Assembly: GCA_017525915.1 (NCBI GenBank)
Contig: JAFXSC010000005.1
Location: 1-46,370, forward strand
Reading direction: 5' to 3'
Source: Ruminococcus sp.
GTDB lineage: Bacteria; Bacillota; Clostridia; Oscillospirales; Ruminococcaceae
Length of the DNA: 46,370 bases
Shown here: positions 1 through 46,370 of the stretch, piece by piece
Numbering within the stretch: position 1 is the stretch's first letter
Layout: every line of letters starts with the position of its first letter
The notes under the pieces: generated by a model
The model's database searches: none
What the model was told of the DNA's origin: nothing
What the model saw: only the letters and a program-made list of their open reading frames with translations
Made by a program: the position numbers and the translations under genes

Positions 1-21
1 GCTTTATTTCAAGTTTCAAAT

Positions 22-139
<118 letters not shown>

Positions 140-145
140 CAAAGC

Positions 146-178
146 AAGTCCTTTCAGATATCTGGAAGGACTTTTTAA
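146..178 (+). terminator. Terminator of the rRNA operon
   Basis: AAGTCCTT pairs with AAGGACTT around a loop that contains CAGATATCTG, itself self-complementary. A T run (CTTTTTAATT) follows. It sits 6 bases after the 5S 3' end. Confidence 0.8.
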
Positions 179-201
179 TTATATACGGACGGGGGAGACT
201 T

Positions 202-1791
202 ATGCGCGGATATTCCAAAAACAGGACATATCTCATCGTTTCCGCCGCATTTGTGATATGGAGCGCAGTCATTGCGGCAACTATCATTCTTTGCGGAGAC
301 GATATCATCTGGACGCTGAGGGAATCACGAAATGACGTCATCGGCAGCAATTCGGTCAACGGCAGATATTTCACTAATATCATCACGTTTGCCGCTGTGA
401 GGAGCTACGCGTTCCGGACTGCTGTTGCGTTTGTGTTCCTTGTACTGCTTCATCAGCTTCTTCTGCGTGTCATCAACACGGAAAAAGGCGTCCACGGCTG
501 GGCGGCGGCGCTGTCCGCGGCGTTCATTCTTACGATTCCGACGGCAATGTTCACCCAGACAATCAACTGGATATCTGGCATCACAAATTACGTTATATCG
601 GCAGTTCTGCTGCTTTCCTACCTCCTTTACTGCAAGCCCCTGCTCTGCGGGAAAAAACTTGCCTACGGCAGGGCGCTGACCGTTGTTCCACTGTTTATCG
701 GCTTCCTCGGAGCACTTTGCGTGGAAAATGTGACGATTTACAGCCTCATGTTCGGCACGTTCATTATAATTTACTCCTGTAAGATATTCGGAAAGCCCCA
801 CCCGGGCACGGTCCTCTATCTTGCCGGAGCTGTCGGCGGTTCGGTGCTCATGTTCACCAATCATACCTATTCTTCGCTGTTTGGCGGCGGTTCAGACGAC
901 ATCGGCTTCCGTAAGGTCCAGCTCGACTTCACTGATATGTTCCACCAGATCTACGAGGACCTCATGTCCTATTACTGTGTTGCCTTCTGGATAATCCACG
1001 CCGTTATCTGTGTGAGCTTCCTCATAATGTACTCTGACAAGTTCGGCGGAGAGCGAGGAGAGCCCCAGAAGTACGCTGTACCGGCGCTGACGGTGGTCAT
1101 TCTTTACACCTGCTATTCCTTCTTCACTGACGTGGTTGGAGGCTTTGCGGTCTGGAACGCTTCGCTTACAATGAGAGCAATTGAGACTGCCTTCACTTTT
1201 GTATATTTGCTTTCACTTTTGTATCTCGGCTGGGTCCTTTGCACTAAGCAGGGATTTGTACGATTTACGCTGTATATCGTCAGCACAGCTATCCTTTCTG
1301 CACCCTTTGCGGTTGCAAATCCGGTAACGGAGCGGTGCTTCTTCACGGATTATATTTTCTGGGCACTTGCCGCCGGAGAGCTTTCCTGCGCTGCGGCAGA
1401 GAAGCACGGACTTGACAGAAAATATCCCGTTCGTCTTGCATCTGCTGCTGCGGTCGGCTATTTAGCGTTCTCCACGGCTTATATGTGCGCGTGGAACAAG
1501 TACACCGATGTTATGCGCTTCAACTATATCAAAAAGCAGGTCGATGAGGGCAAGAGCACCGTTGAGTTCATAAAGCTGCCGTACCCCTATTATGCGCCGC
1601 GCGACGAGCTTGTTGCGTATAAGGCGGCTATTGACGAGCGCGTCAAGGACAATAACTATACCGCTGACGAAACTGTGGTCGATATCAGCCTCAGACTTGG
1701 CGACGAGCTCCTGATTTCTCATGACATTAACGTAAAAATAGACGAAAAGAATATCGTTCTGATCTCGCTCTATGATTACAGCTTGAAATGA
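202..1791 (+). CDS. Polytopic membrane protein, DUF6056-like
   Basis: This encodes a 529-aa protein with roughly 10-12 hydrophobic segments spread along most of its length and a soluble C-terminal tail of about 100 residues. ATG 202 is chosen because GGGGGAG lies just upstream; an in-frame ATG at 100 would lie inside the 5S gene. Near the N-terminus the first membrane segment is followed by GDDIIW (about residues 32-37) and then NGRYFTN (about 53-59). That acidic-pair and NGR-Y arrangement resembles DUF6056 and GT-C-like membrane glycosyltransferase families, in which acidic residues sit on the outer face after the first helix. Function is inferred only by fold-like resemblance: perhaps surface glycan or lipid-linked sugar handling. 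It is a single gene ending at a strong terminator. Confidence 0.75.
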   Translation: MRGYSKNRTYLIVSAAFVIWSAVIAATIILCGDDIIWTLRESRNDVIGSNSVNGRYFTNIITFAAVRSYAFRTAVAFVFLVLLHQLLLRVINTEKGVHGWAAALSAAFILTIPTAMFTQTINWISGITNYVISAVLLLSYLLYCKPLLCGKKLAYGRALTVVPLFIGFLGALCVENVTIYSLMFGTFIIIYSCKIFGKPHPGTVLYLAGAVGGSVLMFTNHTYSSLFGGGSDDIGFRKVQLDFTDMFHQIYEDLMSYYCVAFWIIHAVICVSFLIMYSDKFGGERGEPQKYAVPALTVVILYTCYSFFTDVVGGFAVWNASLTMRAIETAFTFVYLLSLLYLGWVLCTKQGFVRFTLYIVSTAILSAPFAVANPVTERCFFTDYIFWALAAGELSCAAAEKHGLDRKYPVRLASAAAVGYLAFSTAYMCAWNKYTDVMRFNYIKKQVDEGKSTVEFIKLPYPYYAPRDELVAYKAAIDERVKDNNYTADETVVDISLRLGDELLISHDINVKIDEKNIVLISLYDYSLK

Positions 1792-1796
1792 ATAAA

Positions 1797-1830
1797 AGCC
1801 GGAAGTCCTTACGACTTCCGGCTATTTTTA
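1797..1830 (+). terminator. Terminator hairpin, part of a dispersed repeat
   Basis: AGCCGGAAGTC pairs with GACTTCCGGCT, followed by ATTTTTAT. It ends the membrane-protein gene, and the same hairpin type recurs at 13770 and 42462. Confidence 0.85.
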
Positions 1831-1872
1831 TACCTTTGCGGAAAAATCAGATGAAAATTTCCGGGAAGGAGT
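1797..1872 (+). repeat. Dispersed hairpin repeat, copy 1 (right half)
   Basis: The terminator hairpin is followed by TATACCTTTGCGGAAAAA and then CAGATGAAA-like and CGGGAAGGAGT sequence. The same order appears at 13770-13860. This copy lacks the left arm (TTTTTTCCGCAATGGTATA) seen in copy 2. About 45 bp beyond the hairpin align with copy 2 with a few mismatches. Confidence 0.65.
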
Positions 1873-1915
1873 ATGACGTATAACTGCCGAAGGGGCAGCA
1901 CGCATAAGATGCAGT

Positions 1916-2332
1916 TTATTCCTCAGGCTCCTTGATCTCGCCGATGATGGGGAGGGGATCAATGCCCTGGCGAGTATAGTAGTCTGAAAGGGCGGACTTG
2001 ATAGCCTGTTCAGCGAGGACTGAACAGTGTATTTTTACTGCCGGCAGACCGTCAAGTGCTTCAACGACAGCGGCGTTCGTGAGTTTGAGGGCGTCCTCGA
2101 CGGGCTTGCCCTTAATGAGTTCGGTAGCCATTGAAGAAGTAGCCACAGCCGCACCGCAGCCGTAGGTCTTGAACTTGACATCGCTGATGATGCCCTTGTC
2201 GATCTTGAGATACATCTTCATGATGTCGCCGCACTTGGCGTTTCCGACCTCGCCGATACCGTCAGCGTCCTCTATTTCGCCGACGTTTCTGGGGTTTGAG
2301 AAGTGGTCGAGTACCTTTTCGCTGTATAACAT
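1916..2332 (-). CDS. nifU: NifU/IscU-type Fe-S cluster scaffold
   Basis: This is a 138-aa protein of the IscU/NifU N-terminal family, which assembles Fe-S clusters on three cysteines before transfer to apoproteins in the cytoplasm. The expected residues are present: C34 in NAKCGD with D36, C59 in YGCGAA and C103 in IHCSVL. The N-terminus YSEKVLDHFSNPRNVG is typical. The length fits a single-domain scaffold (no Nfu or ferredoxin domain). It is the last gene of a leftward operon that includes the cysteine desulfurase at 3360-4550, its expected sulfur donor. Two unrelated genes sit between them. Confidence 0.95.
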   Translation of the reverse strand: MLYSEKVLDHFSNPRNVGEIEDADGIGEVGNAKCGDIMKMYLKIDKGIISDVKFKTYGCGAAVATSSMATELIKGKPVEDALKLTNAAVVEALDGLPAVKIHCSVLAEQAIKSALSDYYTRQGIDPLPIIGEIKEPEE

Positions 2333-2347
2333 AATATTTCTCCTTTA

Positions 2348-2953
2348 TTAATATGAACTAAGGGTAATGCCGTTTCGTGTGAACAGGGCTTCTGCGTTCT
2401 CGCGGGGGATCTCCTCGCCGCCCTGTGCCATATTTATGAATTTCATATTCTCCGGGACGGATACCTCTTCAACTCCCGGCCATGATACTGAAACATAGCC
2501 CATTTCGAGAGCTGAGACCTCCACCGCGCGGACCTTGTGATCGTTTTCGGCTTCCGGTATCCTGACATTTACCGTATCGGGAGACGGTGTAAAAATGCCG
2601 TCTATGCACACAGAACCGTCGCTGAAATAGATGCACATGAAGAGACCTTCATTTCCCTTTCCGGTAACGGTGAGCTTGTCCAGCGGCACTTCTTCTGCCG
2701 GCGGCTGTGTTTCTGACGTCGGTTCAGCGGTCGTGACCTCTGCGGAAGGCTTGTCCGAATCGGCAGGGCTGAGAGTTGTAACGTCGGTTACCGGCTGGGA
2801 ATAGGCTGCTTCGGTTATCGTCTGAACTGAGTGACGGTCTGAATCTGCCGGACTGAGCTCCGATGAGCTTCCGGAGCTTCCTCCGCAGCCGGATAGCGCA
2901 AATACTGCGCCTGTAAGAACTGCTGCGAGAGCTGATGTCTTTCTGCCTGTCAT
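2348..2953 (-). CDS. Putative lipoprotein of unknown function
   Basis: The 201-aa product starts with a lipoprotein signal peptide: basic MTGRK, a hydrophobic stretch, then the lipobox LSGC at about residues 20-23. After a Gly/Ser-rich spacer there is a low-complexity Ser/Thr/Pro/Glu stretch in which SPADSD occurs twice. The C-terminal ~110 residues look globular, with no family I recognise. It overlaps the stop of the upstream gene by 4 bases (ATGA) and lies 15 bases before nifU, so it is probably co-transcribed with them. Why a surface lipoprotein sits in an Fe-S operon is unclear. Confidence 0.8.
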   Translation of the reverse strand: MTGRKTSALAAVLTGAVFALSGCGGSSGSSSELSPADSDRHSVQTITEAAYSQPVTDVTTLSPADSDKPSAEVTTAEPTSETQPPAEEVPLDKLTVTGKGNEGLFMCIYFSDGSVCIDGIFTPSPDTVNVRIPEAENDHKVRAVEVSALEMGYVSVSWPGVEEVSVPENMKFINMAQGGEEIPRENAEALFTRNGITLSSY

Positions 2954-3360
2954 TCCGCGTTATTCTCCTTTATGAGCTTCTTTACGAGGTCGTTGCGCTT
3001 TATCATTTTCGGATCGACGGTCTCGATGAGAAAATCGGCGTTCTGTCCCTCGGTTGCGGTCTCACAGAGTGCCATATGGATAGCGATAGTGATTATCTTT
3101 GAAGTGAGCACCTGGGAATTTCTCAGGACGATGTTTATCTCGTCACCTGCCTTGAACGTACCCTCGGTCACGGAGCCGTTCAGCAGCACCTTTCCGTTTG
3201 TGGCAGGTGCGGCAGCTGTAATGATATATTCGGCGTGGCAGTTATCAACAACGCCGGATTCTGCGCGGTAGACGTTTTCCTCGTATTCACGGAGCTCTCT
3301 CTCGTCGTCCGTGAGACCTTCCGCGTCCTTCCTGCCGAAAAGCTTGTCAAACAGTCCCAT
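2950..3360 (-). CDS. Small protein with EF-Tu domain 2-like barrel
   Basis: The 136-aa protein has an N-terminus [11 protein letters not shown], an amphipathic leader common in small cytoplasmic or membrane-peripheral proteins. About residues 45-125 resemble the beta-barrel domain 2 of translational GTPases: NGKVLLNGSVTEGTFKAGDE, then alternating hydrophobic strands. No GTP-binding motifs are present, so it is not a GTPase. Its start overlaps the cysteine desulfurase stop by one base and its stop overlaps the next start, showing translational coupling. A role next to NifS is inference only. Confidence 0.7.
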   Translation of the reverse strand: MGLFDKLFGRKDAEGLTDDERELREYEENVYRAESGVVDNCHAEYIITAAAPATNGKVLLNGSVTEGTFKAGDEINIVLRNSQVLTSKIITIAIHMALCETATEGQNADFLIETVDPKMIKRNDLVKKLIKENNAE

Positions 3361-4550
3361 TATTCATAAGCCTCGCCCTTCATCATCTTTTCCCAGACCG
3401 GCGACATTTCGCGGAGACGGGAGACGATGCCGGGAAGCACGCTGAGGATGTAGTCAACGTCCTCGTCGGAGGTATCGTCCTCAATGGAGAGCCTGAGCGA
3501 ACCGTGAGCTATCTCGTGTTTCAGACCGATAGAGAGCAGAACGTGCGAGGGGTCGAGAGAGCCGGAGGTGCAGGCAGAACCGGACGAAGCGCAGATGCCG
3601 TTCATATCGAGCATGAGGAGGAGCGATTCGCCCTCGATGCCCTCGATGGATATGTTGAGGTTTCCGGGAAGACGCTTGTCCCTGTCACCGTTGAGACGGG
3701 TATAGGGTATCTGAAGAATGCCGTCGATGAGCCTGTTGCGGCGCGGAATGATAACGGCGTTCCTTTCGGCGATATTCTTTGTGGCGTTCTCGATAGCGAC
3801 ACCCAGACCAACGATAGCCGGAACGTTCTCAGTGCCGGCACGCTTGCCGCGCTCCTGACCGCCGCCGTGGATAAGGTTCGGGAGAATGATGCCCTTGCGG
3901 ACGTAGAGAGCGCCGATGCCCTTCTGAGCGTGTATCTTGTGGCCCGAGAGCGAGAGCATATCAATGCCCATTTTCTTTACGTCGATATCAACGTGACCGA
4001 CAGCCTGAACGGCATCGGTGTGGAAAAGCACGCCCTTTTCGTGGCATATTTCAGCTATCTCGGCGATAGGCTGGATAGTGCCTATCTCGTTGTTTGCGAA
4101 CATAATGGTAACGAGGGCGGTATCCTCGCGGATAGCCTTGCGTATATCCTCGGGGTCGATGAGACCCTTGTCGCTTACGGGGACGTAAGTCACCTCGATG
4201 CCGTGTTTTTCGAGGTATTCGCAGGTGTGGAGAACGGCGTGATGCTCGAATACTGAGGTGATGATGTGGCGCTTGCCCTTCTTTGCCATAGTCTCAGCAG
4301 CACCCTTGATAGCCCAGTTGTCAGCCTCGGAGCCGCAGCTTGTGAAGAATATCTCGCGGGGTTCAGCACCGAGAGCCTTTGCGACCTTTTCGCGTGCAGC
4401 CTCGACATCGCGCTGAGCGTCACGTCCGAGCTTGTAGATGCTTGAAGCGTTGCCGTAAGCGGTGCGGAAGTAGGGGAGCATGGCGTTCAGCACTTCCTCG
4501 GAAACGGCGGTGGTAGCGGCATTATCCGCATATATGAAACGTTTTTCCAA
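3360..4550 (-). CDS. nifS: Cysteine desulfurase, NifS/IscS family
   Basis: This 396-aa PLP enzyme converts L-cysteine to alanine and passes sulfur as a persulfide, feeding Fe-S cluster assembly. The start YADNAATT is diagnostic. K205 in [10 protein letters not shown] is the PLP lysine, HTDAVQ (about 177-182) is the cofactor-binding stretch, and C327 in SSGSACTSG is the persulfide cysteine within the extended IscS-type loop. Length is normal. A ribosome binding site AGGAGG lies 9-14 bases before ATG 4550. It sits between rnhA and the small barrel protein, in one leftward operon with the nifU-type scaffold. Confidence 0.96.
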
Positions 4551-4564
4551 AGTGTTTCCTCCTG

Positions 4565-5008
4565 TTAAAGTTTTGCATATTTATCGCGCTGTTCAACGGC
4601 GAGCCGGTCGCAGCGTTCGTTTTCGGGGTGTCCGGCGTGACCCTTCACCCAGTTGAATGTTACCTCGTGCTTTTCGAGGAGCGGAAGGAGCTGTTCCCAC
4701 AGGTCAACGTTGAGGGCAGGTTTCTTGTCGGACTTTATCCAGCCCTTTTTCTTCCAGCCGTAGACCCAGCCCTTTGTGACACTGTCAACGACGTACTTGC
4801 TGTCAGTGGTAAGTATGACCCTGCAAGGCTCTTTCAGTGCGGCGAGACCAGTAATGACACCGAGCAGTTCCATGCGGTTGTTGGTGGTAGCCTTATCGCC
4901 GCCGGAGAGTTCCTTTTCGGCGGAGCCGAAGCGGAGAACGACACCATATCCGCCGGGACCCGGATTACCGCTGCAAGCGCCGTCCGAGAATATCTCAACA
5001 GTTTTTAT
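4565..5008 (-). CDS. rnhA: Ribonuclease HI, apparently with an ATA start codon
   Basis: The protein (147 aa from ATA 5008) cleaves RNA in RNA-DNA hybrids. All four catalytic acids are visible: D in [16 protein letters not shown] in NNRMELLG, D in LTTDSKYV and D in NERCDRLA. The first acid lies only 10 codons into the frame. No ATG, GTG, TTG or CTG occurs in frame between the upstream stop (TAG, 26-24 bases before) and ATG 4873. Starting at 4873 would remove the first catalytic motif. ATA at 5006-5008 sits 7 bases after AGGAGG and gives the family-typical N-terminus (M)KTVEIFSDG. An ATA start is therefore the best reading. A base error is the alternative. Confidence 0.85.
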
Positions 5009-5040
5009 ACAAAGCCCTCCTGTCTATCCATTCTTATACT

Positions 5041-5046
5041 ATTATA
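5041..5046 (-). promoter_or_regulatory. Possible -10 box of the rnhA-nifS-nifU operon
   Basis: A TATAAT box on the minus strand lies about 33 bases before the rnhA start. A transcript starting near 5034 would carry the AGGAGG at 5015-5020 and the ATA start. No good -35 hexamer is seen. Confidence 0.4.
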
Positions 5047-5120
5047 ACTCAAAATCCGCGCAGATAGCGGTATGTTACCCGGAATTAACCCTTTTGATGT
5101 TAGTCTATACTTACTAATAT

Positions 5121-5151
5121 TTGTAGGGACGCGCATTGCACGTCCCTACAA
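5121..5151. repeat. Intergenic TTGTAGGGACG inverted repeat
   Basis: TTGTAGGGACG pairs with CGTCCCTACAA around a short loop in the divergent rnhA/glmM gap. It has the look of a repetitive extragenic palindrome. Related CCCCTACAAA sequence appears near 16232. It is not placed to terminate either neighbour. Confidence 0.55.
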
Positions 5152-5202
5152 TTTTCCCGGCGGTTATTACAGACGGCACGGGACTGATCACTAAGAAAGG
5201 TG

Positions 5203-5231
5203 TTGACTTTGATTACTGGGAGTGTTATAAT
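5203..5231 (+). promoter_or_regulatory. Sigma-A promoter of glmM
   Basis: TTGACT (5203-5208), a 17-bp spacer and TATAAT (5226-5231). The predicted 5' leader of about 58 bases contains a small CGGTATC/GGATACCG hairpin near 5245-5262. Confidence 0.85.
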
Positions 5232-5296
5232 GAAAAATGTATACGGTATCGCAGGGATACCGGTAATATTGAAAAAATCATTCCAAGGAGATAATT

Positions 5297-6682
5297 ATGG
5301 GAAGATATTTTGGTACAGACGGTTTCAGAGGGACCGCTAACGAGAACCTCACGGCAGATCACGCTTTCAGAGTAGGACGTTTTCTCGGCTGGTATTTCGG
5401 CGAGCTCAAAAGGCGCAGCGGTGACGATTCCGCACCGCGTATAATCATCGGCAAGGATACCCGCCGTTCAAGCTATATGTTTGAGTATTCACTCGTCGGA
5501 GGTCTTACGGCTTCCGGTGCAGACGCATATCTCCTGCACGTCACAACAACTCCCTCAGTTGCATACATAAGCCGTGTTGACGCTTTCGACTGCGGTATAA
5601 TGATTTCTGCGAGCCATAATCCCTACTACGATAACGGCATCAAGCTCATAAATTCACAGGGTGAAAAGATGGAGGAGTCTGTCATTGAGCTGATAGAGGA
5701 CTACCTCGACGGCAAGCTCAATGCCTTCGGTCAGGAGTGGAAGGAGCTCCCCTACGCAAAGGACGAGAAGATAGGTCAGACAGTTGACTATGTTTCAGGA
5801 AGAAACCGCTACATCGGCTACCTCATCTCCCTCGGAATGTATTCCTTCCGCGGCAAGAAGATAGGCCTTGACTGTGCAAACGGTGCTGCATGGAACATCG
5901 CAAAGGCAGTATTTGACGCTCTTGGTGCTGAGACTCACGTTATAAACGCTTCTCCGAACGGAATAAATATCAACAACAACGCCGGCTCTACCCACATCGA
6001 GGGACTTCAGAAGTTCGTTGTGGAGAACGGTCTTGACGCAGGCTTTGCCTATGACGGCGACGCTGACCGCTGTCTCTGTGTTGACGAGAAGGGCAATGTC
6101 ATCTCCGGCGATCATATCCTCTATATCTACGGCAGCTATATGAAGGAGCGCGGCAAGCTTGTGAACAACACTGTTGTAGCTACGGTTATGTCAAACTTCG
6201 GACTTTTCAAGGCTTTCGACGAGATAGGTATAGATTACGCAAAGACCAAGGTCGGCGACAAGTACGTCTATGAGTACATGAAGGAACACGGCTGCTGTCT
6301 TGGCGGTGAGCAGTCCGGACACATAATCTTCTCCAAGTACGCTTCGACCGGTGACGGTATACTCACCAGCCTGAAGATAATGCAGGCTGTAATGTCGAAG
6401 GATAAGCCCCTCAGCGAGCTTGCGGCACCCTTTACAGTATATCCGCAGGTGCTTGAAAACGTCCGCGTGAAGGACAAGACTGCTGCTCAGAACGACCCTG
6501 ACGTGCAGGCAGTAGTGAAGTCTGTTACCGAAGCACTCGGAACTACCGGAAGGATACTCGTCCGCGAGAGCGGCACAGAGCCGCTCGTGCGTGTAATGGT
6601 CGAGGCTGAGAACGAGGATATCTGCCGGAAGTACGTCGATCAGGTTGTCGGCGTGATAAAGGCAAACGGTCATACTGCATAA
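5297..6682 (+). CDS. glmM: Phosphoglucosamine mutase
   Basis: The 461-aa protein interconverts glucosamine-6-phosphate and glucosamine-1-phosphate, a cytoplasmic step toward UDP-GlcNAc and peptidoglycan. The start MGRYFGTDGFRG is diagnostic of GlmM. The phosphoserine is S106 in ISASHNP, the metal loop is AYDGDADRC (about residues 253-261), the sugar-binding loop is GGEQSGHI, and the phosphate-binding loop near the C-terminus is RESGTEPLVRV. Length is normal (about 450 aa). AAGGAG lies 8 bases before the ATG. A GH43 gene follows after 89 bases and may be read through. Confidence 0.95.
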   Translation: MGRYFGTDGFRGTANENLTADHAFRVGRFLGWYFGELKRRSGDDSAPRIIIGKDTRRSSYMFEYSLVGGLTASGADAYLLHVTTTPSVAYISRVDAFDCGIMISASHNPYYDNGIKLINSQGEKMEESVIELIEDYLDGKLNAFGQEWKELPYAKDEKIGQTVDYVSGRNRYIGYLISLGMYSFRGKKIGLDCANGAAWNIAKAVFDALGAETHVINASPNGININNNAGSTHIEGLQKFVVENGLDAGFAYDGDADRCLCVDEKGNVISGDHILYIYGSYMKERGKLVNNTVVATVMSNFGLFKAFDEIGIDYAKTKVGDKYVYEYMKEHGCCLGGEQSGHIIFSKYASTGDGILTSLKIMQAVMSKDKPLSELAAPFTVYPQVLENVRVKDKTAAQNDPDVQAVVKSVTEALGTTGRILVRESGTEPLVRVMVEAENEDICRKYVDQVVGVIKANGHTA

Positions 6683-6771
6683 CTTTTTTGGGAACACTAT
6701 ATCGGTGCTGGAAACCGGGGAACGGAGGCGCGAGCTTCCGGAAATTACTTGATTTAAAAGGAAATAAGAAA

Positions 6772-8238
6772 ATGAAAAAACAAGTATACAATCCGTTTCT
6801 TCCACTTGATGAATATATACCTGACGGAGAGCCGCATATTTTCGGCGGCAGGGTATATCTCTACGGCTCTCATGACATTGAGGGCGGCTGGACCTTCTGC
6901 ATGGGCGATTATACGGTATATTCCGCGCCCGTTGACGATCTTTCAGACTGGCGCTGCGAGGGAGTTGTCTACCGCGCAGAGCAGGATCCCGACTACAATG
7001 AGCGTCCCTATATGTACGCTCCGGACGTTGTTCAGGGCAGGGACGGAAGGTACTATCTCTATTACTGTATGTCCGGAAAATTCGGCTACGGCGGCTATTA
7101 CGGACCTATAAGCGCCGCGGTGTGCGACGAGCCTGCCGGAAAGTATGAGTACCTCGGTTACGTCCGCTATCCGGACGGCACACCGATGAAGAAGTACGTC
7201 TGCTTCGACCCCTGCGCGTTCAGCGACAACGGCAGGATATTCATATACTACGGCACACAGTATCAGGGCGAGACCAATGACGTACTTGCGGCTGACGATG
7301 CAAAAATGGCTGAGGTCATGAGGCGCTATGACAAGACCCGTGAGGAGATACTCTCCACGCCCGATAACGTGAACGGTCCGGCAGTCGTTGAGCTGGAGGA
7401 CGATATGCTCACCGTCAAGGGCGAGCCGCGCCACATAATCCCGTATGAGGCTGATTTCGGCGGTCACGAGTTCTTCGAGGCAAGCTCTATGCGTAAGGTC
7501 GGGGACAAGTATTACTTCATCTATTCCTCACAGCTCAACCATGAGCTCTGCTATGCCGTGAGCGATAAGCCCGACCGTGATTTCAGATTCATGGGAACTC
7601 TCGTCTCGAACGGCGACGTCGGAGTGAACGGCGTCACACAGCAGACAAAAATGAATATGACCGGCACTACCCATGGCAGTATAATAGAGATAAACGGTCA
7701 GTGGTACGTTTTCTACCACCGCCTCACACACAAGTCGGATTACAGCCGTCAGGCGTGTGCGGAGCGCATCAGCATCGCTCCGGACGGCACGATAAAGCAG
7801 GTCGAGATGACCTCCTGCGGTCTCAACGGAGGACCTCTTGCCGCAAGGGGAACATATCCGGCGGTAATAGCCTGCAATATCACGAATGGGCATATGCCGC
7901 ACGGCTCGAACAGGATATTTACCGAGAGTTTCCCGAATGTCAATGACGAAGGCGGTGAGCGCTTCATCGCTGAGATATGCGATAACACCCTCATCGGCTA
8001 CAAATACTTTGAGGGGAACGTTTCGCGGCTGGGAGTTCTTGTCCGTGGAAACGCCGAGGGCGTTATCGAGGTACGCACGGAGATAGCCGGCAGTGTTCTT
8101 GCCGCGATAGATGTCAAGCCGGCTGACGGCTGGACTGAGATATCCGCGGAGGTATCGCTCTCGGGGACTTATCCGCTTTATCTTACCTTCCGTGGCGAGG
8201 GAACGCTTGACATGAAGGAGCTCGTATTTCTGAAATAA
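6772..8238 (+). CDS. Cytoplasmic glycoside hydrolase family 43
   Basis: The 488-aa protein looks like a GH43 five-bladed beta-propeller enzyme, which releases arabinose or xylose from plant polysaccharide fragments. Candidate catalytic residues are D in IPDGEPHIFGG (base), D in CFDPCAFSD (pKa modulator) and E in HEFFEASSMRK (acid). The last ~130 residues look like a beta-sandwich accessory domain. ATG 6772 is chosen because AAAAGG lies ahead of it; an upstream in-frame ATG (6688) gives a non-conserved leader. There is no signal peptide, so it probably acts on imported oligosaccharides. Exact specificity (xylosidase or arabinofuranosidase) cannot be read from sequence. Confidence 0.85.
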   Translation: MKKQVYNPFLPLDEYIPDGEPHIFGGRVYLYGSHDIEGGWTFCMGDYTVYSAPVDDLSDWRCEGVVYRAEQDPDYNERPYMYAPDVVQGRDGRYYLYYCMSGKFGYGGYYGPISAAVCDEPAGKYEYLGYVRYPDGTPMKKYVCFDPCAFSDNGRIFIYYGTQYQGETNDVLAADDAKMAEVMRRYDKTREEILSTPDNVNGPAVVELEDDMLTVKGEPRHIIPYEADFGGHEFFEASSMRKVGDKYYFIYSSQLNHELCYAVSDKPDRDFRFMGTLVSNGDVGVNGVTQQTKMNMTGTTHGSIIEINGQWYVFYHRLTHKSDYSRQACAERISIAPDGTIKQVEMTSCGLNGGPLAARGTYPAVIACNITNGHMPHGSNRIFTESFPNVNDEGGERFIAEICDNTLIGYKYFEGNVSRLGVLVRGNAEGVIEVRTEIAGSVLAAIDVKPADGWTEISAEVSLSGTYPLYLTFRGEGTLDMKELVFLK

Positions 8239-8399
8239 AGGAGGCTGAGACTGATGCCGCGGAAAAGAAGCGTTGTTTGTTTCAACTCTTTTGAAGCAAT
8301 CGCAATTTTGATAATGGTGCATTCTGGTTAATGAGCTGCGGCGTATAACGGCTGATTTTGGCTAAAAGCAGGAAAATGATGAGAAAATTGTGAAAACAG

Positions 8400-8428
8400 T
8401 TGACGGCGCATTTTCAAAGTGATATAAT
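8400..8428 (+). promoter_or_regulatory. Sigma-A promoter of the Wzz-like gene
   Basis: TTGACG (8400-8405), a 17-bp spacer and TATAAT (8423-8428). Because this promoter covers 8400, the coding start must be the downstream ATG 8478 (GGAGG at 8469-8473). Confidence 0.85.
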
Positions 8429-8477
8429 GTTATTTCGGCGGAGTCTGTCCGCGAAAAAAATACTTTCGGAGGTAACA

Positions 8478-10100
8478 ATGGCAAAGAGCAACGAACGTAA
8501 CCTTAATGTTACGATAAACAACAGCTCGGACGACAAGGATGAAGTAGTCATCTCGGTCTCCGGCATATTGAAAAAGCTGAAAAAATACTTCCTGCCGTGG
8601 CTTATTATTTCCGCAATGCTCGGAGCAGTCATAGTGGGCATCAAGACAGCAAGCGCGATAAAGAGCAAGCCGCCGCTCACAGCTCTCGTAAGCTTCAATT
8701 ACAGCGGCATCGAGAAGGGCCTCGACCCCAACGGCAAGACCTTCGACGTAAACACCATCAAGAACCCTGAGGTCATTTCCGGTGCTGTTTCCGATCTCGA
8801 TATGGACGCTTCAAAGGTTGAGCTTATCAGACAGTATGTGTCTATCGCAGGCGTTATCCCTGCCGATGCAGTTGACCGTCTGACACTGTACCACAGTGTA
8901 AAGAGCCAGTCCGTAAACGGAAGCGTTGCTCCTGTACAGGCTATCCTCGAGACCTCTTACTACCCCACACAGTACAAGATAACCTTCAACTATTCAAAGA
9001 CAGGTCTGAGCAAGGACGACGCAGTCCAGGTGCTCAACGGTATGCTCGACAAGTACCGTGACTACTTCTACCGCCAGTACGGCTACAACCAGTCGCTCGG
9101 TGCAGCAGTAACCACCCTCGACTACAAGTCCTACGACTACCCCGAGGCTATCGACCTTTTCAGATCGACCCTCAACACCCTTGCTACATACCTCAAGGAC
9201 CTCTCCAGCGAGGACCTCACACGTTTCCGTTCATCGACAGGTTATACCTTCGAGGACCTCTATGAGTCGGTCATCACAGTAAGAGCACTCGACCTCGACA
9301 AGGCTCAGTCACTCGTTACTGTAAACAATATCACCAAGGACAGACAGCAGGCTATCGACACCTACCAGTACAAGATAGATGCCCTTACCCGTCAGAAGGA
9401 AAGGGACGAGGAGAGCTACAAGGCTGTACAGACAGCAAAGGAGAACTACCAGAAGGACAAGCTACTTGTTATGCAGTCCGCCGACGGTACAAACACCGAG
9501 ATCTCCAAGACCTCCGAGGAGTACGACATACTCGTTGACAAGGAGGTAAGGCTCGCAAGCGATATCGCTGAGACAAAGCAGAAGATCAAGGAGTATTCAC
9601 AGAGGAAGGAAGCCCTCGAGAAGTCCAAGGGCACTGCTTCCGAGGCTCAGATCAAGGAGATCGACGAGAGACTTGAAAGCATCAACACAAAGGTCAACGA
9701 CCTCGTTGTGAAGATCAAGGACACTTCGGACGAATACTTCAAGAACGTTGAGTTCGCAAACGCATACAGCATACTCGTTCCTGCGACAAAGACCAACGAC
9801 ATAAGCGTTACAGCGGTTGCAAAGAACTCTGTAAAGTCCGCGATCATCTATGAGCTGCTCATATTCTTCATCTACTTCGGCATCTCGTTCGTGACAGCTA
9901 TCATTGACGAGAACAAGAAGAACAGGAAGTTAAAAACTGCAAACGGCGGCAGTGACGGCGATGGTGACAATGATGATGACGGCGATGATGACGACGATAC
10001 AGACGAGATCATCGAAGATGTCGCTGAGGCTCTCGGCGCCGAGGTCACGGAGAAGGAAGCTCCCAAGACCAATAACCAGAACAAGAAAAAGAAAAAGTGA
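8478..10100 (+). CDS. Wzz-like coiled-coil membrane protein
   Basis: The 540-aa protein has two membrane helices (about residues 37-56 and 452-475) that flank a long extracytoplasmic region. That region has a predicted coiled coil at about 300-425, rich in K/E/Q. This two-helix topology with a large periplasm-like loop matches Wzz/polysaccharide co-polymerase proteins, which set glycan chain length. The C-terminus is cytoplasmic and odd: an aspartate-rich run (about 490-510) ends in a lysine tail KKKKK. No kinase domain is present. It is a single gene with its own promoter and terminator. The exact role (exopolysaccharide length control or scaffold) is inference. Confidence 0.75.
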   Translation: MAKSNERNLNVTINNSSDDKDEVVISVSGILKKLKKYFLPWLIISAMLGAVIVGIKTASAIKSKPPLTALVSFNYSGIEKGLDPNGKTFDVNTIKNPEVISGAVSDLDMDASKVELIRQYVSIAGVIPADAVDRLTLYHSVKSQSVNGSVAPVQAILETSYYPTQYKITFNYSKTGLSKDDAVQVLNGMLDKYRDYFYRQYGYNQSLGAAVTTLDYKSYDYPEAIDLFRSTLNTLATYLKDLSSEDLTRFRSSTGYTFEDLYESVITVRALDLDKAQSLVTVNNITKDRQQAIDTYQYKIDALTRQKERDEESYKAVQTAKENYQKDKLLVMQSADGTNTEISKTSEEYDILVDKEVRLASDIAETKQKIKEYSQRKEALEKSKGTASEAQIKEIDERLESINTKVNDLVVKIKDTSDEYFKNVEFANAYSILVPATKTNDISVTAVAKNSVKSAIIYELLIFFIYFGISFVTAIIDENKKNRKLKTANGGSDGDGDNDDDGDDDDDTDEIIEDVAEALGAEVTEKEAPKTNNQNKKKKK

Positions 10101-10107
10101 TAAACAG

Positions 10108-10138
10108 ACCGCGTACAGATGATGTGCGCGGTTTTCTT
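10108..10138 (+). terminator. Terminator after the Wzz-like gene
   Basis: ACCGCGTAC pairs with GTGCGCGGT around a short loop, followed by TTTTCTT. Confidence 0.75.
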
Positions 10139-10194
10139 GTATAAATCCCACAATTATGATATAAAAAAAAGCCCGCTTTTTTCTCTGACGGCTA

Positions 10195-10223
10195 TTGCAA
10201 TACCTGTGAAAATGTGGTATAAT
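10195..10223 (+). promoter_or_regulatory. Promoter of secG
   Basis: TTGCAA (10195-10200), a 17-bp spacer and TATAAT (10218-10223). The leader to the secG ATG is about 50 bases. Confidence 0.75.
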
Positions 10224-10279
10224 ATTTAGGCTAATAGAAATATACGGTGAACTGCCGGTTTTACGGAGGTAATAAAATT

Positions 10280-10537
10280 ATGTCAACGCTCGAGATCGTC
10301 GGAGGTATCGTCCTCCTTATTGTATGTGCCCTCATTATTCTTCTCTGCCTTTCACAGGACCAGAAGTCACAGGACAGTATGTCCGCTGCTCTTACCGGTG
10401 CAAGTTCTGATTCATTCTACGGCAAGAATGAGGGAAGGACAAAGGAAGCTATATTGAATAAGCTCACAAGGGCTCTCGGAATATTGATGTTCCTGATCGT
10501 ACTTGCGATCAACCTTGTACCGATAATCAACAAGTGA
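10280..10537 (+). CDS. secG: Protein translocase subunit SecG
   Basis: The 85-aa protein has two membrane helices (about residues 6-24 and 62-80) joined by a polar loop, matching SecG of the SecYEG channel. The N-terminal helix followed by LLCLSQDQKSQDSMSAALTG is the family pattern, as is the conserved SFYGKN-like loop. ATG 10280 follows ACGGAGG; an upstream in-frame ATG (10247) lacks such a site. It precedes rnr, a common secG-rnr gene order in Firmicutes, although a hairpin separates the two here. Confidence 0.9.
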   Translation: MSTLEIVGGIVLLIVCALIILLCLSQDQKSQDSMSAALTGASSDSFYGKNEGRTKEAILNKLTRALGILMFLIVLAINLVPIINK

Positions 10538-10541
10538 TCTA

Positions 10542-10576
10542 TCAGCCCTGTGACAGCCGTCATGGGGCTTTCTTTT
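10542..10576 (+). terminator. Hairpin between secG and rnr
   Basis: AGCCC-TGTGAC pairs with the downstream TCATGGGGCT half, followed by TTCTTTT. It may only attenuate, since rnr has no obvious separate promoter. Confidence 0.6.
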
Positions 10577-10611
10577 GATATTGTTCCGGAAATGTAACGA
10601 AAGGAGAGAAT

Positions 10612-12768
10612 ATGGCTGGAAAGTCAGTAAAAGCAAAGTCTGATAAGGATGCCGGCGTTAAGGCCTACAAGATAAAGATAAACGCACTTCTCGGCGCCTG
10701 TGACAAGAAGTCCATGCAGATAAGCCAGCTCGAAGCCAAGTGCAAGACCAAGAAGTACGGCAGAGATGCCTTTATAAAGGCGTTCGACGAGCTCCGCACC
10801 GAGGGCAGGATAACCGTGAGGAAGGGCATGAAGGTCGGTCTGTGCTCACGTCTCGGGGTGTTCCCGGGAACCGTCACAAGGCTCAGCCGCACGTTCGGAT
10901 TTGCAGAGACCGACACGGGCACGGAATACTTCATTCCCGGCAAATATATGCTCGGAGCGATGCCCGGCGACAGGGTGCTGATAGAGTCCATCGCCTCGCG
11001 AAGCGGTGAGCCGGAGGGAGAGATAGTAGATATCATAGAGTTTGGCAGTCAGACCCTTGCCGGCAGGATAGAGACCGTTGACGGCGAGCAGTACCTCGTT
11101 CCGGATACGGCTGCAAGGAACCACATGGTCATCGTCCGCGACGGCAGCACGGCTTTTTCGGACGGGGACAAGGTCATCGCGGAGATAGTTTTCCGCGGAA
11201 AGCGCCATGCCGAGCACAAGGTCAGGATAGCTGCCGTTCTGGGAAGCTCTGAGAGCGCGGCTGCCTGTGCGGAGGCTGTGCTGCGCGTGTCCGGAGCGCC
11301 TCTGGCATTTTCGGAGGATTCGCTGAAGGAAGCGCGTAAGATAGCGGAGGGTGGCGTTCAGGAGCACTGCTTCAACAACCGCACCGACTTCCGTGACAAG
11401 CTGATATTCACGATAGACAGCGCAAGTTCGAAGGACCTTGACGATGCGGTATCAGTCGAAAGAACGGAACGCGGCTACCTTCTCGGCGTCCACATCGCCG
11501 ATGTTTCGCAGTACGTCAAGGGCAACAGCGCTCTCGACAAGGAGGCTATGCTCCGCGGAACGAGCATTTACTACGCCGACCGGGTGATACCCATGCTGCC
11601 GGAGGAGATTTCCAACGGGATATGTTCTCTCAATCCCGGCGACAACAGACTTACGCTCTCGGCGATGATAGAGCTTGATGAGGAGGGCGGAATGCTCTCA
11701 TATTCCTTCTGCAAGAGCGTTATCCGTTCGCGCGTGAAGGGCGTATACAGCGAGATAAACGAGCTTCTTGATGGCGGAGGAAGTGAAGCGGTCCGAGAGA
11801 AATACCGTGAAGTGCTGGACTGTCTGCCGCTCATGGACGAGCTTGCAGGAAAGCTCATTGAAAAGCGAAAGCGCAGGCATTCCCCGGAGATAGACACGGT
11901 CGAGACTGCGCTGATAATAGACGAAAACGGTGTCTGCTGCGGAGCTGTTCCGCGCGAAAGAGGAAGGTCCGAGCGCATCATTGAGGAGTTCATGCTGACG
12001 GCAAACGAGGCTGCGGCAAAGCTTGCGCGCGAGAAGAAGGTGCCGTTCGTGTACCGCGTTCACGAAGCGCCGCCTGAGCCGAAAACAGAGGCTCTCCGCG
12101 AGATACTGCCGAAGCTTGGCATAGACTGTCCGCGGTTCACGGAGTTCAGTCCCGTACACGCCGCGGAGATACTTGAACGCGCAAGGGGGACGGACAAGTA
12201 CGAGGCGGTCAATATGCTCGTGCTGAGGTCGATGTCGAAGGCGAAGTATTCGACCGAGCCTTTGGGACATTTCGGGCTCGTCCTCGACGACTACGCGCAT
12301 TTCACCTCGCCGATACGCCGCTATCCCGATCTTGCGGTGCACAGGATAATAACCGATATACTTGCAGGTTACGGAAACGAGTGGATGAACAAGCGGTACA
12401 GCGGTTTTGCGGAAAATGCGGCAGAGCGTTCATCGGCTGCCGAGACGAGGGCTGTTGAGATAGAGCGCGACTGCGAGGACCGTTACAAGGCGGAGCTCAT
12501 GCAGTCACACATAGGCGAGAGCTTTGCCGCAAGGATATCCGGCGTTACGGAATACGGCTTCTATGCCGAGCTCCCGAACACTATCGAGGGACTTGTCCAT
12601 ATCCGGACACTCCCGGAAGGGGAGTACGACTACTCCGAGCCGGTGTCGCTCACGGAGAAATTCAGCGGCGTGTCCTATGAACTCGGGGCTGAGGTAAGGG
12701 TAATATGCGCTGCCGCGAATGTCAGCGACGGAATTATAGATTTTGTGCTTGACAGCGATGAGGAATAA
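10612..12768 (+). CDS. rnr: Ribonuclease R
   Basis: The 718-aa 3'-5' exoribonuclease of the RNB family degrades structured RNA and works in rRNA and mRNA quality control. Order: an N-terminal helix-turn region (about 1-75), cold-shock/OB domains (about 80-205), the RNB catalytic domain starting with TIDSASSKDLDDAVSVE (about 268-284; metal-binding aspartates) and the signature HFTSPIRRYPDLAVHR (about 563-578), then a C-terminal S1 domain (about 632-712). Length is normal. GAAAGGAGAG precedes the ATG. The basic N-terminus (AGKSVKAKSDK) is slightly unusual. Confidence 0.95.
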   Translation: MAGKSVKAKSDKDAGVKAYKIKINALLGACDKKSMQISQLEAKCKTKKYGRDAFIKAFDELRTEGRITVRKGMKVGLCSRLGVFPGTVTRLSRTFGFAETDTGTEYFIPGKYMLGAMPGDRVLIESIASRSGEPEGEIVDIIEFGSQTLAGRIETVDGEQYLVPDTAARNHMVIVRDGSTAFSDGDKVIAEIVFRGKRHAEHKVRIAAVLGSSESAAACAEAVLRVSGAPLAFSEDSLKEARKIAEGGVQEHCFNNRTDFRDKLIFTIDSASSKDLDDAVSVERTERGYLLGVHIADVSQYVKGNSALDKEAMLRGTSIYYADRVIPMLPEEISNGICSLNPGDNRLTLSAMIELDEEGGMLSYSFCKSVIRSRVKGVYSEINELLDGGGSEAVREKYREVLDCLPLMDELAGKLIEKRKRRHSPEIDTVETALIIDENGVCCGAVPRERGRSERIIEEFMLTANEAAAKLAREKKVPFVYRVHEAPPEPKTEALREILPKLGIDCPRFTEFSPVHAAEILERARGTDKYEAVNMLVLRSMSKAKYSTEPLGHFGLVLDDYAHFTSPIRRYPDLAVHRIITDILAGYGNEWMNKRYSGFAENAAERSSAAETRAVEIERDCEDRYKAELMQSHIGESFAARISGVTEYGFYAELPNTIEGLVHIRTLPEGEYDYSEPVSLTEKFSGVSYELGAEVRVICAAANVSDGIIDFVLDSDEE

Positions 12769-12772
12769 CGGT

Positions 12773-12801
12773 TTGGATAATGCGTAATTCATTATTATAA
12801 T
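12773..12801 (+). promoter_or_regulatory. Candidate promoter of the 12835 lipoprotein gene
   Basis: TTGGAT (12773-12778), a 17-bp spacer and TATAAT (12796-12801), directly after the rnr stop. Confidence 0.5.
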
Positions 12802-12834
12802 CACTGATAATATACTCAGAAGGAGATAACACAT

Positions 12835-13647
12835 ATGAAGAAATATCTTGCATTTGTATCTGCATTCGTACTCGTTTGCTCTGCTGCGGCAGGCTGCGGC
12901 AAGGACAAGAGCAGCTCGGACAGCGATGCCCTGAAGCCGGCTGCATTTGATACGACAGAGGACGCTTCCGGTCAGCCCGACCCCCTCGCTTCCACCGAAG
13001 CTGATACCGCAGCGGAACAGACCACAGAAGCTCTGGAAACCACTTCCGCTCCGGAAGCAACAGAGGAGCAGACCACAGAGCATATCCGTGAGGTCGACCC
13101 CCTCGGCGGCGGTGCTTTTTCCTACGACAAGAACGGCGCGATCGTTTTCAAGGACTACAAAGACGCCGATGACCGTACCCTCATGGCGGCGGCAGAGAAG
13201 CTTTTCGAGTCCGCCTGCGATACTGAGTGGAAATTCAAGTTCAGTATGCCGTTCACCATTGACCAGGACGACTATGTCGAAAATGAATACAGCTGGAGGT
13301 ATTACCTGATAACCACTCCCGGCATCAATTCATTCAGCGATGTTGTGAATGAGTACCACAAGGTCTTCAGCGACCGCTATCCCGACCAGCTAAGCGACAA
13401 CTACATCGACCATAACGGCAGAGCATACGGCTTTACCGGTGGCAGAGGCTCGAATATCTTCTATTCTGCATCAAAGATAGTGGCCATTGAGTCACGCACC
13501 GATGACGAGATATTTTTCACGGTCGAGAATTACTACGACGGCACCGACCTCGACGGCTCTGCACCGCGTACAGAAAAGGACGTGTTCTCCTGCGTCATCT
13601 CCCCCGACGGTACATGGCGCGCAGGCAAGTTCACCCTGCCTAACTGA
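12835..13647 (+). CDS. Putative lipoprotein
   Basis: The 270-aa product begins MKKYLAFVSAF with a hydrophobic core and lipobox AAGC (about 17-20), so it is probably lipid-anchored outside the membrane. Residues ~25-85 are a low-complexity Ala/Thr/Glu-rich linker. The remainder is a globular, aromatic-rich domain (repeated Y, W and D) of no family I recognise. AAGGAG lies 8 bases before ATG. It resembles the other host lipoproteins in the window in its N-terminal layout but not clearly in the globular part. Confidence 0.8.
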   Translation: MKKYLAFVSAFVLVCSAAAGCGKDKSSSDSDALKPAAFDTTEDASGQPDPLASTEADTAAEQTTEALETTSAPEATEEQTTEHIREVDPLGGGAFSYDKNGAIVFKDYKDADDRTLMAAAEKLFESACDTEWKFKFSMPFTIDQDDYVENEYSWRYYLITTPGINSFSDVVNEYHKVFSDRYPDQLSDNYIDHNGRAYGFTGGRGSNIFYSASKIVAIESRTDDEIFFTVENYYDGTDLDGSAPRTEKDVFSCVISPDGTWRAGKFTLPN

Positions 13648-13742
13648 CTGTATCAGCGTGATGCTTTTGGGGCGATTATACGGGCGGCTATCTGAGGAAA
13701 GGTTCTTCCCCCGTCCCCCCTTTCCAAAGACTTCTATAGTCA

Positions 13743-13862
13743 GTTTTTTCCGCAATGGTATAAAAATAGCCGGAAGTCATGAAGACTTCCGGTTTTTCTT
13801 TTCTATCCGGGTATGTATACCATTGCGGAAAAACCAGATGAAAGTTTTCGGGAAGGAGTTTG
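13743..13862. repeat. Dispersed hairpin repeat, copy 2 (both arms)
   Basis: This is the fullest copy. The left arm GTTTTTTCCGCAATGGTATA (13743-13762) is the inverse of the right arm TATACCATTGCGGAAAAAC (13816-13834), differing by one A. Between them lies the hairpin CCGGAAGTC/GACTTCCGG plus a T run, usable as a terminator. The tail CAGATGAAAG...CGGGAAGGAGT also matches copy 1. No gene is inside. The gap between the lipoprotein and xylanase genes (13648-14129) is mainly such repeats. Confidence 0.75.
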
Positions 13863-13868
13863 AGGTGA

Positions 13869-13950
13869 CTCCCCACAGTGTGGGGAGATGTCAGCGAAGC
13901 TGACAAAGGGGACGGACCCGATTAGGGTGCCCCTTTTTCAAAAGGGGTTC
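13869..13950. repeat. Compound hairpin repeat of gut-Clostridia type
   Basis: Three hairpins in a row: CTCCCCA/TGGGGAG (13869-13887), GTCAGC-GAA-GCTGAC (13890-13904) and CCCCTTTT/AAAAGGGG (13930-13947). The GTCAGCGAAGCTGACAAAGG motif is, from general knowledge, a very common intergenic repeat in gut Clostridia. No coding signal is seen. Confidence 0.6.
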
Positions 13951-14067
13951 CCTCAACAGTCAACCGTATAAATGCCGCAAAAACACCGCGCCGGCCCGGG
14001 CAATTTTTCGCTTATTGTCTGTATTTGGTCAAACTGACCGAAAATTGCGGAAATATGCTGGTGTTCA

Positions 14068-14096
14068 TTGACAACGGGGGATTATCGTGCTAAAAT
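14068..14096 (+). promoter_or_regulatory. Sigma-A promoter of the xylanase gene
   Basis: TTGACA (14068-14073), a 17-bp spacer and TAAAAT (14091-14096). The leader is only about 27 bases and contains TTGGAGG. Confidence 0.85.
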
Positions 14097-14129
14097 ATAA
14101 GCATAATATTTTTTTGGAGGACACCTGAC

Positions 14130-16121
14130 ATGAAAGGTAAGAAATTAAAAAGATTTACCGCCGGGATACTCGGCGCAGCAATGGCTGGTACGGCAACATT
14201 ACAGCCGGCGGCATTTTTCCCTGTTGTTGCAGCAGACAGCACTGCGGCAAAGGTAATATTCTCGACAGACTTTGAGGACGGCACGTTCGAGGGCTTCGAC
14301 AAGAGAGGCGACGACGATACGACCGAGCTCACTATCACTGAAACACAGTCGGTAAGCGGTTCAAAGGCACTTTCTGCTGCCGGACGCACCCAGAGCTGGA
14401 ACGGTCCCTCGTTCCGCATAGACAAGCTCCTCGAACCCGGCAAGGAGTATATGCTCAACGCTTCCATAAAGGCAAAGGACTACGCGAACATCACATTCAG
14501 CTTCCAGTACACCGATGCGGAGGGCGTTACCCACTACAACAACATCGTAAAGGATATCCAGTCCGGCGGCTGGAAGAAGCTCGAAAACATTCCGTTCAGC
14601 TATACAGCGGACATGAAGGACGTTTTCATCTACTTCGAGACAAATAACACGGACGACCTCTTCCTCGATGATTTCAGCATCACAGAGGCTCCGCCTGCAC
14701 AGATAGAGAATGACCTCAAATCCCTCGCAAGGATATTCGGCAACGATTTCAAGATCGGTACAGCTGTAACTCCCGAGGATATGGCATCGAGCGGCTTCAT
14801 GCAGGTGCTCGAGAAGCACTTCTTCCAGAGCATAACGGTCGGCAACCAGTTAAAGCCTGACTACGTCCTCAATGAGGCGGCTACAAAGGCTTACCTCGAG
14901 GAGACCGGCGATGACACGACACCGCAGATAAGCTTCGGCGCTGCAAAGGCTGTTCTCGACTACTGCCAGAAGAACAATATCCCCGTAAGACTTCACACCC
15001 TTGTATGGCACAGCCAGACCCCTGAGTGGTTCTTCAAGGAGGACTATGACGCTTCCAAGCCCTACGTCTCCAAGGATAAGATGCTCAAGAGAATGGAGAA
15101 CTACATCAAGGCTTACTTCACGACTATCACCAAGCTTTATCCCGATGTCAACTTCTATGCCTGCGACGTTGTGAATGAGGCTTGGCTCGATGACGGCACT
15201 CCGCGTGAGCCCGGACATCCTGCCGAGAGCAACCGCTACATGGCTTCCGACTGGGTAGCTGTATTCGGCGATAACTCCTTCATTGAGTACGCTTTCAAGT
15301 ACGCAAGACAGTACGCTCCTGCCGGCTGCAAGCTCTACTACAACGACTTCAACGAGTACACCGGCAAGATGCAGAATATCTACGACATGGCTATGGACCT
15401 CAAGGAAAAGGGACTTATCGACGGTATCGGTATGCAGTCTCACCTTGACGTTAGACAGGGGCAGGACGCTTATCCCTCAGTCGAGCAGTATGAGATAGCA
15501 CTCAAAAAGTACATCTCAACAGGCCTTGATGTCCAGATAACCGAGCTCGATGCAACTGTTCCGGAGTATTCCAACGACAGGTATTTTGAAGCCCAGGCGA
15601 ACTACTACAAGGGACTGTTCAACCTCTATGAGAAGTACAAGGACGGCATCTCCGCAGTAATCTTCTGGGGCATCAACGATACAAAGAGCTGGAGAGCTTC
15701 ACAGCAGCCGCTCATCTTCGACGAGAACTTCCTCGCAAAGCCTGCCTACTACTCCATAGTTGAGGGCAGGGACGAGCAGGTGCTCTCGACAACCACCACT
15801 ACAACGAATACCACAACAACAACTACTACCACGACCACACCTCCCACCGACCCGACAGGTCTTGTACCCTATGTTGTCGGCGATGCAAACTGCGACCATG
15901 AGGTGAATATGGCTGACGCCGTATATATCATGCAGTGCATCGGCAATCCCGATAAGTACCAGCTGACATGGGAGGGCGAGAGAAATGCGGATACCGACCT
16001 CAGCGGCGATATCACAAATATGGACGCCCTCTGTATCCAGAAGTACAAGCTCGGACTCATCAACGCTCTTCCCATGACAAGGAGCGATGTAGTCCCTACA
16101 CCCGGTCCGGTGGTTGAATGA
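14130..16121 (+). CDS. Secreted GH10 endo-xylanase with CBM22-like module and dockerin
   Basis: The 663-aa protein cleaves internal beta-1,4 xylan bonds. Order: signal peptide (about 1-33), CBM22-like xylan-binding beta-sandwich (about 40-185), GH10 barrel (about 195-545), Thr-rich linker (about 553-571) and a type I dockerin (about 580-645). The acid/base is E350 in DVVNEAW and the nucleophile is E472 in ITELDA; HTLVWHSQTPEW is a GH10 signature. The dockerin has two calcium-loop repeats, GDANCDHEVNMADAV and ADTDLSGDITNMDAL, so the enzyme should dock onto a cohesin scaffold in a cellulosome. It is monocistronic with its own promoter and terminator. Confidence 0.95.
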   Translation: MKGKKLKRFTAGILGAAMAGTATLQPAAFFPVVAADSTAAKVIFSTDFEDGTFEGFDKRGDDDTTELTITETQSVSGSKALSAAGRTQSWNGPSFRIDKLLEPGKEYMLNASIKAKDYANITFSFQYTDAEGVTHYNNIVKDIQSGGWKKLENIPFSYTADMKDVFIYFETNNTDDLFLDDFSITEAPPAQIENDLKSLARIFGNDFKIGTAVTPEDMASSGFMQVLEKHFFQSITVGNQLKPDYVLNEAATKAYLEETGDDTTPQISFGAAKAVLDYCQKNNIPVRLHTLVWHSQTPEWFFKEDYDASKPYVSKDKMLKRMENYIKAYFTTITKLYPDVNFYACDVVNEAWLDDGTPREPGHPAESNRYMASDWVAVFGDNSFIEYAFKYARQYAPAGCKLYYNDFNEYTGKMQNIYDMAMDLKEKGLIDGIGMQSHLDVRQGQDAYPSVEQYEIALKKYISTGLDVQITELDATVPEYSNDRYFEAQANYYKGLFNLYEKYKDGISAVIFWGINDTKSWRASQQPLIFDENFLAKPAYYSIVEGRDEQVLSTTTTTTNTTTTTTTTTTPPTDPTGLVPYVVGDANCDHEVNMADAVYIMQCIGNPDKYQLTWEGERNADTDLSGDITNMDALCIQKYKLGLINALPMTRSDVVPTPGPVVE

Positions 16122-16171
16122 TAATACCCGGGCAGTCACCATCAGCATCCCGAAACAGTTTTTGTGAAAAC

Positions 16172-16200
16172 AAAAGGCGCACAATGTGCGCCTTTTCGTT
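16172..16200. terminator. Bidirectional terminator after the xylanase gene
   Basis: AAAAGGCGCAC pairs with GTGCGCCTTTT, with A and T runs on both sides. It can serve the xylanase gene and possibly the opposing lipoprotein operon. Confidence 0.8.
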
Positions 16201-16288
16201 TATATGGACATGTGGGCGCACGGAATACGCCCCCTACAAATTCAAATCCGTCCGTGTCAGCACTGTGCGCCGCTACAAGGCTTCCTTA

Positions 16289-16918
16289 TCAGGAAAGCAC
16301 ATAGGGTGTGCCGTTGATGGTATAGAGATAGATATAGATATAGCCGCCCATACGGTAGTGGATAGAGCCTCTGCCGCCGTTGAAGAGTACGTCCAGACCG
16401 ATTTTCTTGCGGTCGGTTATTTCGGCGTCCGGGTCAGCCTTCAGCACGATATCGTCGTACTTGGAGAAGTCAACGGTATTTTCGTCAGCGTACTCTTCAG
16501 CCTGTATATAGTCGAATTCAAACTCACCCTCTGTGACTTCGAGGAGGCTGTTGTGGAGGTATTCGGCATATTCGGCAGAAGTAGCTGAACCGGCTGCATT
16601 CATGACATATGCAAGACCGGCAGGGTAGAGTGCCTTTTCCATGAGAGCGCCGTCCTTGCGGCTGATAGCGGCGATATACTCGGCTATCTTTTTTGATTCT
16701 TCATCGGTGATATAGCGGTAGTCCACATAGGTGGTTATCTCGTAGCCGTCCTCGACGAGGTGCTCGGTCATTTTAGCACCGAAGGGCATATCCGCATCGG
16801 ATATAGTCAGACCGGAGCTGCTTGAACTGCCTTTCTTTTTGTCACCGCAGCCGGCAGCCGGCATAAGCATGGTGCAGGCGGCAGCGAGTGCGGCAACTCT
16901 TAAAAACGTACCTTTCAT
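16289..16918 (-). CDS. Putative lipoprotein A
   Basis: The 209-aa product has a lipoprotein signal peptide with lipobox AAGC (about 21-24) and a lysine/serine spacer. The mature part (about 45-209) is an alpha/beta domain that may be a small accessory sensor or binding fold; I do not recognise it. It shares layout and some pattern with the next gene (EEYADENTVDF versus EEYDLGEYYIS-type segments; YXS/YPAGLAY versus YPSYFDE after a helical stretch), suggesting distant paralogy. It is 14 bases downstream of 16932-17639 and probably in the same leftward operon. Confidence 0.8.
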   Translation of the reverse strand: MKGTFLRVAALAAACTMLMPAAGCGDKKKGSSSSSGLTISDADMPFGAKMTEHLVEDGYEITTYVDYRYITDEESKKIAEYIAAISRKDGALMEKALYPAGLAYVMNAAGSATSAEYAEYLHNSLLEVTEGEFEFDYIQAEEYADENTVDFSKYDDIVLKADPDAEITDRKKIGLDVLFNGGRGSIHYRMGGYIYIYLYTINGTPYVLS

Positions 16919-16931
16919 GTATGTTCACTCC

Positions 16932-17639
16932 TTAACCGAAAATGTAGTATTTACCGTCTTTTTCAGCGAAAACTATCTCATATTCGCTGACGAGGGAGTG
17001 TTCCTCGCCTTCACTGTCCTTGGCAATGATGAAGAACATGGCGTCATAGAACTTATCGACCTCGGCACTGACCTCGGTGTAGTAGTCCTTGCCGAAGCAG
17101 GAGGAAGGACTCTCGAAGAAGCTGGTGAGGTCGCCCTCATACGGTTCAAGCTTTATCCTTGTTACGGTGAAGTCACCGCCGATCTGTACCTTCAGGGTGT
17201 CGCACTGATTGCTGAAAGAGGTCGAGAGGTCATAGCTGTAATCCTTTTCGAGGAACTTGTTCATCTCGTCGAAATACGAGGGGTATACGCAGGAGGAATA
17301 GCTCGTGTAATCACGGTTTGCATAGGCAGTGAAATACTTTTCGAGGGTGAGCATGAGCTCGGCAGGGAATTCCTCCGGCTCGAAATAGAGCTTGATGCCG
17401 TCAGGACTGATGTAGTATTCGCCGAGGTCGTACTCCTCGGCATCTTCATCGGGAGATATCCTGTTGCCGAGCCAGTCTGAACTGCTGCTTTCGCCGGAAA
17501 CGGAAGTGGTCTCATCAGAAGCCGAAGTATCGGCAGGCTTTACATTGCTGTCGGAGCCGGGATCTGACTTTCCGCAGGAGACAGCTTCGCAGAGACAGAG
17601 CGCAGCGGCAAGAGCGGCTGTATTTCGTTTGATATTCAT
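16932..17639 (-). CDS. Putative lipoprotein B
   Basis: The 235-aa product has a signal peptide and a lipobox-like EAVSC (cysteine at about 22), then a Ser/Asp-rich linker. The mature domain includes a helix followed by an aromatic stretch (FTAYANRDYTSYSSCVYPSY) and a C-terminal strand pattern ending KYYIFG. The family is not recognised. The parallel helix-then-YP motif in lipoprotein A (ALYPAGLAY) and the shared gene order suggest duplication. It precedes lipoprotein A by 14 bases. Confidence 0.8.
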   Translation of the reverse strand: MNIKRNTAALAAALCLCEAVSCGKSDPGSDSNVKPADTSASDETTSVSGESSSSDWLGNRISPDEDAEEYDLGEYYISPDGIKLYFEPEEFPAELMLTLEKYFTAYANRDYTSYSSCVYPSYFDEMNKFLEKDYSYDLSTSFSNQCDTLKVQIGGDFTVTRIKLEPYEGDLTSFFESPSSCFGKDYYTEVSAEVDKFYDAMFFIIAKDSEGEEHSLVSEYEIVFAEKDGKYYIFG

Positions 17640-17660
17640 ATAACACCTCTTAGTGCGTGA

Positions 17661-18371
17661 TTATTGCAGCGGTGAGAATTTACCCATAGCCGAAGCCCAC
17701 GTCTCAGCCTCTGAGCCGGCAGGCGCATAGACCGTAAGTCCTTCGAGATCTTCAAGTCCCCAGTTTTCGTATTTGAGAGAAGGATTCGTTACTGTGAGCG
17801 AAGTGAGGGAAGCACAGCCGGTGAAAGCCTCCTCGTACACTTTAGCGACATTTGCCGGAAGTGTAACGCTTGTGAGCGCTGAGCAGGCGGCAAAGGCACC
17901 GCGCTGTATCTCGGTAACGCCCTCGGGGATATTCACGCTTGTGAGCGAAGTGCAGTCCGAGAAAGCGAACTCGCTTATGGTAGTGAGGGTGTCGGGGAGA
18001 ACGACGGTCTGGAGGCTGTATTTAGCCTCGAAGCAGTAGAAACCGATGTTTGTGACGGGAGCACCGCCCATTTCGGAGGGGACGTTCACAACGGCTTCGC
18101 TGCCCTTGTATTTAGTGAGGATGGCACCGCCTTGATATATCTCATAGTCGTAGAGCTCGTTGTCGGAAATGATATCGCGCTTGCGGACGGTCGAGGGCTG
18201 AGGTTCAGTGTTTTCCTGAGCGTCGGTGTCAGCCTGAGCGGACGTATCGGCCTGTGTCTGAGCCGCAGTAGTATCCGAGCTGCCGTTTCTGCTCTTGCTT
18301 GCAGAGCCGCAGGCTGTAAAAGCGGCAGCGGCGAGGATAATTGCAGCAGCGGCACTTATTTTCTTGTTCAT
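17661..18371 (-). CDS. Lipoprotein with BspA-type leucine-rich repeats
   Basis: The 236-aa protein has a signal peptide with lipobox FTAC (about 18-21), a Thr/Ala/Gln-rich linker, then about five LRR_5 (BspA/TpLRR-like) repeats between residues ~95 and 215. Examples are LPDTLTTISEFAFSDCTSL, IPEGVTEIQRGAFAACSAL and LPANVAKVYEEAFTGCASL, spaced about 23 residues. Such repeats are common in gut-bacterial surface proteins and usually mediate binding. The ligand is unknown. It is the first gene of the three-lipoprotein leftward cluster. Confidence 0.9.
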   Translation of the reverse strand: MNKKISAAAAIILAAAAFTACGSASKSRNGSSDTTAAQTQADTSAQADTDAQENTEPQPSTVRKRDIISDNELYDYEIYQGGAILTKYKGSEAVVNVPSEMGGAPVTNIGFYCFEAKYSLQTVVLPDTLTTISEFAFSDCTSLTSVNIPEGVTEIQRGAFAACSALTSVTLPANVAKVYEEAFTGCASLTSLTVTNPSLKYENWGLEDLEGLTVYAPAGSEAETWASAMGKFSPLQ

Positions 18372-18428
18372 AATACACCTCCGGTATGCGAAACAGATGA
18401 GCGTTTTGTGTATATTTGGGGAAACTTA

Positions 18429-18464
18429 CTTGCAGGGGAAGCCGGGGGCGGCGTCCCCTGCAAG
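18429..18464 (-). terminator. Hairpin after typA
   Basis: CTTGCAGGGGA pairs with TCCCCTGCAAG around a GC-rich loop, about 20 bases after the typA stop on the minus strand. The following T tract is weak, so it may be only partly active as a terminator. Confidence 0.5.
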
Positions 18465-18482
18465 GGTGCAGTGTCACGCTGC

Positions 18483-20318
18483 TTACTGATTCTTGGCTGC
18501 ATTGCCGCGTATCTTTGCACGCTGGGTGTTGCTGAGAACGCGCTTTCTGATACGGAGCGATTCGGGAGTTACCTCGAGAAGCTCATCGTCGGCAAGGAAT
18601 TCGAGACAGTCCTCAAGGCTGAGTATCCTCGGCGGCACGAGACGGAGTGCGTCATCGCTTCCGCTTGCACGAGTATTGGTGAGGTGCTTCTTCTTGCAGA
18701 CATTAACAACGAGGTCGTCAGTCTTGGGTGAAGCGCCGACTACCATTCCCTCATATACCGGAACGCCTGAGCCGATGAAGAGCTGACCGCGCTCCTGAGC
18801 ATTGTAAAGACCGTAGGTCACAGCCTCGCCGGTCTCGAAGGAAATGAGCGAGCCGGTGCTGCGGCGGTCGATATCGCCCTTGTAGGGCTGATAGCTGTCG
18901 AAAACGTGGGACATTATGCCCTCGCCCTTTGTATCGGTGAGGAATTCGCTCTTGTAGCCGAAAAGTCCTCTTGCAGGAACAAGGAACTCGATACGCATAC
19001 GGCTACCCTGCGGGTGCATGGAAACGAGCTCGCCCTTGCGGGTACCCATTTTCTCCATGACGGAGCCTACGCAGTCCTCGGGAACGTCAATGACAAGTCG
19101 CTCGATAGGTTCAAGCTGCTGACCGGTGGTCTCGTCTCTCTTGAAAAGTACACGGGGAGTTGAAACGGAAAGCTCATAGCCCTCACGGCGCATATTCTCG
19201 ATGAGAATGGAAAGGTGCATCTCACCGCGCCCTGCAACTCTGAATGCGTCTGTGGAATCGGTCTCCTCAACGCGGAGGGAAACGTCCTTCAGAAGCTCGC
19301 GGAAAAGTCTCTCACGGAGCTGGCGCGATGTTACGAACTTGCCCTCGCGTCCTGCGAAGGGGCTGTCGTTTACTGCAAAGGTCATCTCAACGGTAGGCTC
19401 GCTTATCTTTACGAAGGGAAGCGGCTCGGGAGTGTCAACAGCGCAGATAGTGTCGCCGATAGTGATGCCCTCGATACCGGATATCCACACGATATCGCCC
19501 ATCTGAGCTTCCTGTACCGGCACACGGTTGAGACCCTCTATCTGGAGGAGGGAAACTATCTTGGCGTTGTAGTTCTTCTTGCTCTCGGTGTAATCGCAGA
19601 CCGTAACCTGCTGATTGACCTTGATATTGCCGCGGACGATACGTCCGATGCCGATGCGTCCGACGTACTCGTTGTAGTCGATAGAGGAAATGAGCATCTG
19701 GAGAGGCTCGTTCTCCTCACCCTTAGGCGGCTCTATGTAGTCGATGATGGTATCGAAAAGGGGCTTGAGGTCTGTACCTGCCTCATACTGGCTGAGGGAG
19801 GCAGTACCGCTTCTGCCTGAGCAGAAAAGAATGGGGGATTCGAGCTGTGCGTCGCTTGCATCGAGGTCGAGGAGAAGCTCGAGGACTTCGTCGCCTATCT
19901 CGTCAAGACGGGCATCGGGACGGTCTATCTTGTTTACGACAACGATTATCTTGTGACCCATTTCGAGAGCCTTTGAGAGCACGAAACGTGTCTGGGGCAT
20001 AGGACCCTCAGCAGCGTCAACAAGGAGGAGAACGCCGTCCACCATTTCGAGCACGCGCTCTACCTCACCGCCGAAATCGGCGTGTCCGGGAGTGTCGATA
20101 ATGTTGATCTTGGTGCCGTTGTACATAACTGAGGTATTCTTTGCAAGTATCGTGATACCTCTTTCACGCTCGATGTCGTTGGAGTCCATAACTCTTTCGG
20201 CAACGTTCTGGTTCTCGCGGAAAACTCCGCCCTGCTTCAGCATTTCGTCAACGAGGGTAGTCTTGCCGTGGTCAACGTGGGCGATGATAGCGATGTTTCT
20301 CAGGTCTTCTCTTATCAT
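18483..20318 (-). CDS. typA: Ribosome-associated GTPase TypA/BipA
   Basis: The 611-aa translational GTPase binds the ribosome and helps late 50S assembly and stress adaptation. G1 is [10 protein letters not shown] (about 13-22), the switch-I region contains [14 protein letters not shown]3 is [15 protein letters not shown], and G4 is [12 protein letters not shown], as expected for TypA. An EF-Tu-like barrel (about 200-290), EF-G III/V-like domains and the TypA-specific C-terminal domain follow ([15 protein letters not shown]). Length is normal. GAAAGGAAAG precedes ATG 20318. It is separated from its upstream neighbour by a hexamer-repeat stretch. Confidence 0.97.
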
Positions 20319-20424
20319 ATTTTCTTTCCTTTCCTGAAATAGGTGTTCTTATTTATCCTTCTATGTAAAAACAGCAGAGCTGTTTCTTATCGTGATAAGT
20401 AAAGATATGAAAGAGTATACTTTA

Positions 20425-20496
20425 CATTATCATTGACATTGACAGTAACAGTAACGGTAACATCAGCATTAGCAGTTACAGTTACATTAACAGCTT
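20425..20496. repeat. Degenerate hexamer array (12 units)
   Basis: Twelve consecutive 6-base units in one phase: CATTAT, CATTGA x2, CAGTAA x2, CGGTAA, CATCAG, CATTAG, CAGTTA x2, CATTAA, CAGCTT. Every unit begins with C and nearly all match CANTNA or close. It lies between typA and the next gene, in the probable upstream region of typA, and encodes nothing evident. Confidence 0.75.
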
Positions 20497-20525
20497 GATT
20501 TGCTCAAGCAAAAGCAGCAAATGCT

Positions 20526-21068
20526 TCATTTGCTTCGCGTGATAGTGAACTTGTCGCCTATGGCATTGTAGAGCAGTGAGCGCAGTTCCTCCGGTGTACC
20601 CTCGGTTATCTCGGTGTATGCGAGCATACAGTACATATTCTGGTACATATATATCACGAAGTATTCTCCGGTATCAACGGCGCGGTGTATTCCCGAGAGC
20701 CTGAAAAGCCTTTCGGAGTGCTCGATGTCACCCTCAACGATAAGCTTCAGCGCATTCTCGTCTATCTCGAAGTACCTCATCTGTTCGGAGGGCTTTATCC
20801 TGCTGTATACGGCAGATGCACCGGCTATCGCCTTCACTACTTTCAGGAACGGGCTGAAAGCCATGACGAACATTATCGCGAAAAGAATGGCAAGGTCATC
20901 GCTGCCCTTCCGGAAATACGTCAGCATTTCCGAAAGCATCCAGCCGGAAACAGCGGCGCTCAGCAGAACGAAGATGCCTACGGTGATCTTCTGCTTTGTT
21001 TTAAGCGGCTGAGCTTTTGCGACCGCTCTGAAATGCTCGCCGTTATATCTTACCTCGGCTTTGACCAT
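20526..21068 (-). CDS. YcxB-like membrane protein
   Basis: The 180-aa protein has two membrane helices close together (about 27-45 and 56-76) and a C-terminal PH-like soluble domain (about 95-175). That is the layout of YcxB-like proteins, whose function is unknown. ATG 21068 follows GAGGG at a fair distance; the in-frame ATG 42 bases upstream would add a leader (MCDFLYYIWKRGL) lacking conservation signs. It ends just before a hairpin pair near 20493-20533 that may act as terminator. Confidence 0.7.
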   Translation of the reverse strand: MVKAEVRYNGEHFRAVAKAQPLKTKQKITVGIFVLLSAAVSGWMLSEMLTYFRKGSDDLAILFAIMFVMAFSPFLKVVKAIAGASAVYSRIKPSEQMRYFEIDENALKLIVEGDIEHSERLFRLSGIHRAVDTGEYFVIYMYQNMYCMLAYTEITEGTPEELRSLLYNAIGDKFTITRSK

Positions 21069-21278
21069 TATCAGCCCTCTTTTCCATATATAGTACAAAA
21101 AGTCGCACATTTCCTATTATATCACGCAAAACCGTGCCGTGTCAATAGGAAGGGAAAGCATAAAGGCAGAAATTTGCCCAATATTCCGGCAGATTTTTAG
21201 TCTCAGTGTATAAAAAAGCCCCGCTGTACCGGCAGTGGGGGGATACTCTGCGGAAGGGGGGTGATGATTAATAATTAA

Positions 21279-21304
21279 GCCCCGGCACTTTAGTGTCGGG
21301 GCGT
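21279..21304 (-). terminator. Terminator of the tRNA cluster
   Basis: GCCCCGACAC pairs with GTGCCGGGGC on the minus strand, followed by TTAATTATTA, just after tRNA-Tyr. Confidence 0.65.
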
Positions 21305-21307
21305 TTC

Positions 21308-21393
21308 TGGTGGGAGAGGATGGATTCGGACCATCGAAGCTGAAAAGCAACAGATTTACAGTCTGCCCCCTTTGGCCACTCGGGAACTCTCCC
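21308..21393 (-). tRNA. tRNA-Tyr (GTA)
   Basis: On the minus strand it begins GGGAGAGTTCCCGAG and ends CTCTCCCACCA, with encoded CCA. The anticodon stem-loop CTGTAAATC gives GTA. The long variable arm (about 86 nt total) is normal for bacterial tRNA-Tyr. It is the last of three tRNAs. Confidence 0.95.
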
Positions 21394-21421
21394 ATATTAA
21401 ATTGGAATGCAGGGAAATAAA

Positions 21422-21497
21422 TGGAGCTGGTGGACGGACTCGAACCCCCGACCTGCTGATTACAAATCAGCTGCTCTACCAACTGAGCTACACCAGC
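21422..21497 (-). tRNA. tRNA-Thr (TGT)
   Basis: The acceptor GCTGGTG pairs with CACCAGC, CCA is encoded, and the anticodon arm GCTGA-TTTGTAA-TCAGC gives TGT. It has the T-arm GGTTCGAGTCC. Length is 76 nt. Confidence 0.96.
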
Positions 21498-21570
21498 TTA
21501 ACTGACTTAAACATTATACCATATATCCGGACGCTTGTCAATACCTTTTCAAAAAAATTCGGAGAACTTT

Positions 21571-21647
21571 TGGTCGAGGCGACAGGACTCGAACCTGCGG
21601 CATCTTGGTCCCAAACCAAGCACTCTACCAAACTGAGCTACGCCTCG
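21571..21647 (-). tRNA. tRNA-Pro (TGG)
   Basis: The acceptor CGAGGCG pairs with CGCCTCG, CCA is encoded, and the anticodon arm CTTGG-TTTGGGA-CCAAG gives TGG. It is first in the leftward tRNA cluster. Confidence 0.96.
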
Positions 21648-21687
21648 GTAACGGTCTTTGGATACGTCCTTGACAGACAGCTTTTAT

Positions 21688-21716
21688 ATTATACATCATC
21701 AAACCGGGCTTGTCAA
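21688..21716 (-). promoter_or_regulatory. Promoter of the tRNA cluster
   Basis: Minus strand: TTGACA (21711-21716), a 17-bp spacer and TATAAT (21688-21693). This consensus match sits about 40 bases before tRNA-Pro. Confidence 0.9.
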
Positions 21717-21796
21717 CTGCAAACCTTGAATTTTGTATGAATGCACAGTTCGGCACCGCTTTTGTATGTACATATTGCCATAAATGTAAAAGCTGC

Positions 21797-21822
21797 AAAA
21801 AAGAGGAGGCTTAAGCCTCCTC
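21797..21822 (-). terminator. Terminator of the small acidic membrane-protein gene
   Basis: The perfect palindrome GAGGAGGCTTAAGCCTCCTC is followed by TTTTTT on the minus strand, 8 bases after the stop. Confidence 0.9.
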
Positions 21823-21829
21823 ACTGCTA

Positions 21830-22096
21830 TCAATCCTCATCGACAGCTTCTTCAACAGCGTCAGCAGCTTCTTCAACGGCCTCAGCAGCGTCCTCTGCTG
21901 CGCCCTCAACTGCTTCCTTTACAGTATCGTCACTGATCTCGAAGTCGATGCTCTCATCTCCGTTGATCTCGTAGGAATCATCGTAGGTGTCGTCATCGTA
22001 ATCATCGTCGGCGTTGCCCTTGATGCGCTGAGTTGCAACATATGCAGCAGCAGCTGCTGCACCGGCAGCGAGAACCGCAACTAAAAATTTGCTCAT
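21830..22096 (-). CDS. Small acidic membrane-anchored protein
   Basis: The 88-aa protein has one N-terminal hydrophobic helix (about 3-22, Ala-rich), a short basic patch (QRIKG) and then a highly acidic tail: an Asp-rich stretch (about 29-50) and an Ala/Glu helical repeat (AAEDAAEAVEEAADAVEEAV). It is probably inner-membrane anchored with a charged tail; YtxH-like small proteins have similar layout, but no family is certain. It has its own promoter and terminator. The ribosome binding site AGAGGAA is modest. Confidence 0.8.
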   Translation of the reverse strand: MSKFLVAVLAAGAAAAAAYVATQRIKGNADDDYDDDTYDDSYEINGDESIDFEISDDTVKEAVEGAAEDAAEAVEEAADAVEEAVDED

Positions 22097-22168
22097 TTTA
22101 AATTCCTCTTTTCTTCACAAATAATTATTTACCGGGCCGCTTACGAACGGTTTCGATAAACTATATCT

Positions 22169-22197
22169 ATTATAACATACTTTTTTTCAAATTTCAA
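22169..22197 (-). promoter_or_regulatory. Promoter of the small acidic protein gene
   Basis: Minus strand: TTGAAA (22192-22197), a 17-bp spacer and TATAAT (22169-22174). The leader is about 66 bases. Confidence 0.85.
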
Positions 22198-22201
22198 CTA
22201 C

Positions 22202-22924
22202 CTACATATTATTTGTTAAAAACATCAAAATTGAGAGGGCGGTTATTGGTGCAGTTTCACAACGAAGTATTCTGTTGCCGAGCCACACCTGAACGGCACC
22301 TGCTTCAACTGCTGCCGCAGCTTCCTCACGGTCGAAGCCGCCCTCGCTGCCTATTATGAGCCCTACGCTTCCTGCACCCGGCCTGACGGCATCGCCGAAC
22401 GGAACGCCGCCCTTCTCCTCGTAGAGCAGGATATTGCTGCCGAGCTCCTTCATCATGCTGAGGGACTGCCGGAAGCTCACGATGGGAGTGACCTCCGGGA
22501 TAATGCCGCGTCCGGACTGCTTTGCGGCTTCTGCGGCTATCTTTTGCAGACGGGGGAGTTTCTTTGCAAAGTCCTTCTCGTCCGGACGTGAGATGCAGCG
22601 TCTTGTGAGCACGGGGACTATCCTTGAAACTCCGAGTTCAACGCTTTTCTGGATGATATATTCGAGCTTGTCGAGCTTGGGAACAGCCTGAAAGAGCGTG
22701 ACGCTGATATCCGGCTCGGCAGCGCACCTGTGCTTGTCCATGAGGTCGAGAAAGACCTGTTCGCCGGTTATCGAGCGGATAACACAGTTATAGTCAACGC
22801 CGTCGCAGCAGACGGTGACAGGCTCACCTGCGCGCATTCTGAGGGAGAAACCTATGTGATGTGCGTCACTGCCTGAAAGGCTGATATCGTTTTCATCAAT
22901 TGTTTCAACAAAAAATCTTGGCAT
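22202..22924 (-). CDS. rsmE: 16S rRNA (uracil-1498-N3)-methyltransferase
   Basis: The 240-aa SPOUT-family methyltransferase modifies U1498 of 16S rRNA in the assembled 30S subunit. The N-terminal MPRFFVE and PUA-like part (about 1-70, with HHIGFSLRMRAGE) is followed by the knotted SAM domain: YIIQKSVELGVSRI, RLQKIAAEAAKQSGRG and the SAM loop GLIIGSEGGFDREE, ending with LRCETAPITALS. ATG 22924 has CGGAGG 9 bases upstream; a longer in-frame opening to 23026 is not supported. Length is normal. It is the first gene of its leftward unit. Confidence 0.95.
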   Translation of the reverse strand: MPRFFVETIDENDISLSGSDAHHIGFSLRMRAGEPVTVCCDGVDYNCVIRSITGEQVFLDLMDKHRCAAEPDISVTLFQAVPKLDKLEYIIQKSVELGVSRIVPVLTRRCISRPDEKDFAKKLPRLQKIAAEAAKQSGRGIIPEVTPIVSFRQSLSMMKELGSNILLYEEKGGVPFGDAVRPGAGSVGLIIGSEGGFDREEAAAAVEAGAVQVWLGNRILRCETAPITALSILMFLTNNM

Positions 22925-23078
22925 AGCTACCTCCGGTAAGAAAAGTGTTATGAATATTATACGACATTTTCCGGTGGATTTCAAGAGGTGTGCGTTTTGC
23001 AGCGCGAGCCATTTTTGCGGGAGCATTAATTACTGCCGTGCGCGTGCGCTGACAGCAGTGTGCGCCGCCTTCATATCG

Positions 23079-23107
23079 TTGACAAGCGGCGGTGTACCTG
23101 CTATAAT
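23079..23107 (+). promoter_or_regulatory. Sigma-A promoter of the GDPD gene
   Basis: TTGACA (23079-23084), a 17-bp spacer and TATAAT (23102-23107), giving a leader of about 140 bases before ATG 23257. Confidence 0.85.
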
Positions 23108-23256
23108 TAATACAGGCAGAGAGTATCAGAAATCGGCAAGGCGTGCGGCGAGCCCATGCTGGCTTCACATTGCCGCTCGCAAGCTCGCTCTGTCTTAACA
23201 TAGCGGAGGTCGGTTTTCGCGGCATCACCGGATCATCCTTTGCCGAAAGGAGCACC

Positions 23257-25068
23257 ATGAAGAATTTCTTCCGGTCTATGAGCGCCTTTGTCCGCGCCAT
23301 ACCACACTTTATACTGTTCGAGCTCGTCTATAAGCTCATACTTCTTGCGGCAGGCGTTCCGCTTATGGCTCTGCTGCTCAATCTCACCATGAAGGCTGCC
23401 GGGATAACTTACCTCGATGATGAGAGCCTGTTGGTATACCTTCACAGTCCCGCGACCATTTTCGTTATCATCATACTCCTGTTCGTGTCCGGGTTTTTCG
23501 CATTTGTGGAGCTTACCGCACTTGCCGCCTGCTTCAGCTGCTATCAGAAGCGCGAGAAGATAACCGTCGGCGAAATGCTGTTCACAGGTCTGCGCGGCTT
23601 CCGCAAAGCCTTCCGCGGAACGGGGATATTCCGCTTTGCACTGTTCACACTGTGTATGCCGCTCGTTGAGTTCACCGTTTCATCGGGCGTTTTCCTTGCG
23701 CCGCTTATGCCCCTGCTGAAAAAGCTGTTCGCATCGGTGAGCAGCTATGCCGCTATTGCCTTGTACCTGCTGATCGAGGCACTGTTCATACTTATCATCG
23801 TCGGACGGAGTTACAGCCTGCACTACCTGATACTCACCGACAAGAAGTTCCCGGAATGCGTTAAGGCGAGCCGTGAGAAGATAAACCGCAAGCATTTGCG
23901 TATGGCGGGAGCGTTCCTGCTCTGGATGCTGTTCATACTTACAGTGACCTTACTCATGACCTTCGGCGTGAGCTTCCTCGGGATATACATAATAAGAGGC
24001 TTCTCAAAGGCTTCGTTCGCCTACCGCAAGGCACTTGTCGTGATAAGGTATACCTTCAGCGTATTTGCCGCAGTCTCTGCATTTTTCTCCGCACCTGCCA
24101 TGATGTGCTGGCTTACGGGACGCTTTTTCGCGGACAACGCCGATGAGAAGATAACGCTTCCCGACCGCAGCCGCCGGAAAATGGAAAAGTCCCACCGTGC
24201 CGTGCTCATAACAACGGTCGTAGTGGCCTCCGTAATGACGAGCGCCGCGTTCTTCCGGGCGGTGTACAAGGGCAATATACTTCTGAATTCCGGACTGTTC
24301 ACCCGTACACAGATATCGGCGCACAGGGGATTTTCCACTGCCGCTCCCGAGAATACGCGCTATGCGTTTGAAGCCGCTCTCGAGAGCGATACCGACTATA
24401 TTGAGCTCGATGTGCAGCTCACCAAGGACGGCAAGCTCGTGGTTTTCCACGACAATACCCTCGACCGCACCACAAACGGTACCGGACTGCTCACGGAGCA
24501 TACCTACGATGAGCTCATGGAGCTCTCAGCCGGCTGCAAATTCGGGGACGGCACTGAATACGCCGATGCAAGGATAATGACCCTCGAGGAAGTTCTCCGG
24601 CTTGTCGGCAAGGACAAGATGCTGAATATCGAGATAAAGGACGTCGGCGACGCCGAATGCGCTGTTGAGATGACTGTTGACCTCATCACGAAGTACAACA
24701 TCACCACCTCCTGCTATGTGAGTTCGTTCTCCTATCCGCTCATGAGGCAGGTGAAACGGCTTGAACCGAAGATAAAGACCGCGCTCATCGCAAATGTTGC
24801 GACCTCGACCTCGTTCTCGCGGCTGAAGGATATCGATGCAGTGAGCCTGAATTATCTGTTCGTGAACAAGAGCGTTGTGAACGCCGCTCACAGGAACGGC
24901 AAGCGCGTTTTCGTCTGGACGGTCAACAGCCGAGAAGATATCGAGGAAATGATAGTCCTCGGCGTTGACAACATAATAACCAACGACCCGGATACAGCCG
25001 CAGAAGCGGTCTACTCCGACAGCACGGGCGATATCGTGCTGAAAATACTTGAGATAATCTGCCGCTGA
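23257..25068 (+). CDS. Membrane-anchored glycerophosphodiester phosphodiesterase
   Basis: The 603-aa protein has an N-terminal half with about eight membrane helices (GPDPase_memb type), then a GDPD TIM barrel from about residue 350. It hydrolyses glycerophosphodiesters to glycerol-3-phosphate and an alcohol, and may act on lipid or teichoic-acid headgroups. Catalytic signs: SAHRGFSTAAPENT (H, R and E), DYIELDVQLTKDGKLVVFHD (E, D and H) and LNIEIKD (E). ATG 23257 is chosen because AAAGGAG lies 7 bases ahead; the frame is open upstream to 23143 but that part covers the leader. The next gene follows 26 bases later. Confidence 0.9.
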   Translation: MKNFFRSMSAFVRAIPHFILFELVYKLILLAAGVPLMALLLNLTMKAAGITYLDDESLLVYLHSPATIFVIIILLFVSGFFAFVELTALAACFSCYQKREKITVGEMLFTGLRGFRKAFRGTGIFRFALFTLCMPLVEFTVSSGVFLAPLMPLLKKLFASVSSYAAIALYLLIEALFILIIVGRSYSLHYLILTDKKFPECVKASREKINRKHLRMAGAFLLWMLFILTVTLLMTFGVSFLGIYIIRGFSKASFAYRKALVVIRYTFSVFAAVSAFFSAPAMMCWLTGRFFADNADEKITLPDRSRRKMEKSHRAVLITTVVVASVMTSAAFFRAVYKGNILLNSGLFTRTQISAHRGFSTAAPENTRYAFEAALESDTDYIELDVQLTKDGKLVVFHDNTLDRTTNGTGLLTEHTYDELMELSAGCKFGDGTEYADARIMTLEEVLRLVGKDKMLNIEIKDVGDAECAVEMTVDLITKYNITTSCYVSSFSYPLMRQVKRLEPKIKTALIANVATSTSFSRLKDIDAVSLNYLFVNKSVVNAAHRNGKRVFVWTVNSREDIEEMIVLGVDNIITNDPDTAAEAVYSDSTGDIVLKILEIICR

Positions 25069-25094
25069 GGCTGATGACAAAGGAGATATGTTCT

Positions 25095-25550
25095 ATGAAA
25101 TATGACCACGCCGACAAAGCCTGCGAGCTGTTTGCAGGCGGACTGAACTGCGCTCAGGCAGTGTTTACGGCTTTTTCCGATGTTACGGGCATTGATGAGG
25201 AGACCTCGAAGCGACTTTCGTCGTCGTTCGGCGGAGGTATGGGGCGTATGCGCGAGGTCTGCGGCACCTGTTCGGGAATGTTCATGGTGCTGGGACTGCT
25301 TTTCGGTGCTGATACCGAGCGCGATGACAAGCTGAAAGCCGCGCATTACAGGCGTGTACAGGAGCTTGCCGGACAGTTCCGGGAAGTCCACGGTACTATC
25401 GTCTGCCGCGACCTGCTGAAAAATCTCTCCGTCAGCAGTACACCGACCCCGGAGAAGCGCACTGAGCAGTATTACAAGGTGCGCCCGTGCGTGCGGTTCG
25501 TCCGCACAGCCGCCGAGCTGCTGGATAAGTATTTAGAGGAGAATATGTAA
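25095..25550 (+). CDS. C_GCAxxG_C_C family protein
   Basis: The 151-aa protein belongs to the redox-associated C_GCAxxG_C_C family (also called DVU_1555 family). Visible motifs: NCAQAVFTAF near residue 21, FGGGMGRMREVCGTCSGMFMVLGL (G-rich plus a CxxC pair, about 48-71), and C-terminal VCRDLL and RPCVRFVRTAAELL. The cysteines suggest metal or cluster binding; the family's function is unknown, sometimes linked to electron transfer. ATG 25095 follows AAAGGAG; an in-frame ATG 21 bases earlier overlaps this site and is less likely. A terminator follows. Confidence 0.9.
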   Translation: MKYDHADKACELFAGGLNCAQAVFTAFSDVTGIDEETSKRLSSSFGGGMGRMREVCGTCSGMFMVLGLLFGADTERDDKLKAAHYRRVQELAGQFREVHGTIVCRDLLKNLSVSSTPTPEKRTEQYYKVRPCVRFVRTAAELLDKYLEENM

Positions 25551-25554
25551 GCAA

Positions 25555-25590
25555 AAGGCACTCACTTCCGTGGGTGCCTTACTTGTTTTT
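25555..25590 (+). terminator. Terminator after the C_GCAxxG_C_C gene
   Basis: AAGGCAC pairs with GTGCCTT, followed by ACTTGTTTTT. It overlaps the 3' end of the opposing ribbon-helix-helix gene. Confidence 0.75.
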
Positions 25591-25746
25591 ATCACTTAAA
25601 TTTTCCAGTGCATATTCGCAGCACTGCACAACGAGCTGATTGAAGGAGATATCGTTCTGCGCCGCCAGCTTTTCGAGCTTTTCGATGAGAGTATCCGGCA
25701 TTCTTATGGTCTTGTTGGAGGCAGTTGGCTTCTTGATTTCAAACAT
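25579..25746 (-). CDS. Small ribbon-helix-helix protein
   Basis: The 55-aa product reads MFEIKKPTASNKTIRMPDTL, then a helix (IEKLEKLAAQNDIS) and a second helix (FNQLVVQCCEYALENL). A short strand followed by two helices, with NKTIRMP, matches Arc/CopG ribbon-helix-helix DNA-binding proteins, often antitoxins or small repressors. No toxin gene is adjacent. ATG 25746 has only a weak site upstream (GGAGTGG). Its stop region overlaps the terminator of the convergent gene. It is probably a small autonomous regulator. Confidence 0.75.
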   Translation of the reverse strand: MFEIKKPTASNKTIRMPDTLIEKLEKLAAQNDISFNQLVVQCCEYALENLSDKNK

Positions 25747-25836
25747 TTAACTATCCACTCCGTTCACGATACTATATCATTATTTTACAGCATATTCTTT
25801 GTGAATAGTATACTTAATTTTATAGGTGAATTCTAC

Positions 25837-25865
25837 TTGAAATTTCAATTGCAATGTGCTATAAT
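25837..25865 (+). promoter_or_regulatory. Promoter of the 25897 lipoprotein gene
   Basis: TTGAAA (25837-25842), a 17-bp spacer and TATAAT (25860-25865). AAAGGAGG follows before ATG 25897. Confidence 0.85.
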
Positions 25866-25896
25866 ACACTTAGCAAATCTTAAAGGAGGAATTTGT

Positions 25897-26307
25897 ATGA
25901 GATTTAAACGAATTATTGCAGGGGCAATTGCTGTCCTGAGCATAGGAATGTGCTTTACAGCCTGCGGAAGCAGTGATAGCTCGAAAGGCAGCAGTGCTGA
26001 AGAAAAGATCGTTGGCGAATGGGAGGGGCGAGGTGCTGTTTTTTACGATGAAGAGGAAGAAAAAGATGATTACACATTTACCTTTAATAAATCTGGTACA
26101 GGTGGATTTTCAAAAACAGGCGCACCAGAACAGTTAAAATTCAATTGGGATATAAGCGGAGATAATCTAACATTAAGTGAATCAGACGGTCGCTATCCTC
26201 TCAAACTTACCTATGATTTTAGTAATGATGATAGAACGCTAAAGCTTGTTTATCACAGTGAAAGCGATAACAAAAATCATACCTATACTTACTACAGAGT
26301 CAATTGA
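25897..26307 (+). CDS. Small lipoprotein, lipocalin-like fold
   Basis: The 136-aa product has a signal peptide (MRFKRIIAGAI...) with lipobox FTAC (about 21-24). The mature part starts EEKIVGEWEGRG and continues with alternating strands (YTFTFNKSGTGGF; LKLTYDF; RTLKLVYH; HTYTYYRVN). The opening IVGEWEG, the Gly-rich strand turn and the length fit the small lipocalin-like (DUF5640-type) lipoproteins of Clostridia. The ligand is unknown. ATG 25897 is chosen for the AAAGGAGG ahead; it is monocistronic and more AT-rich than its neighbours. Confidence 0.85.
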   Translation: MRFKRIIAGAIAVLSIGMCFTACGSSDSSKGSSAEEKIVGEWEGRGAVFYDEEEEKDDYTFTFNKSGTGGFSKTGAPEQLKFNWDISGDNLTLSESDGRYPLKLTYDFSNDDRTLKLVYHSESDNKNHTYTYYRVN

Positions 26308-26342
26308 TTTATAATGTTTGGAGCCAAATGCTTTATACTATT

Positions 26343-26384
26343 GCCCTTTTGTACATAAATTTGTGCGAAAGGGCTCTGTTTTTC
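26343..26384 (+). terminator. Terminator after the small lipoprotein gene
   Basis: GCCCTTT pairs with AAAGGGC across a loop, followed by TCTGTTTTTC. Confidence 0.7.
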
Positions 26385-26491
26385 TACACTCCAAAATTGA
26401 AACAGAAAACGAGAACGCGAGAGAAACGGAGCATTCGCAAGAGAATTAAAGAGAAAGTGGGGTATATATTAAAAAAAATCCGGAAAAAGCC

Positions 26492-26520
26492 TTGACAAGT
26501 TCCGGAAGTTAGTGTATAAT
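26492..26520 (+). promoter_or_regulatory. Promoter of rplM-rpsI
   Basis: TTGACA (26492-26497), a 17-bp spacer and TATAAT (26515-26520): exact consensus, as expected for ribosomal protein genes. Confidence 0.92.
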
Positions 26521-26532
26521 ATGTCTTGCACT

Positions 26533-26560
26533 GTCGGGAATTCGGAATTTTTCCCCCGAC
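26533..26560 (+). promoter_or_regulatory. L13-leader-like hairpin
   Basis: GTCGGG pairs with CCCGAC around AATTCGGAATT, in the rplM leader about 30 bases before the ATG. Low-GC Firmicutes have a known L13 leader RNA in this place that lets the protein repress its own operon. Identity is by position and shape only. Confidence 0.5.
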
Positions 26561-26587
26561 GAAAATAAATTTACGGAGGAACAAAAT

Positions 26588-27016
26588 ATGTCTACTACAC
26601 TGGCAAAACCTGCTGAAGTAACACGCACATGGTACATCCTCGACGCAGAGGGCAAGCCCCTCGGCCGTGTTGCAGCTAAGGCAGCTCATATTCTCAGAGG
26701 CAAGCATAAGCCTACCTACACACCCAATGTTGACTGCGGCGACCACGTTATCGTTATCAACTGCGATAAGGCTGTCCTCACAGGCAGAAAGCTCGAGCAG
26801 AAGAAGTATTACTGGCACACTGGCTGGATCGGCGGTCTCAAGTCCATTTCCTACAAGGATATGATGGCTCAGCAGTCCGACAGAGCTATGATGATCGCTG
26901 TAAACGGTATGCTCCCCAACAACAGCCTCGGCAGAGCTCAGCTCAAGAGACTCAGAACTTACAAGGATGCTAACCACAATCAGGCTGCTCAGAAGCCTGT
27001 TGCTTACGAGCTTTAA
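26588..27016 (+). CDS. rplM: 50S ribosomal protein L13
   Basis: The 142-aa protein is an early-assembling 50S subunit protein that binds 23S rRNA. The N-terminal [16 protein letters not shown] and internal [14 protein letters not shown] are family signatures, followed by [20 protein letters not shown]. Length is normal. ATG 26588 follows ACGGAGG. rpsI follows 17 bases later with a strong AGGAGG site, the usual two-gene operon. Confidence 0.98.
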
Positions 27017-27033
27017 TTCAGGAGGTGCTTCAA

Positions 27034-27435
27034 ATGTACGAATCTAAGGTTAAATATTACTACGGAACAGGCAGAAGAAAGCACTCCGTAGCAAGAGTTA
27101 GAATTTATCCCGGCTCCGGTAATGTTACTATCAACGGCAGAGGTATCGATGATTATTTCGGTCTCGAGACCCTCAAGCTCATCGTTCGTCAGCCCCTCGC
27201 TCTCACTGAGAACCTTGATAAGTTCGACGTTGTCTGCACTGTTGCTGGCGGCGGCGTTACAGGTCAGGCTGGCGCTATCAGACACGGTCTTTCACGCGCT
27301 CTCCTCGAGTTCGATGCAGATCTCCGCTCCACTCTCAAGAAGGCTGGCTTCCTCACAAGAGACCCCAGAATGAAGGAGAGAAAGAAGTACGGTCTCAAGG
27401 CCGCTCGTCGTGCTCCGCAGTTCTCAAAGAGATAA
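27034..27435 (+). CDS. rpsI: 30S ribosomal protein S9
   Basis: The 133-aa 30S protein has a basic C-terminal tail that reaches the P-site tRNA. Motifs: [44 protein letters not shown] and the terminal [15 protein letters not shown] 27034 lies 8 bases after AGGAGG; a GTG at 27025 overlaps that site and is not used. The end of the gene is the att site of the adjacent mobile elements: the repeat begins at codon TCA just before AAG AGA TAA, and copies of these codons plus terminator recur at 38726 and 43305. Confidence 0.98.
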
Positions 27436-27495
27436 TTTTATCCCTATTGGGACTATACGAAAAATCGCCTCGCAGGGCTATCCTGCGAGGTTTTT
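27425..27495 (+). repeat. att1: rpsI 3' end attachment site, left end of element A
   Basis: The repeat starts at CAAAGAGATAA (last codons and stop of rpsI), continues through ATAATTTTATCCC and GGGACTATACGAAAAATCGC, and ends with the terminator hairpin. att3 differs at 3 positions inside about 71 bases, and att2 lacks two bases (AG) of CAAAGAGATAA. Integration therefore preserves the gene end and terminator. The host gene sits to the left; the element's integrase and arm sites sit just right. Confidence 0.9.
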
Positions 27496-27496
27496 C
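27470..27496 (+). terminator. rpsI terminator (within att1)
   Basis: CCTCGCAGG pairs with CCTGCGAGG around GCTAT, followed by TTTTTC. The same terminator is duplicated inside att2 and att3. Confidence 0.92.
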
Positions 27497-27537
27497 TTAT
27501 GTCAAGTGAAGTGGTAAGAATCAGTAAAAATTTGATT

Positions 27538-27610
27538 GTAGCACTCACGTAACACTCACATAGCACTCATTTTTGAAGCCTGTTTTTTGTGAGTGCTACA
27601 TGAGTGCTAC
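27538..27610. promoter_or_regulatory. Arm-type integrase binding sites, element A left end
   Basis: Three direct 11-mers lie head to tail: GTAGCACTCAC (27538), GTAACACTCAC (27549) and ATAGCACTCAT (27560). Two inverted copies follow: GTGAGTGCTAC (27589) and ATGAGTGCTAC (27600). The exact 11-bp pitch puts them on one face of the helix, as expected for arm-binding sites of a tyrosine integrase. Confidence 0.75.
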
Positions 27611-27664
27611 CACATTTCAGAAATGGCTAAAAATAAGGAGGCGTCATCTGACATCTCCTTATTT

Positions 27665-27760
27665 TTATATCTTGTTAATAGCCTCGATTAGCTCTTGTAT
27701 ATCAAGGTGTGTGTAAACGTTCTCGGCTATTGTCTTGCCTGTGTGTCCGAGGACTCGGGC
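27665..27760 (-). pseudogene. Integrase C-terminal fragment
   Basis: The last 31 codons of a tyrosine integrase (ARVLGHTGKTIAENVYTHLD... to stop) differ from residues 323-353 of the intact integrase at 28519-29580 by one residue. Upstream the frame breaks off at 27760. It includes the final catalytic H and Y but no more. A terminator-like AATAAGGAG/CTCCTTATT hairpin lies beyond its stop, and a related sequence follows the intact copy. It is probably the remnant of an earlier copy at the same site. Confidence 0.85.
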
Positions 27761-27849
27761 AAAAATGCACATAATGTTCTACCTTGCACCTGCCTATCGG
27801 TAGGTGCAAGGTTCTGTCAATTAGTCTGGATATGAGCGAAATAGCTGAT

Positions 27850-28230
27850 TCACCACTCAGGTTCTTCGGGTTCCTTTTTGTAATCAGGCGATCTTCCAAG
27901 GTTTTTTACCTTTGTCGGATACGAGAGCTTATAATCTTGTTCAATCGGGCAATAAACATCTGGACGATGTCCTCTGTAGCCCTTTTGATACACTGCAACT
28001 CTTGCATCGAACTGCACGATATCACCTTCGCGGAGATTAGCAGCTTGAAATCCTTTTGTCAGATTGAACCAAAGATGATCGGTGACAATCCTTCCACTGG
28101 AATCCTGCACATCTTTTAGAAGCACTGTTTCTTCAGGCTCTTTGTAGCCGTTTTTTAAGCCGATTCTGATAAAAATGCCACTGAATGTATGTCTGGTTTC
28201 GTTGCCAATCTCTTTCAGTTTTCTTCTCAT
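27850..28230 (-). CDS. Hypothetical OB-fold-like protein
   Basis: The 126-aa basic protein is of a family I do not recognise. The pattern is strand-rich: HTFSGIFIRIGLKNG, ETVLLKDVQDSSG, HLWFNLTKGFQ, LREGDIVQFDARVAVYQKG. The LREGDIVQFDARV segment resembles the barrel-closing strands of OB folds, and the C-terminus is proline- and charge-rich. AGGAG precedes ATG 28230. It lies between an integrase fragment and the intact integrase, so it may have arrived with a second insertion. Nucleic-acid binding is only a guess. Confidence 0.6.
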   Translation of the reverse strand: MRRKLKEIGNETRHTFSGIFIRIGLKNGYKEPEETVLLKDVQDSSGRIVTDHLWFNLTKGFQAANLREGDIVQFDARVAVYQKGYRGHRPDVYCPIEQDYKLSYPTKVKNLGRSPDYKKEPEEPEW

Positions 28231-28342
28231 AAAAAATTCTCCTTTATGTTAATTTCAGGCGATCATGTATACAGCAGTGTAAAAACATCCAAATAATCTG
28301 ATGCTTGATAGCAGATGATTCAAGGTACAAATTTGTCCTGAA

Positions 28343-28501
28343 TCAGGAGCCGTCGCTATAATCTTCCAAGGATCTACCCACTATGATCTCGTAGATCACA
28401 GCGGTGTCCGCATCTTCAAACAAGTCCGGCTCTTCCAACAAAATATCACGGGTCAGCTTATTCGCAACAAGGACTTTATCGACAGACTGAGAAGATGCCA
28501 G
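28343..28501 (-). pseudogene. Possible gene fragment beside the integrase
   Basis: A minus-strand frame of about 52 codons, acidic toward its end (LLEEPDLFEDADTAVIYEII), reads to a stop at 28343 and has no ATG/GTG/TTG start. It looks like the tail of a lost gene. The remainder of 28231-28518 shows nothing else I can support. Confidence 0.3.
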
Positions 28502-28518
28502 ATGACATTGCCTTATAA

Positions 28519-29580
28519 TTATATCTTGTTGATCGCCTCGATCAGCTCCTGAATATCAAGGTGCGTATAGACGTTCTCAGCGATCGTTTTGCCAGTGTGT
28601 CCGAGGATTCGGGCAATCTTGGCGGGGTAAATCTCAGCCTCATGAAGCATTGTGGAACAGGTGTGACGTGTCTCGTGGATGTCACGCTTGCCGAACTCCA
28701 GTGTCTCCATAAGCGGTGCCCAGTATGTATCTTTGTAGGCAGTATAGCCCCTGTCCTCGGAAAAGTCTCTGCCGTCCATTGATACGAGGTACTCACCATC
28801 TGGTTTGCTGTAGAAGTGCTGCCAGTAGGAGAGCGTTTTGTCGGCTATGGGAACTTTACGAATGCCGTTGTCTGTTTTTGCTGCGACCACATCAATATAC
28901 TGCTCATCAAGGTGGCAGTCGCACTTTTTGAGGTTTAGGAACTCGCCAATGCGCATTCCGGAGTAAATCAACATGAGGACGGTCTGAGCAACATCCGTGT
29001 TGTCAAGCGCCCTGATCTTTTCGATTTGATCGGAGGTAAAGGCTGTCCTGTTGCGCTTGTTAGGATTCTTATCCTTGAACTTCTCGACGTTGATCGCCTC
29101 GGAATAGTCTCTGTCTGTGAGCTTTCGAGGAACAGCGTATCCGTAGAGCTGCGAAAACAGCGATTTGATCTTTTTCAGCGTTGGGTAGTTGCAGTCAGCT
29201 GTATCAATGACGTATTGCAGATCGTCAATGCCGATGTCCTTGAACTTCTTGCCGTAAAGGAAGCTGCAACGCTTATATGCTGCTTTGATACCATTTACGT
29301 TTGATTCGCTGATTGTCGTGAACTTCTGCAAGCTCCATTTTTCATAAACTTCGCTGAACGTGGCTTTACCGCCTGTGATGTCATATGGGTTCTCATTGTA
29401 GTTTTCCAAGGCTACAGTTGCTTTATCATACGTTGCATAATATCCGAGAGATTTACGGATTTGCTTACCCTGATCGTCCCATCCGAGCGTGATAATCACC
29501 TGATAGGGATTTCTTCGCTTTCTTCCGGAAACTTTAGTGATTGAACCTGTCCCGTTAGCTCTTTTTAGCGGTTTTGCCAT
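28519..29580 (-). CDS. Tyrosine-type site-specific integrase of element A
   Basis: The 353-aa recombinase is expected to insert element A at rpsI. Order: an N-terminal AP2-like arm-binding region (about 1-60), a SAM-like core-binding domain (about 72-160), and a catalytic domain with R210 (SGMRIGEF), K235, H302/R305 (HETRH), H328 (LGHTG) and Y338. ATG 29580 has AAAGGAGGG upstream; the start overlaps the preceding gene. Its C-terminus faces att1, as usual for integrases next to their att site. Homologous fragments occur at 27665 and 42833. Confidence 0.93.
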   Translation of the reverse strand: MAKPLKRANGTGSITKVSGRKRRNPYQVIITLGWDDQGKQIRKSLGYYATYDKATVALENYNENPYDITGGKATFSEVYEKWSLQKFTTISESNVNGIKAAYKRCSFLYGKKFKDIGIDDLQYVIDTADCNYPTLKKIKSLFSQLYGYAVPRKLTDRDYSEAINVEKFKDKNPNKRNRTAFTSDQIEKIRALDNTDVAQTVLMLIYSGMRIGEFLNLKKCDCHLDEQYIDVVAAKTDNGIRKVPIADKTLSYWQHFYSKPDGEYLVSMDGRDFSEDRGYTAYKDTYWAPLMETLEFGKRDIHETRHTCSTMLHEAEIYPAKIARILGHTGKTIAENVYTHLDIQELIEAINKI

Positions 29581-30526
29581 TTTTGGGTGCCCTCCTTTTG
29601 TATTCACGCACATCATCTTCGTAATGTTTAAGCCATTTAACAAAATCCTCTTCGTTTTTTATAGTCGGATCATAATCTGTTGGCTTATTGCAATTTGAAG
29701 TACCGAATTTTACTATATCCATGTAGTAGTCATAATCTGACATGAATTTCTCTCTTTTTTTATCTCCTTCTTCGTTTTGAAATCGGTTATTTGAATTAAG
29801 TTTTGCTATAATACTTTTTCTGAGTTTGTTTACAGGAGAGTTTCGATACTCTTCAGCGTAGATTTCATTCAGCTTTTGGCAATCTATGCAAAAGTCTCTA
29901 TTTTTAGCTGAAGTTCTGAAAAAGCAGTGGCATTTTTTGCATTGTTTAATTTTATATCTTGTCCTTTCATTGAATAGAAATTCCCATAAATCCAATAAAA
30001 ATAGATTTGTATAACCATATACTTTTATTATTTGATAGGGTTGTTCTTTAATTATTGTATAGTCAACTATTTCACTTGGTTTTATTTCCTTTGATGGTAT
30101 TTCATCGTATTCCATGAATGGTTGCCCACTGAAGTAATAGTGTGCCAAATATCTATATTTTTTGTAAAAATCCAAGAGTTCGTCCTGCGTTTTTATATTC
30201 TTATTTAGAATAAATTCAACCATATTGTCGTAATGGATTTTCCACGTTCTGTCTTTACGCCCATTCATTACAATGTTAGATAATTGCTTAAAATCTTCGT
30301 CACCGATAATTGCGTTGGATATGGCTTTTTCAAAATTCTTTTTTTCGTCCGGCTTTATCGGATTGATCGAGTTTAACCATATTAACGTAATTCTACCGAA
30401 CTCTATTTTGATACCGTCATTGTCAGCATCAGTAATAATCCATTGACAACCTTTCCCATCAATACTCTTATGAATAATTAGCACGTTATCATTGCTCAGA
30501 AAAGGTCTTGTATCTATGGTTGGCAT
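29555..30526 (-). CDS. Zinc-ribbon protein, DUF6076-like
   Basis: The 323-aa AT-rich gene overlaps the integrase start by 26 bases. The centre has a treble-clef/zinc-ribbon motif, CKKCHCFF...CIDC (about 197-219), typical of a small Zn finger inside a longer protein. The N-terminal part is mixed alpha/beta and the C-terminal part is Lys/Tyr-rich and helical. The arrangement resembles DUF6076-type proteins found next to integrases in Clostridia, which have no known function. A role in integration or its control is inferred from the overlap. Confidence 0.65.
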   Translation of the reverse strand: MPTIDTRPFLSNDNVLIIHKSIDGKGCQWIITDADNDGIKIEFGRITLIWLNSINPIKPDEKKNFEKAISNAIIGDEDFKQLSNIVMNGRKDRTWKIHYDNMVEFILNKNIKTQDELLDFYKKYRYLAHYYFSGQPFMEYDEIPSKEIKPSEIVDYTIIKEQPYQIIKVYGYTNLFLLDLWEFLFNERTRYKIKQCKKCHCFFRTSAKNRDFCIDCQKLNEIYAEEYRNSPVNKLRKSIIAKLNSNNRFQNEEGDKKREKFMSDYDYYMDIVKFGTSNCNKPTDYDPTIKNEEDFVKWLKHYEDDVREYKRRAPKNGKTAKKS

Positions 30527-30621
30527 AATATATCAGCTCCTTCAATTTTGAAAATTATTGTGTTCAAAATAAAATGATAAATTTCATTTATTCTTCGACC
30601 TATATATGCTACAATAAATGC

Positions 30622-30649
30622 GAAATGAAATAATAATTATTATCATTTC
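30622..30649. promoter_or_regulatory. Dyad operator candidate between divergent genes
   Basis: GAAATG...AATAATAATTATTAT...CATTTC is a 28-bp near-perfect inverted repeat between the zinc-ribbon gene (leftward) and the small HTH gene (rightward). The likely binding partner is the HTH protein at 30700. The rest of 30527-30699 is AT-rich, with no clear -35/-10 pair. Confidence 0.5.
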
Positions 30650-30699
30650 CTGTTTCGTATTTTACAACTTTATATACAACTTGTCAAGGAGGGAACGCG

Positions 30700-30891
30700 A
30701 TGAATATGAAAATTCGTACATATGCACAACAAATGGATGTAAAATTGTGGGAAATTGCCGAAAAGCTCGGAATGCAGGATTCCAATTTTTCCAAAAAGCT
30801 CCGTCGAGAGCTGAACGCTGACGAGACAGCGCGTATCATGACTGTTATCGATGAGCTGGCACGTGAGAAAAGAGGTGAAGACAATGGTTGA
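30700..30891 (+). CDS. Small helix-turn-helix regulator
   Basis: The 63-aa protein has KLWEIAEKLGMQDSNFSKKLRREL (about 15-38), a compact XRE-like helix-turn-helix of the type that controls element excision genes. CAAGGAGGG lies well placed before ATG 30700. The end overlaps the next start by 8 bases, suggesting coupling. It is shorter than full XRE repressors, but similar proteins are common next to IME/ICE excisionases. Confidence 0.8.
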   Translation: MNMKIRTYAQQMDVKLWEIAEKLGMQDSNFSKKLRRELNADETARIMTVIDELAREKRGEDNG

Positions 30892-31135
30892 TCTGACTAA
30901 TAAGACTGTAGACGAGCTGTATAATGGTGCTAATGTGCCTGTAACCGTTGCAGCAAAGGTAATGCGTAAAGATCCTATGTTTATCCGCATTGGATTACAG
31001 CGTGGTCTCCTGCCCTTCGGCGTGGCAATAAAAAAGGATGAGCATGGTAAGCAATTTGACTACTACATCTCACCTAAGCTCTTCTATGAGTATACAGGCT
31101 TCCTTTGGGATACCGTTGAAGTTATAGACAAGTAA
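30884..31135 (+). CDS. Putative excisionase
   Basis: The 83-aa protein starts MVDLTNKTVDEL and contains VPVTVAAKVMRKDPMFIRIGLQRGLLPFG (about 20-48), a winged-helix/MerR-like turn seen in small excisionases, followed by YYISPKLFYEYTG. Excisionases bend the att DNA and steer the integrase toward excision. ATG 30884 follows GAGGTG and overlaps the previous gene. The identification rests on the motif and on position in the element. Confidence 0.7.
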   Translation: MVDLTNKTVDELYNGANVPVTVAAKVMRKDPMFIRIGLQRGLLPFGVAIKKDEHGKQFDYYISPKLFYEYTGFLWDTVEVIDK

Positions 31136-31212
31136 ATTAATATGAAGGTACATTGTAACAAAGATGTACCTTCTCTGCCTATTAAGGACGTGGCTGTCCT
31201 TATGAGGCGGGG

Positions 31213-31267
31213 TATCTGTATACACCATTCGTTGCGAGACAGTGCAGTCATGTGGTGTATACAGATA
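31213..31267. repeat. 15-bp inverted repeat, candidate replication origin of the element
   Basis: TATCTGTATACACCA (31213-31227) is exactly complementary to TGGTGTATACAGATA (31253-31267), with a 25-base loop. It ends about 40 bases before the Rep start. HUH initiators nick at such hairpins upstream of their gene. A separate smaller hairpin (AAGGTACA/TGTACCTT) lies at 31143-31172. Confidence 0.6.
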
Positions 31268-31308
31268 CTTGCATAGCTCTTTATGCGCTCAGGGATGGAG
31301 TGATGGAT

Positions 31309-32232
31309 ATGAAAAACAGAATCAGTAAACCATACACATGCAAACTGATCGAAGGTCAAACGAGCGGATACGGTGAGGTGCGCCTATATCCGTGTTGTAA
31401 TCGCTCTTGCAGACGGCAAAGGCGTTATCAGAGATCAATACAGGCGTTGCAAAGTGCATACAATAAGCGCTCTGCTCATACGTGTTATGTTGAAGCCGTT
31501 GAAAACTTTGGCAGTCACGATTATTTCCTTACGATCACGTTTTCACCGGATACTGATGATAAAGATCGCCTTGAATTATTGAAAAGAGTCATTCGCTATC
31601 TGCAACGTCGTTGTAATCAGCATGGTACAACATTGAAATACATCTATAACTGGGGACGTGGTGAGATAGATGAGCAGTTGCACTGTCATATGTTTCTCAA
31701 TAATGTTGTAGACTACGGCGATCTGATTGCCTGCTGTAATACATATAAAAATGTAAACATCGACATCCAATATATTGAGTATCCGCATTATAATACAGAA
31801 GAAGATAATATCAGACATATCGTCTACTATGTGTTTTATAAGCATTGGGACAGCCTTGAGGAAGAGGATAAAAACAATCTTGTACAGAAACGGTATTATG
31901 GGTCTCGCTCCTTGAATAAGATGACTGTCACAGAAAAGGATGACGACGAAATTGACCGTGACATTGTGGACAGTCCGACAAAAATCATGGAGGCGATTGT
32001 CAATGCTTCAGATTATGATGAGATTGATGCTATTGTGCATAAAGTGTTCAACGGCTATCGCTTGGAAGGATTCTATTATGACGAAGGGAACAGTCCTATT
32101 TGTGCTGATACCTTCGGCACGCTTTTTGGCAAGTTAAAGCTTGTAAAAATCGGCAGCAAACTTGATAATCCGTATATTTATCGGAACGGTCATAAGATCA
32201 ACCGCTATACGGGCGAGGTTATTGAGGAGTGA
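31309..32232 (+). CDS. HUH rolling-circle replication initiator
   Basis: The 307-aa protein resembles Rep proteins of plasmids and mobile elements with a G2P/HUH nuclease core. FLTITFSP (motif 1, about 73-80), LHCHMFL (HUH motif, H125 and H127) and YYVFYKHW (motif 3, catalytic Y near 173-177, K178) follow in order. Nicking at an origin would give single-stranded copies of the excised element. ATG 31309 has GGAG 8 bases ahead; ATG 31303 is too close to it. The 15-bp inverted repeat directly upstream fits as its origin. Confidence 0.85.
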   Translation: MKNRISKPYTCKLIEGQTSGYGEVRLYPCCNRSCRRQRRYQRSIQALQSAYNKRSAHTCYVEAVENFGSHDYFLTITFSPDTDDKDRLELLKRVIRYLQRRCNQHGTTLKYIYNWGRGEIDEQLHCHMFLNNVVDYGDLIACCNTYKNVNIDIQYIEYPHYNTEEDNIRHIVYYVFYKHWDSLEEEDKNNLVQKRYYGSRSLNKMTVTEKDDDEIDRDIVDSPTKIMEAIVNASDYDEIDAIVHKVFNGYRLEGFYYDEGNSPICADTFGTLFGKLKLVKIGSKLDNPYIYRNGHKINRYTGEVIEE

Positions 32233-32281
32233 GCGGCATTATCAGAATTACATAAAGGCTGAATTTATATGCGGCAGCGAA

Positions 32282-32328
32282 CTACATCTTACAGATGTAG
32301 CTCCTTAGTACCTTTGGCAGAGCCAAAG
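32282..32328. promoter_or_regulatory. Candidate oriT region
   Basis: Two hairpins, CTACATC/GATGTAG (32282-32300) and CTTTGGC-AGA-GCCAAAG (32312-32328), lie in the 175-base gap before the relaxase gene, where MobV elements carry their transfer origin. The nic site is not identifiable by eye. Confidence 0.45.
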
Positions 32329-32407
32329 ATACAAGTCGCTCTCCGAGGGGGTCTGCCGACAGCACAGCCGTTCCCTCTGCACTCCCTTTGAAAGGAGGTG
32401 AATCAGA

Positions 32408-33868
32408 ATGCCACGATCAATAAGTATGGCAAGAGGTAAAGGAAAAATCAAACATAACAATAGAGTTTTTTTAAGCCCTAACGTTGATAAAAATCGTGTG
32501 AAAGATAACATAATTCTTAAACAAGAAAATTTGTCAGAAGCCTATGAAAAAATCTTCAGGAATGCTCTTGCGGAATATAACAAAAAGCAAAAAAGAGCAG
32601 ACAGAAAAATCGACGATTATTTTGAAAAGCTGTTCGGAAAACATAATGATGATACTATCCTTAAAAATGATAATAAACAACAATCCTTTTATGAGTATGT
32701 CGTAGGTGTAGGTTCAATGCATGATACGGCTCTTGTTGATTCATTTTTAAAGGATGGTACTATTATAAATGCAAATCCGAAAGCAGCAAAAATCGCTGCT
32801 CAATGCCTCAAAGAGTATATGCTCGGAAACAAGGAAATCGGCGTTCAAAGTTTCACTGAAAGGAATCAAAATTTTTATGTTTTTAACGCGGTAATTCACA
32901 TGGACGAAAAGACACCTCACTTGCATTATGATATAATTCCTTTCGCTGACGGATTCAAAAAAGGGATGACAAGGCAGCAGGGATTATCGAAAGCACTGGA
33001 AGTCATGGGATACGGTAATGGCAAGGACGCTATAAAAAACTTTACACAGTCGGAGCGTGGTATTTTTCAAAAGATTTGTAAAGCGCATGGATTTGAAATT
33101 GAGCCTCAGAAAAAAGGCAGAGGATTTACAATTCCAACTAGAATTATGGAGACATATTATCCCATAGTACAGAAGAATGAGCAGCAAATAGTTGAACAAG
33201 AGCGCCAAATAAAAGCAAATATTTCGACTATTTCTGAACAGGAGGTTAAGATCATGGATAATTCAGAAAAAATCGACAAGCAGAATAAAAAGATAGTCGC
33301 AGAGCTCCCACCTCGTCCCGACTATCTAAAACCGCCGAAAGAGCCTGAACTCGGATACATTTTTTCATATGAAGATCAAAAAAAGCGAAAAAAGGAATAC
33401 GCCCAAGAAATGAAAGAATACAAAGCAGAGCTTAGAAAAGTGGAGAAGCACAACAAGGCGGTACCTAACGAACAAGCCGAGTGGGATAATAAATATCTTC
33501 CGATCATAGAGGCAGAAAGGCTAAGTAAAGAAGCGGATGAAAAACTCTCAATTGCCAAAAGTATAGCGAGTAAAAATGCTGAATGTAAAGCAGAGCTCGA
33601 ACGTCAGGAACAGCGAATAAAAGATGAAATCAGCAAAGGTATCAATGAAGGTTTAAGCGCCGACAGACGCGCGATTGAGCTTATGGAACGGCGTACACTT
33701 GCTATACAAACAAGAGCAATCGTTAATAAATCATACCAACAGAAATACAATCGGATTTTCGATCATTTGTATGAAAATGAAAGGAGAGGTCAGCATGACT
33801 ATACACCTCTTGAAGCAGAGCCGAATCGTGATTTTTCCTCAAAGCCGGAACGCAACGAAAGGGAATAA
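32408..33868 (+). CDS. mobV: MobV-family relaxase (Mob/Pre)
   Basis: The 486-aa protein nicks at oriT so the element can be moved by conjugation machinery supplied by another plasmid or ICE. The MOBV signature is AVIHMDEKTPHLHYDIIPF with H164, H171 and H173 as metal ligands; TRQQGLSKALE is the next conserved patch. The C-terminal half (about 250-460) is coiled and Lys/Glu-rich, typical for Mob/Pre. AAAGGAGGTG precedes ATG 32408. No conjugation genes are present, so A is mobilizable rather than self-transmissible. Confidence 0.93.
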   Translation: MPRSISMARGKGKIKHNNRVFLSPNVDKNRVKDNIILKQENLSEAYEKIFRNALAEYNKKQKRADRKIDDYFEKLFGKHNDDTILKNDNKQQSFYEYVVGVGSMHDTALVDSFLKDGTIINANPKAAKIAAQCLKEYMLGNKEIGVQSFTERNQNFYVFNAVIHMDEKTPHLHYDIIPFADGFKKGMTRQQGLSKALEVMGYGNGKDAIKNFTQSERGIFQKICKAHGFEIEPQKKGRGFTIPTRIMETYYPIVQKNEQQIVEQERQIKANISTISEQEVKIMDNSEKIDKQNKKIVAELPPRPDYLKPPKEPELGYIFSYEDQKKRKKEYAQEMKEYKAELRKVEKHNKAVPNEQAEWDNKYLPIIEAERLSKEADEKLSIAKSIASKNAECKAELERQEQRIKDEISKGINEGLSADRRAIELMERRTLAIQTRAIVNKSYQQKYNRIFDHLYENERRGQHDYTPLEAEPNRDFSSKPERNERE

Positions 33869-34115
33869 CCGAATATCGCAAAATGTATATGTTTTTTATA
33901 GTGATATTCCTGCCGATGCTCCTCTTAGAGATATAAACAACTTTATTTCAGCTTTCGAGCATTATGTTGGTTCGGACATATGGGATATATCTGTTGTTTA
34001 CGATTACACAGCAGTATCCCCCGACGGCTCTGAAGGAGCAACAACAATTAAACTGAGCACTAACATCAACCTTAACGACGAATACACCATAGAAGTAGGT
34101 GTTCCACGGTATTAA
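33795..34115 (+). CDS. Hypothetical protein overlapping the relaxase end
   Basis: The 106-aa protein starts 74 bases inside the relaxase gene in another frame. AAAGGAGAGG before ATG 33795 supports the start. The sequence reads MTIHLLKQSRIVIFPQSRN and then alternating strands with DIPADAPLRDINNFISAFEHY. It has no recognised domain. The overlap and the terminator just after it suggest the end of the mobilization operon. Some small proteins at this spot in MobV elements are auxiliary to mobilization, but that is inference. Confidence 0.65.
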   Translation: MTIHLLKQSRIVIFPQSRNATKGNNRISQNVYVFYSDIPADAPLRDINNFISAFEHYVGSDIWDISVVYDYTAVSPDGSEGATTIKLSTNINLNDEYTIEVGVPRY

Positions 34116-34147
34116 AGAAGGACAAAATCATTGTAAACTCATAATAA

Positions 34148-34178
34148 ATGGAGCGACAAAATAGTCGCTCCATTTTTC
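34148..34178 (+). terminator. Terminator of the mobilization operon
   Basis: ATGGAGCGAC pairs with GTCGCTCCAT, followed by TTTTC. Confidence 0.9.
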
Positions 34179-34231
34179 TTGAAAATATTAAGATCAGCTT
34201 TCTTAATATCTGTTTTCTTCTTTTCTATACC

Positions 34232-34260
34232 TTGACTAAAAAGCTTTATTTTGCTATAAT
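34232..34260 (+). promoter_or_regulatory. Promoter of the cargo operon
   Basis: TTGACT (34232-34237), a 17-bp spacer and TATAAT (34255-34260), upstream of the coiled-coil gene and the methyltransferase. Confidence 0.85.
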
Positions 34261-34319
34261 ATAAATAATAGTTTTGTGCAAAAGGCACTCAGCGTATTTA
34301 CCAACTGCTTACCAAGTCT

Positions 34320-34787
34320 TTGCAAGAGTTTTGCAAGGTCGAGAACGGTGTAAAATACCTATCTATCGAGGGGCTAAAGGTCTTTGATAAAGCGCCTATG
34401 CAAGAGGTTGACAAGGATTTGCAAAGCAATTTGCAAGAGGTTGCAAGCCCTGAAAATGAGCTTTTGAGGGAGACTATCGAGGCTCTTAGGGCGCAGCTCT
34501 CCGTCAAGGACGAACAGCTCTCCGCGAAGGACGAACAGCTCGCGGCAAAGGATAAGCAGCTCGCCGACCTCACGGCAGCGCTGCTGTCGGCACAAGAGCA
34601 GCACAAGGCTCTGACCGACGCTCTTACTGCTGCACAGGCTCTCCACGCAGGGACTATCCAAGAACGTCTGACGGTTGCAGAGCAACCGAGCGCCGATGAG
34701 GTGACCGTTCCAGTTGGTGAAGCTCCACCGGAACAGCCGCCGAAGAAGCGAGGATTTTTCGCAAGAATATTTGGAAAGGATTGGTAA
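34320..34787 (+). CDS. Coiled-coil protein with partial HTH, likely N-terminally truncated
   Basis: The protein has about 155 aa from TTG 34320; the frame is open back to 34272 with no ATG. Residues upstream read TQRIYQLLTKSLQEF...VKYLSIEG, the second half of a DUF536-like helix-turn-helix (normally preceded by a first helix now missing). The middle is a coiled coil of three 7-residue repeats (VKDEQLS, AKDEQLA, AKDKQLA). The C-terminus is KKRGFFARIFGKDW, a basic amphipathic end. It may be a truncated plasmid-type replication or partition helper. The start is uncertain. Confidence 0.55.
   Translation: MQEFCKVENGVKYLSIEGLKVFDKAPMQEVDKDLQSNLQEVASPENELLRETIEALRAQLSVKDEQLSAKDEQLAAKDKQLADLTAALLSAQEQHKALTDALTAAQALHAGTIQERLTVAEQPSADEVTVPVGEAPPEQPPKKRGFFARIFGKDW
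34496..34558 (+). repeat. 21-bp tandem repeat in coiled-coil gene
   Basis: Three 21-base units (start 34496, 34517 and 34538) with the common core GCTCNCCG...AAGGACGAACA, the third more diverged. They encode the 7-residue coil repeats. Copy number could vary. Confidence 0.75.
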
Positions 34788-34788
34788 A

Positions 34789-35943
34789 ATGGCTAATAAT
34801 ACAGTATCACTTAATAAAGCAAGAGGAAGAGCAAAAGGACAAAAAAAAGATGAGTTCTATACTCAATATGAAGATATTCAAGCTGAATTAAATCATTATG
34901 AGAAGCATTTTGAAGGCAAGACTGTACTTTGTAACTGTGACGATCCGTTCGAGTCTAATTTCTGCAAGTTCTTTCTTCGTAATTTTAATTATCTGAAACT
35001 TAAAAGGCTTATATGTACTTCCTACAACTCTTCGCCTGTTGCAGGTACTCAGTTGTCATTCTTTGATATTATCGAAGATGAGATGCACCATGGGCGTGGT
35101 TATGTTCTAGATGTTTCTAAAGTACCTATGGCAAATGGACGTGGTGTCTCAGATGATGATATAGATAAGCTCCTTAGAACTAAGAAGTGGGTTAAGGAAC
35201 TTAATGGGGATGGCGACTTCCGTTCTGAAGAGTGTGTGGAACTCCTTAAACAAGCTGATATTGTTGTAACGAATCCGCCTTTCAGTCTATTTACCCCTTA
35301 TGTTCAGCAACTTTTTAAGTACGAAAAGAAATTTATTATTATGGGAACTGTAAATAACACTCATTATAAGGAGATTTTTCCATTATTTAAAGAAAATAAG
35401 ATGTGGGTCGGCTATTCTTTCAATAAAACTATGATGTTTAATATGCCCGAAAGCTATGATAGTACAATGCGAGATAGTGATGGCAGAAAAATTGGAAAAG
35501 TACCCTCTATTTGTTGGTTTACTAATTTGGAGATAAAGAAACGTCATGAGAAACTCATTTTATATAAAAACTATACTCCTGAAGAATACCCTAAATATGA
35601 TAATTATGATGCTATAGATGTTGGAATATTATCAAATATACCTTGTGATTATTATGGGCTTATGGGTGTCCCTGATACCTTTTTGGATATCTATAATCCT
35701 GAACAGTTTGAAATCGTTGCAAGTTGTCAAACTGGATGCCATCCTGACGAAATGGTTTTGAAAACATATAAAGACTACATAGGATATAAACAGAATGGGA
35801 AAAAAACGGGTAGAACAGGTAGCACCTGTGGGCATAACGCAATTTTGGTAAAAAATGATGGGAAACATGATTATTATAAAAATGCAGAAGGTATCATAGT
35901 GCAATCTGCGTTCTCACGTATTTTTATTAGGCGAAAGGGGTAA
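34789..35943 (+). CDS. EcoRI-type DNA adenine methyltransferase
   Basis: The 384-aa AT-rich gene encodes a methyltransferase of the M.EcoRI family (Pfam EcoRI_methylase). N-terminal DEFYTQYEDIQAELNHY, CNCDDPFESNF (about 48-58) and the catalytic TNPPFSLFTPYV (NPPF 162-165) are the family motifs. It should transfer a methyl group to an adenine, as a modification enzyme. ATG 34789 overlaps the end region of the previous gene, with GGAAAGGA ahead. The partner gene follows 7 bases later. No cognate EcoRI-type nuclease is recognisable, so specificity is unknown. Confidence 0.88.
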   Translation: MANNTVSLNKARGRAKGQKKDEFYTQYEDIQAELNHYEKHFEGKTVLCNCDDPFESNFCKFFLRNFNYLKLKRLICTSYNSSPVAGTQLSFFDIIEDEMHHGRGYVLDVSKVPMANGRGVSDDDIDKLLRTKKWVKELNGDGDFRSEECVELLKQADIVVTNPPFSLFTPYVQQLFKYEKKFIIMGTVNNTHYKEIFPLFKENKMWVGYSFNKTMMFNMPESYDSTMRDSDGRKIGKVPSICWFTNLEIKKRHEKLILYKNYTPEEYPKYDNYDAIDVGILSNIPCDYYGLMGVPDTFLDIYNPEQFEIVASCQTGCHPDEMVLKTYKDYIGYKQNGKKTGRTGSTCGHNAILVKNDGKHDYYKNAEGIIVQSAFSRIFIRRKG

Positions 35944-35950
35944 GCAGTAT

Positions 35951-37120
35951 ATGACTATTTCAGAAATTAAGGTTAGAGTAGAAGATATATTTAGGGGGTA
36001 TGAAGACGATGGTGAAGACGGCATATTTGCTTATAATGGTAAATTAACTATTAGACCGCCCTATCAAAGAGAGTTTATTTATAATTTAAAAGAACAAGAA
36101 GCAGTTATTCATACGATTTTAAAGGGATTCCCTCTTAATATAATGTATTGGATACTTACAAAAGGAACTGTAAAAAAGGATAATGAAAACCATATAATGA
36201 TATCTGATGATGCTGAATTTGAAGTGCTTGATGGACAACAGAGAACCCTTTCTGTTATGAAATTCTTATCCCATAAGCTACAGATTCACTGGGATGGCAA
36301 AGCTTATTATAAAGATTCTCTTCCAGATGATTTATATAGCAAATTAATGAATTATGAGTTTATGATTTATATTTGTGAAGGAACAACCTCTGAAAAACTA
36401 GATTGGTTTGAAATAGTAAATGTAGCAGGAGAAGAACTTACAGCTCAAGAATTAAGGAACTCTGTTTATACTGGACCTTGGCTTTCAGATGCCAAACTCC
36501 ATTTTTCAAAAAGTTCATGTGCAGCCAAAGGATTAAGCGAAAAATATATAACTGGAGCTCCTCTAAGGCAAGAATTACTCGAAAAAGCTTTAATAGGAAT
36601 ATGCGAATTAAAGGGATATAAAGAAATTAAAGAATATATGGCAGATCACGTTTCTTGTGAAGATGCAGATGAACTTTGGCAATATTTTCAAAATGTAATT
36701 CATTGGGTGGAAACTATTTTCCCTCTATATTATCCAGATATGAAGGGACGTAATTGGTGTCATCTTTATAATAAGTATCATACTAACTCTTATAATTCTA
36801 ATGTAATGAAAAATGAAGTTAAAAGGTTACATGAAGATGATGAAATACAAGAGTATAAAGGAATATATGAATATTTGCTATCAAAAGACGAAGATCCTTT
36901 TGCGGCTAGATTATTAAATCTAAGAACGTTTTCAGAAAAAGATAAAACTTCGGCATATTCCAAACAAGGTGGTATATGTGCTATATGTAAACGTCCATTT
37001 TCTTATGCAGAAATGGCAGGAGACCATATTAAACCTTGGAGCAAAGGTGGTTTGACTACACCCGAAAATTGTCAAATGCTTTGCAAGGAATGTAATAGTA
37101 AGAAATCTGATATGTATTGA
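35951..37120 (+). CDS. DUF262-HNH endonuclease
   Basis: The 389-aa protein has an N-terminal DUF262 domain (GmrSD/ParB-like): PYQREF (37-42) and LDGQQRTLS (about 93-101). A middle helical part is followed by a C-terminal HNH/McrA-type nuclease with Zn cysteines at 343, 346, 378 and 381, DHIKPWSKGG (H359) and N373. DUF262 proteins can sense or cut phage DNA in type IV restriction systems. Here it is directly downstream of a methyltransferase, so the likely job is restriction of DNA lacking the partner's mark. It is strongly AT-rich like the methyltransferase, suggesting joint transfer. Confidence 0.85.
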   Translation: MTISEIKVRVEDIFRGYEDDGEDGIFAYNGKLTIRPPYQREFIYNLKEQEAVIHTILKGFPLNIMYWILTKGTVKKDNENHIMISDDAEFEVLDGQQRTLSVMKFLSHKLQIHWDGKAYYKDSLPDDLYSKLMNYEFMIYICEGTTSEKLDWFEIVNVAGEELTAQELRNSVYTGPWLSDAKLHFSKSSCAAKGLSEKYITGAPLRQELLEKALIGICELKGYKEIKEYMADHVSCEDADELWQYFQNVIHWVETIFPLYYPDMKGRNWCHLYNKYHTNSYNSNVMKNEVKRLHEDDEIQEYKGIYEYLLSKDEDPFAARLLNLRTFSEKDKTSAYSKQGGICAICKRPFSYAEMAGDHIKPWSKGGLTTPENCQMLCKECNSKKSDMY

Positions 37121-37129
37121 TAACTTCTT

Positions 37130-37161
37130 AAAGCCTCCATACGGGAGGCTTTTTTCTTTTT
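37130..37161 (+). terminator. Terminator after the methyltransferase/nuclease operon
   Basis: AAGCCTCC pairs with GGGAGGCTT, followed by TTTTCTTTTT. Confidence 0.9.
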
Positions 37162-37205
37162 CAATATGTATATTTTTAACGTCAAGACGATATGTGTAAT
37201 TTTGC

Positions 37206-37260
37206 TTGACAATCAGCAGTATCTGTGCTATTATAAATAGTGTAATAGTAACGGTCGTTA
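37206..37260 (+). promoter_or_regulatory. Promoter and small inverted repeat of the resolvase operon
   Basis: TTGACA (37206-37211), a 17-bp spacer and TATTAT (37229-37234). Just downstream TAACG-GT-CGTTA (37249-37260) is a short inverted repeat that could be an operator or recombinase site. Confidence 0.65.
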
Positions 37261-37292
37261 TATTTATACAGTTAATGAAAGGAGTGAAAATG

Positions 37293-37985
37293 ATGAACGT
37301 GATATACGGCTATTGCCGTATCAGCACCAAAAAGCAGAATATCGAACGGCAGGAGCGTAATATCCTTGCAGCATTCCCGACAGCGCGGATAACGAAAGAG
37401 ACCTACACAGGCACAAAGCTCAATCGTCGAGGATTGGATAAGATACTCAGAGAGGTTAGGAGCGGCGACACAATAGTCTTTGATAGCGTGAGCCGTATGA
37501 GCCGTAATGCTACCGAAGGTATCGAGATGTATATGCAGCTCTATGACAAGGGGATAGAGCTTGTGTTCCTCAAAGAGCCGCACATAAACACGGCAACTTA
37601 TAAGCAAGCTCTGAGCAACAGCGTTGAGCTCGTCGGAAATGAGATCGCGGATATCTACATTGAAGCGACAAACAAGGTGCTGCGGCTACTTGCCACAAAG
37701 CAGATAGAGCTCGCGTTCGGTCAGGCTCAGAAAGAGGTCGATGACCTGCATCAGAGGACGGCTGAAGGAATTGAAACAGCTCGACGTAAGGGAAAGCGTA
37801 TAGGAACTCCGCAGGGTAGTGTCCTCAATGTCAAGAAGAAAGCCCCTGCAATTGCTGTTATCCGTAAAAATTCCGTAAGATTCGGCGGCACTCTCAACGA
37901 TACTCAATGTGCCGCTGCCGCCAAGATAAGTAGGAAGACCTTTTACAAATATCTTTCAGAAGTCGAAAAGGAGAACGAAAAATGA
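37293..37985 (+). CDS. Serine recombinase (resolvase/invertase type)
   Basis: The 230-aa recombinase starts YGYCRISTKKQNIERQ, with the catalytic Ser in YCRIST. GDTIVFDSVSRMSRNATEG is the second conserved block, AEGIETARRKGKRIG the linker, and a C-terminal HTH (DTQCAAAAKISRKTFYKYL) binds DNA. Size fits resolvases/invertases, not the large integrase type. It may resolve element dimers or invert a segment. ATG 37293 is 8 bases after AAAGGAG; ATG 37290 is possible. It overlaps the next gene by 4 bases. Confidence 0.9.
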   Translation: MNVIYGYCRISTKKQNIERQERNILAAFPTARITKETYTGTKLNRRGLDKILREVRSGDTIVFDSVSRMSRNATEGIEMYMQLYDKGIELVFLKEPHINTATYKQALSNSVELVGNEIADIYIEATNKVLRLLATKQIELAFGQAQKEVDDLHQRTAEGIETARRKGKRIGTPQGSVLNVKKKAPAIAVIRKNSVRFGGTLNDTQCAAAAKISRKTFYKYLSEVEKENEK

Positions 37986-38353
37986 GCGAACAGTACCCTA
38001 CAACATACGCCGTCGATGTCAAGTTCCACAGCGGAGAGGACGATGTTATCGTCGTAAACTGCGTCGATGTTGACGCAGCTCTCGACTTGCTGAAAGCTGA
38101 CCTCAACTACGGCGAGGGAATTACCAAAGACAAGGGCTGCATAATAAATGATTGCTATATCGAACACGGCAGCACGACGATTATGTTTACTCCCTCAGAC
38201 GACCGCGAGGATGACGACAACAGCGGCACTCTCACGATATTTTTCGGGAACGAAACGCCGCTCTCAAAGAGGCAGAACATCACGCTTTATATTGACGATT
38301 ACAACAACCTTATCGCAAAGCAAGGAGAGATTACCTATGAGCCAATCCGCTAA
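37982..38353 (+). CDS. Hypothetical protein in resolvase operon
   Basis: The 123-aa acidic protein starts at the ATGA overlap with the resolvase gene. The sequence is strand-rich (TYAVDVKFHSGEDDVIVVNCVDVDAALDLL; GTLTIFFGNETPLSKRQNITLYIDDY) and shows no domain I recognise. The next gene overlaps its end by 17 bases, so the three are one translational unit. GC content is closer to the host than the upstream AT-rich pair. Confidence 0.7.
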   Translation: MSEQYPTTYAVDVKFHSGEDDVIVVNCVDVDAALDLLKADLNYGEGITKDKGCIINDCYIEHGSTTIMFTPSDDREDDDNSGTLTIFFGNETPLSKRQNITLYIDDYNNLIAKQGEITYEPIR

Positions 38354-38576
38354 TTTTACAAGGCAGCCCGACGGCGACTACATCAGCTCCGTGGAGCTTA
38401 CATACAACGACGCTTTCTTCCTCCGCGTACTGCTCGACGACTTCATCGAGCATATCGGGGAGCAGCGGCTCTGTAAGGACGCTGACGCTGCACTTCTGGA
38501 GAGAGCGGAGAACTGCAAGGCAATACTATCTGCATACCTTAACGCTGCAACTGCCGAGATCAAAAAGGGAGTATAA
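38337..38576 (+). CDS. Small hypothetical protein at the element's right end
   Basis: The 79-aa protein is predicted helical (YNDAFFLRVLLDDFIEHIG; ALLERAENCKAILSAYLNAATAEIKKG). AAGGAGAG precedes ATG 38337, which overlaps the upstream stop. The family is unrecognised. It is the last gene before the right-end repeat and att2, in the operon with the resolvase. Confidence 0.7.
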   Translation: MSQSANFTRQPDGDYISSVELTYNDAFFLRVLLDDFIEHIGEQRLCKDADAALLERAENCKAILSAYLNAATAEIKKGV

Positions 38577-38595
38577 CTATTATAGTTACGGCGTC

Positions 38596-38725
38596 AAAAG
38601 TGATGTGTATAAATGTGCTAAGACGTGTTGCACATCACTCTTATAGCACTCATCTATTATAGATAACATCGAAAAAACGCCATTTTTAGGGGCTTCTCAC
38701 TTATGCAAACGATAAGAAATCTTAT
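38596..38725. repeat. Right-end repeat of element A
   Basis: About 130 bases nearly match 43175-43304: GTGATGTG..., TTATAGCACTCATCTATTATA, GATAACATCGAAAAAACGCC, ATTTTTAGGGGCTTCTCACT. It contains the arm-site word GCACTCAT (38646) and a weaker TCACTC 11 bases before. It lies directly left of att2, as an attR-side (P') arm. Confidence 0.85.
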
Positions 38726-38795
38726 CAAAGATAATTTTATCCCAACTGGGACTATACGAAAAATCGCCTCGCAGGGCTATCCTGCGAGGCTTTTT
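38726..38795 (+). repeat. att2: second copy of the rpsI attachment site
   Basis: CAAAG-ATAATTTTATCCCAACT, GGGACTATACG, then the terminator CCTCGCAGG/CCTGCGAGG plus a T run. It lacks two bases (AG) present in att1 and att3, so the rpsI stop context is altered. It marks the right end of A and the left boundary of B. Confidence 0.88.
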
Positions 38796-38821
38796 GTTTT
38801 TCTGAGGCAAGGGGTTACGCA

Positions 38822-39343
38822 TCAGATGTTATTGAAAAACTTATCAATAGCATCAATGTCAGCATTTTGGGTTCTGGTTTTGTCACAGCTCTTTCTGAGC
38901 TCTTGCCTGAGCTCGCTGAGCTTATTGCCGGCTAAAAATTCTAACCAAAAATCGGTCTTATTCCCGTTAAAGTCATGGGGGACGCTTCTGATGAATTTGG
39001 ATTTGATCGAAGGTTCTGTTAAGCCGTTTTTACCCGCATAATCCCTGACCGCTTCGTTATAGGCTCCTCTGACCTTATCAATGTTGTTTATCGCCTTGCC
39101 GTTAAGTTTTTCCCTTATAGCTCTGATGATATCGAGCATATACTGCACACGGTTCGAGACCGGTGAGTCGTTTTTAGGGACAGTTTTCGCACGAGGTGCA
39201 GTGTCAGTATTTTCGGAGGCGAATGCTTCATAGCTGCCGTCCTCATACTTTATAACGATCCTGCTGACTGTAGAGAGGTCAAAATTTGACTCGACCTCAT
39301 AGCATTTTCCGCACTGGTCGTAGAGTTCGATTCGTTTGAGCAT
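38822..39343 (-). CDS. Hypothetical protein, partner of the EVE-like gene
   Basis: The 173-aa protein has an N-terminal strand-rich part (MLKRIELYDQCGKCYEVE...VIKYEDGSYEAF), a linker, then a basic helical C-terminal domain (YMLDIIRAIREKLNGKAIN through LRQELRKSC). No domain is recognised. AGGAGGAC lies ahead of ATG 39343. It starts 15 bases after the stop of the EVE-like gene and is co-transcribed from the same promoter. It may be the effector or accessory half of a two-gene cargo unit. Confidence 0.75.
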   Translation of the reverse strand: MLKRIELYDQCGKCYEVESNFDLSTVSRIVIKYEDGSYEAFASENTDTAPRAKTVPKNDSPVSNRVQYMLDIIRAIREKLNGKAINNIDKVRGAYNEAVRDYAGKNGLTEPSIKSKFIRSVPHDFNGNKTDFWLEFLAGNKLSELRQELRKSCDKTRTQNADIDAIDKFFNNI

Positions 39344-39358
39344 TATTCAGTCCTCCTC

Positions 39359-40165
39359 TTATATCACTTGCGGTAAATTATTAACGAAATTTTTGTCTAT
39401 GATGAGATTTCCTGTTTTAACGATGCTAACAAATTTCTTTGCGATTTCTTTCTCAAGCCGATGCAGGTATGAGCCCTGATGTATGGTGCCACCTTTCTGA
39501 AAAGCAGAAGGCATATTCTTAACACCAGATATATAATTTTGATCTATAAAATTTTTCATATTGTTATTGTTAAGGTCAATAGGCTCAATCAGTTTATGGA
39601 AATCGACTTTTCGTTCTGCACCTTTCATATTTTTATATGTTGCGTTTGTTACATAAGGGCAAGGAACACCGGTCTTTAAGGGATCTTCTGTAACGCGGCT
39701 TACTCCGAAAATGCCAGTACCATCAACATGGAAAACAATATCTCCAGGCTTTAGGAATTTAATATTCTGGTAACGCCAAGCGTTTATATCAGGTGCCCAT
39801 ATATACATTGAATAATGGGAATCCGATTCGAGACGCGATTTCAGGTCGATTTCGACTTCGTCAGCGCTATTAGGCTGAACGAGGATCCAGTAATTCTGCG
39901 AGAAACCTTGATCCTGAGGCTGAGGCTGAGCCGGTTTTACTTTCGTAGGCCGAGCCAGTTTTACTGGCGCAGGCAGAGCAGCTCTTTCGTTGTCCCAATC
40001 AGGGTCCGGTGTTACCGGCTCGATCTCATATGCTCCCCAAGGGAAGGACTCGTGCCGTGAACCACCGTCATAAACAACACTAACAGTTTTATAATGCCGG
40101 TTCACTCCCTCGACGATGCCGTCAAATTCCTTTTTTACTATAACCTTATCGTTTGGTTTTAACAT
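39359..40165 (-). CDS. Protein with SH3-like N-terminus and EVE/YTH-like domain
   Basis: The 268-aa protein starts with an SH3/KOW-like strand set (NDKVIVKKEFDGIVEGVNRHYKT; VVYDGG), followed by a Pro/Gln linker (about 62-88). Residues ~90-200 look like an EVE/YTH-type PUA-superfamily domain: NYWILVQPNSADE, WAPDINAWRYQNIKFLKPGDIVFHVDGTGIFGVSRV. The signature PGDIVFH...G(V/A)SRV is the one used by readers of modified bases in restriction systems. No nuclease motif is seen. It leads an operon with 38822-39343. AGGAGG lies before ATG 40165. Confidence 0.65.
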   Translation of the reverse strand: MLKPNDKVIVKKEFDGIVEGVNRHYKTVSVVYDGGSRHESFPWGAYEIEPVTPDPDWDNERAALPAPVKLARPTKVKPAQPQPQDQGFSQNYWILVQPNSADEVEIDLKSRLESDSHYSMYIWAPDINAWRYQNIKFLKPGDIVFHVDGTGIFGVSRVTEDPLKTGVPCPYVTNATYKNMKGAERKVDFHKLIEPIDLNNNNMKNFIDQNYISGVKNMPSAFQKGGTIHQGSYLHRLEKEIAKKFVSIVKTGNLIIDKNFVNNLPQVI

Positions 40166-40208
40166 AAAGATTACCTCCTTATAAAAATAATAAATGATGT
40201 TTTGAATT

Positions 40209-40236
40209 GAGCAACCACATTGCGAAACCGTTGCTC
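40209..40236 (-). promoter_or_regulatory. Leader hairpin of the EVE-like operon
   Basis: GAGCAAC pairs with GTTGCTC in the untranslated leader between promoter and start codon. Possible control element; nothing more is visible. Confidence 0.4.
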
Positions 40237-40247
40237 TTCCTGTTTAC

Positions 40248-40276
40248 AGTATACACACAATTTGGAGATTTGTCAA
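40248..40276 (-). promoter_or_regulatory. Promoter of the EVE-like operon
   Basis: Minus strand: TTGACA (40271-40276), a 17-bp spacer and TATACT (40248-40253). It is divergent from the promoter at 40555. The intervening 40277-40554 is AT-rich and shows no gene. Confidence 0.85.
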
Positions 40277-40554
40277 GAGAAATCCGATTTTTGAGAAAAT
40301 CTTCGAGAAAATCGGCACATTGCATAAATTGTGAGCTGAAAATATGTGTTTTTTCACCAAGTATGCGACGAAGAAGATGTAGTTGCGCAATGATTGATGA
40401 AACCAAAAAACAACTCCCGCAGCTATATATGGGTATATGAAAAATATATAGAAATCTCGAAAATTCGTGACGTTCATCAGGACATCATACGTTTTTGCAT
40501 CGACATATGCAAAATGATCTGCCTACATCTCCGTTTTTTTTCGTGATCAGACAT

Positions 40555-40584
40555 TTGACTGCGCTTTGCGCAATAGTGTATAAT
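40555..40584 (+). promoter_or_regulatory. Promoter of the paralog-pair operon
   Basis: TTGACT (40555-40560), an 18-bp spacer and TATAAT (40579-40584), about 70 bases before ATG 40656. Confidence 0.8.
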
Positions 40585-40655
40585 TACATCACATCAAGGA
40601 GCTCCTGAGTTTTTACCGCGGCTGACGAGCCGTTAAAACAGAAAGGAAAATAATT

Positions 40656-41579
40656 ATGAATAACAATTATGACTTCGGCAGGGCATTTTCTGATTTCGAT
40701 GAGGACTTCGATCCTTTTGCTATCCCTTATGAAAGAGCGGTCAATTGCTTTGACGTCAACGACGAGTTTCTGGATATGAATACCTTCGTGCTGGCGGCAG
40801 TCTCCGGCATCTGCCTTGAAAACAGCGGCGAGGCCGGGAATGATTACTGCCTCTTCTCTCAGCTCAGCCTTCTGCTGCACCCTGACAGGCCTGCTGCATA
40901 TTACGCTCTTCACTATGCAAGAATGTTCGTAAACAGGCTTCCGGGCAAGGACGACCTGGATCCCGATATTTGTGAAACGGTTTATCAGGATATAGAAGCG
41001 GCTCTCCAAGAAATTCTGGCTAAGGTCTGCGGCTCGGAGAAGGAGCTTGAAAAGCTGTTTGACCATCGTGACTACGACGAGATCCTGTACAATATTGACG
41101 AGTTCCTGGGCGAGGAATGCGTAACGGATTATCTGAACGACCCGTTTTTTGCCTTGGCAGTCGCACTTTATACCTCTCTCAGTCTGAACGCCAAGCGCAT
41201 TGATGCGGTCTCGTTAATGTATGAGCATCTGCCGTACACGGATTTCGCTCCGCAAAACTGCTTCGACGTGATCGGCGACGCTATACTTCTGGTGGATAAG
41301 ATCGGCGTTCGCTCCTTACAGAGCAAGTATTCTTTTACGGTACTGCTCTGGTACATATTCAAAGCTCTCAATGAATACTACGAGAAAATGCTTGAGAACG
41401 AGTGGGAGTTTGAAAATATCAGCGATGACGAGACCGATTTTGAGGACGATGAGGAAACGGACGATGACGACGCCGGGTTCGATGAGGTATTCGATTTCAG
41501 CGGCGATGATGAGGAAGAGGAGGACGCTTTGGCATTCGAGGACGTTTTCAGTCTTAGCGATGAGGAGGAAACAGCATGA
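40656..41579 (+). CDS. Unrecognised helical protein with acidic tail (paralog 1)
   Basis: The 307-aa protein is mainly helical. The C-terminal ~60 residues are extremely acidic (Asp/Glu runs). Residues ~165-245 (ALAVALYTSLSLNAKRIDAV ... VVLLVDK-type ... VLLWYIFKALNEYYEKML) align with the next gene around VDxxxxxxxxK...VxLWxIFxxL. No known domain comes to mind. GAAAGGA precedes ATG 40656. The overlap ATGA with the next gene couples their translation. The acidic tail could mimic DNA or bind a basic partner, but that is speculation. Confidence 0.75.
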   Translation: MNNNYDFGRAFSDFDEDFDPFAIPYERAVNCFDVNDEFLDMNTFVLAAVSGICLENSGEAGNDYCLFSQLSLLLHPDRPAAYYALHYARMFVNRLPGKDDLDPDICETVYQDIEAALQEILAKVCGSEKELEKLFDHRDYDEILYNIDEFLGEECVTDYLNDPFFALAVALYTSLSLNAKRIDAVSLMYEHLPYTDFAPQNCFDVIGDAILLVDKIGVRSLQSKYSFTVLLWYIFKALNEYYEKMLENEWEFENISDDETDFEDDEETDDDDAGFDEVFDFSGDDEEEEDALAFEDVFSLSDEEETA

Positions 41580-42430
41580 GCGAGGACGCCTTTTTTCATC
41601 AGCTTGACTTCAACATAGTTCCCGATACAGCGCCGGTATTCGATAAAGCAGCGCTTGAACGGATGCTCCGGTCCGCTGAAAGCTTCTCCAAAGATTTCGA
41701 TGACGCGGGCAGGTTCTTTGATACCGTCCTTGAGACCGCGGTCTATCTCTGCCTTTTCCCCATGAAGAAGCGCGACAGCCTGTTTATGTGCAAGCTCAGG
41801 CACAGCGAGGAGAAGGATTTCTGGAACGCCGCCCATAACGCTAAAGGATTTGTTCTCAGCGAGTTGACGCCTTACGCCCACCTCAAAGGCAGCATTCTCG
41901 ATGACCTTGACGCGGTGCTGGGAAGCCTTATCTCCGCGTTCACTGATCAATTCTATTCCTATAATGAAAATATGCTCGCAAACCCTGTTCTGCTGGCTGC
42001 AAAGGCGATGGGATTTCCGGACTGCAAGCTCCTCCGCCGTGCCCGTCTGACTGCACAGTCGGTCTTCACGCATTGGGACGACCGCGGCGAGGCGATATAT
42101 GCGGATAATGTATTCGCGCTGCTGGTATGTCTGTATGTGAAATACCGCTGCAAGCTGGGCAGGGAAAGCGCCGTCAACTGGCTCTACAGGCTGTCGTATG
42201 AGCTTTTCGGCGCTAAGAACGCTAAGTTCCTCGATATAGCGTACAAGGCTGTGGCACTGGTGGACGGAGTTTACAGCGAGCCGGCAGCAAAGGCGTACCG
42301 TCCGGCAGTCGTGCTATGGCATATCTTTCGTGTGCTGCGACGTTTGAGCGAAAGCTTCTCCTGCGACGAGTGGATGAAATGCGGCTGCGAAAAGGAATGC
42401 GAGGTCTGCGATTGCATGATTACACAGTAG
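41576..42430 (+). CDS. Unrecognised helical protein (paralog 2)
   Basis: The 284-aa helical protein shares its C-terminal half with the upstream gene: LLVCLYVKYRCKLGRES, IAYKAVALVDGVYSEPAAK, VVLWHIFRVLRRLSESF. Its own end is cysteine-rich (MKCGCEKECEVCDCM, about 266-280), a possible metal site not present in paralog 1, which instead has an acidic tail. It starts at an ATGA overlap and is the last gene before a terminator hairpin. Function is unknown. The pairing of two diverged copies with contrasting tails suggests they form a hetero-complex. Confidence 0.75.
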   Translation: MSEDAFFHQLDFNIVPDTAPVFDKAALERMLRSAESFSKDFDDAGRFFDTVLETAVYLCLFPMKKRDSLFMCKLRHSEEKDFWNAAHNAKGFVLSELTPYAHLKGSILDDLDAVLGSLISAFTDQFYSYNENMLANPVLLAAKAMGFPDCKLLRRARLTAQSVFTHWDDRGEAIYADNVFALLVCLYVKYRCKLGRESAVNWLYRLSYELFGAKNAKFLDIAYKAVALVDGVYSEPAAKAYRPAVVLWHIFRVLRRLSESFSCDEWMKCGCEKECEVCDCMITQ

Positions 42431-42461
42431 CGCTACGAGGGGTTCAACAGTTATAAAAAAT

Positions 42462-42526
42462 ACCGGAAGCTTCACAGCTTCCGGTTTTGTTTTTCTTGAA
42501 TTACGGTTATACCATTGCGAAAAATT
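42462..42526 (+). repeat. Dispersed hairpin repeat, copy 3
   Basis: ACCGGAAGCT pairs with AGCTTCCGGT (42462-42485), then TTTTGTTTTTC, acting as the terminator of the paralog pair. TTATACCATTGCGAAAAATT (42507-42526) matches the right arm of the copy at 13816. A host-type repeat within element B hints that B formed in, or carries DNA from, a close relative. Confidence 0.7.
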
Positions 42527-42529
42527 GGT

Positions 42530-42821
42530 TCACTTATTCTTTTTGAGAGTTTTTCTCACGACGGCACGAAGTCTTTCGCAGGTATCCTGCGGAAACTCGG
42601 TTATGAACCTTATCGCCTGCGAATGCGCCTCGTCCTGTGACAGTCTGAGGAACCTGTGGAAGAAGGTATAGACCTCGCTGAAAGTGGAGAATATCTCCGC
42701 GACGGCAGCTTTTCCCTCGGGGGGTGAGCACGACGCTGTTTCCGAAGTCCTCATAGACATAGCCGCAGTTTGCGAGACATCTCAGCATTTTGCTGACGCT
42801 TGGCCTTGAAACGCCGAGGTG
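42530..42821 (-). pseudogene. DtxR/MntR-like regulator pseudogene
   Basis: Joining two frames gives HLGVSRPSVSKMLRCLANCG, then VLTP-EGKAAVAEIFSTFSEVY and on to TFFHRFLRLSQDEAHSQAIR. That is a metalloregulator: winged helix with SVSKML recognition helix, then TPEGKA and the dimerisation helices. One extra base in a run of six G (42719-42724) shifts the frame, and the first ~35 residues are missing at an abrupt join (about 42821) to an integrase fragment. It is clearly broken. Confidence 0.75.
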
Positions 42822-42832
42822 TCAGGATATAA

Positions 42833-42921
42833 AGCTGCGAAAACAGCGATTTGATCTTCTTCAGTGTCGGATAGTTGCAATCGGATGTATCAATGACGTA
42901 TTGTAGGTCGTCAATGCCGAT
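42833..42921 (-). pseudogene. Integrase internal fragment
   Basis: Reads IGIDDLQYVIDTSDCNYPTL and LKKIKSLFSQLY, matching residues about 117-146 of the element A integrase (28519-29580) with one difference. It covers only part of the core-binding domain and no catalytic residue. It corresponds to DNA 29147-29235. It marks a former integrase in element B, now mostly deleted. Confidence 0.9.
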
Positions 42922-42927
42922 AATAAT

Positions 42928-43182
42928 GTGATTGCCTTGTATCATCTGCTCGCTGAGGCAGACGAAGGCGGACTGCAAGCTGTCGTCATGTACAATCAGC
43001 CACCAACCGCAAAAGAACGCCAAGACACTCAAGGTCATCTTTTTGATTTTCTGGGCCAGGAACAGATTTATGAGGTTATGCCCGAAAATACACGAAAAGT
43101 CGCTATTCTACTTGAAGGCGATGACTTCTTTCTCACGCCGCAGAGCTTTCGTGAAGTTTTCGACCAAAACAGAGAAAAGTGA
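42928..43182 (+). CDS. Hypothetical ORF or gene remnant
   Basis: The frame from GTG 42928 gives 84 codons (ALYHLLAEADEGGLQAVVMYNQ ... VAILLEGDDFFLTPQSFREVF). It has no convincing ribosome binding site, and its start abuts the integrase fragment, so it is probably the 3' part of a lost gene. The internally acidic and hydrophobic pattern suggests real coding origin. No family is recognised. The right-end repeat begins within its last codons. Confidence 0.4.
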   Translation: MIALYHLLAEADEGGLQAVVMYNQPPTAKERQDTQGHLFDFLGQEQIYEVMPENTRKVAILLEGDDFFLTPQSFREVFDQNREK

Positions 43183-43304
43183 TGTGCATTGACGTCCTAA
43201 GATGTGTTGCACACCACTCTTATAGCACTCATCTATTATAGATAACATCGAAAAAACGCCATTTTTAGGGGCTTCTCACTTATGCAAGCGATAAGAAAAG
43301 TTAC
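43175..43304. repeat. Right-end repeat of element B
   Basis: Near-copy of 38596-38725, with GCACTCAT at 43225 and CCACTCTT 11 bases before it. It lies directly left of att3, as the matching right end of B. Confidence 0.85.
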
Positions 43305-43376
43305 CAAAGAGATAATTTTATCCCAACTGGGACTATACGAAAAATCGCCTCGCAGGGCTATCCTGCGAGGTTTTTT
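43305..43376 (+). repeat. att3: third copy of the rpsI attachment site
   Basis: CAAAGAGATAATTTTATCCC, then AACTGGGACTATACG and the terminator hairpin. It keeps the AAAGAGATAA that encodes Lys-Arg-stop. It is both the right end of B and the left end of C. Confidence 0.9.
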
Positions 43377-43416
43377 GTTTTTCTCCGACAGTATGGGAAA
43401 CTCTGAAAAACGATAG

Positions 43417-43489
43417 GTAGCAACCAAGTAGCACCCGAGTAGAACCCAGAAAATCGGCGCGGAAAACGTGGGTGCTACTCGGGTGCTAC
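43417..43489. promoter_or_regulatory. Arm-type integrase sites, element C left end
   Basis: Three direct 9-mers at 11-base steps: GTAGCAACC (43417), GTAGCACCC (43428) and GTAGAACCC (43439). Inverted copies GTGGGTGCTAC (43468) and TCGGGTGCTAC (43479) follow. Unit spacing, number and orientation equal the element A left end, with CCC in place of CTC. Confidence 0.75.
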
Positions 43490-43555
43490 GTCGGTGGGAA
43501 CGGTAGGGAAAGTTCTCGCAAACAGTTGAAGTGCCTGTCGGAATGTGATACAATA

Positions 43556-43589
43556 TAAAAAATGGCTGTACTAATAGCACAGCCATTTG
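43556..43589 (-). terminator. Terminator of the AIPR-like gene
   Basis: AAATGGCTGT pairs with ACAGCCATTT on the minus strand, followed by TTTTATATT. Confidence 0.85.
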
Positions 43590-43597
43590 ATAAGACA

Positions 43598-44797
43598 TTA
43601 TTCGTTAAGCATTTCAAGAGCGATAGTCATATATAGCGTTTTCCAGTTTCCGACATCTTTACCTACAAGCTGAGCATTGTTACCAAGCGAGCGATGACGC
43701 TCTATTGTTGTTTCAACAAGACTTGGAGCTACTTTTTCCATAATCTTAAATGGATCCTTTTTCCAAGAATATTCTACGCCGTCGTCTTTAACTAATGCGC
43801 GAAAAGCTCCGAGAATTGGATATAAGAATCCGGTAGGTGAAAGATAATCCATTTCGTTTTTATAGAATTTTGATTTAAACTTTTTGGTATTGTCCTTTGG
43901 ACAAGAAACGCCTTTTATTGAACCGTATCTACCACTGGAATTTTTTTCTTTATAGTAGTTGCCAATATTTACTTCGAGAAGATCATATAGTTTAAAAATA
44001 TCAATCATTATGTTTTTCATTCTGAAGTACGGATTGGCGTTTGGATTATCTTCGTTGTTTTTATGAGCGTCGATATAATAATCAATACATTTCTTTTTGC
44101 TGCTATAAGAAATAACGGGGAATGCGTTGATATCGGGATATTTTTCGAGATTAAAAAGAGTGAGCATTGAAATAATATCGGCAACATCAATATCGCCTTT
44201 ATCATTTTCACGGAAATATACGTCGTTGCAAAATGCTTCATTCTTTATTGTTTCTTTTATAAAGTCAAATCGGTTTTCAAGCTCGGCTATTGATTTGTCC
44301 TGAACTTGCGTCGATGTGTTACGCGCGGCTGCGAGGGATTGAAAAATATCTTCAACTCCCGTCAATATTTCAAGCTTGACAAATTGCTGCCCCTTATCAA
44401 GTTCTTTCCTTTTTTCAAGAATTGCCTTGTATGTATGACCGCCGTCAACATCGCCGTGAACTTCTTCGTCGCTAAATGTTATACTCAGCTTTCCGCTATT
44501 ATTATCATAGTGAACGGAAGCAGCTGAAATAACAAGACCTCGGTTGAGTAAGTAAAAAAATGGTTCGCTGGTATTAACAAGGGATGCTTTGATCTTTTTT
44601 GCTACGCCGTTATTCATTGACTGGTTTCTTGGATTTGTTGCCATGGGAATGTCCTCTGGGATTTCCTTTACATCACATATAGCAAAGTACATCTGAGGAT
44701 AAGCGTCGTCGCTCTTTTTTTCTTCGTCGCGCTGCTGATAGGGATTGGGGAGCTTTCTGAAATTTTCAACGGGGAATGTTAATACTCTTTCTGACAT
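43598..44797 (-). CDS. AIPR-like abortive infection protein
   Basis: The 399-aa protein resembles the AIPR (abortive infection phage resistance) family. NNGVAKKIKASLVNTSEPFFYLLNRGL (about 67-93) followed by a strand and VDGGHTYKAILEKRKEL (about 117-133) corresponds to the family's N(N/G)-GGQT-like block; LAAARNTSTQVQDKSIAEL is the later conserved block. AIPR proteins are found in phage-resistance loci and are proposed to act on infected cells' nucleic acids, with mechanism unresolved. ATG 44797 follows GAAGGAGGA. It is divergent from a small XRE gene and is the only complete cargo gene of C in view. Confidence 0.75.
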   Translation of the reverse strand: MSERVLTFPVENFRKLPNPYQQRDEEKKSDDAYPQMYFAICDVKEIPEDIPMATNPRNQSMNNGVAKKIKASLVNTSEPFFYLLNRGLVISAASVHYDNNSGKLSITFSDEEVHGDVDGGHTYKAILEKRKELDKGQQFVKLEILTGVEDIFQSLAAARNTSTQVQDKSIAELENRFDFIKETIKNEAFCNDVYFRENDKGDIDVADIISMLTLFNLEKYPDINAFPVISYSSKKKCIDYYIDAHKNNEDNPNANPYFRMKNIMIDIFKLYDLLEVNIGNYYKEKNSSGRYGSIKGVSCPKDNTKKFKSKFYKNEMDYLSPTGFLYPILGAFRALVKDDGVEYSWKKDPFKIMEKVAPSLVETTIERHRSLGNNAQLVGKDVGNWKTLYMTIALEMLNE

Positions 44798-44866
44798 AAT
44801 AATGTCCTCCTTCAATTAAATAAAATTTAATGAGCAGATACACAGATTTCTCTGTCATCTGTATAT

Positions 44867-44910
44867 AGTATAGCATATAATTATTATGATGTCGACGTCA
44901 TATATGACGT
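44867..44910 (-). promoter_or_regulatory. Promoter and palindromic operator of the AIPR-like gene
   Basis: Minus strand: TCGACA (44890-44895), a 17-bp spacer and TATACT (44867-44872). A perfect palindrome ACGTCATATATGACGT (44895-44910) overlaps the edge of the -35 box and lies between the two divergent genes. The XRE protein is the natural repressor candidate. Confidence 0.7.
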
Positions 44911-44925
44911 TTTTGAGGTGTGACT

Positions 44926-45156
44926 ATGAAGCATAAGTATAATACAATTAACTATTATCTTGGAAATGAAATAAGGAAAATGCGTGAAGGAAGAGGCTAT
45001 TCTCAAAATGAATTTGCAGAAATCTGCGGTATAAGTAGAGCATACTATGGACGTATAGAGAGAGGAGAATATAATGTAACTGTGGATATGTGCCAAAAAA
45101 TCGCAGATGGTTTTGGTTGCCATATTTCTGAGTTGTTTAAGGAAATACCATTATAA
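44926..45156 (+). CDS. XRE-family regulator
   Basis: The 76-aa protein is a single helix-turn-helix domain: LGNEIRKMREGRGYSQNEFAEICGISRAYYGRIERGEYNVTVDMCQKIADG. SQNEFAEICGISRAYYGRIE is a classic Cro/CI HTH. ATG 44926 has GAGG about 8 bases ahead; a GTG 6 bases upstream is less likely. Divergent from the AIPR-like gene across a shared palindrome, it probably represses that gene, itself, or both. Confidence 0.88.
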   Translation: MKHKYNTINYYLGNEIRKMREGRGYSQNEFAEICGISRAYYGRIERGEYNVTVDMCQKIADGFGCHISELFKEIPL

Positions 45157-45178
45157 TTATCTACGACTCTATGTAAAA

Positions 45179-46048
45179 ATGGAACTGATACCAAAGCACC
45201 CTATGGACAAGTTAGTAGTACCGAGAGCTGAAAGGCATGAAGCTATCTTCTATAATGCTGATGAGCTGAATGAGCTGTTTGAGGTTTTCAAGGGTGACAA
45301 ACTGGAGCTTGTGGTGAATATCGCAGCTTACTACGGTCTGAGAAGATGTGAGATACTTGGTCTGAGGTGGGATGCGATCGACTTCAAGAACAAGACGATC
45401 ACGATCCAGCGTAAGATAGTAAGTGACTACGACGAGAACGGTGATATGAAAATCTTTGTGGAGACCAGGCTGAAAACCAATTCCACCAGAAGAACACTTC
45501 CGCTGATACCTCACATCGAGGAGATGCTTCTTGAAAAGAAGAAAATGGAAGTCAAGTTCAAAAAGGCTTGCGGAAAGAGCTACAACAAGGAATTTGACGG
45601 ATTTATCTGCCGGGACAACTACGGCAATATGATCTCGCCAGGATATGTGACACAGCACTTCCACTATGTCATTACCCGAAACGGTTTGAAGCATCTGCGT
45701 TTCCATGATCTACGTCATTCTTGTGCGAGCTTATTGCTTGCTCATGATGTTCCGATGAAGGCTATTCAGGAATGGCTCGGACATAGTAATTTTTCTATCA
45801 CGGCGAATCTTTATAGCCATTTGGAATACAATGCAAAGGTCAACTCGGCTGAAACGATCGCAAGGGTTCTCGGCGGTAAGTCAGAGGATAAACCCGAAGC
45901 TGAAAAGCCTGTCGAAAAGAAAAAGACCACGAGAAGAAAGTCAACGTCAAAGGCAGCAAGTAAAACACCGCCCAAAAAGACAGGCGGTAGAAAAAAGAAA
46001 AGCGATAATCCCGAAGGCACGGGAGAATCGCAGATGTCAACATTATAG
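45179..46048 (+). pseudogene. Truncated tyrosine integrase (catalytic domain) with basic tail
   Basis: From about ATG 45179 the frame encodes 289 aa: the catalytic domain with R (YGLRRCEILGL), K (TRLKTNSTRR region), HDLRH, LGHSNFSITANLY and the final Y. It lacks the arm-binding and most of the core-binding domains that precede IPKHPMDKLV in related integrases; the region before joins to the XRE gene end. No ribosome binding site precedes it. The last ~55 residues are Lys/Arg/Ala/Pro/Ser-rich (KKTTRRKSTSKAASKTPPKK), like histone H1 tails. Not closely related to the element A integrase. Confidence 0.8.
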
Positions 46049-46320
46049 AATATAATCAACGAAAGTGGAATCAAGAAAAAGAAATCAAAAAACGTGTGAT
46101 TTTGGTAGAAAAAAAGGTAGAAAAAAAGTTGCATTCACGCTTATATTCTCTACCAACGCTCACTCGAAACGTAGTTAAATCGGGCAGAAACGGAAAAATT
46201 TACAATCAAACTCATATAATAGAGTAGACAAATGCACGATTTTATGCTATAATACAGTAAAGCTGGTAAATATACGGTGTAAAAATTGTTATGAGAAAAT
46301 TAATTGCATTTGGGTGAAAA
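46049..46320. other. AT-rich intergenic region after the truncated integrase
   Basis: Contains GGTAGAAAAAAAGGTAGAAAAAAAG (positions 46098-46122), two direct GGTAGAAAAAAA copies, and an inverted TCTACC at about 46150; these may be arm sites of the neighbouring integrase. No gene is seen. Confidence 0.4.
46225..46253 (+). promoter_or_regulatory. Candidate promoter near the window end
   Basis: TAGACA (46225-46230), a 17-bp spacer and TATAAT (46248-46253), reading into the partial ORF at 46321. Confidence 0.6.
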
Positions 46321-46370
46321 ATGATGAGAGATTTTATAAAAAGCATTTCAAAATATTTTGTGCAAATAAA
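46321..46370 (+). CDS. Possible start of a gene cut by the window end
   Basis: ATG ATG AGA opens a frame (MMRDFIKSISKYFVQI) that runs off the window. GGGTG lies close upstream. Only 16 codons are visible, so identity cannot be judged. Confidence 0.3.
   Translation, partial: MMRDFIKSISKYFVQI

Follow-up and report, generated by a model that had tools for sequence, protein, structure and literature searches.

Integrative and mobilizable elements (IMEs) and CIMEs accrete at rpsI, rpmG, rplL and fda in streptococci, and the available parts of the reports include a table for S. salivarius in which CIME-IME-target gene is the commonest of 37 composites, 16 of which lie at rpsI and 4 of which comprise three elements (PMC5357655, PMC5704250, PMC7563491). 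As described in the accessible text, IMESag-rpsI of Streptococcus agalactiae occupies the rpsI site and combines a PF00589 integrase, a rolling-circle Rep and MobV with no T4SS genes (PMC5090054). Among Clostridia, the extracts consulted describe an ICE with IME_Rho_tet inside it, integrated at rpsI in Roseburia hominis A2-183 (FirmiData; PMC12904643, PMC9092696).

The locus considered here lies in a stretch of 46,370 nucleotides of Ruminococcus sp. DNA, called the window. Integrative elements are taken to have accreted in tandem here behind the 3' end of rpsI, namely an IME (A), a CIME-like element (B) and two outer elements (C and D), and this explanation as a whole is very probably correct. 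The preliminary description implied that a stack at rpsI was surprising; to judge from the available parts of the streptococcal reports, tandem IME/CIME accretion at this gene had already been published (PMC5357655, PMC5704250, PMC7563491).

The rpsI target and its att copies

27025..27435, +, rpsI (30S ribosomal protein S9), target gene; open reading frame with in-frame ATG at 27034; relatives 78-96% identical by tblastn
27424..27495, +, att1, rpsI/A junction: end codons of rpsI, stop and terminator; repeat copy 27430-27504; from repeat comparison and assembly search
27496-38728, element A, whole
38721..38794, +, att2, A/B junction, core CAAAGATAA; repeat copy 38729-38803; from repeat comparison and assembly search
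38804-43309, element B, whole
43304..43375, +, att3, B/C junction; repeat copy 43310-43384; from repeat comparison and assembly search

The three att copies reported downstream of rpsI are real. They have in common a stretch of 66 bp, starting at 27430, 38729 and 43310, over which att1 and att2 agree at 63 positions, att1 and att3 at 64, and att2 and att3 at 65; the distances are 11,299 bp from att1 to att2 and 4,581 bp from att2 to att3. The same core, CAAAGAGATAA, is indeed kept in att1 and att3, and att2 holds CAAAGATAA, from which two bases are missing. When an 80-bp att query was compared with the whole assembly (3,091,626 bases, 67 contigs), exactly att1, att2 and att3 were found at E <= 0.001 (E 5.5e-36 to 3e-24). 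Since these are the only matches and all lie at the rpsI locus, the repeat is neither a chance resemblance nor a common dispersed terminator, the explanation that the preliminary description had named as fatal to its own.

Each copy contains an 11-pair hairpin followed by a T tail, and in the list of plus-strand terminator-like sites for 27.3-44.0 kb these three come first. Restoration of Lys-Arg-stop, once claimed for every insertion, is confined to att1: only there is rpsI rebuilt, and at att2 and att3 the sequence ahead of the core comes from the elements rather than from the rpsI codons. As had been noticed, A and B have nearly the same right end, with 92% identity across the 136 bp preceding att. 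The G+C content is 0.513 for the chromosome, 0.397 for A, 0.460 for B and 0.385 for C.

Elements A and B

Element A
27636..27762, −, second copy of the 3' end of an integrase gene (31 codons); 97% (amino acids) and 84% (DNA) identical to A's own
28519..29643, −, tyrosine integrase, 374 aa; PF00589 6e-16; R231, K256, H323, R326, H349 and Y359 present
29555..30526, −, 323-aa protein of no family; relatives adjoin integrases in L044, L046 and L005/L045 (one contig)
30851..31135, + (opposite to the integrase), 94-aa Xis-like small protein; phrog_6058 (function unknown)
31252..32232, +, rolling-circle-type replication initiator; phrog_3584 2.8e-16; REP_ORF2-G2P 26.2 bits, slightly below the cut-off of 27.8
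32408..33868, +, MobV relaxase; PF01076 2.6e-8; motifs HNNR and HMDEKTPHLH
34714..35943, +, cargo, EcoRI-type adenine methyltransferase; PF13651 1.3e-129; PADLOC MTase_II
35951..37120, +, cargo, restriction endonuclease, GmrSD_N and HNH by Pfam; PADLOC REase_II 1.5e-112
37206..37985, +, serine recombinase (resolvase); PF00239 3.7e-22

Element B
38822-39343, −, larger open reading frame, family-less; no Pfam match above cut-off
39359-40165, −, larger open reading frame, family-less; no Pfam match above cut-off
40656-41579, +, larger open reading frame, family-less; no Pfam match above cut-off; paralogue of 41576-42430
41576-42430, +, larger open reading frame, family-less; no Pfam match above cut-off; paralogue of 40656-41579
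42830..42921, −, fragment of an A-type integrase gene, 92 bp; 89% identical to 29144-29235

Judged from its sequence, A is apparently a complete IME (integrase, Xis-like protein, Rep and MobV) that carries a type II restriction-modification pair. It has its own site-specific recombinase and a relaxase gene, lies between att repeats at a specific site, and no T4SS gene was seen in it: a Pfam scan of its 12 larger open reading frames, which left aside an overlapping frame of 142 aa (38148-38576) and smaller ones, found no VirB4 or T4SS-type conjugation pore. The integrase, with all six catalytic residues, is oriented towards rpsI. Relatives of the Xis-like protein occur at 55 of 115 compared loci, a few contigs being entered twice.

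The relaxase scores 34.4 bits against PF01076, above the cut-off of 25.5, and 26.6 bits against the NCBIfam MobV model, below the cut-off of 100. The MOBV1 motifs are HxxR (I), NYD/EL (II) and HxDExxPHUH (III); motifs I (HNNR) and III (HMDEKTPHLH) are present, but at motif II the protein reads DNIIL, without the tyrosine, and it is therefore filed as MobV-like rather than MOBV1. A look for an oriT upstream of the gene found only short hairpins, in which reading by eye recognised no nick sequence. That cargo is acquired by repeated duplication at the 3' end of the integrase gene was considered and rejected; such a duplicate is present in the window but at none of 19 other loci whose integrase lies more than 500 bp from rpsI.

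One might take A for a satellite prophage or phage remnant rather than a conjugation-linked element. A publication dealing with prophage integrases in group B streptococci names rpsI in the part available (PMC7487436), and the closest integrase in a phage collection is 50% identical to that of A. A nevertheless possesses a MobV relaxase and a Rep, and none of the 12 open reading frames given to Pfam matched capsid, terminase, tail or lysis families. A single-sequence scan of viral_contigs with the A integrase gave 9 pattern matches, of which 0 were confirmed; in the corresponding MobV scan the matches, at 24 loci, were short or weak. A phage origin is thus highly improbable.

B reads as a decayed, CIME-like element. 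It has att on both sides, only a 92-bp fragment of an integrase gene, and no match to a relaxase or mobilisation gene in its five scanned open reading frames. The idea that B belongs to a family present elsewhere was rejected: open reading frame 39359-40165 is absent from the other 59 genomes searched and thus occurs in 1 of 60, its own. No relatives of the B reading frames, the integrase fragment aside, were found in 115 loci, so the origin of B is unseen. Its left terminator tail resembles that of C, and its right end that of A.

B retains its right end, but in the site-pattern scan of the window its left end showed no array of arm sites, and B may therefore be a product of deletion or recombination rather than a clean second insertion. 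One such account makes B no separate insertion at all: A and B would go back to a single larger element, or to two copies of one, through right-end duplication and deletion, with att2 an internal duplicate. The identity of the two right ends, the missing left array and the A-type integrase fragment inside B all suit this account. On the other hand, the translated reading frames of B match none of A apart from that fragment, the right ends differ by 8%, which argues against their recent duplication, and two-att islands without an integrase match also occur in G008, G019 and G022. We regard this derivation as unlikely and retain B as an element in its own right.

Arm-type sites and the outer elements

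27538..27610, arm-site array, A left end: GTAGCACTCA 27538, GTAACACTCA 27549 and ATAGCACTCA 27560, in 11-bp steps; inverted copies 27590 and 27601
38643..38652, +, arm-type site, A right end
43222..43231, +, arm-type site, B right end
43417..43489, arm-site array, C left end: direct 43417, 43428 and 43439; inverted 43469 and 43480; 3+2 geometry as in A
43598..44815, −, C cargo, AIPR-family protein; PF10592 2.5e-31
44920..45156, +, C HTH regulator; PF01381 2.1e-18
45107..46048, +, C tyrosine integrase, of another type than that of A; PF00589 1.5e-22
46243..46370, +, contig end, 128 bp identical to contig C34:1728-1855

Of the ten matches to TAGCACYCR in the window, nine lie at element ends, and identical 3+2 arrays stand behind att1 and att3. 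Such an array is also found behind rpsI in a related genome, G024. By their letters, the putative arm arrays comprise a GTAGCACTCA array and a GTAGCACCCG array. The 11-bp geometry was found behind rpsI in 9 of 62 sequences and the letters GTAGCAC are common only to A, C and L045 (= G024), so arm arrays are not general in the integrase family.

The preliminary description ended the array at att3, near position 43376. Because att3 is followed by an arm array with the geometry of the A left end, and because 43299-43562 matches G024 DNA at and beyond the end of rpsI with 83% identity, att3 is ruled out as an outer boundary and marks the B/C junction. Between att1 and att3 there are two elements; a third, C, lies beyond the coordinates first described.

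C begins at att3 and probably continues on contig C34 to a further copy, att4, giving a length of about 8.8 kb; its integrase, judged by length, apparently lacks the N-terminal part. The presumed C45-C34 join rests on the 128-bp overlap, which is internal to C34. att4 has only a short core in common with att1-att3 and falls short of the E threshold. The roughly 330 bp beyond it probably belong to a fourth element, D, of which they are the decayed left end. L046, a MAG titled Lachnospiraceae with an rpsI product 72% identical, has 85% of the 343 bp after its stop in common with C34. C34:1-1727 offers another path upstream, due either to a strain mixture or to a repeat. A corA-like gene was considered as the right flank in this genome and rejected, since its match on C50 (68%) lies away from the contig ends and no att was seen in the 1 kb read by eye.

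An assembly in 67 contigs, with both ends of the stack's contig in repeats and a second upstream path in C34, invites the objection that strains or repeats were wrongly joined. Such a chimera is nonetheless very unlikely, for a comparable stack exists in the separate assembly G024, and the G+C content of C34 shifts from element-like (0.382) before att4 to chromosome-like (0.532) beyond 7911.

Related rpsI loci, proposed mechanism and known systems

The proposed check of relatives for empty sites revealed both single-copy and occupied sites and thereby bore the preliminary description out. Among 25 congeneric loci, nine have a tyrosine integrase behind rpsI, a further three a second att and no integrase, and a further four only an element-like left end; the profile, built from the nine with A and C, covers tyrosine integrases of types already seen, serine integrases being outside it. 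Of 26 congeners with rpsI matches, G020 (contig ends ~60 bp past rpsI) and G023 (ends inside rpsI) were uncounted, and G005 was counted. G024 carries four att-like sites (0, 17.7, 24.1 and 24.3 kb) together with a pair of distantly related integrases, and after them a corA-like gene. G035, with one att, and G019, with two, have the next two genes in common. Two rpsI matches on different contigs in each of G002 and G022 indicate that those genomes may be mixed. G006 and G028 have lone att copies, with no rpsI in the stretches examined.

A convergent rpsI lies downstream of the integrase in 60 of the 80 best loci by integrase similarity, in a scan biased towards such relatives because its alignment was made from rpsI-adjacent integrases. 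The proportion is 47/50 at identities of at least 42%, 10/14 at 38-41% and 3/16 at 35-37%, two of the 13 exceptions in the last class being due to contig ends; without the four contigs that gave the query it is 56/76 overall and 43/46 at >=42%. The three exceptions at >=42% include an att-like copy 1.1 kb (L063) and 0.19 kb (L069) from the integrase, and none at L048. Among the 20 loci without convergent rpsI, seven were examined, and three (L063, L069, L102) have att-like cores near the integrase. A blast search for a second att in the 80 loci was of little use because many sequences stop before a far att could show; its best real match is in L062 (69 bp, 93%, 11.7 kb behind rpsI), and a match at +61 proved to be the query's own tail. 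The rpsI-associated integrases span many loci of Clostridia and at least one of Bacilli (Gracilibacillus L110).

Terminator duplications do occur, and the strong hairpin and T tail in every att copy would suit duplication of the rpsI terminator region by homologous recombination without an integrase. The convergence of A-family integrases on rpsI, the arm arrays behind att1 and att3, and the long likeness of L046 to C34 despite the divergent rpsI product make this extremely improbable. They support repeated insertion by tyrosine integrases at one site, as originally suggested.

In such an accretion, a site-dedicated tyrosine integrase would recombine attP of a circular element with the core at the rpsI end codons and stop (CAAAGAGATAA TTTTATCCC). 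As attP would bring its own stop and terminator copy, rpsI would be rebuilt at each insertion, and the displaced 3' end would become the far att copy, a target for the next element. The likely order of arrival is D, C, B, A, the newest adjoining rpsI. We tentatively entertain a broader possibility: the rpsI 3' end of Ruminococcus may be a polarised archive at least four deep, in which newcomers with their own rpsI stop and terminator insert beside rpsI and age and decay rise outward, from A (complete) through B and C (neither with a working integrase of A's family) to D (a 330-bp stub), with A still able to take B, or B and C, along in cis in larger circles. Should the age order hold, successive acquisitions can be read off the locus. 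One integrase family tied to one 3' gene end offers a simple marker for such islands in MAGs, and defence-type cargo (restriction-modification, AIPR) collects here behind an essential gene.

As far as the accessible text of PMC5090054 allows comparison, A resembles IMESag-rpsI in all the features listed at the outset, the integrases being compared by family only, and in size (11.2 kb against 9.1-9.5 kb). Its Rep is of another type than the Rep_trans (PF02486) of IMESag-rpsI. The Cro/CI regulator, RepA_N gene and RelBE toxin-antitoxin of the latter were not found in A, which differs further in its restriction-modification pair, its MobV without the motif II tyrosine and its bacterial class. Nor does A fall in Class_IME_10 (Rep_trans/MobT and MobV), since PF02486 does not match its Rep, for which the matches are phrog_3584 and, weakly, REP_ORF2-G2P. 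Compared by description, the Roseburia ICE shares the rpsI target in Clostridia but contains its IME, in place of a stack. In the available parts of PMC5357655, PMC5704250 and PMC7563491, streptococcal microCIMEs of 130-220 bp approximate the units of 153 and 165 bp in G024 and G019, and the accretions have the architecture seen here. Accretion at rpsI, known from streptococci, is thus extended to Ruminococcus, with at least three elements and a probable fourth remnant.

Repeats at the rpsI 3′ end and the elements they delimit

The locus is a real, well-supported accretion at rpsI, in which an apparently complete integrative and mobilizable element (IME), A, is followed by at least two neighbours that lack a functional integrase of A's family and, probably, by the remnant of a fourth element. 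The three repeats of the preliminary description are present at 27430 (att1), 38729 (att2) and 43310 (att3), and their common 66 bp differ at one to three positions. As described there, att1 and att3 both contain CAAAGAGATAA; the att2 core is CAAAGATAA. Each copy combines the rpsI stop region with a strong hairpin and T tail. A search for dispersed copies across the whole assembly (3,091,626 bases) with an 80-bp query returned these three only at E <= 0.001.

Features of the accretion
27496–38728: element A
28519–29643, minus strand: tyrosine integrase of A, pointed towards rpsI
after the 94-aa gene of A: replication initiator (phrog_3584, 2.8e-16)
after the replication initiator: MobV relaxase of A (PF01076, 2.6e-8)
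34714–37120: EcoRI-type methyltransferase, then GmrSD_N/HNH endonuclease, in A (PADLOC MTase_II, REase_II)
after the restriction-modification pair: serine recombinase of A
38804–43309: element B
element C: AIPR gene, HTH gene, integrase of another type than A's

In the numbering from the listed start, the A integrase retains R231, K256, H323, R326, H349 and Y359, the functional residues of tyrosine recombinases. Beyond it, on the opposite strand, a gene encodes a protein of 94 aa; of the 115 loci compared (among them a few contigs counted twice), 55 contain a relative. The PHROG that this protein matches has no known function, and the protein is a putative excisionase-like factor. With these genes and those that follow, A has the make-up of an IME. 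Its MobV lacks the motif II tyrosine, though motifs I and III are present. The methyltransferase and endonuclease form a complete-looking type II restriction-modification cargo.

Two copies of the integrase gene's 3′ end are present, at 27636–27762 and 28490–28616, 854 bp apart. With 97% protein identity over 31 residues but 84% DNA identity, the extra copy is probably the remnant of a second, related integrase; no such duplication was found in 19 other loci tested.

The right ends of A and B, described earlier as near-copies, are 92% identical. B holds a 92-bp piece of an A-type integrase gene but no intact integrase and no relaxase match, and a scan of the window for arm-type sites (repeats of about 10 bp near element ends) found no array at its left end. 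Its four larger ORFs have no assigned family in Pfam, PADLOC or PHROG (for two of the four, also NCBIfam). These features fit a decayed CIME, with att copies on both sides, whose left end is incomplete; B may instead be a deletion or recombination product. Two adjoining ORFs of B (40656–42430) are paralogous, with 33% identity over 91 aa, and lack Pfam, PADLOC or PHROG matches.

Element C and its continuation

The array was thought to end at att3, but C's left-end arm array and DNA like that of a congener, G024, begin there. Behind att1, a 10-bp site recurs three times in direct orientation, every 11 bp, and twice in inverted orientation; the geometry behind att3 is exactly the same, with a letter change (GTAGCACCC versus GTAGCACTC). 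This same array also lies behind rpsI in G024, whose stretch there is 83% identical to 43299–43562, and nine of the ten TAGCACYCR matches in the window fall at element ends. Thus att3 is the start of a third element, C, whose integrase appears to lack its N-terminal part. In a wider scan the geometry was found behind rpsI in 9 of 62 sequences; its letters are common only to A, C and the G024 contig, so that the array marks only their subfamily.

The contig ends at 46370, and its last 128 bp equal C34:1728–1855 on another contig of the assembly. C34 carries two further arm-type sites, at 7516 and 7527, and then an att-like TCAAAGAGATAA (att4) at 7576; G+C is 0.382 for 1856–7575 and 0.532 for 7911–15000. 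If C34 is its continuation, C spans about 8.8 kb. Past att4, C34:7579–7910 resembles DNA directly behind rpsI in three congeners, G012 (80% of 332 bp), G008 (82% of 257) and G009 (89% of 139), and in a Lachnospiraceae MAG (85% of 343 bp). This MAG has an rpsI product of only 72% identity and, 812 bp from rpsI, an integrase 73% identical to A's. The similarity points to a fourth, decayed element, of which the segment would be the left end. That C34 continues the contig is likely, not certain, since C34:1–1727 also leads into these 128 bp. That sequence, which encodes a resolvase 46% identical to A's, may reflect a strain mixture or another element state.

Congener loci and integrase specificity

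An rpsI match of some length was found in 26 of 35 congeners searched, and 25 loci from 24 genomes were read. In nine of them a tyrosine integrase follows rpsI. Two types occur, which share only about 22% identity: the A type is present in G024, G001, G002 and G003, and the other type in G007, G011, G013, G027 and a second G002 contig. A second att without an integrase match occurs in G008 (3.8 kb), G022 (about 3.1 kb) and G019 (contig C8), where the rpsI 3′ end recurs at a distance of 165 bp and a terminator lies between the copies, a unit of the same kind as in G024. Only an element-like left end was seen in G009, G012, G026 (74% over 270 bp to locus L079; 2.5 kb examined) and G005 (77% over 128 bp to G007). 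The remaining nine loci showed neither integrase nor second att in the 2.5 to 13.6 kb examined per locus. An empty site, proposed earlier as a check, is provided by G035, with a single copy versus two in G019 and the next two genes common to both. Of the 25 loci, only that of G024 (contig C53) has three or more sites, under a strict core pattern that may miss divergent copies: they lie at 0, 17.7 (resting on 11 of 12 core bases), 24.1 and 24.3 kb, with one A-type and one distantly related other-type integrase, and a 153-bp microCIME-like unit between the last two. The gene beyond looks like corA.

Contigs were also scanned with five integrases taken from rpsI-adjacent loci, and thus biased to such relatives. 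Among the best 80 of 141 confirmed loci, rpsI lay downstream and convergent to the integrase in 60 (56 of 76 without the four query-source contigs), with a gap of at most 350 bp in 39 of the 60. By identity, the fractions were 4/5 at 70% or more, 43/45 at 42–51%, 10/14 at 38–41% and 3/16 at 35–37%; a contig end lay within 1 kb in 4 of the 20 loci without convergent rpsI. For the three misses at 42% or more, an att-like copy lies 1.1 kb (L063) or 0.19 kb (L069) from the integrase in two, and none was found near it in L048. The L069 copy, at 187 bp from the integrase end, is an rpsI-like 3′ end (QFSKR-stop) in a stretch where tblastn detected no rpsI gene, and may be a long captured att.

Order of insertion and published counterparts

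The att copies suggest that core recombination takes place within the final codons and the stop and that the element brings a terminator, so that rpsI would stay expressed and each junction would become a new target for the next element. The two bases absent from att2 lie to the left of TAATTTTATCCC, and att1 first departs from att2/att3 to the right of this stretch, which would place the crossover inside it. Since the intact element adjoins rpsI and decayed ones lie outward, the newest element is suggested to be innermost.

The literature covered, titles and abstract openings mostly of papers outside subscription, names no Ruminococcus rpsI stack; the one paper matched on rpsI together with Ruminococcus and an integrase names a putative ICE in rpsI of another member of the Clostridia, Roseburia hominis (PMC12904643). 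In the accessible portions of the streptococcal papers, tandem accretions of IMEs are recorded at rpsI, rpmG and rplL, with three integrase families for rpsI (PMC5357655); IMESag-rpsI carries an integrase, Rep and MobV (PMC5090054); a scenario of an IME, then a CIME, is set out (PMC5704250); and 37 composites include 16 at rpsI and 4 of three elements (PMC7563491). The G019 and G024 units resemble the microCIMEs of the last study, defined as 130–220 bp. The rpsI target was thus known before, and what is new is the host and the deep stack, not the kind: the streptococcal papers, as far as they are accessible, describe the same architecture.
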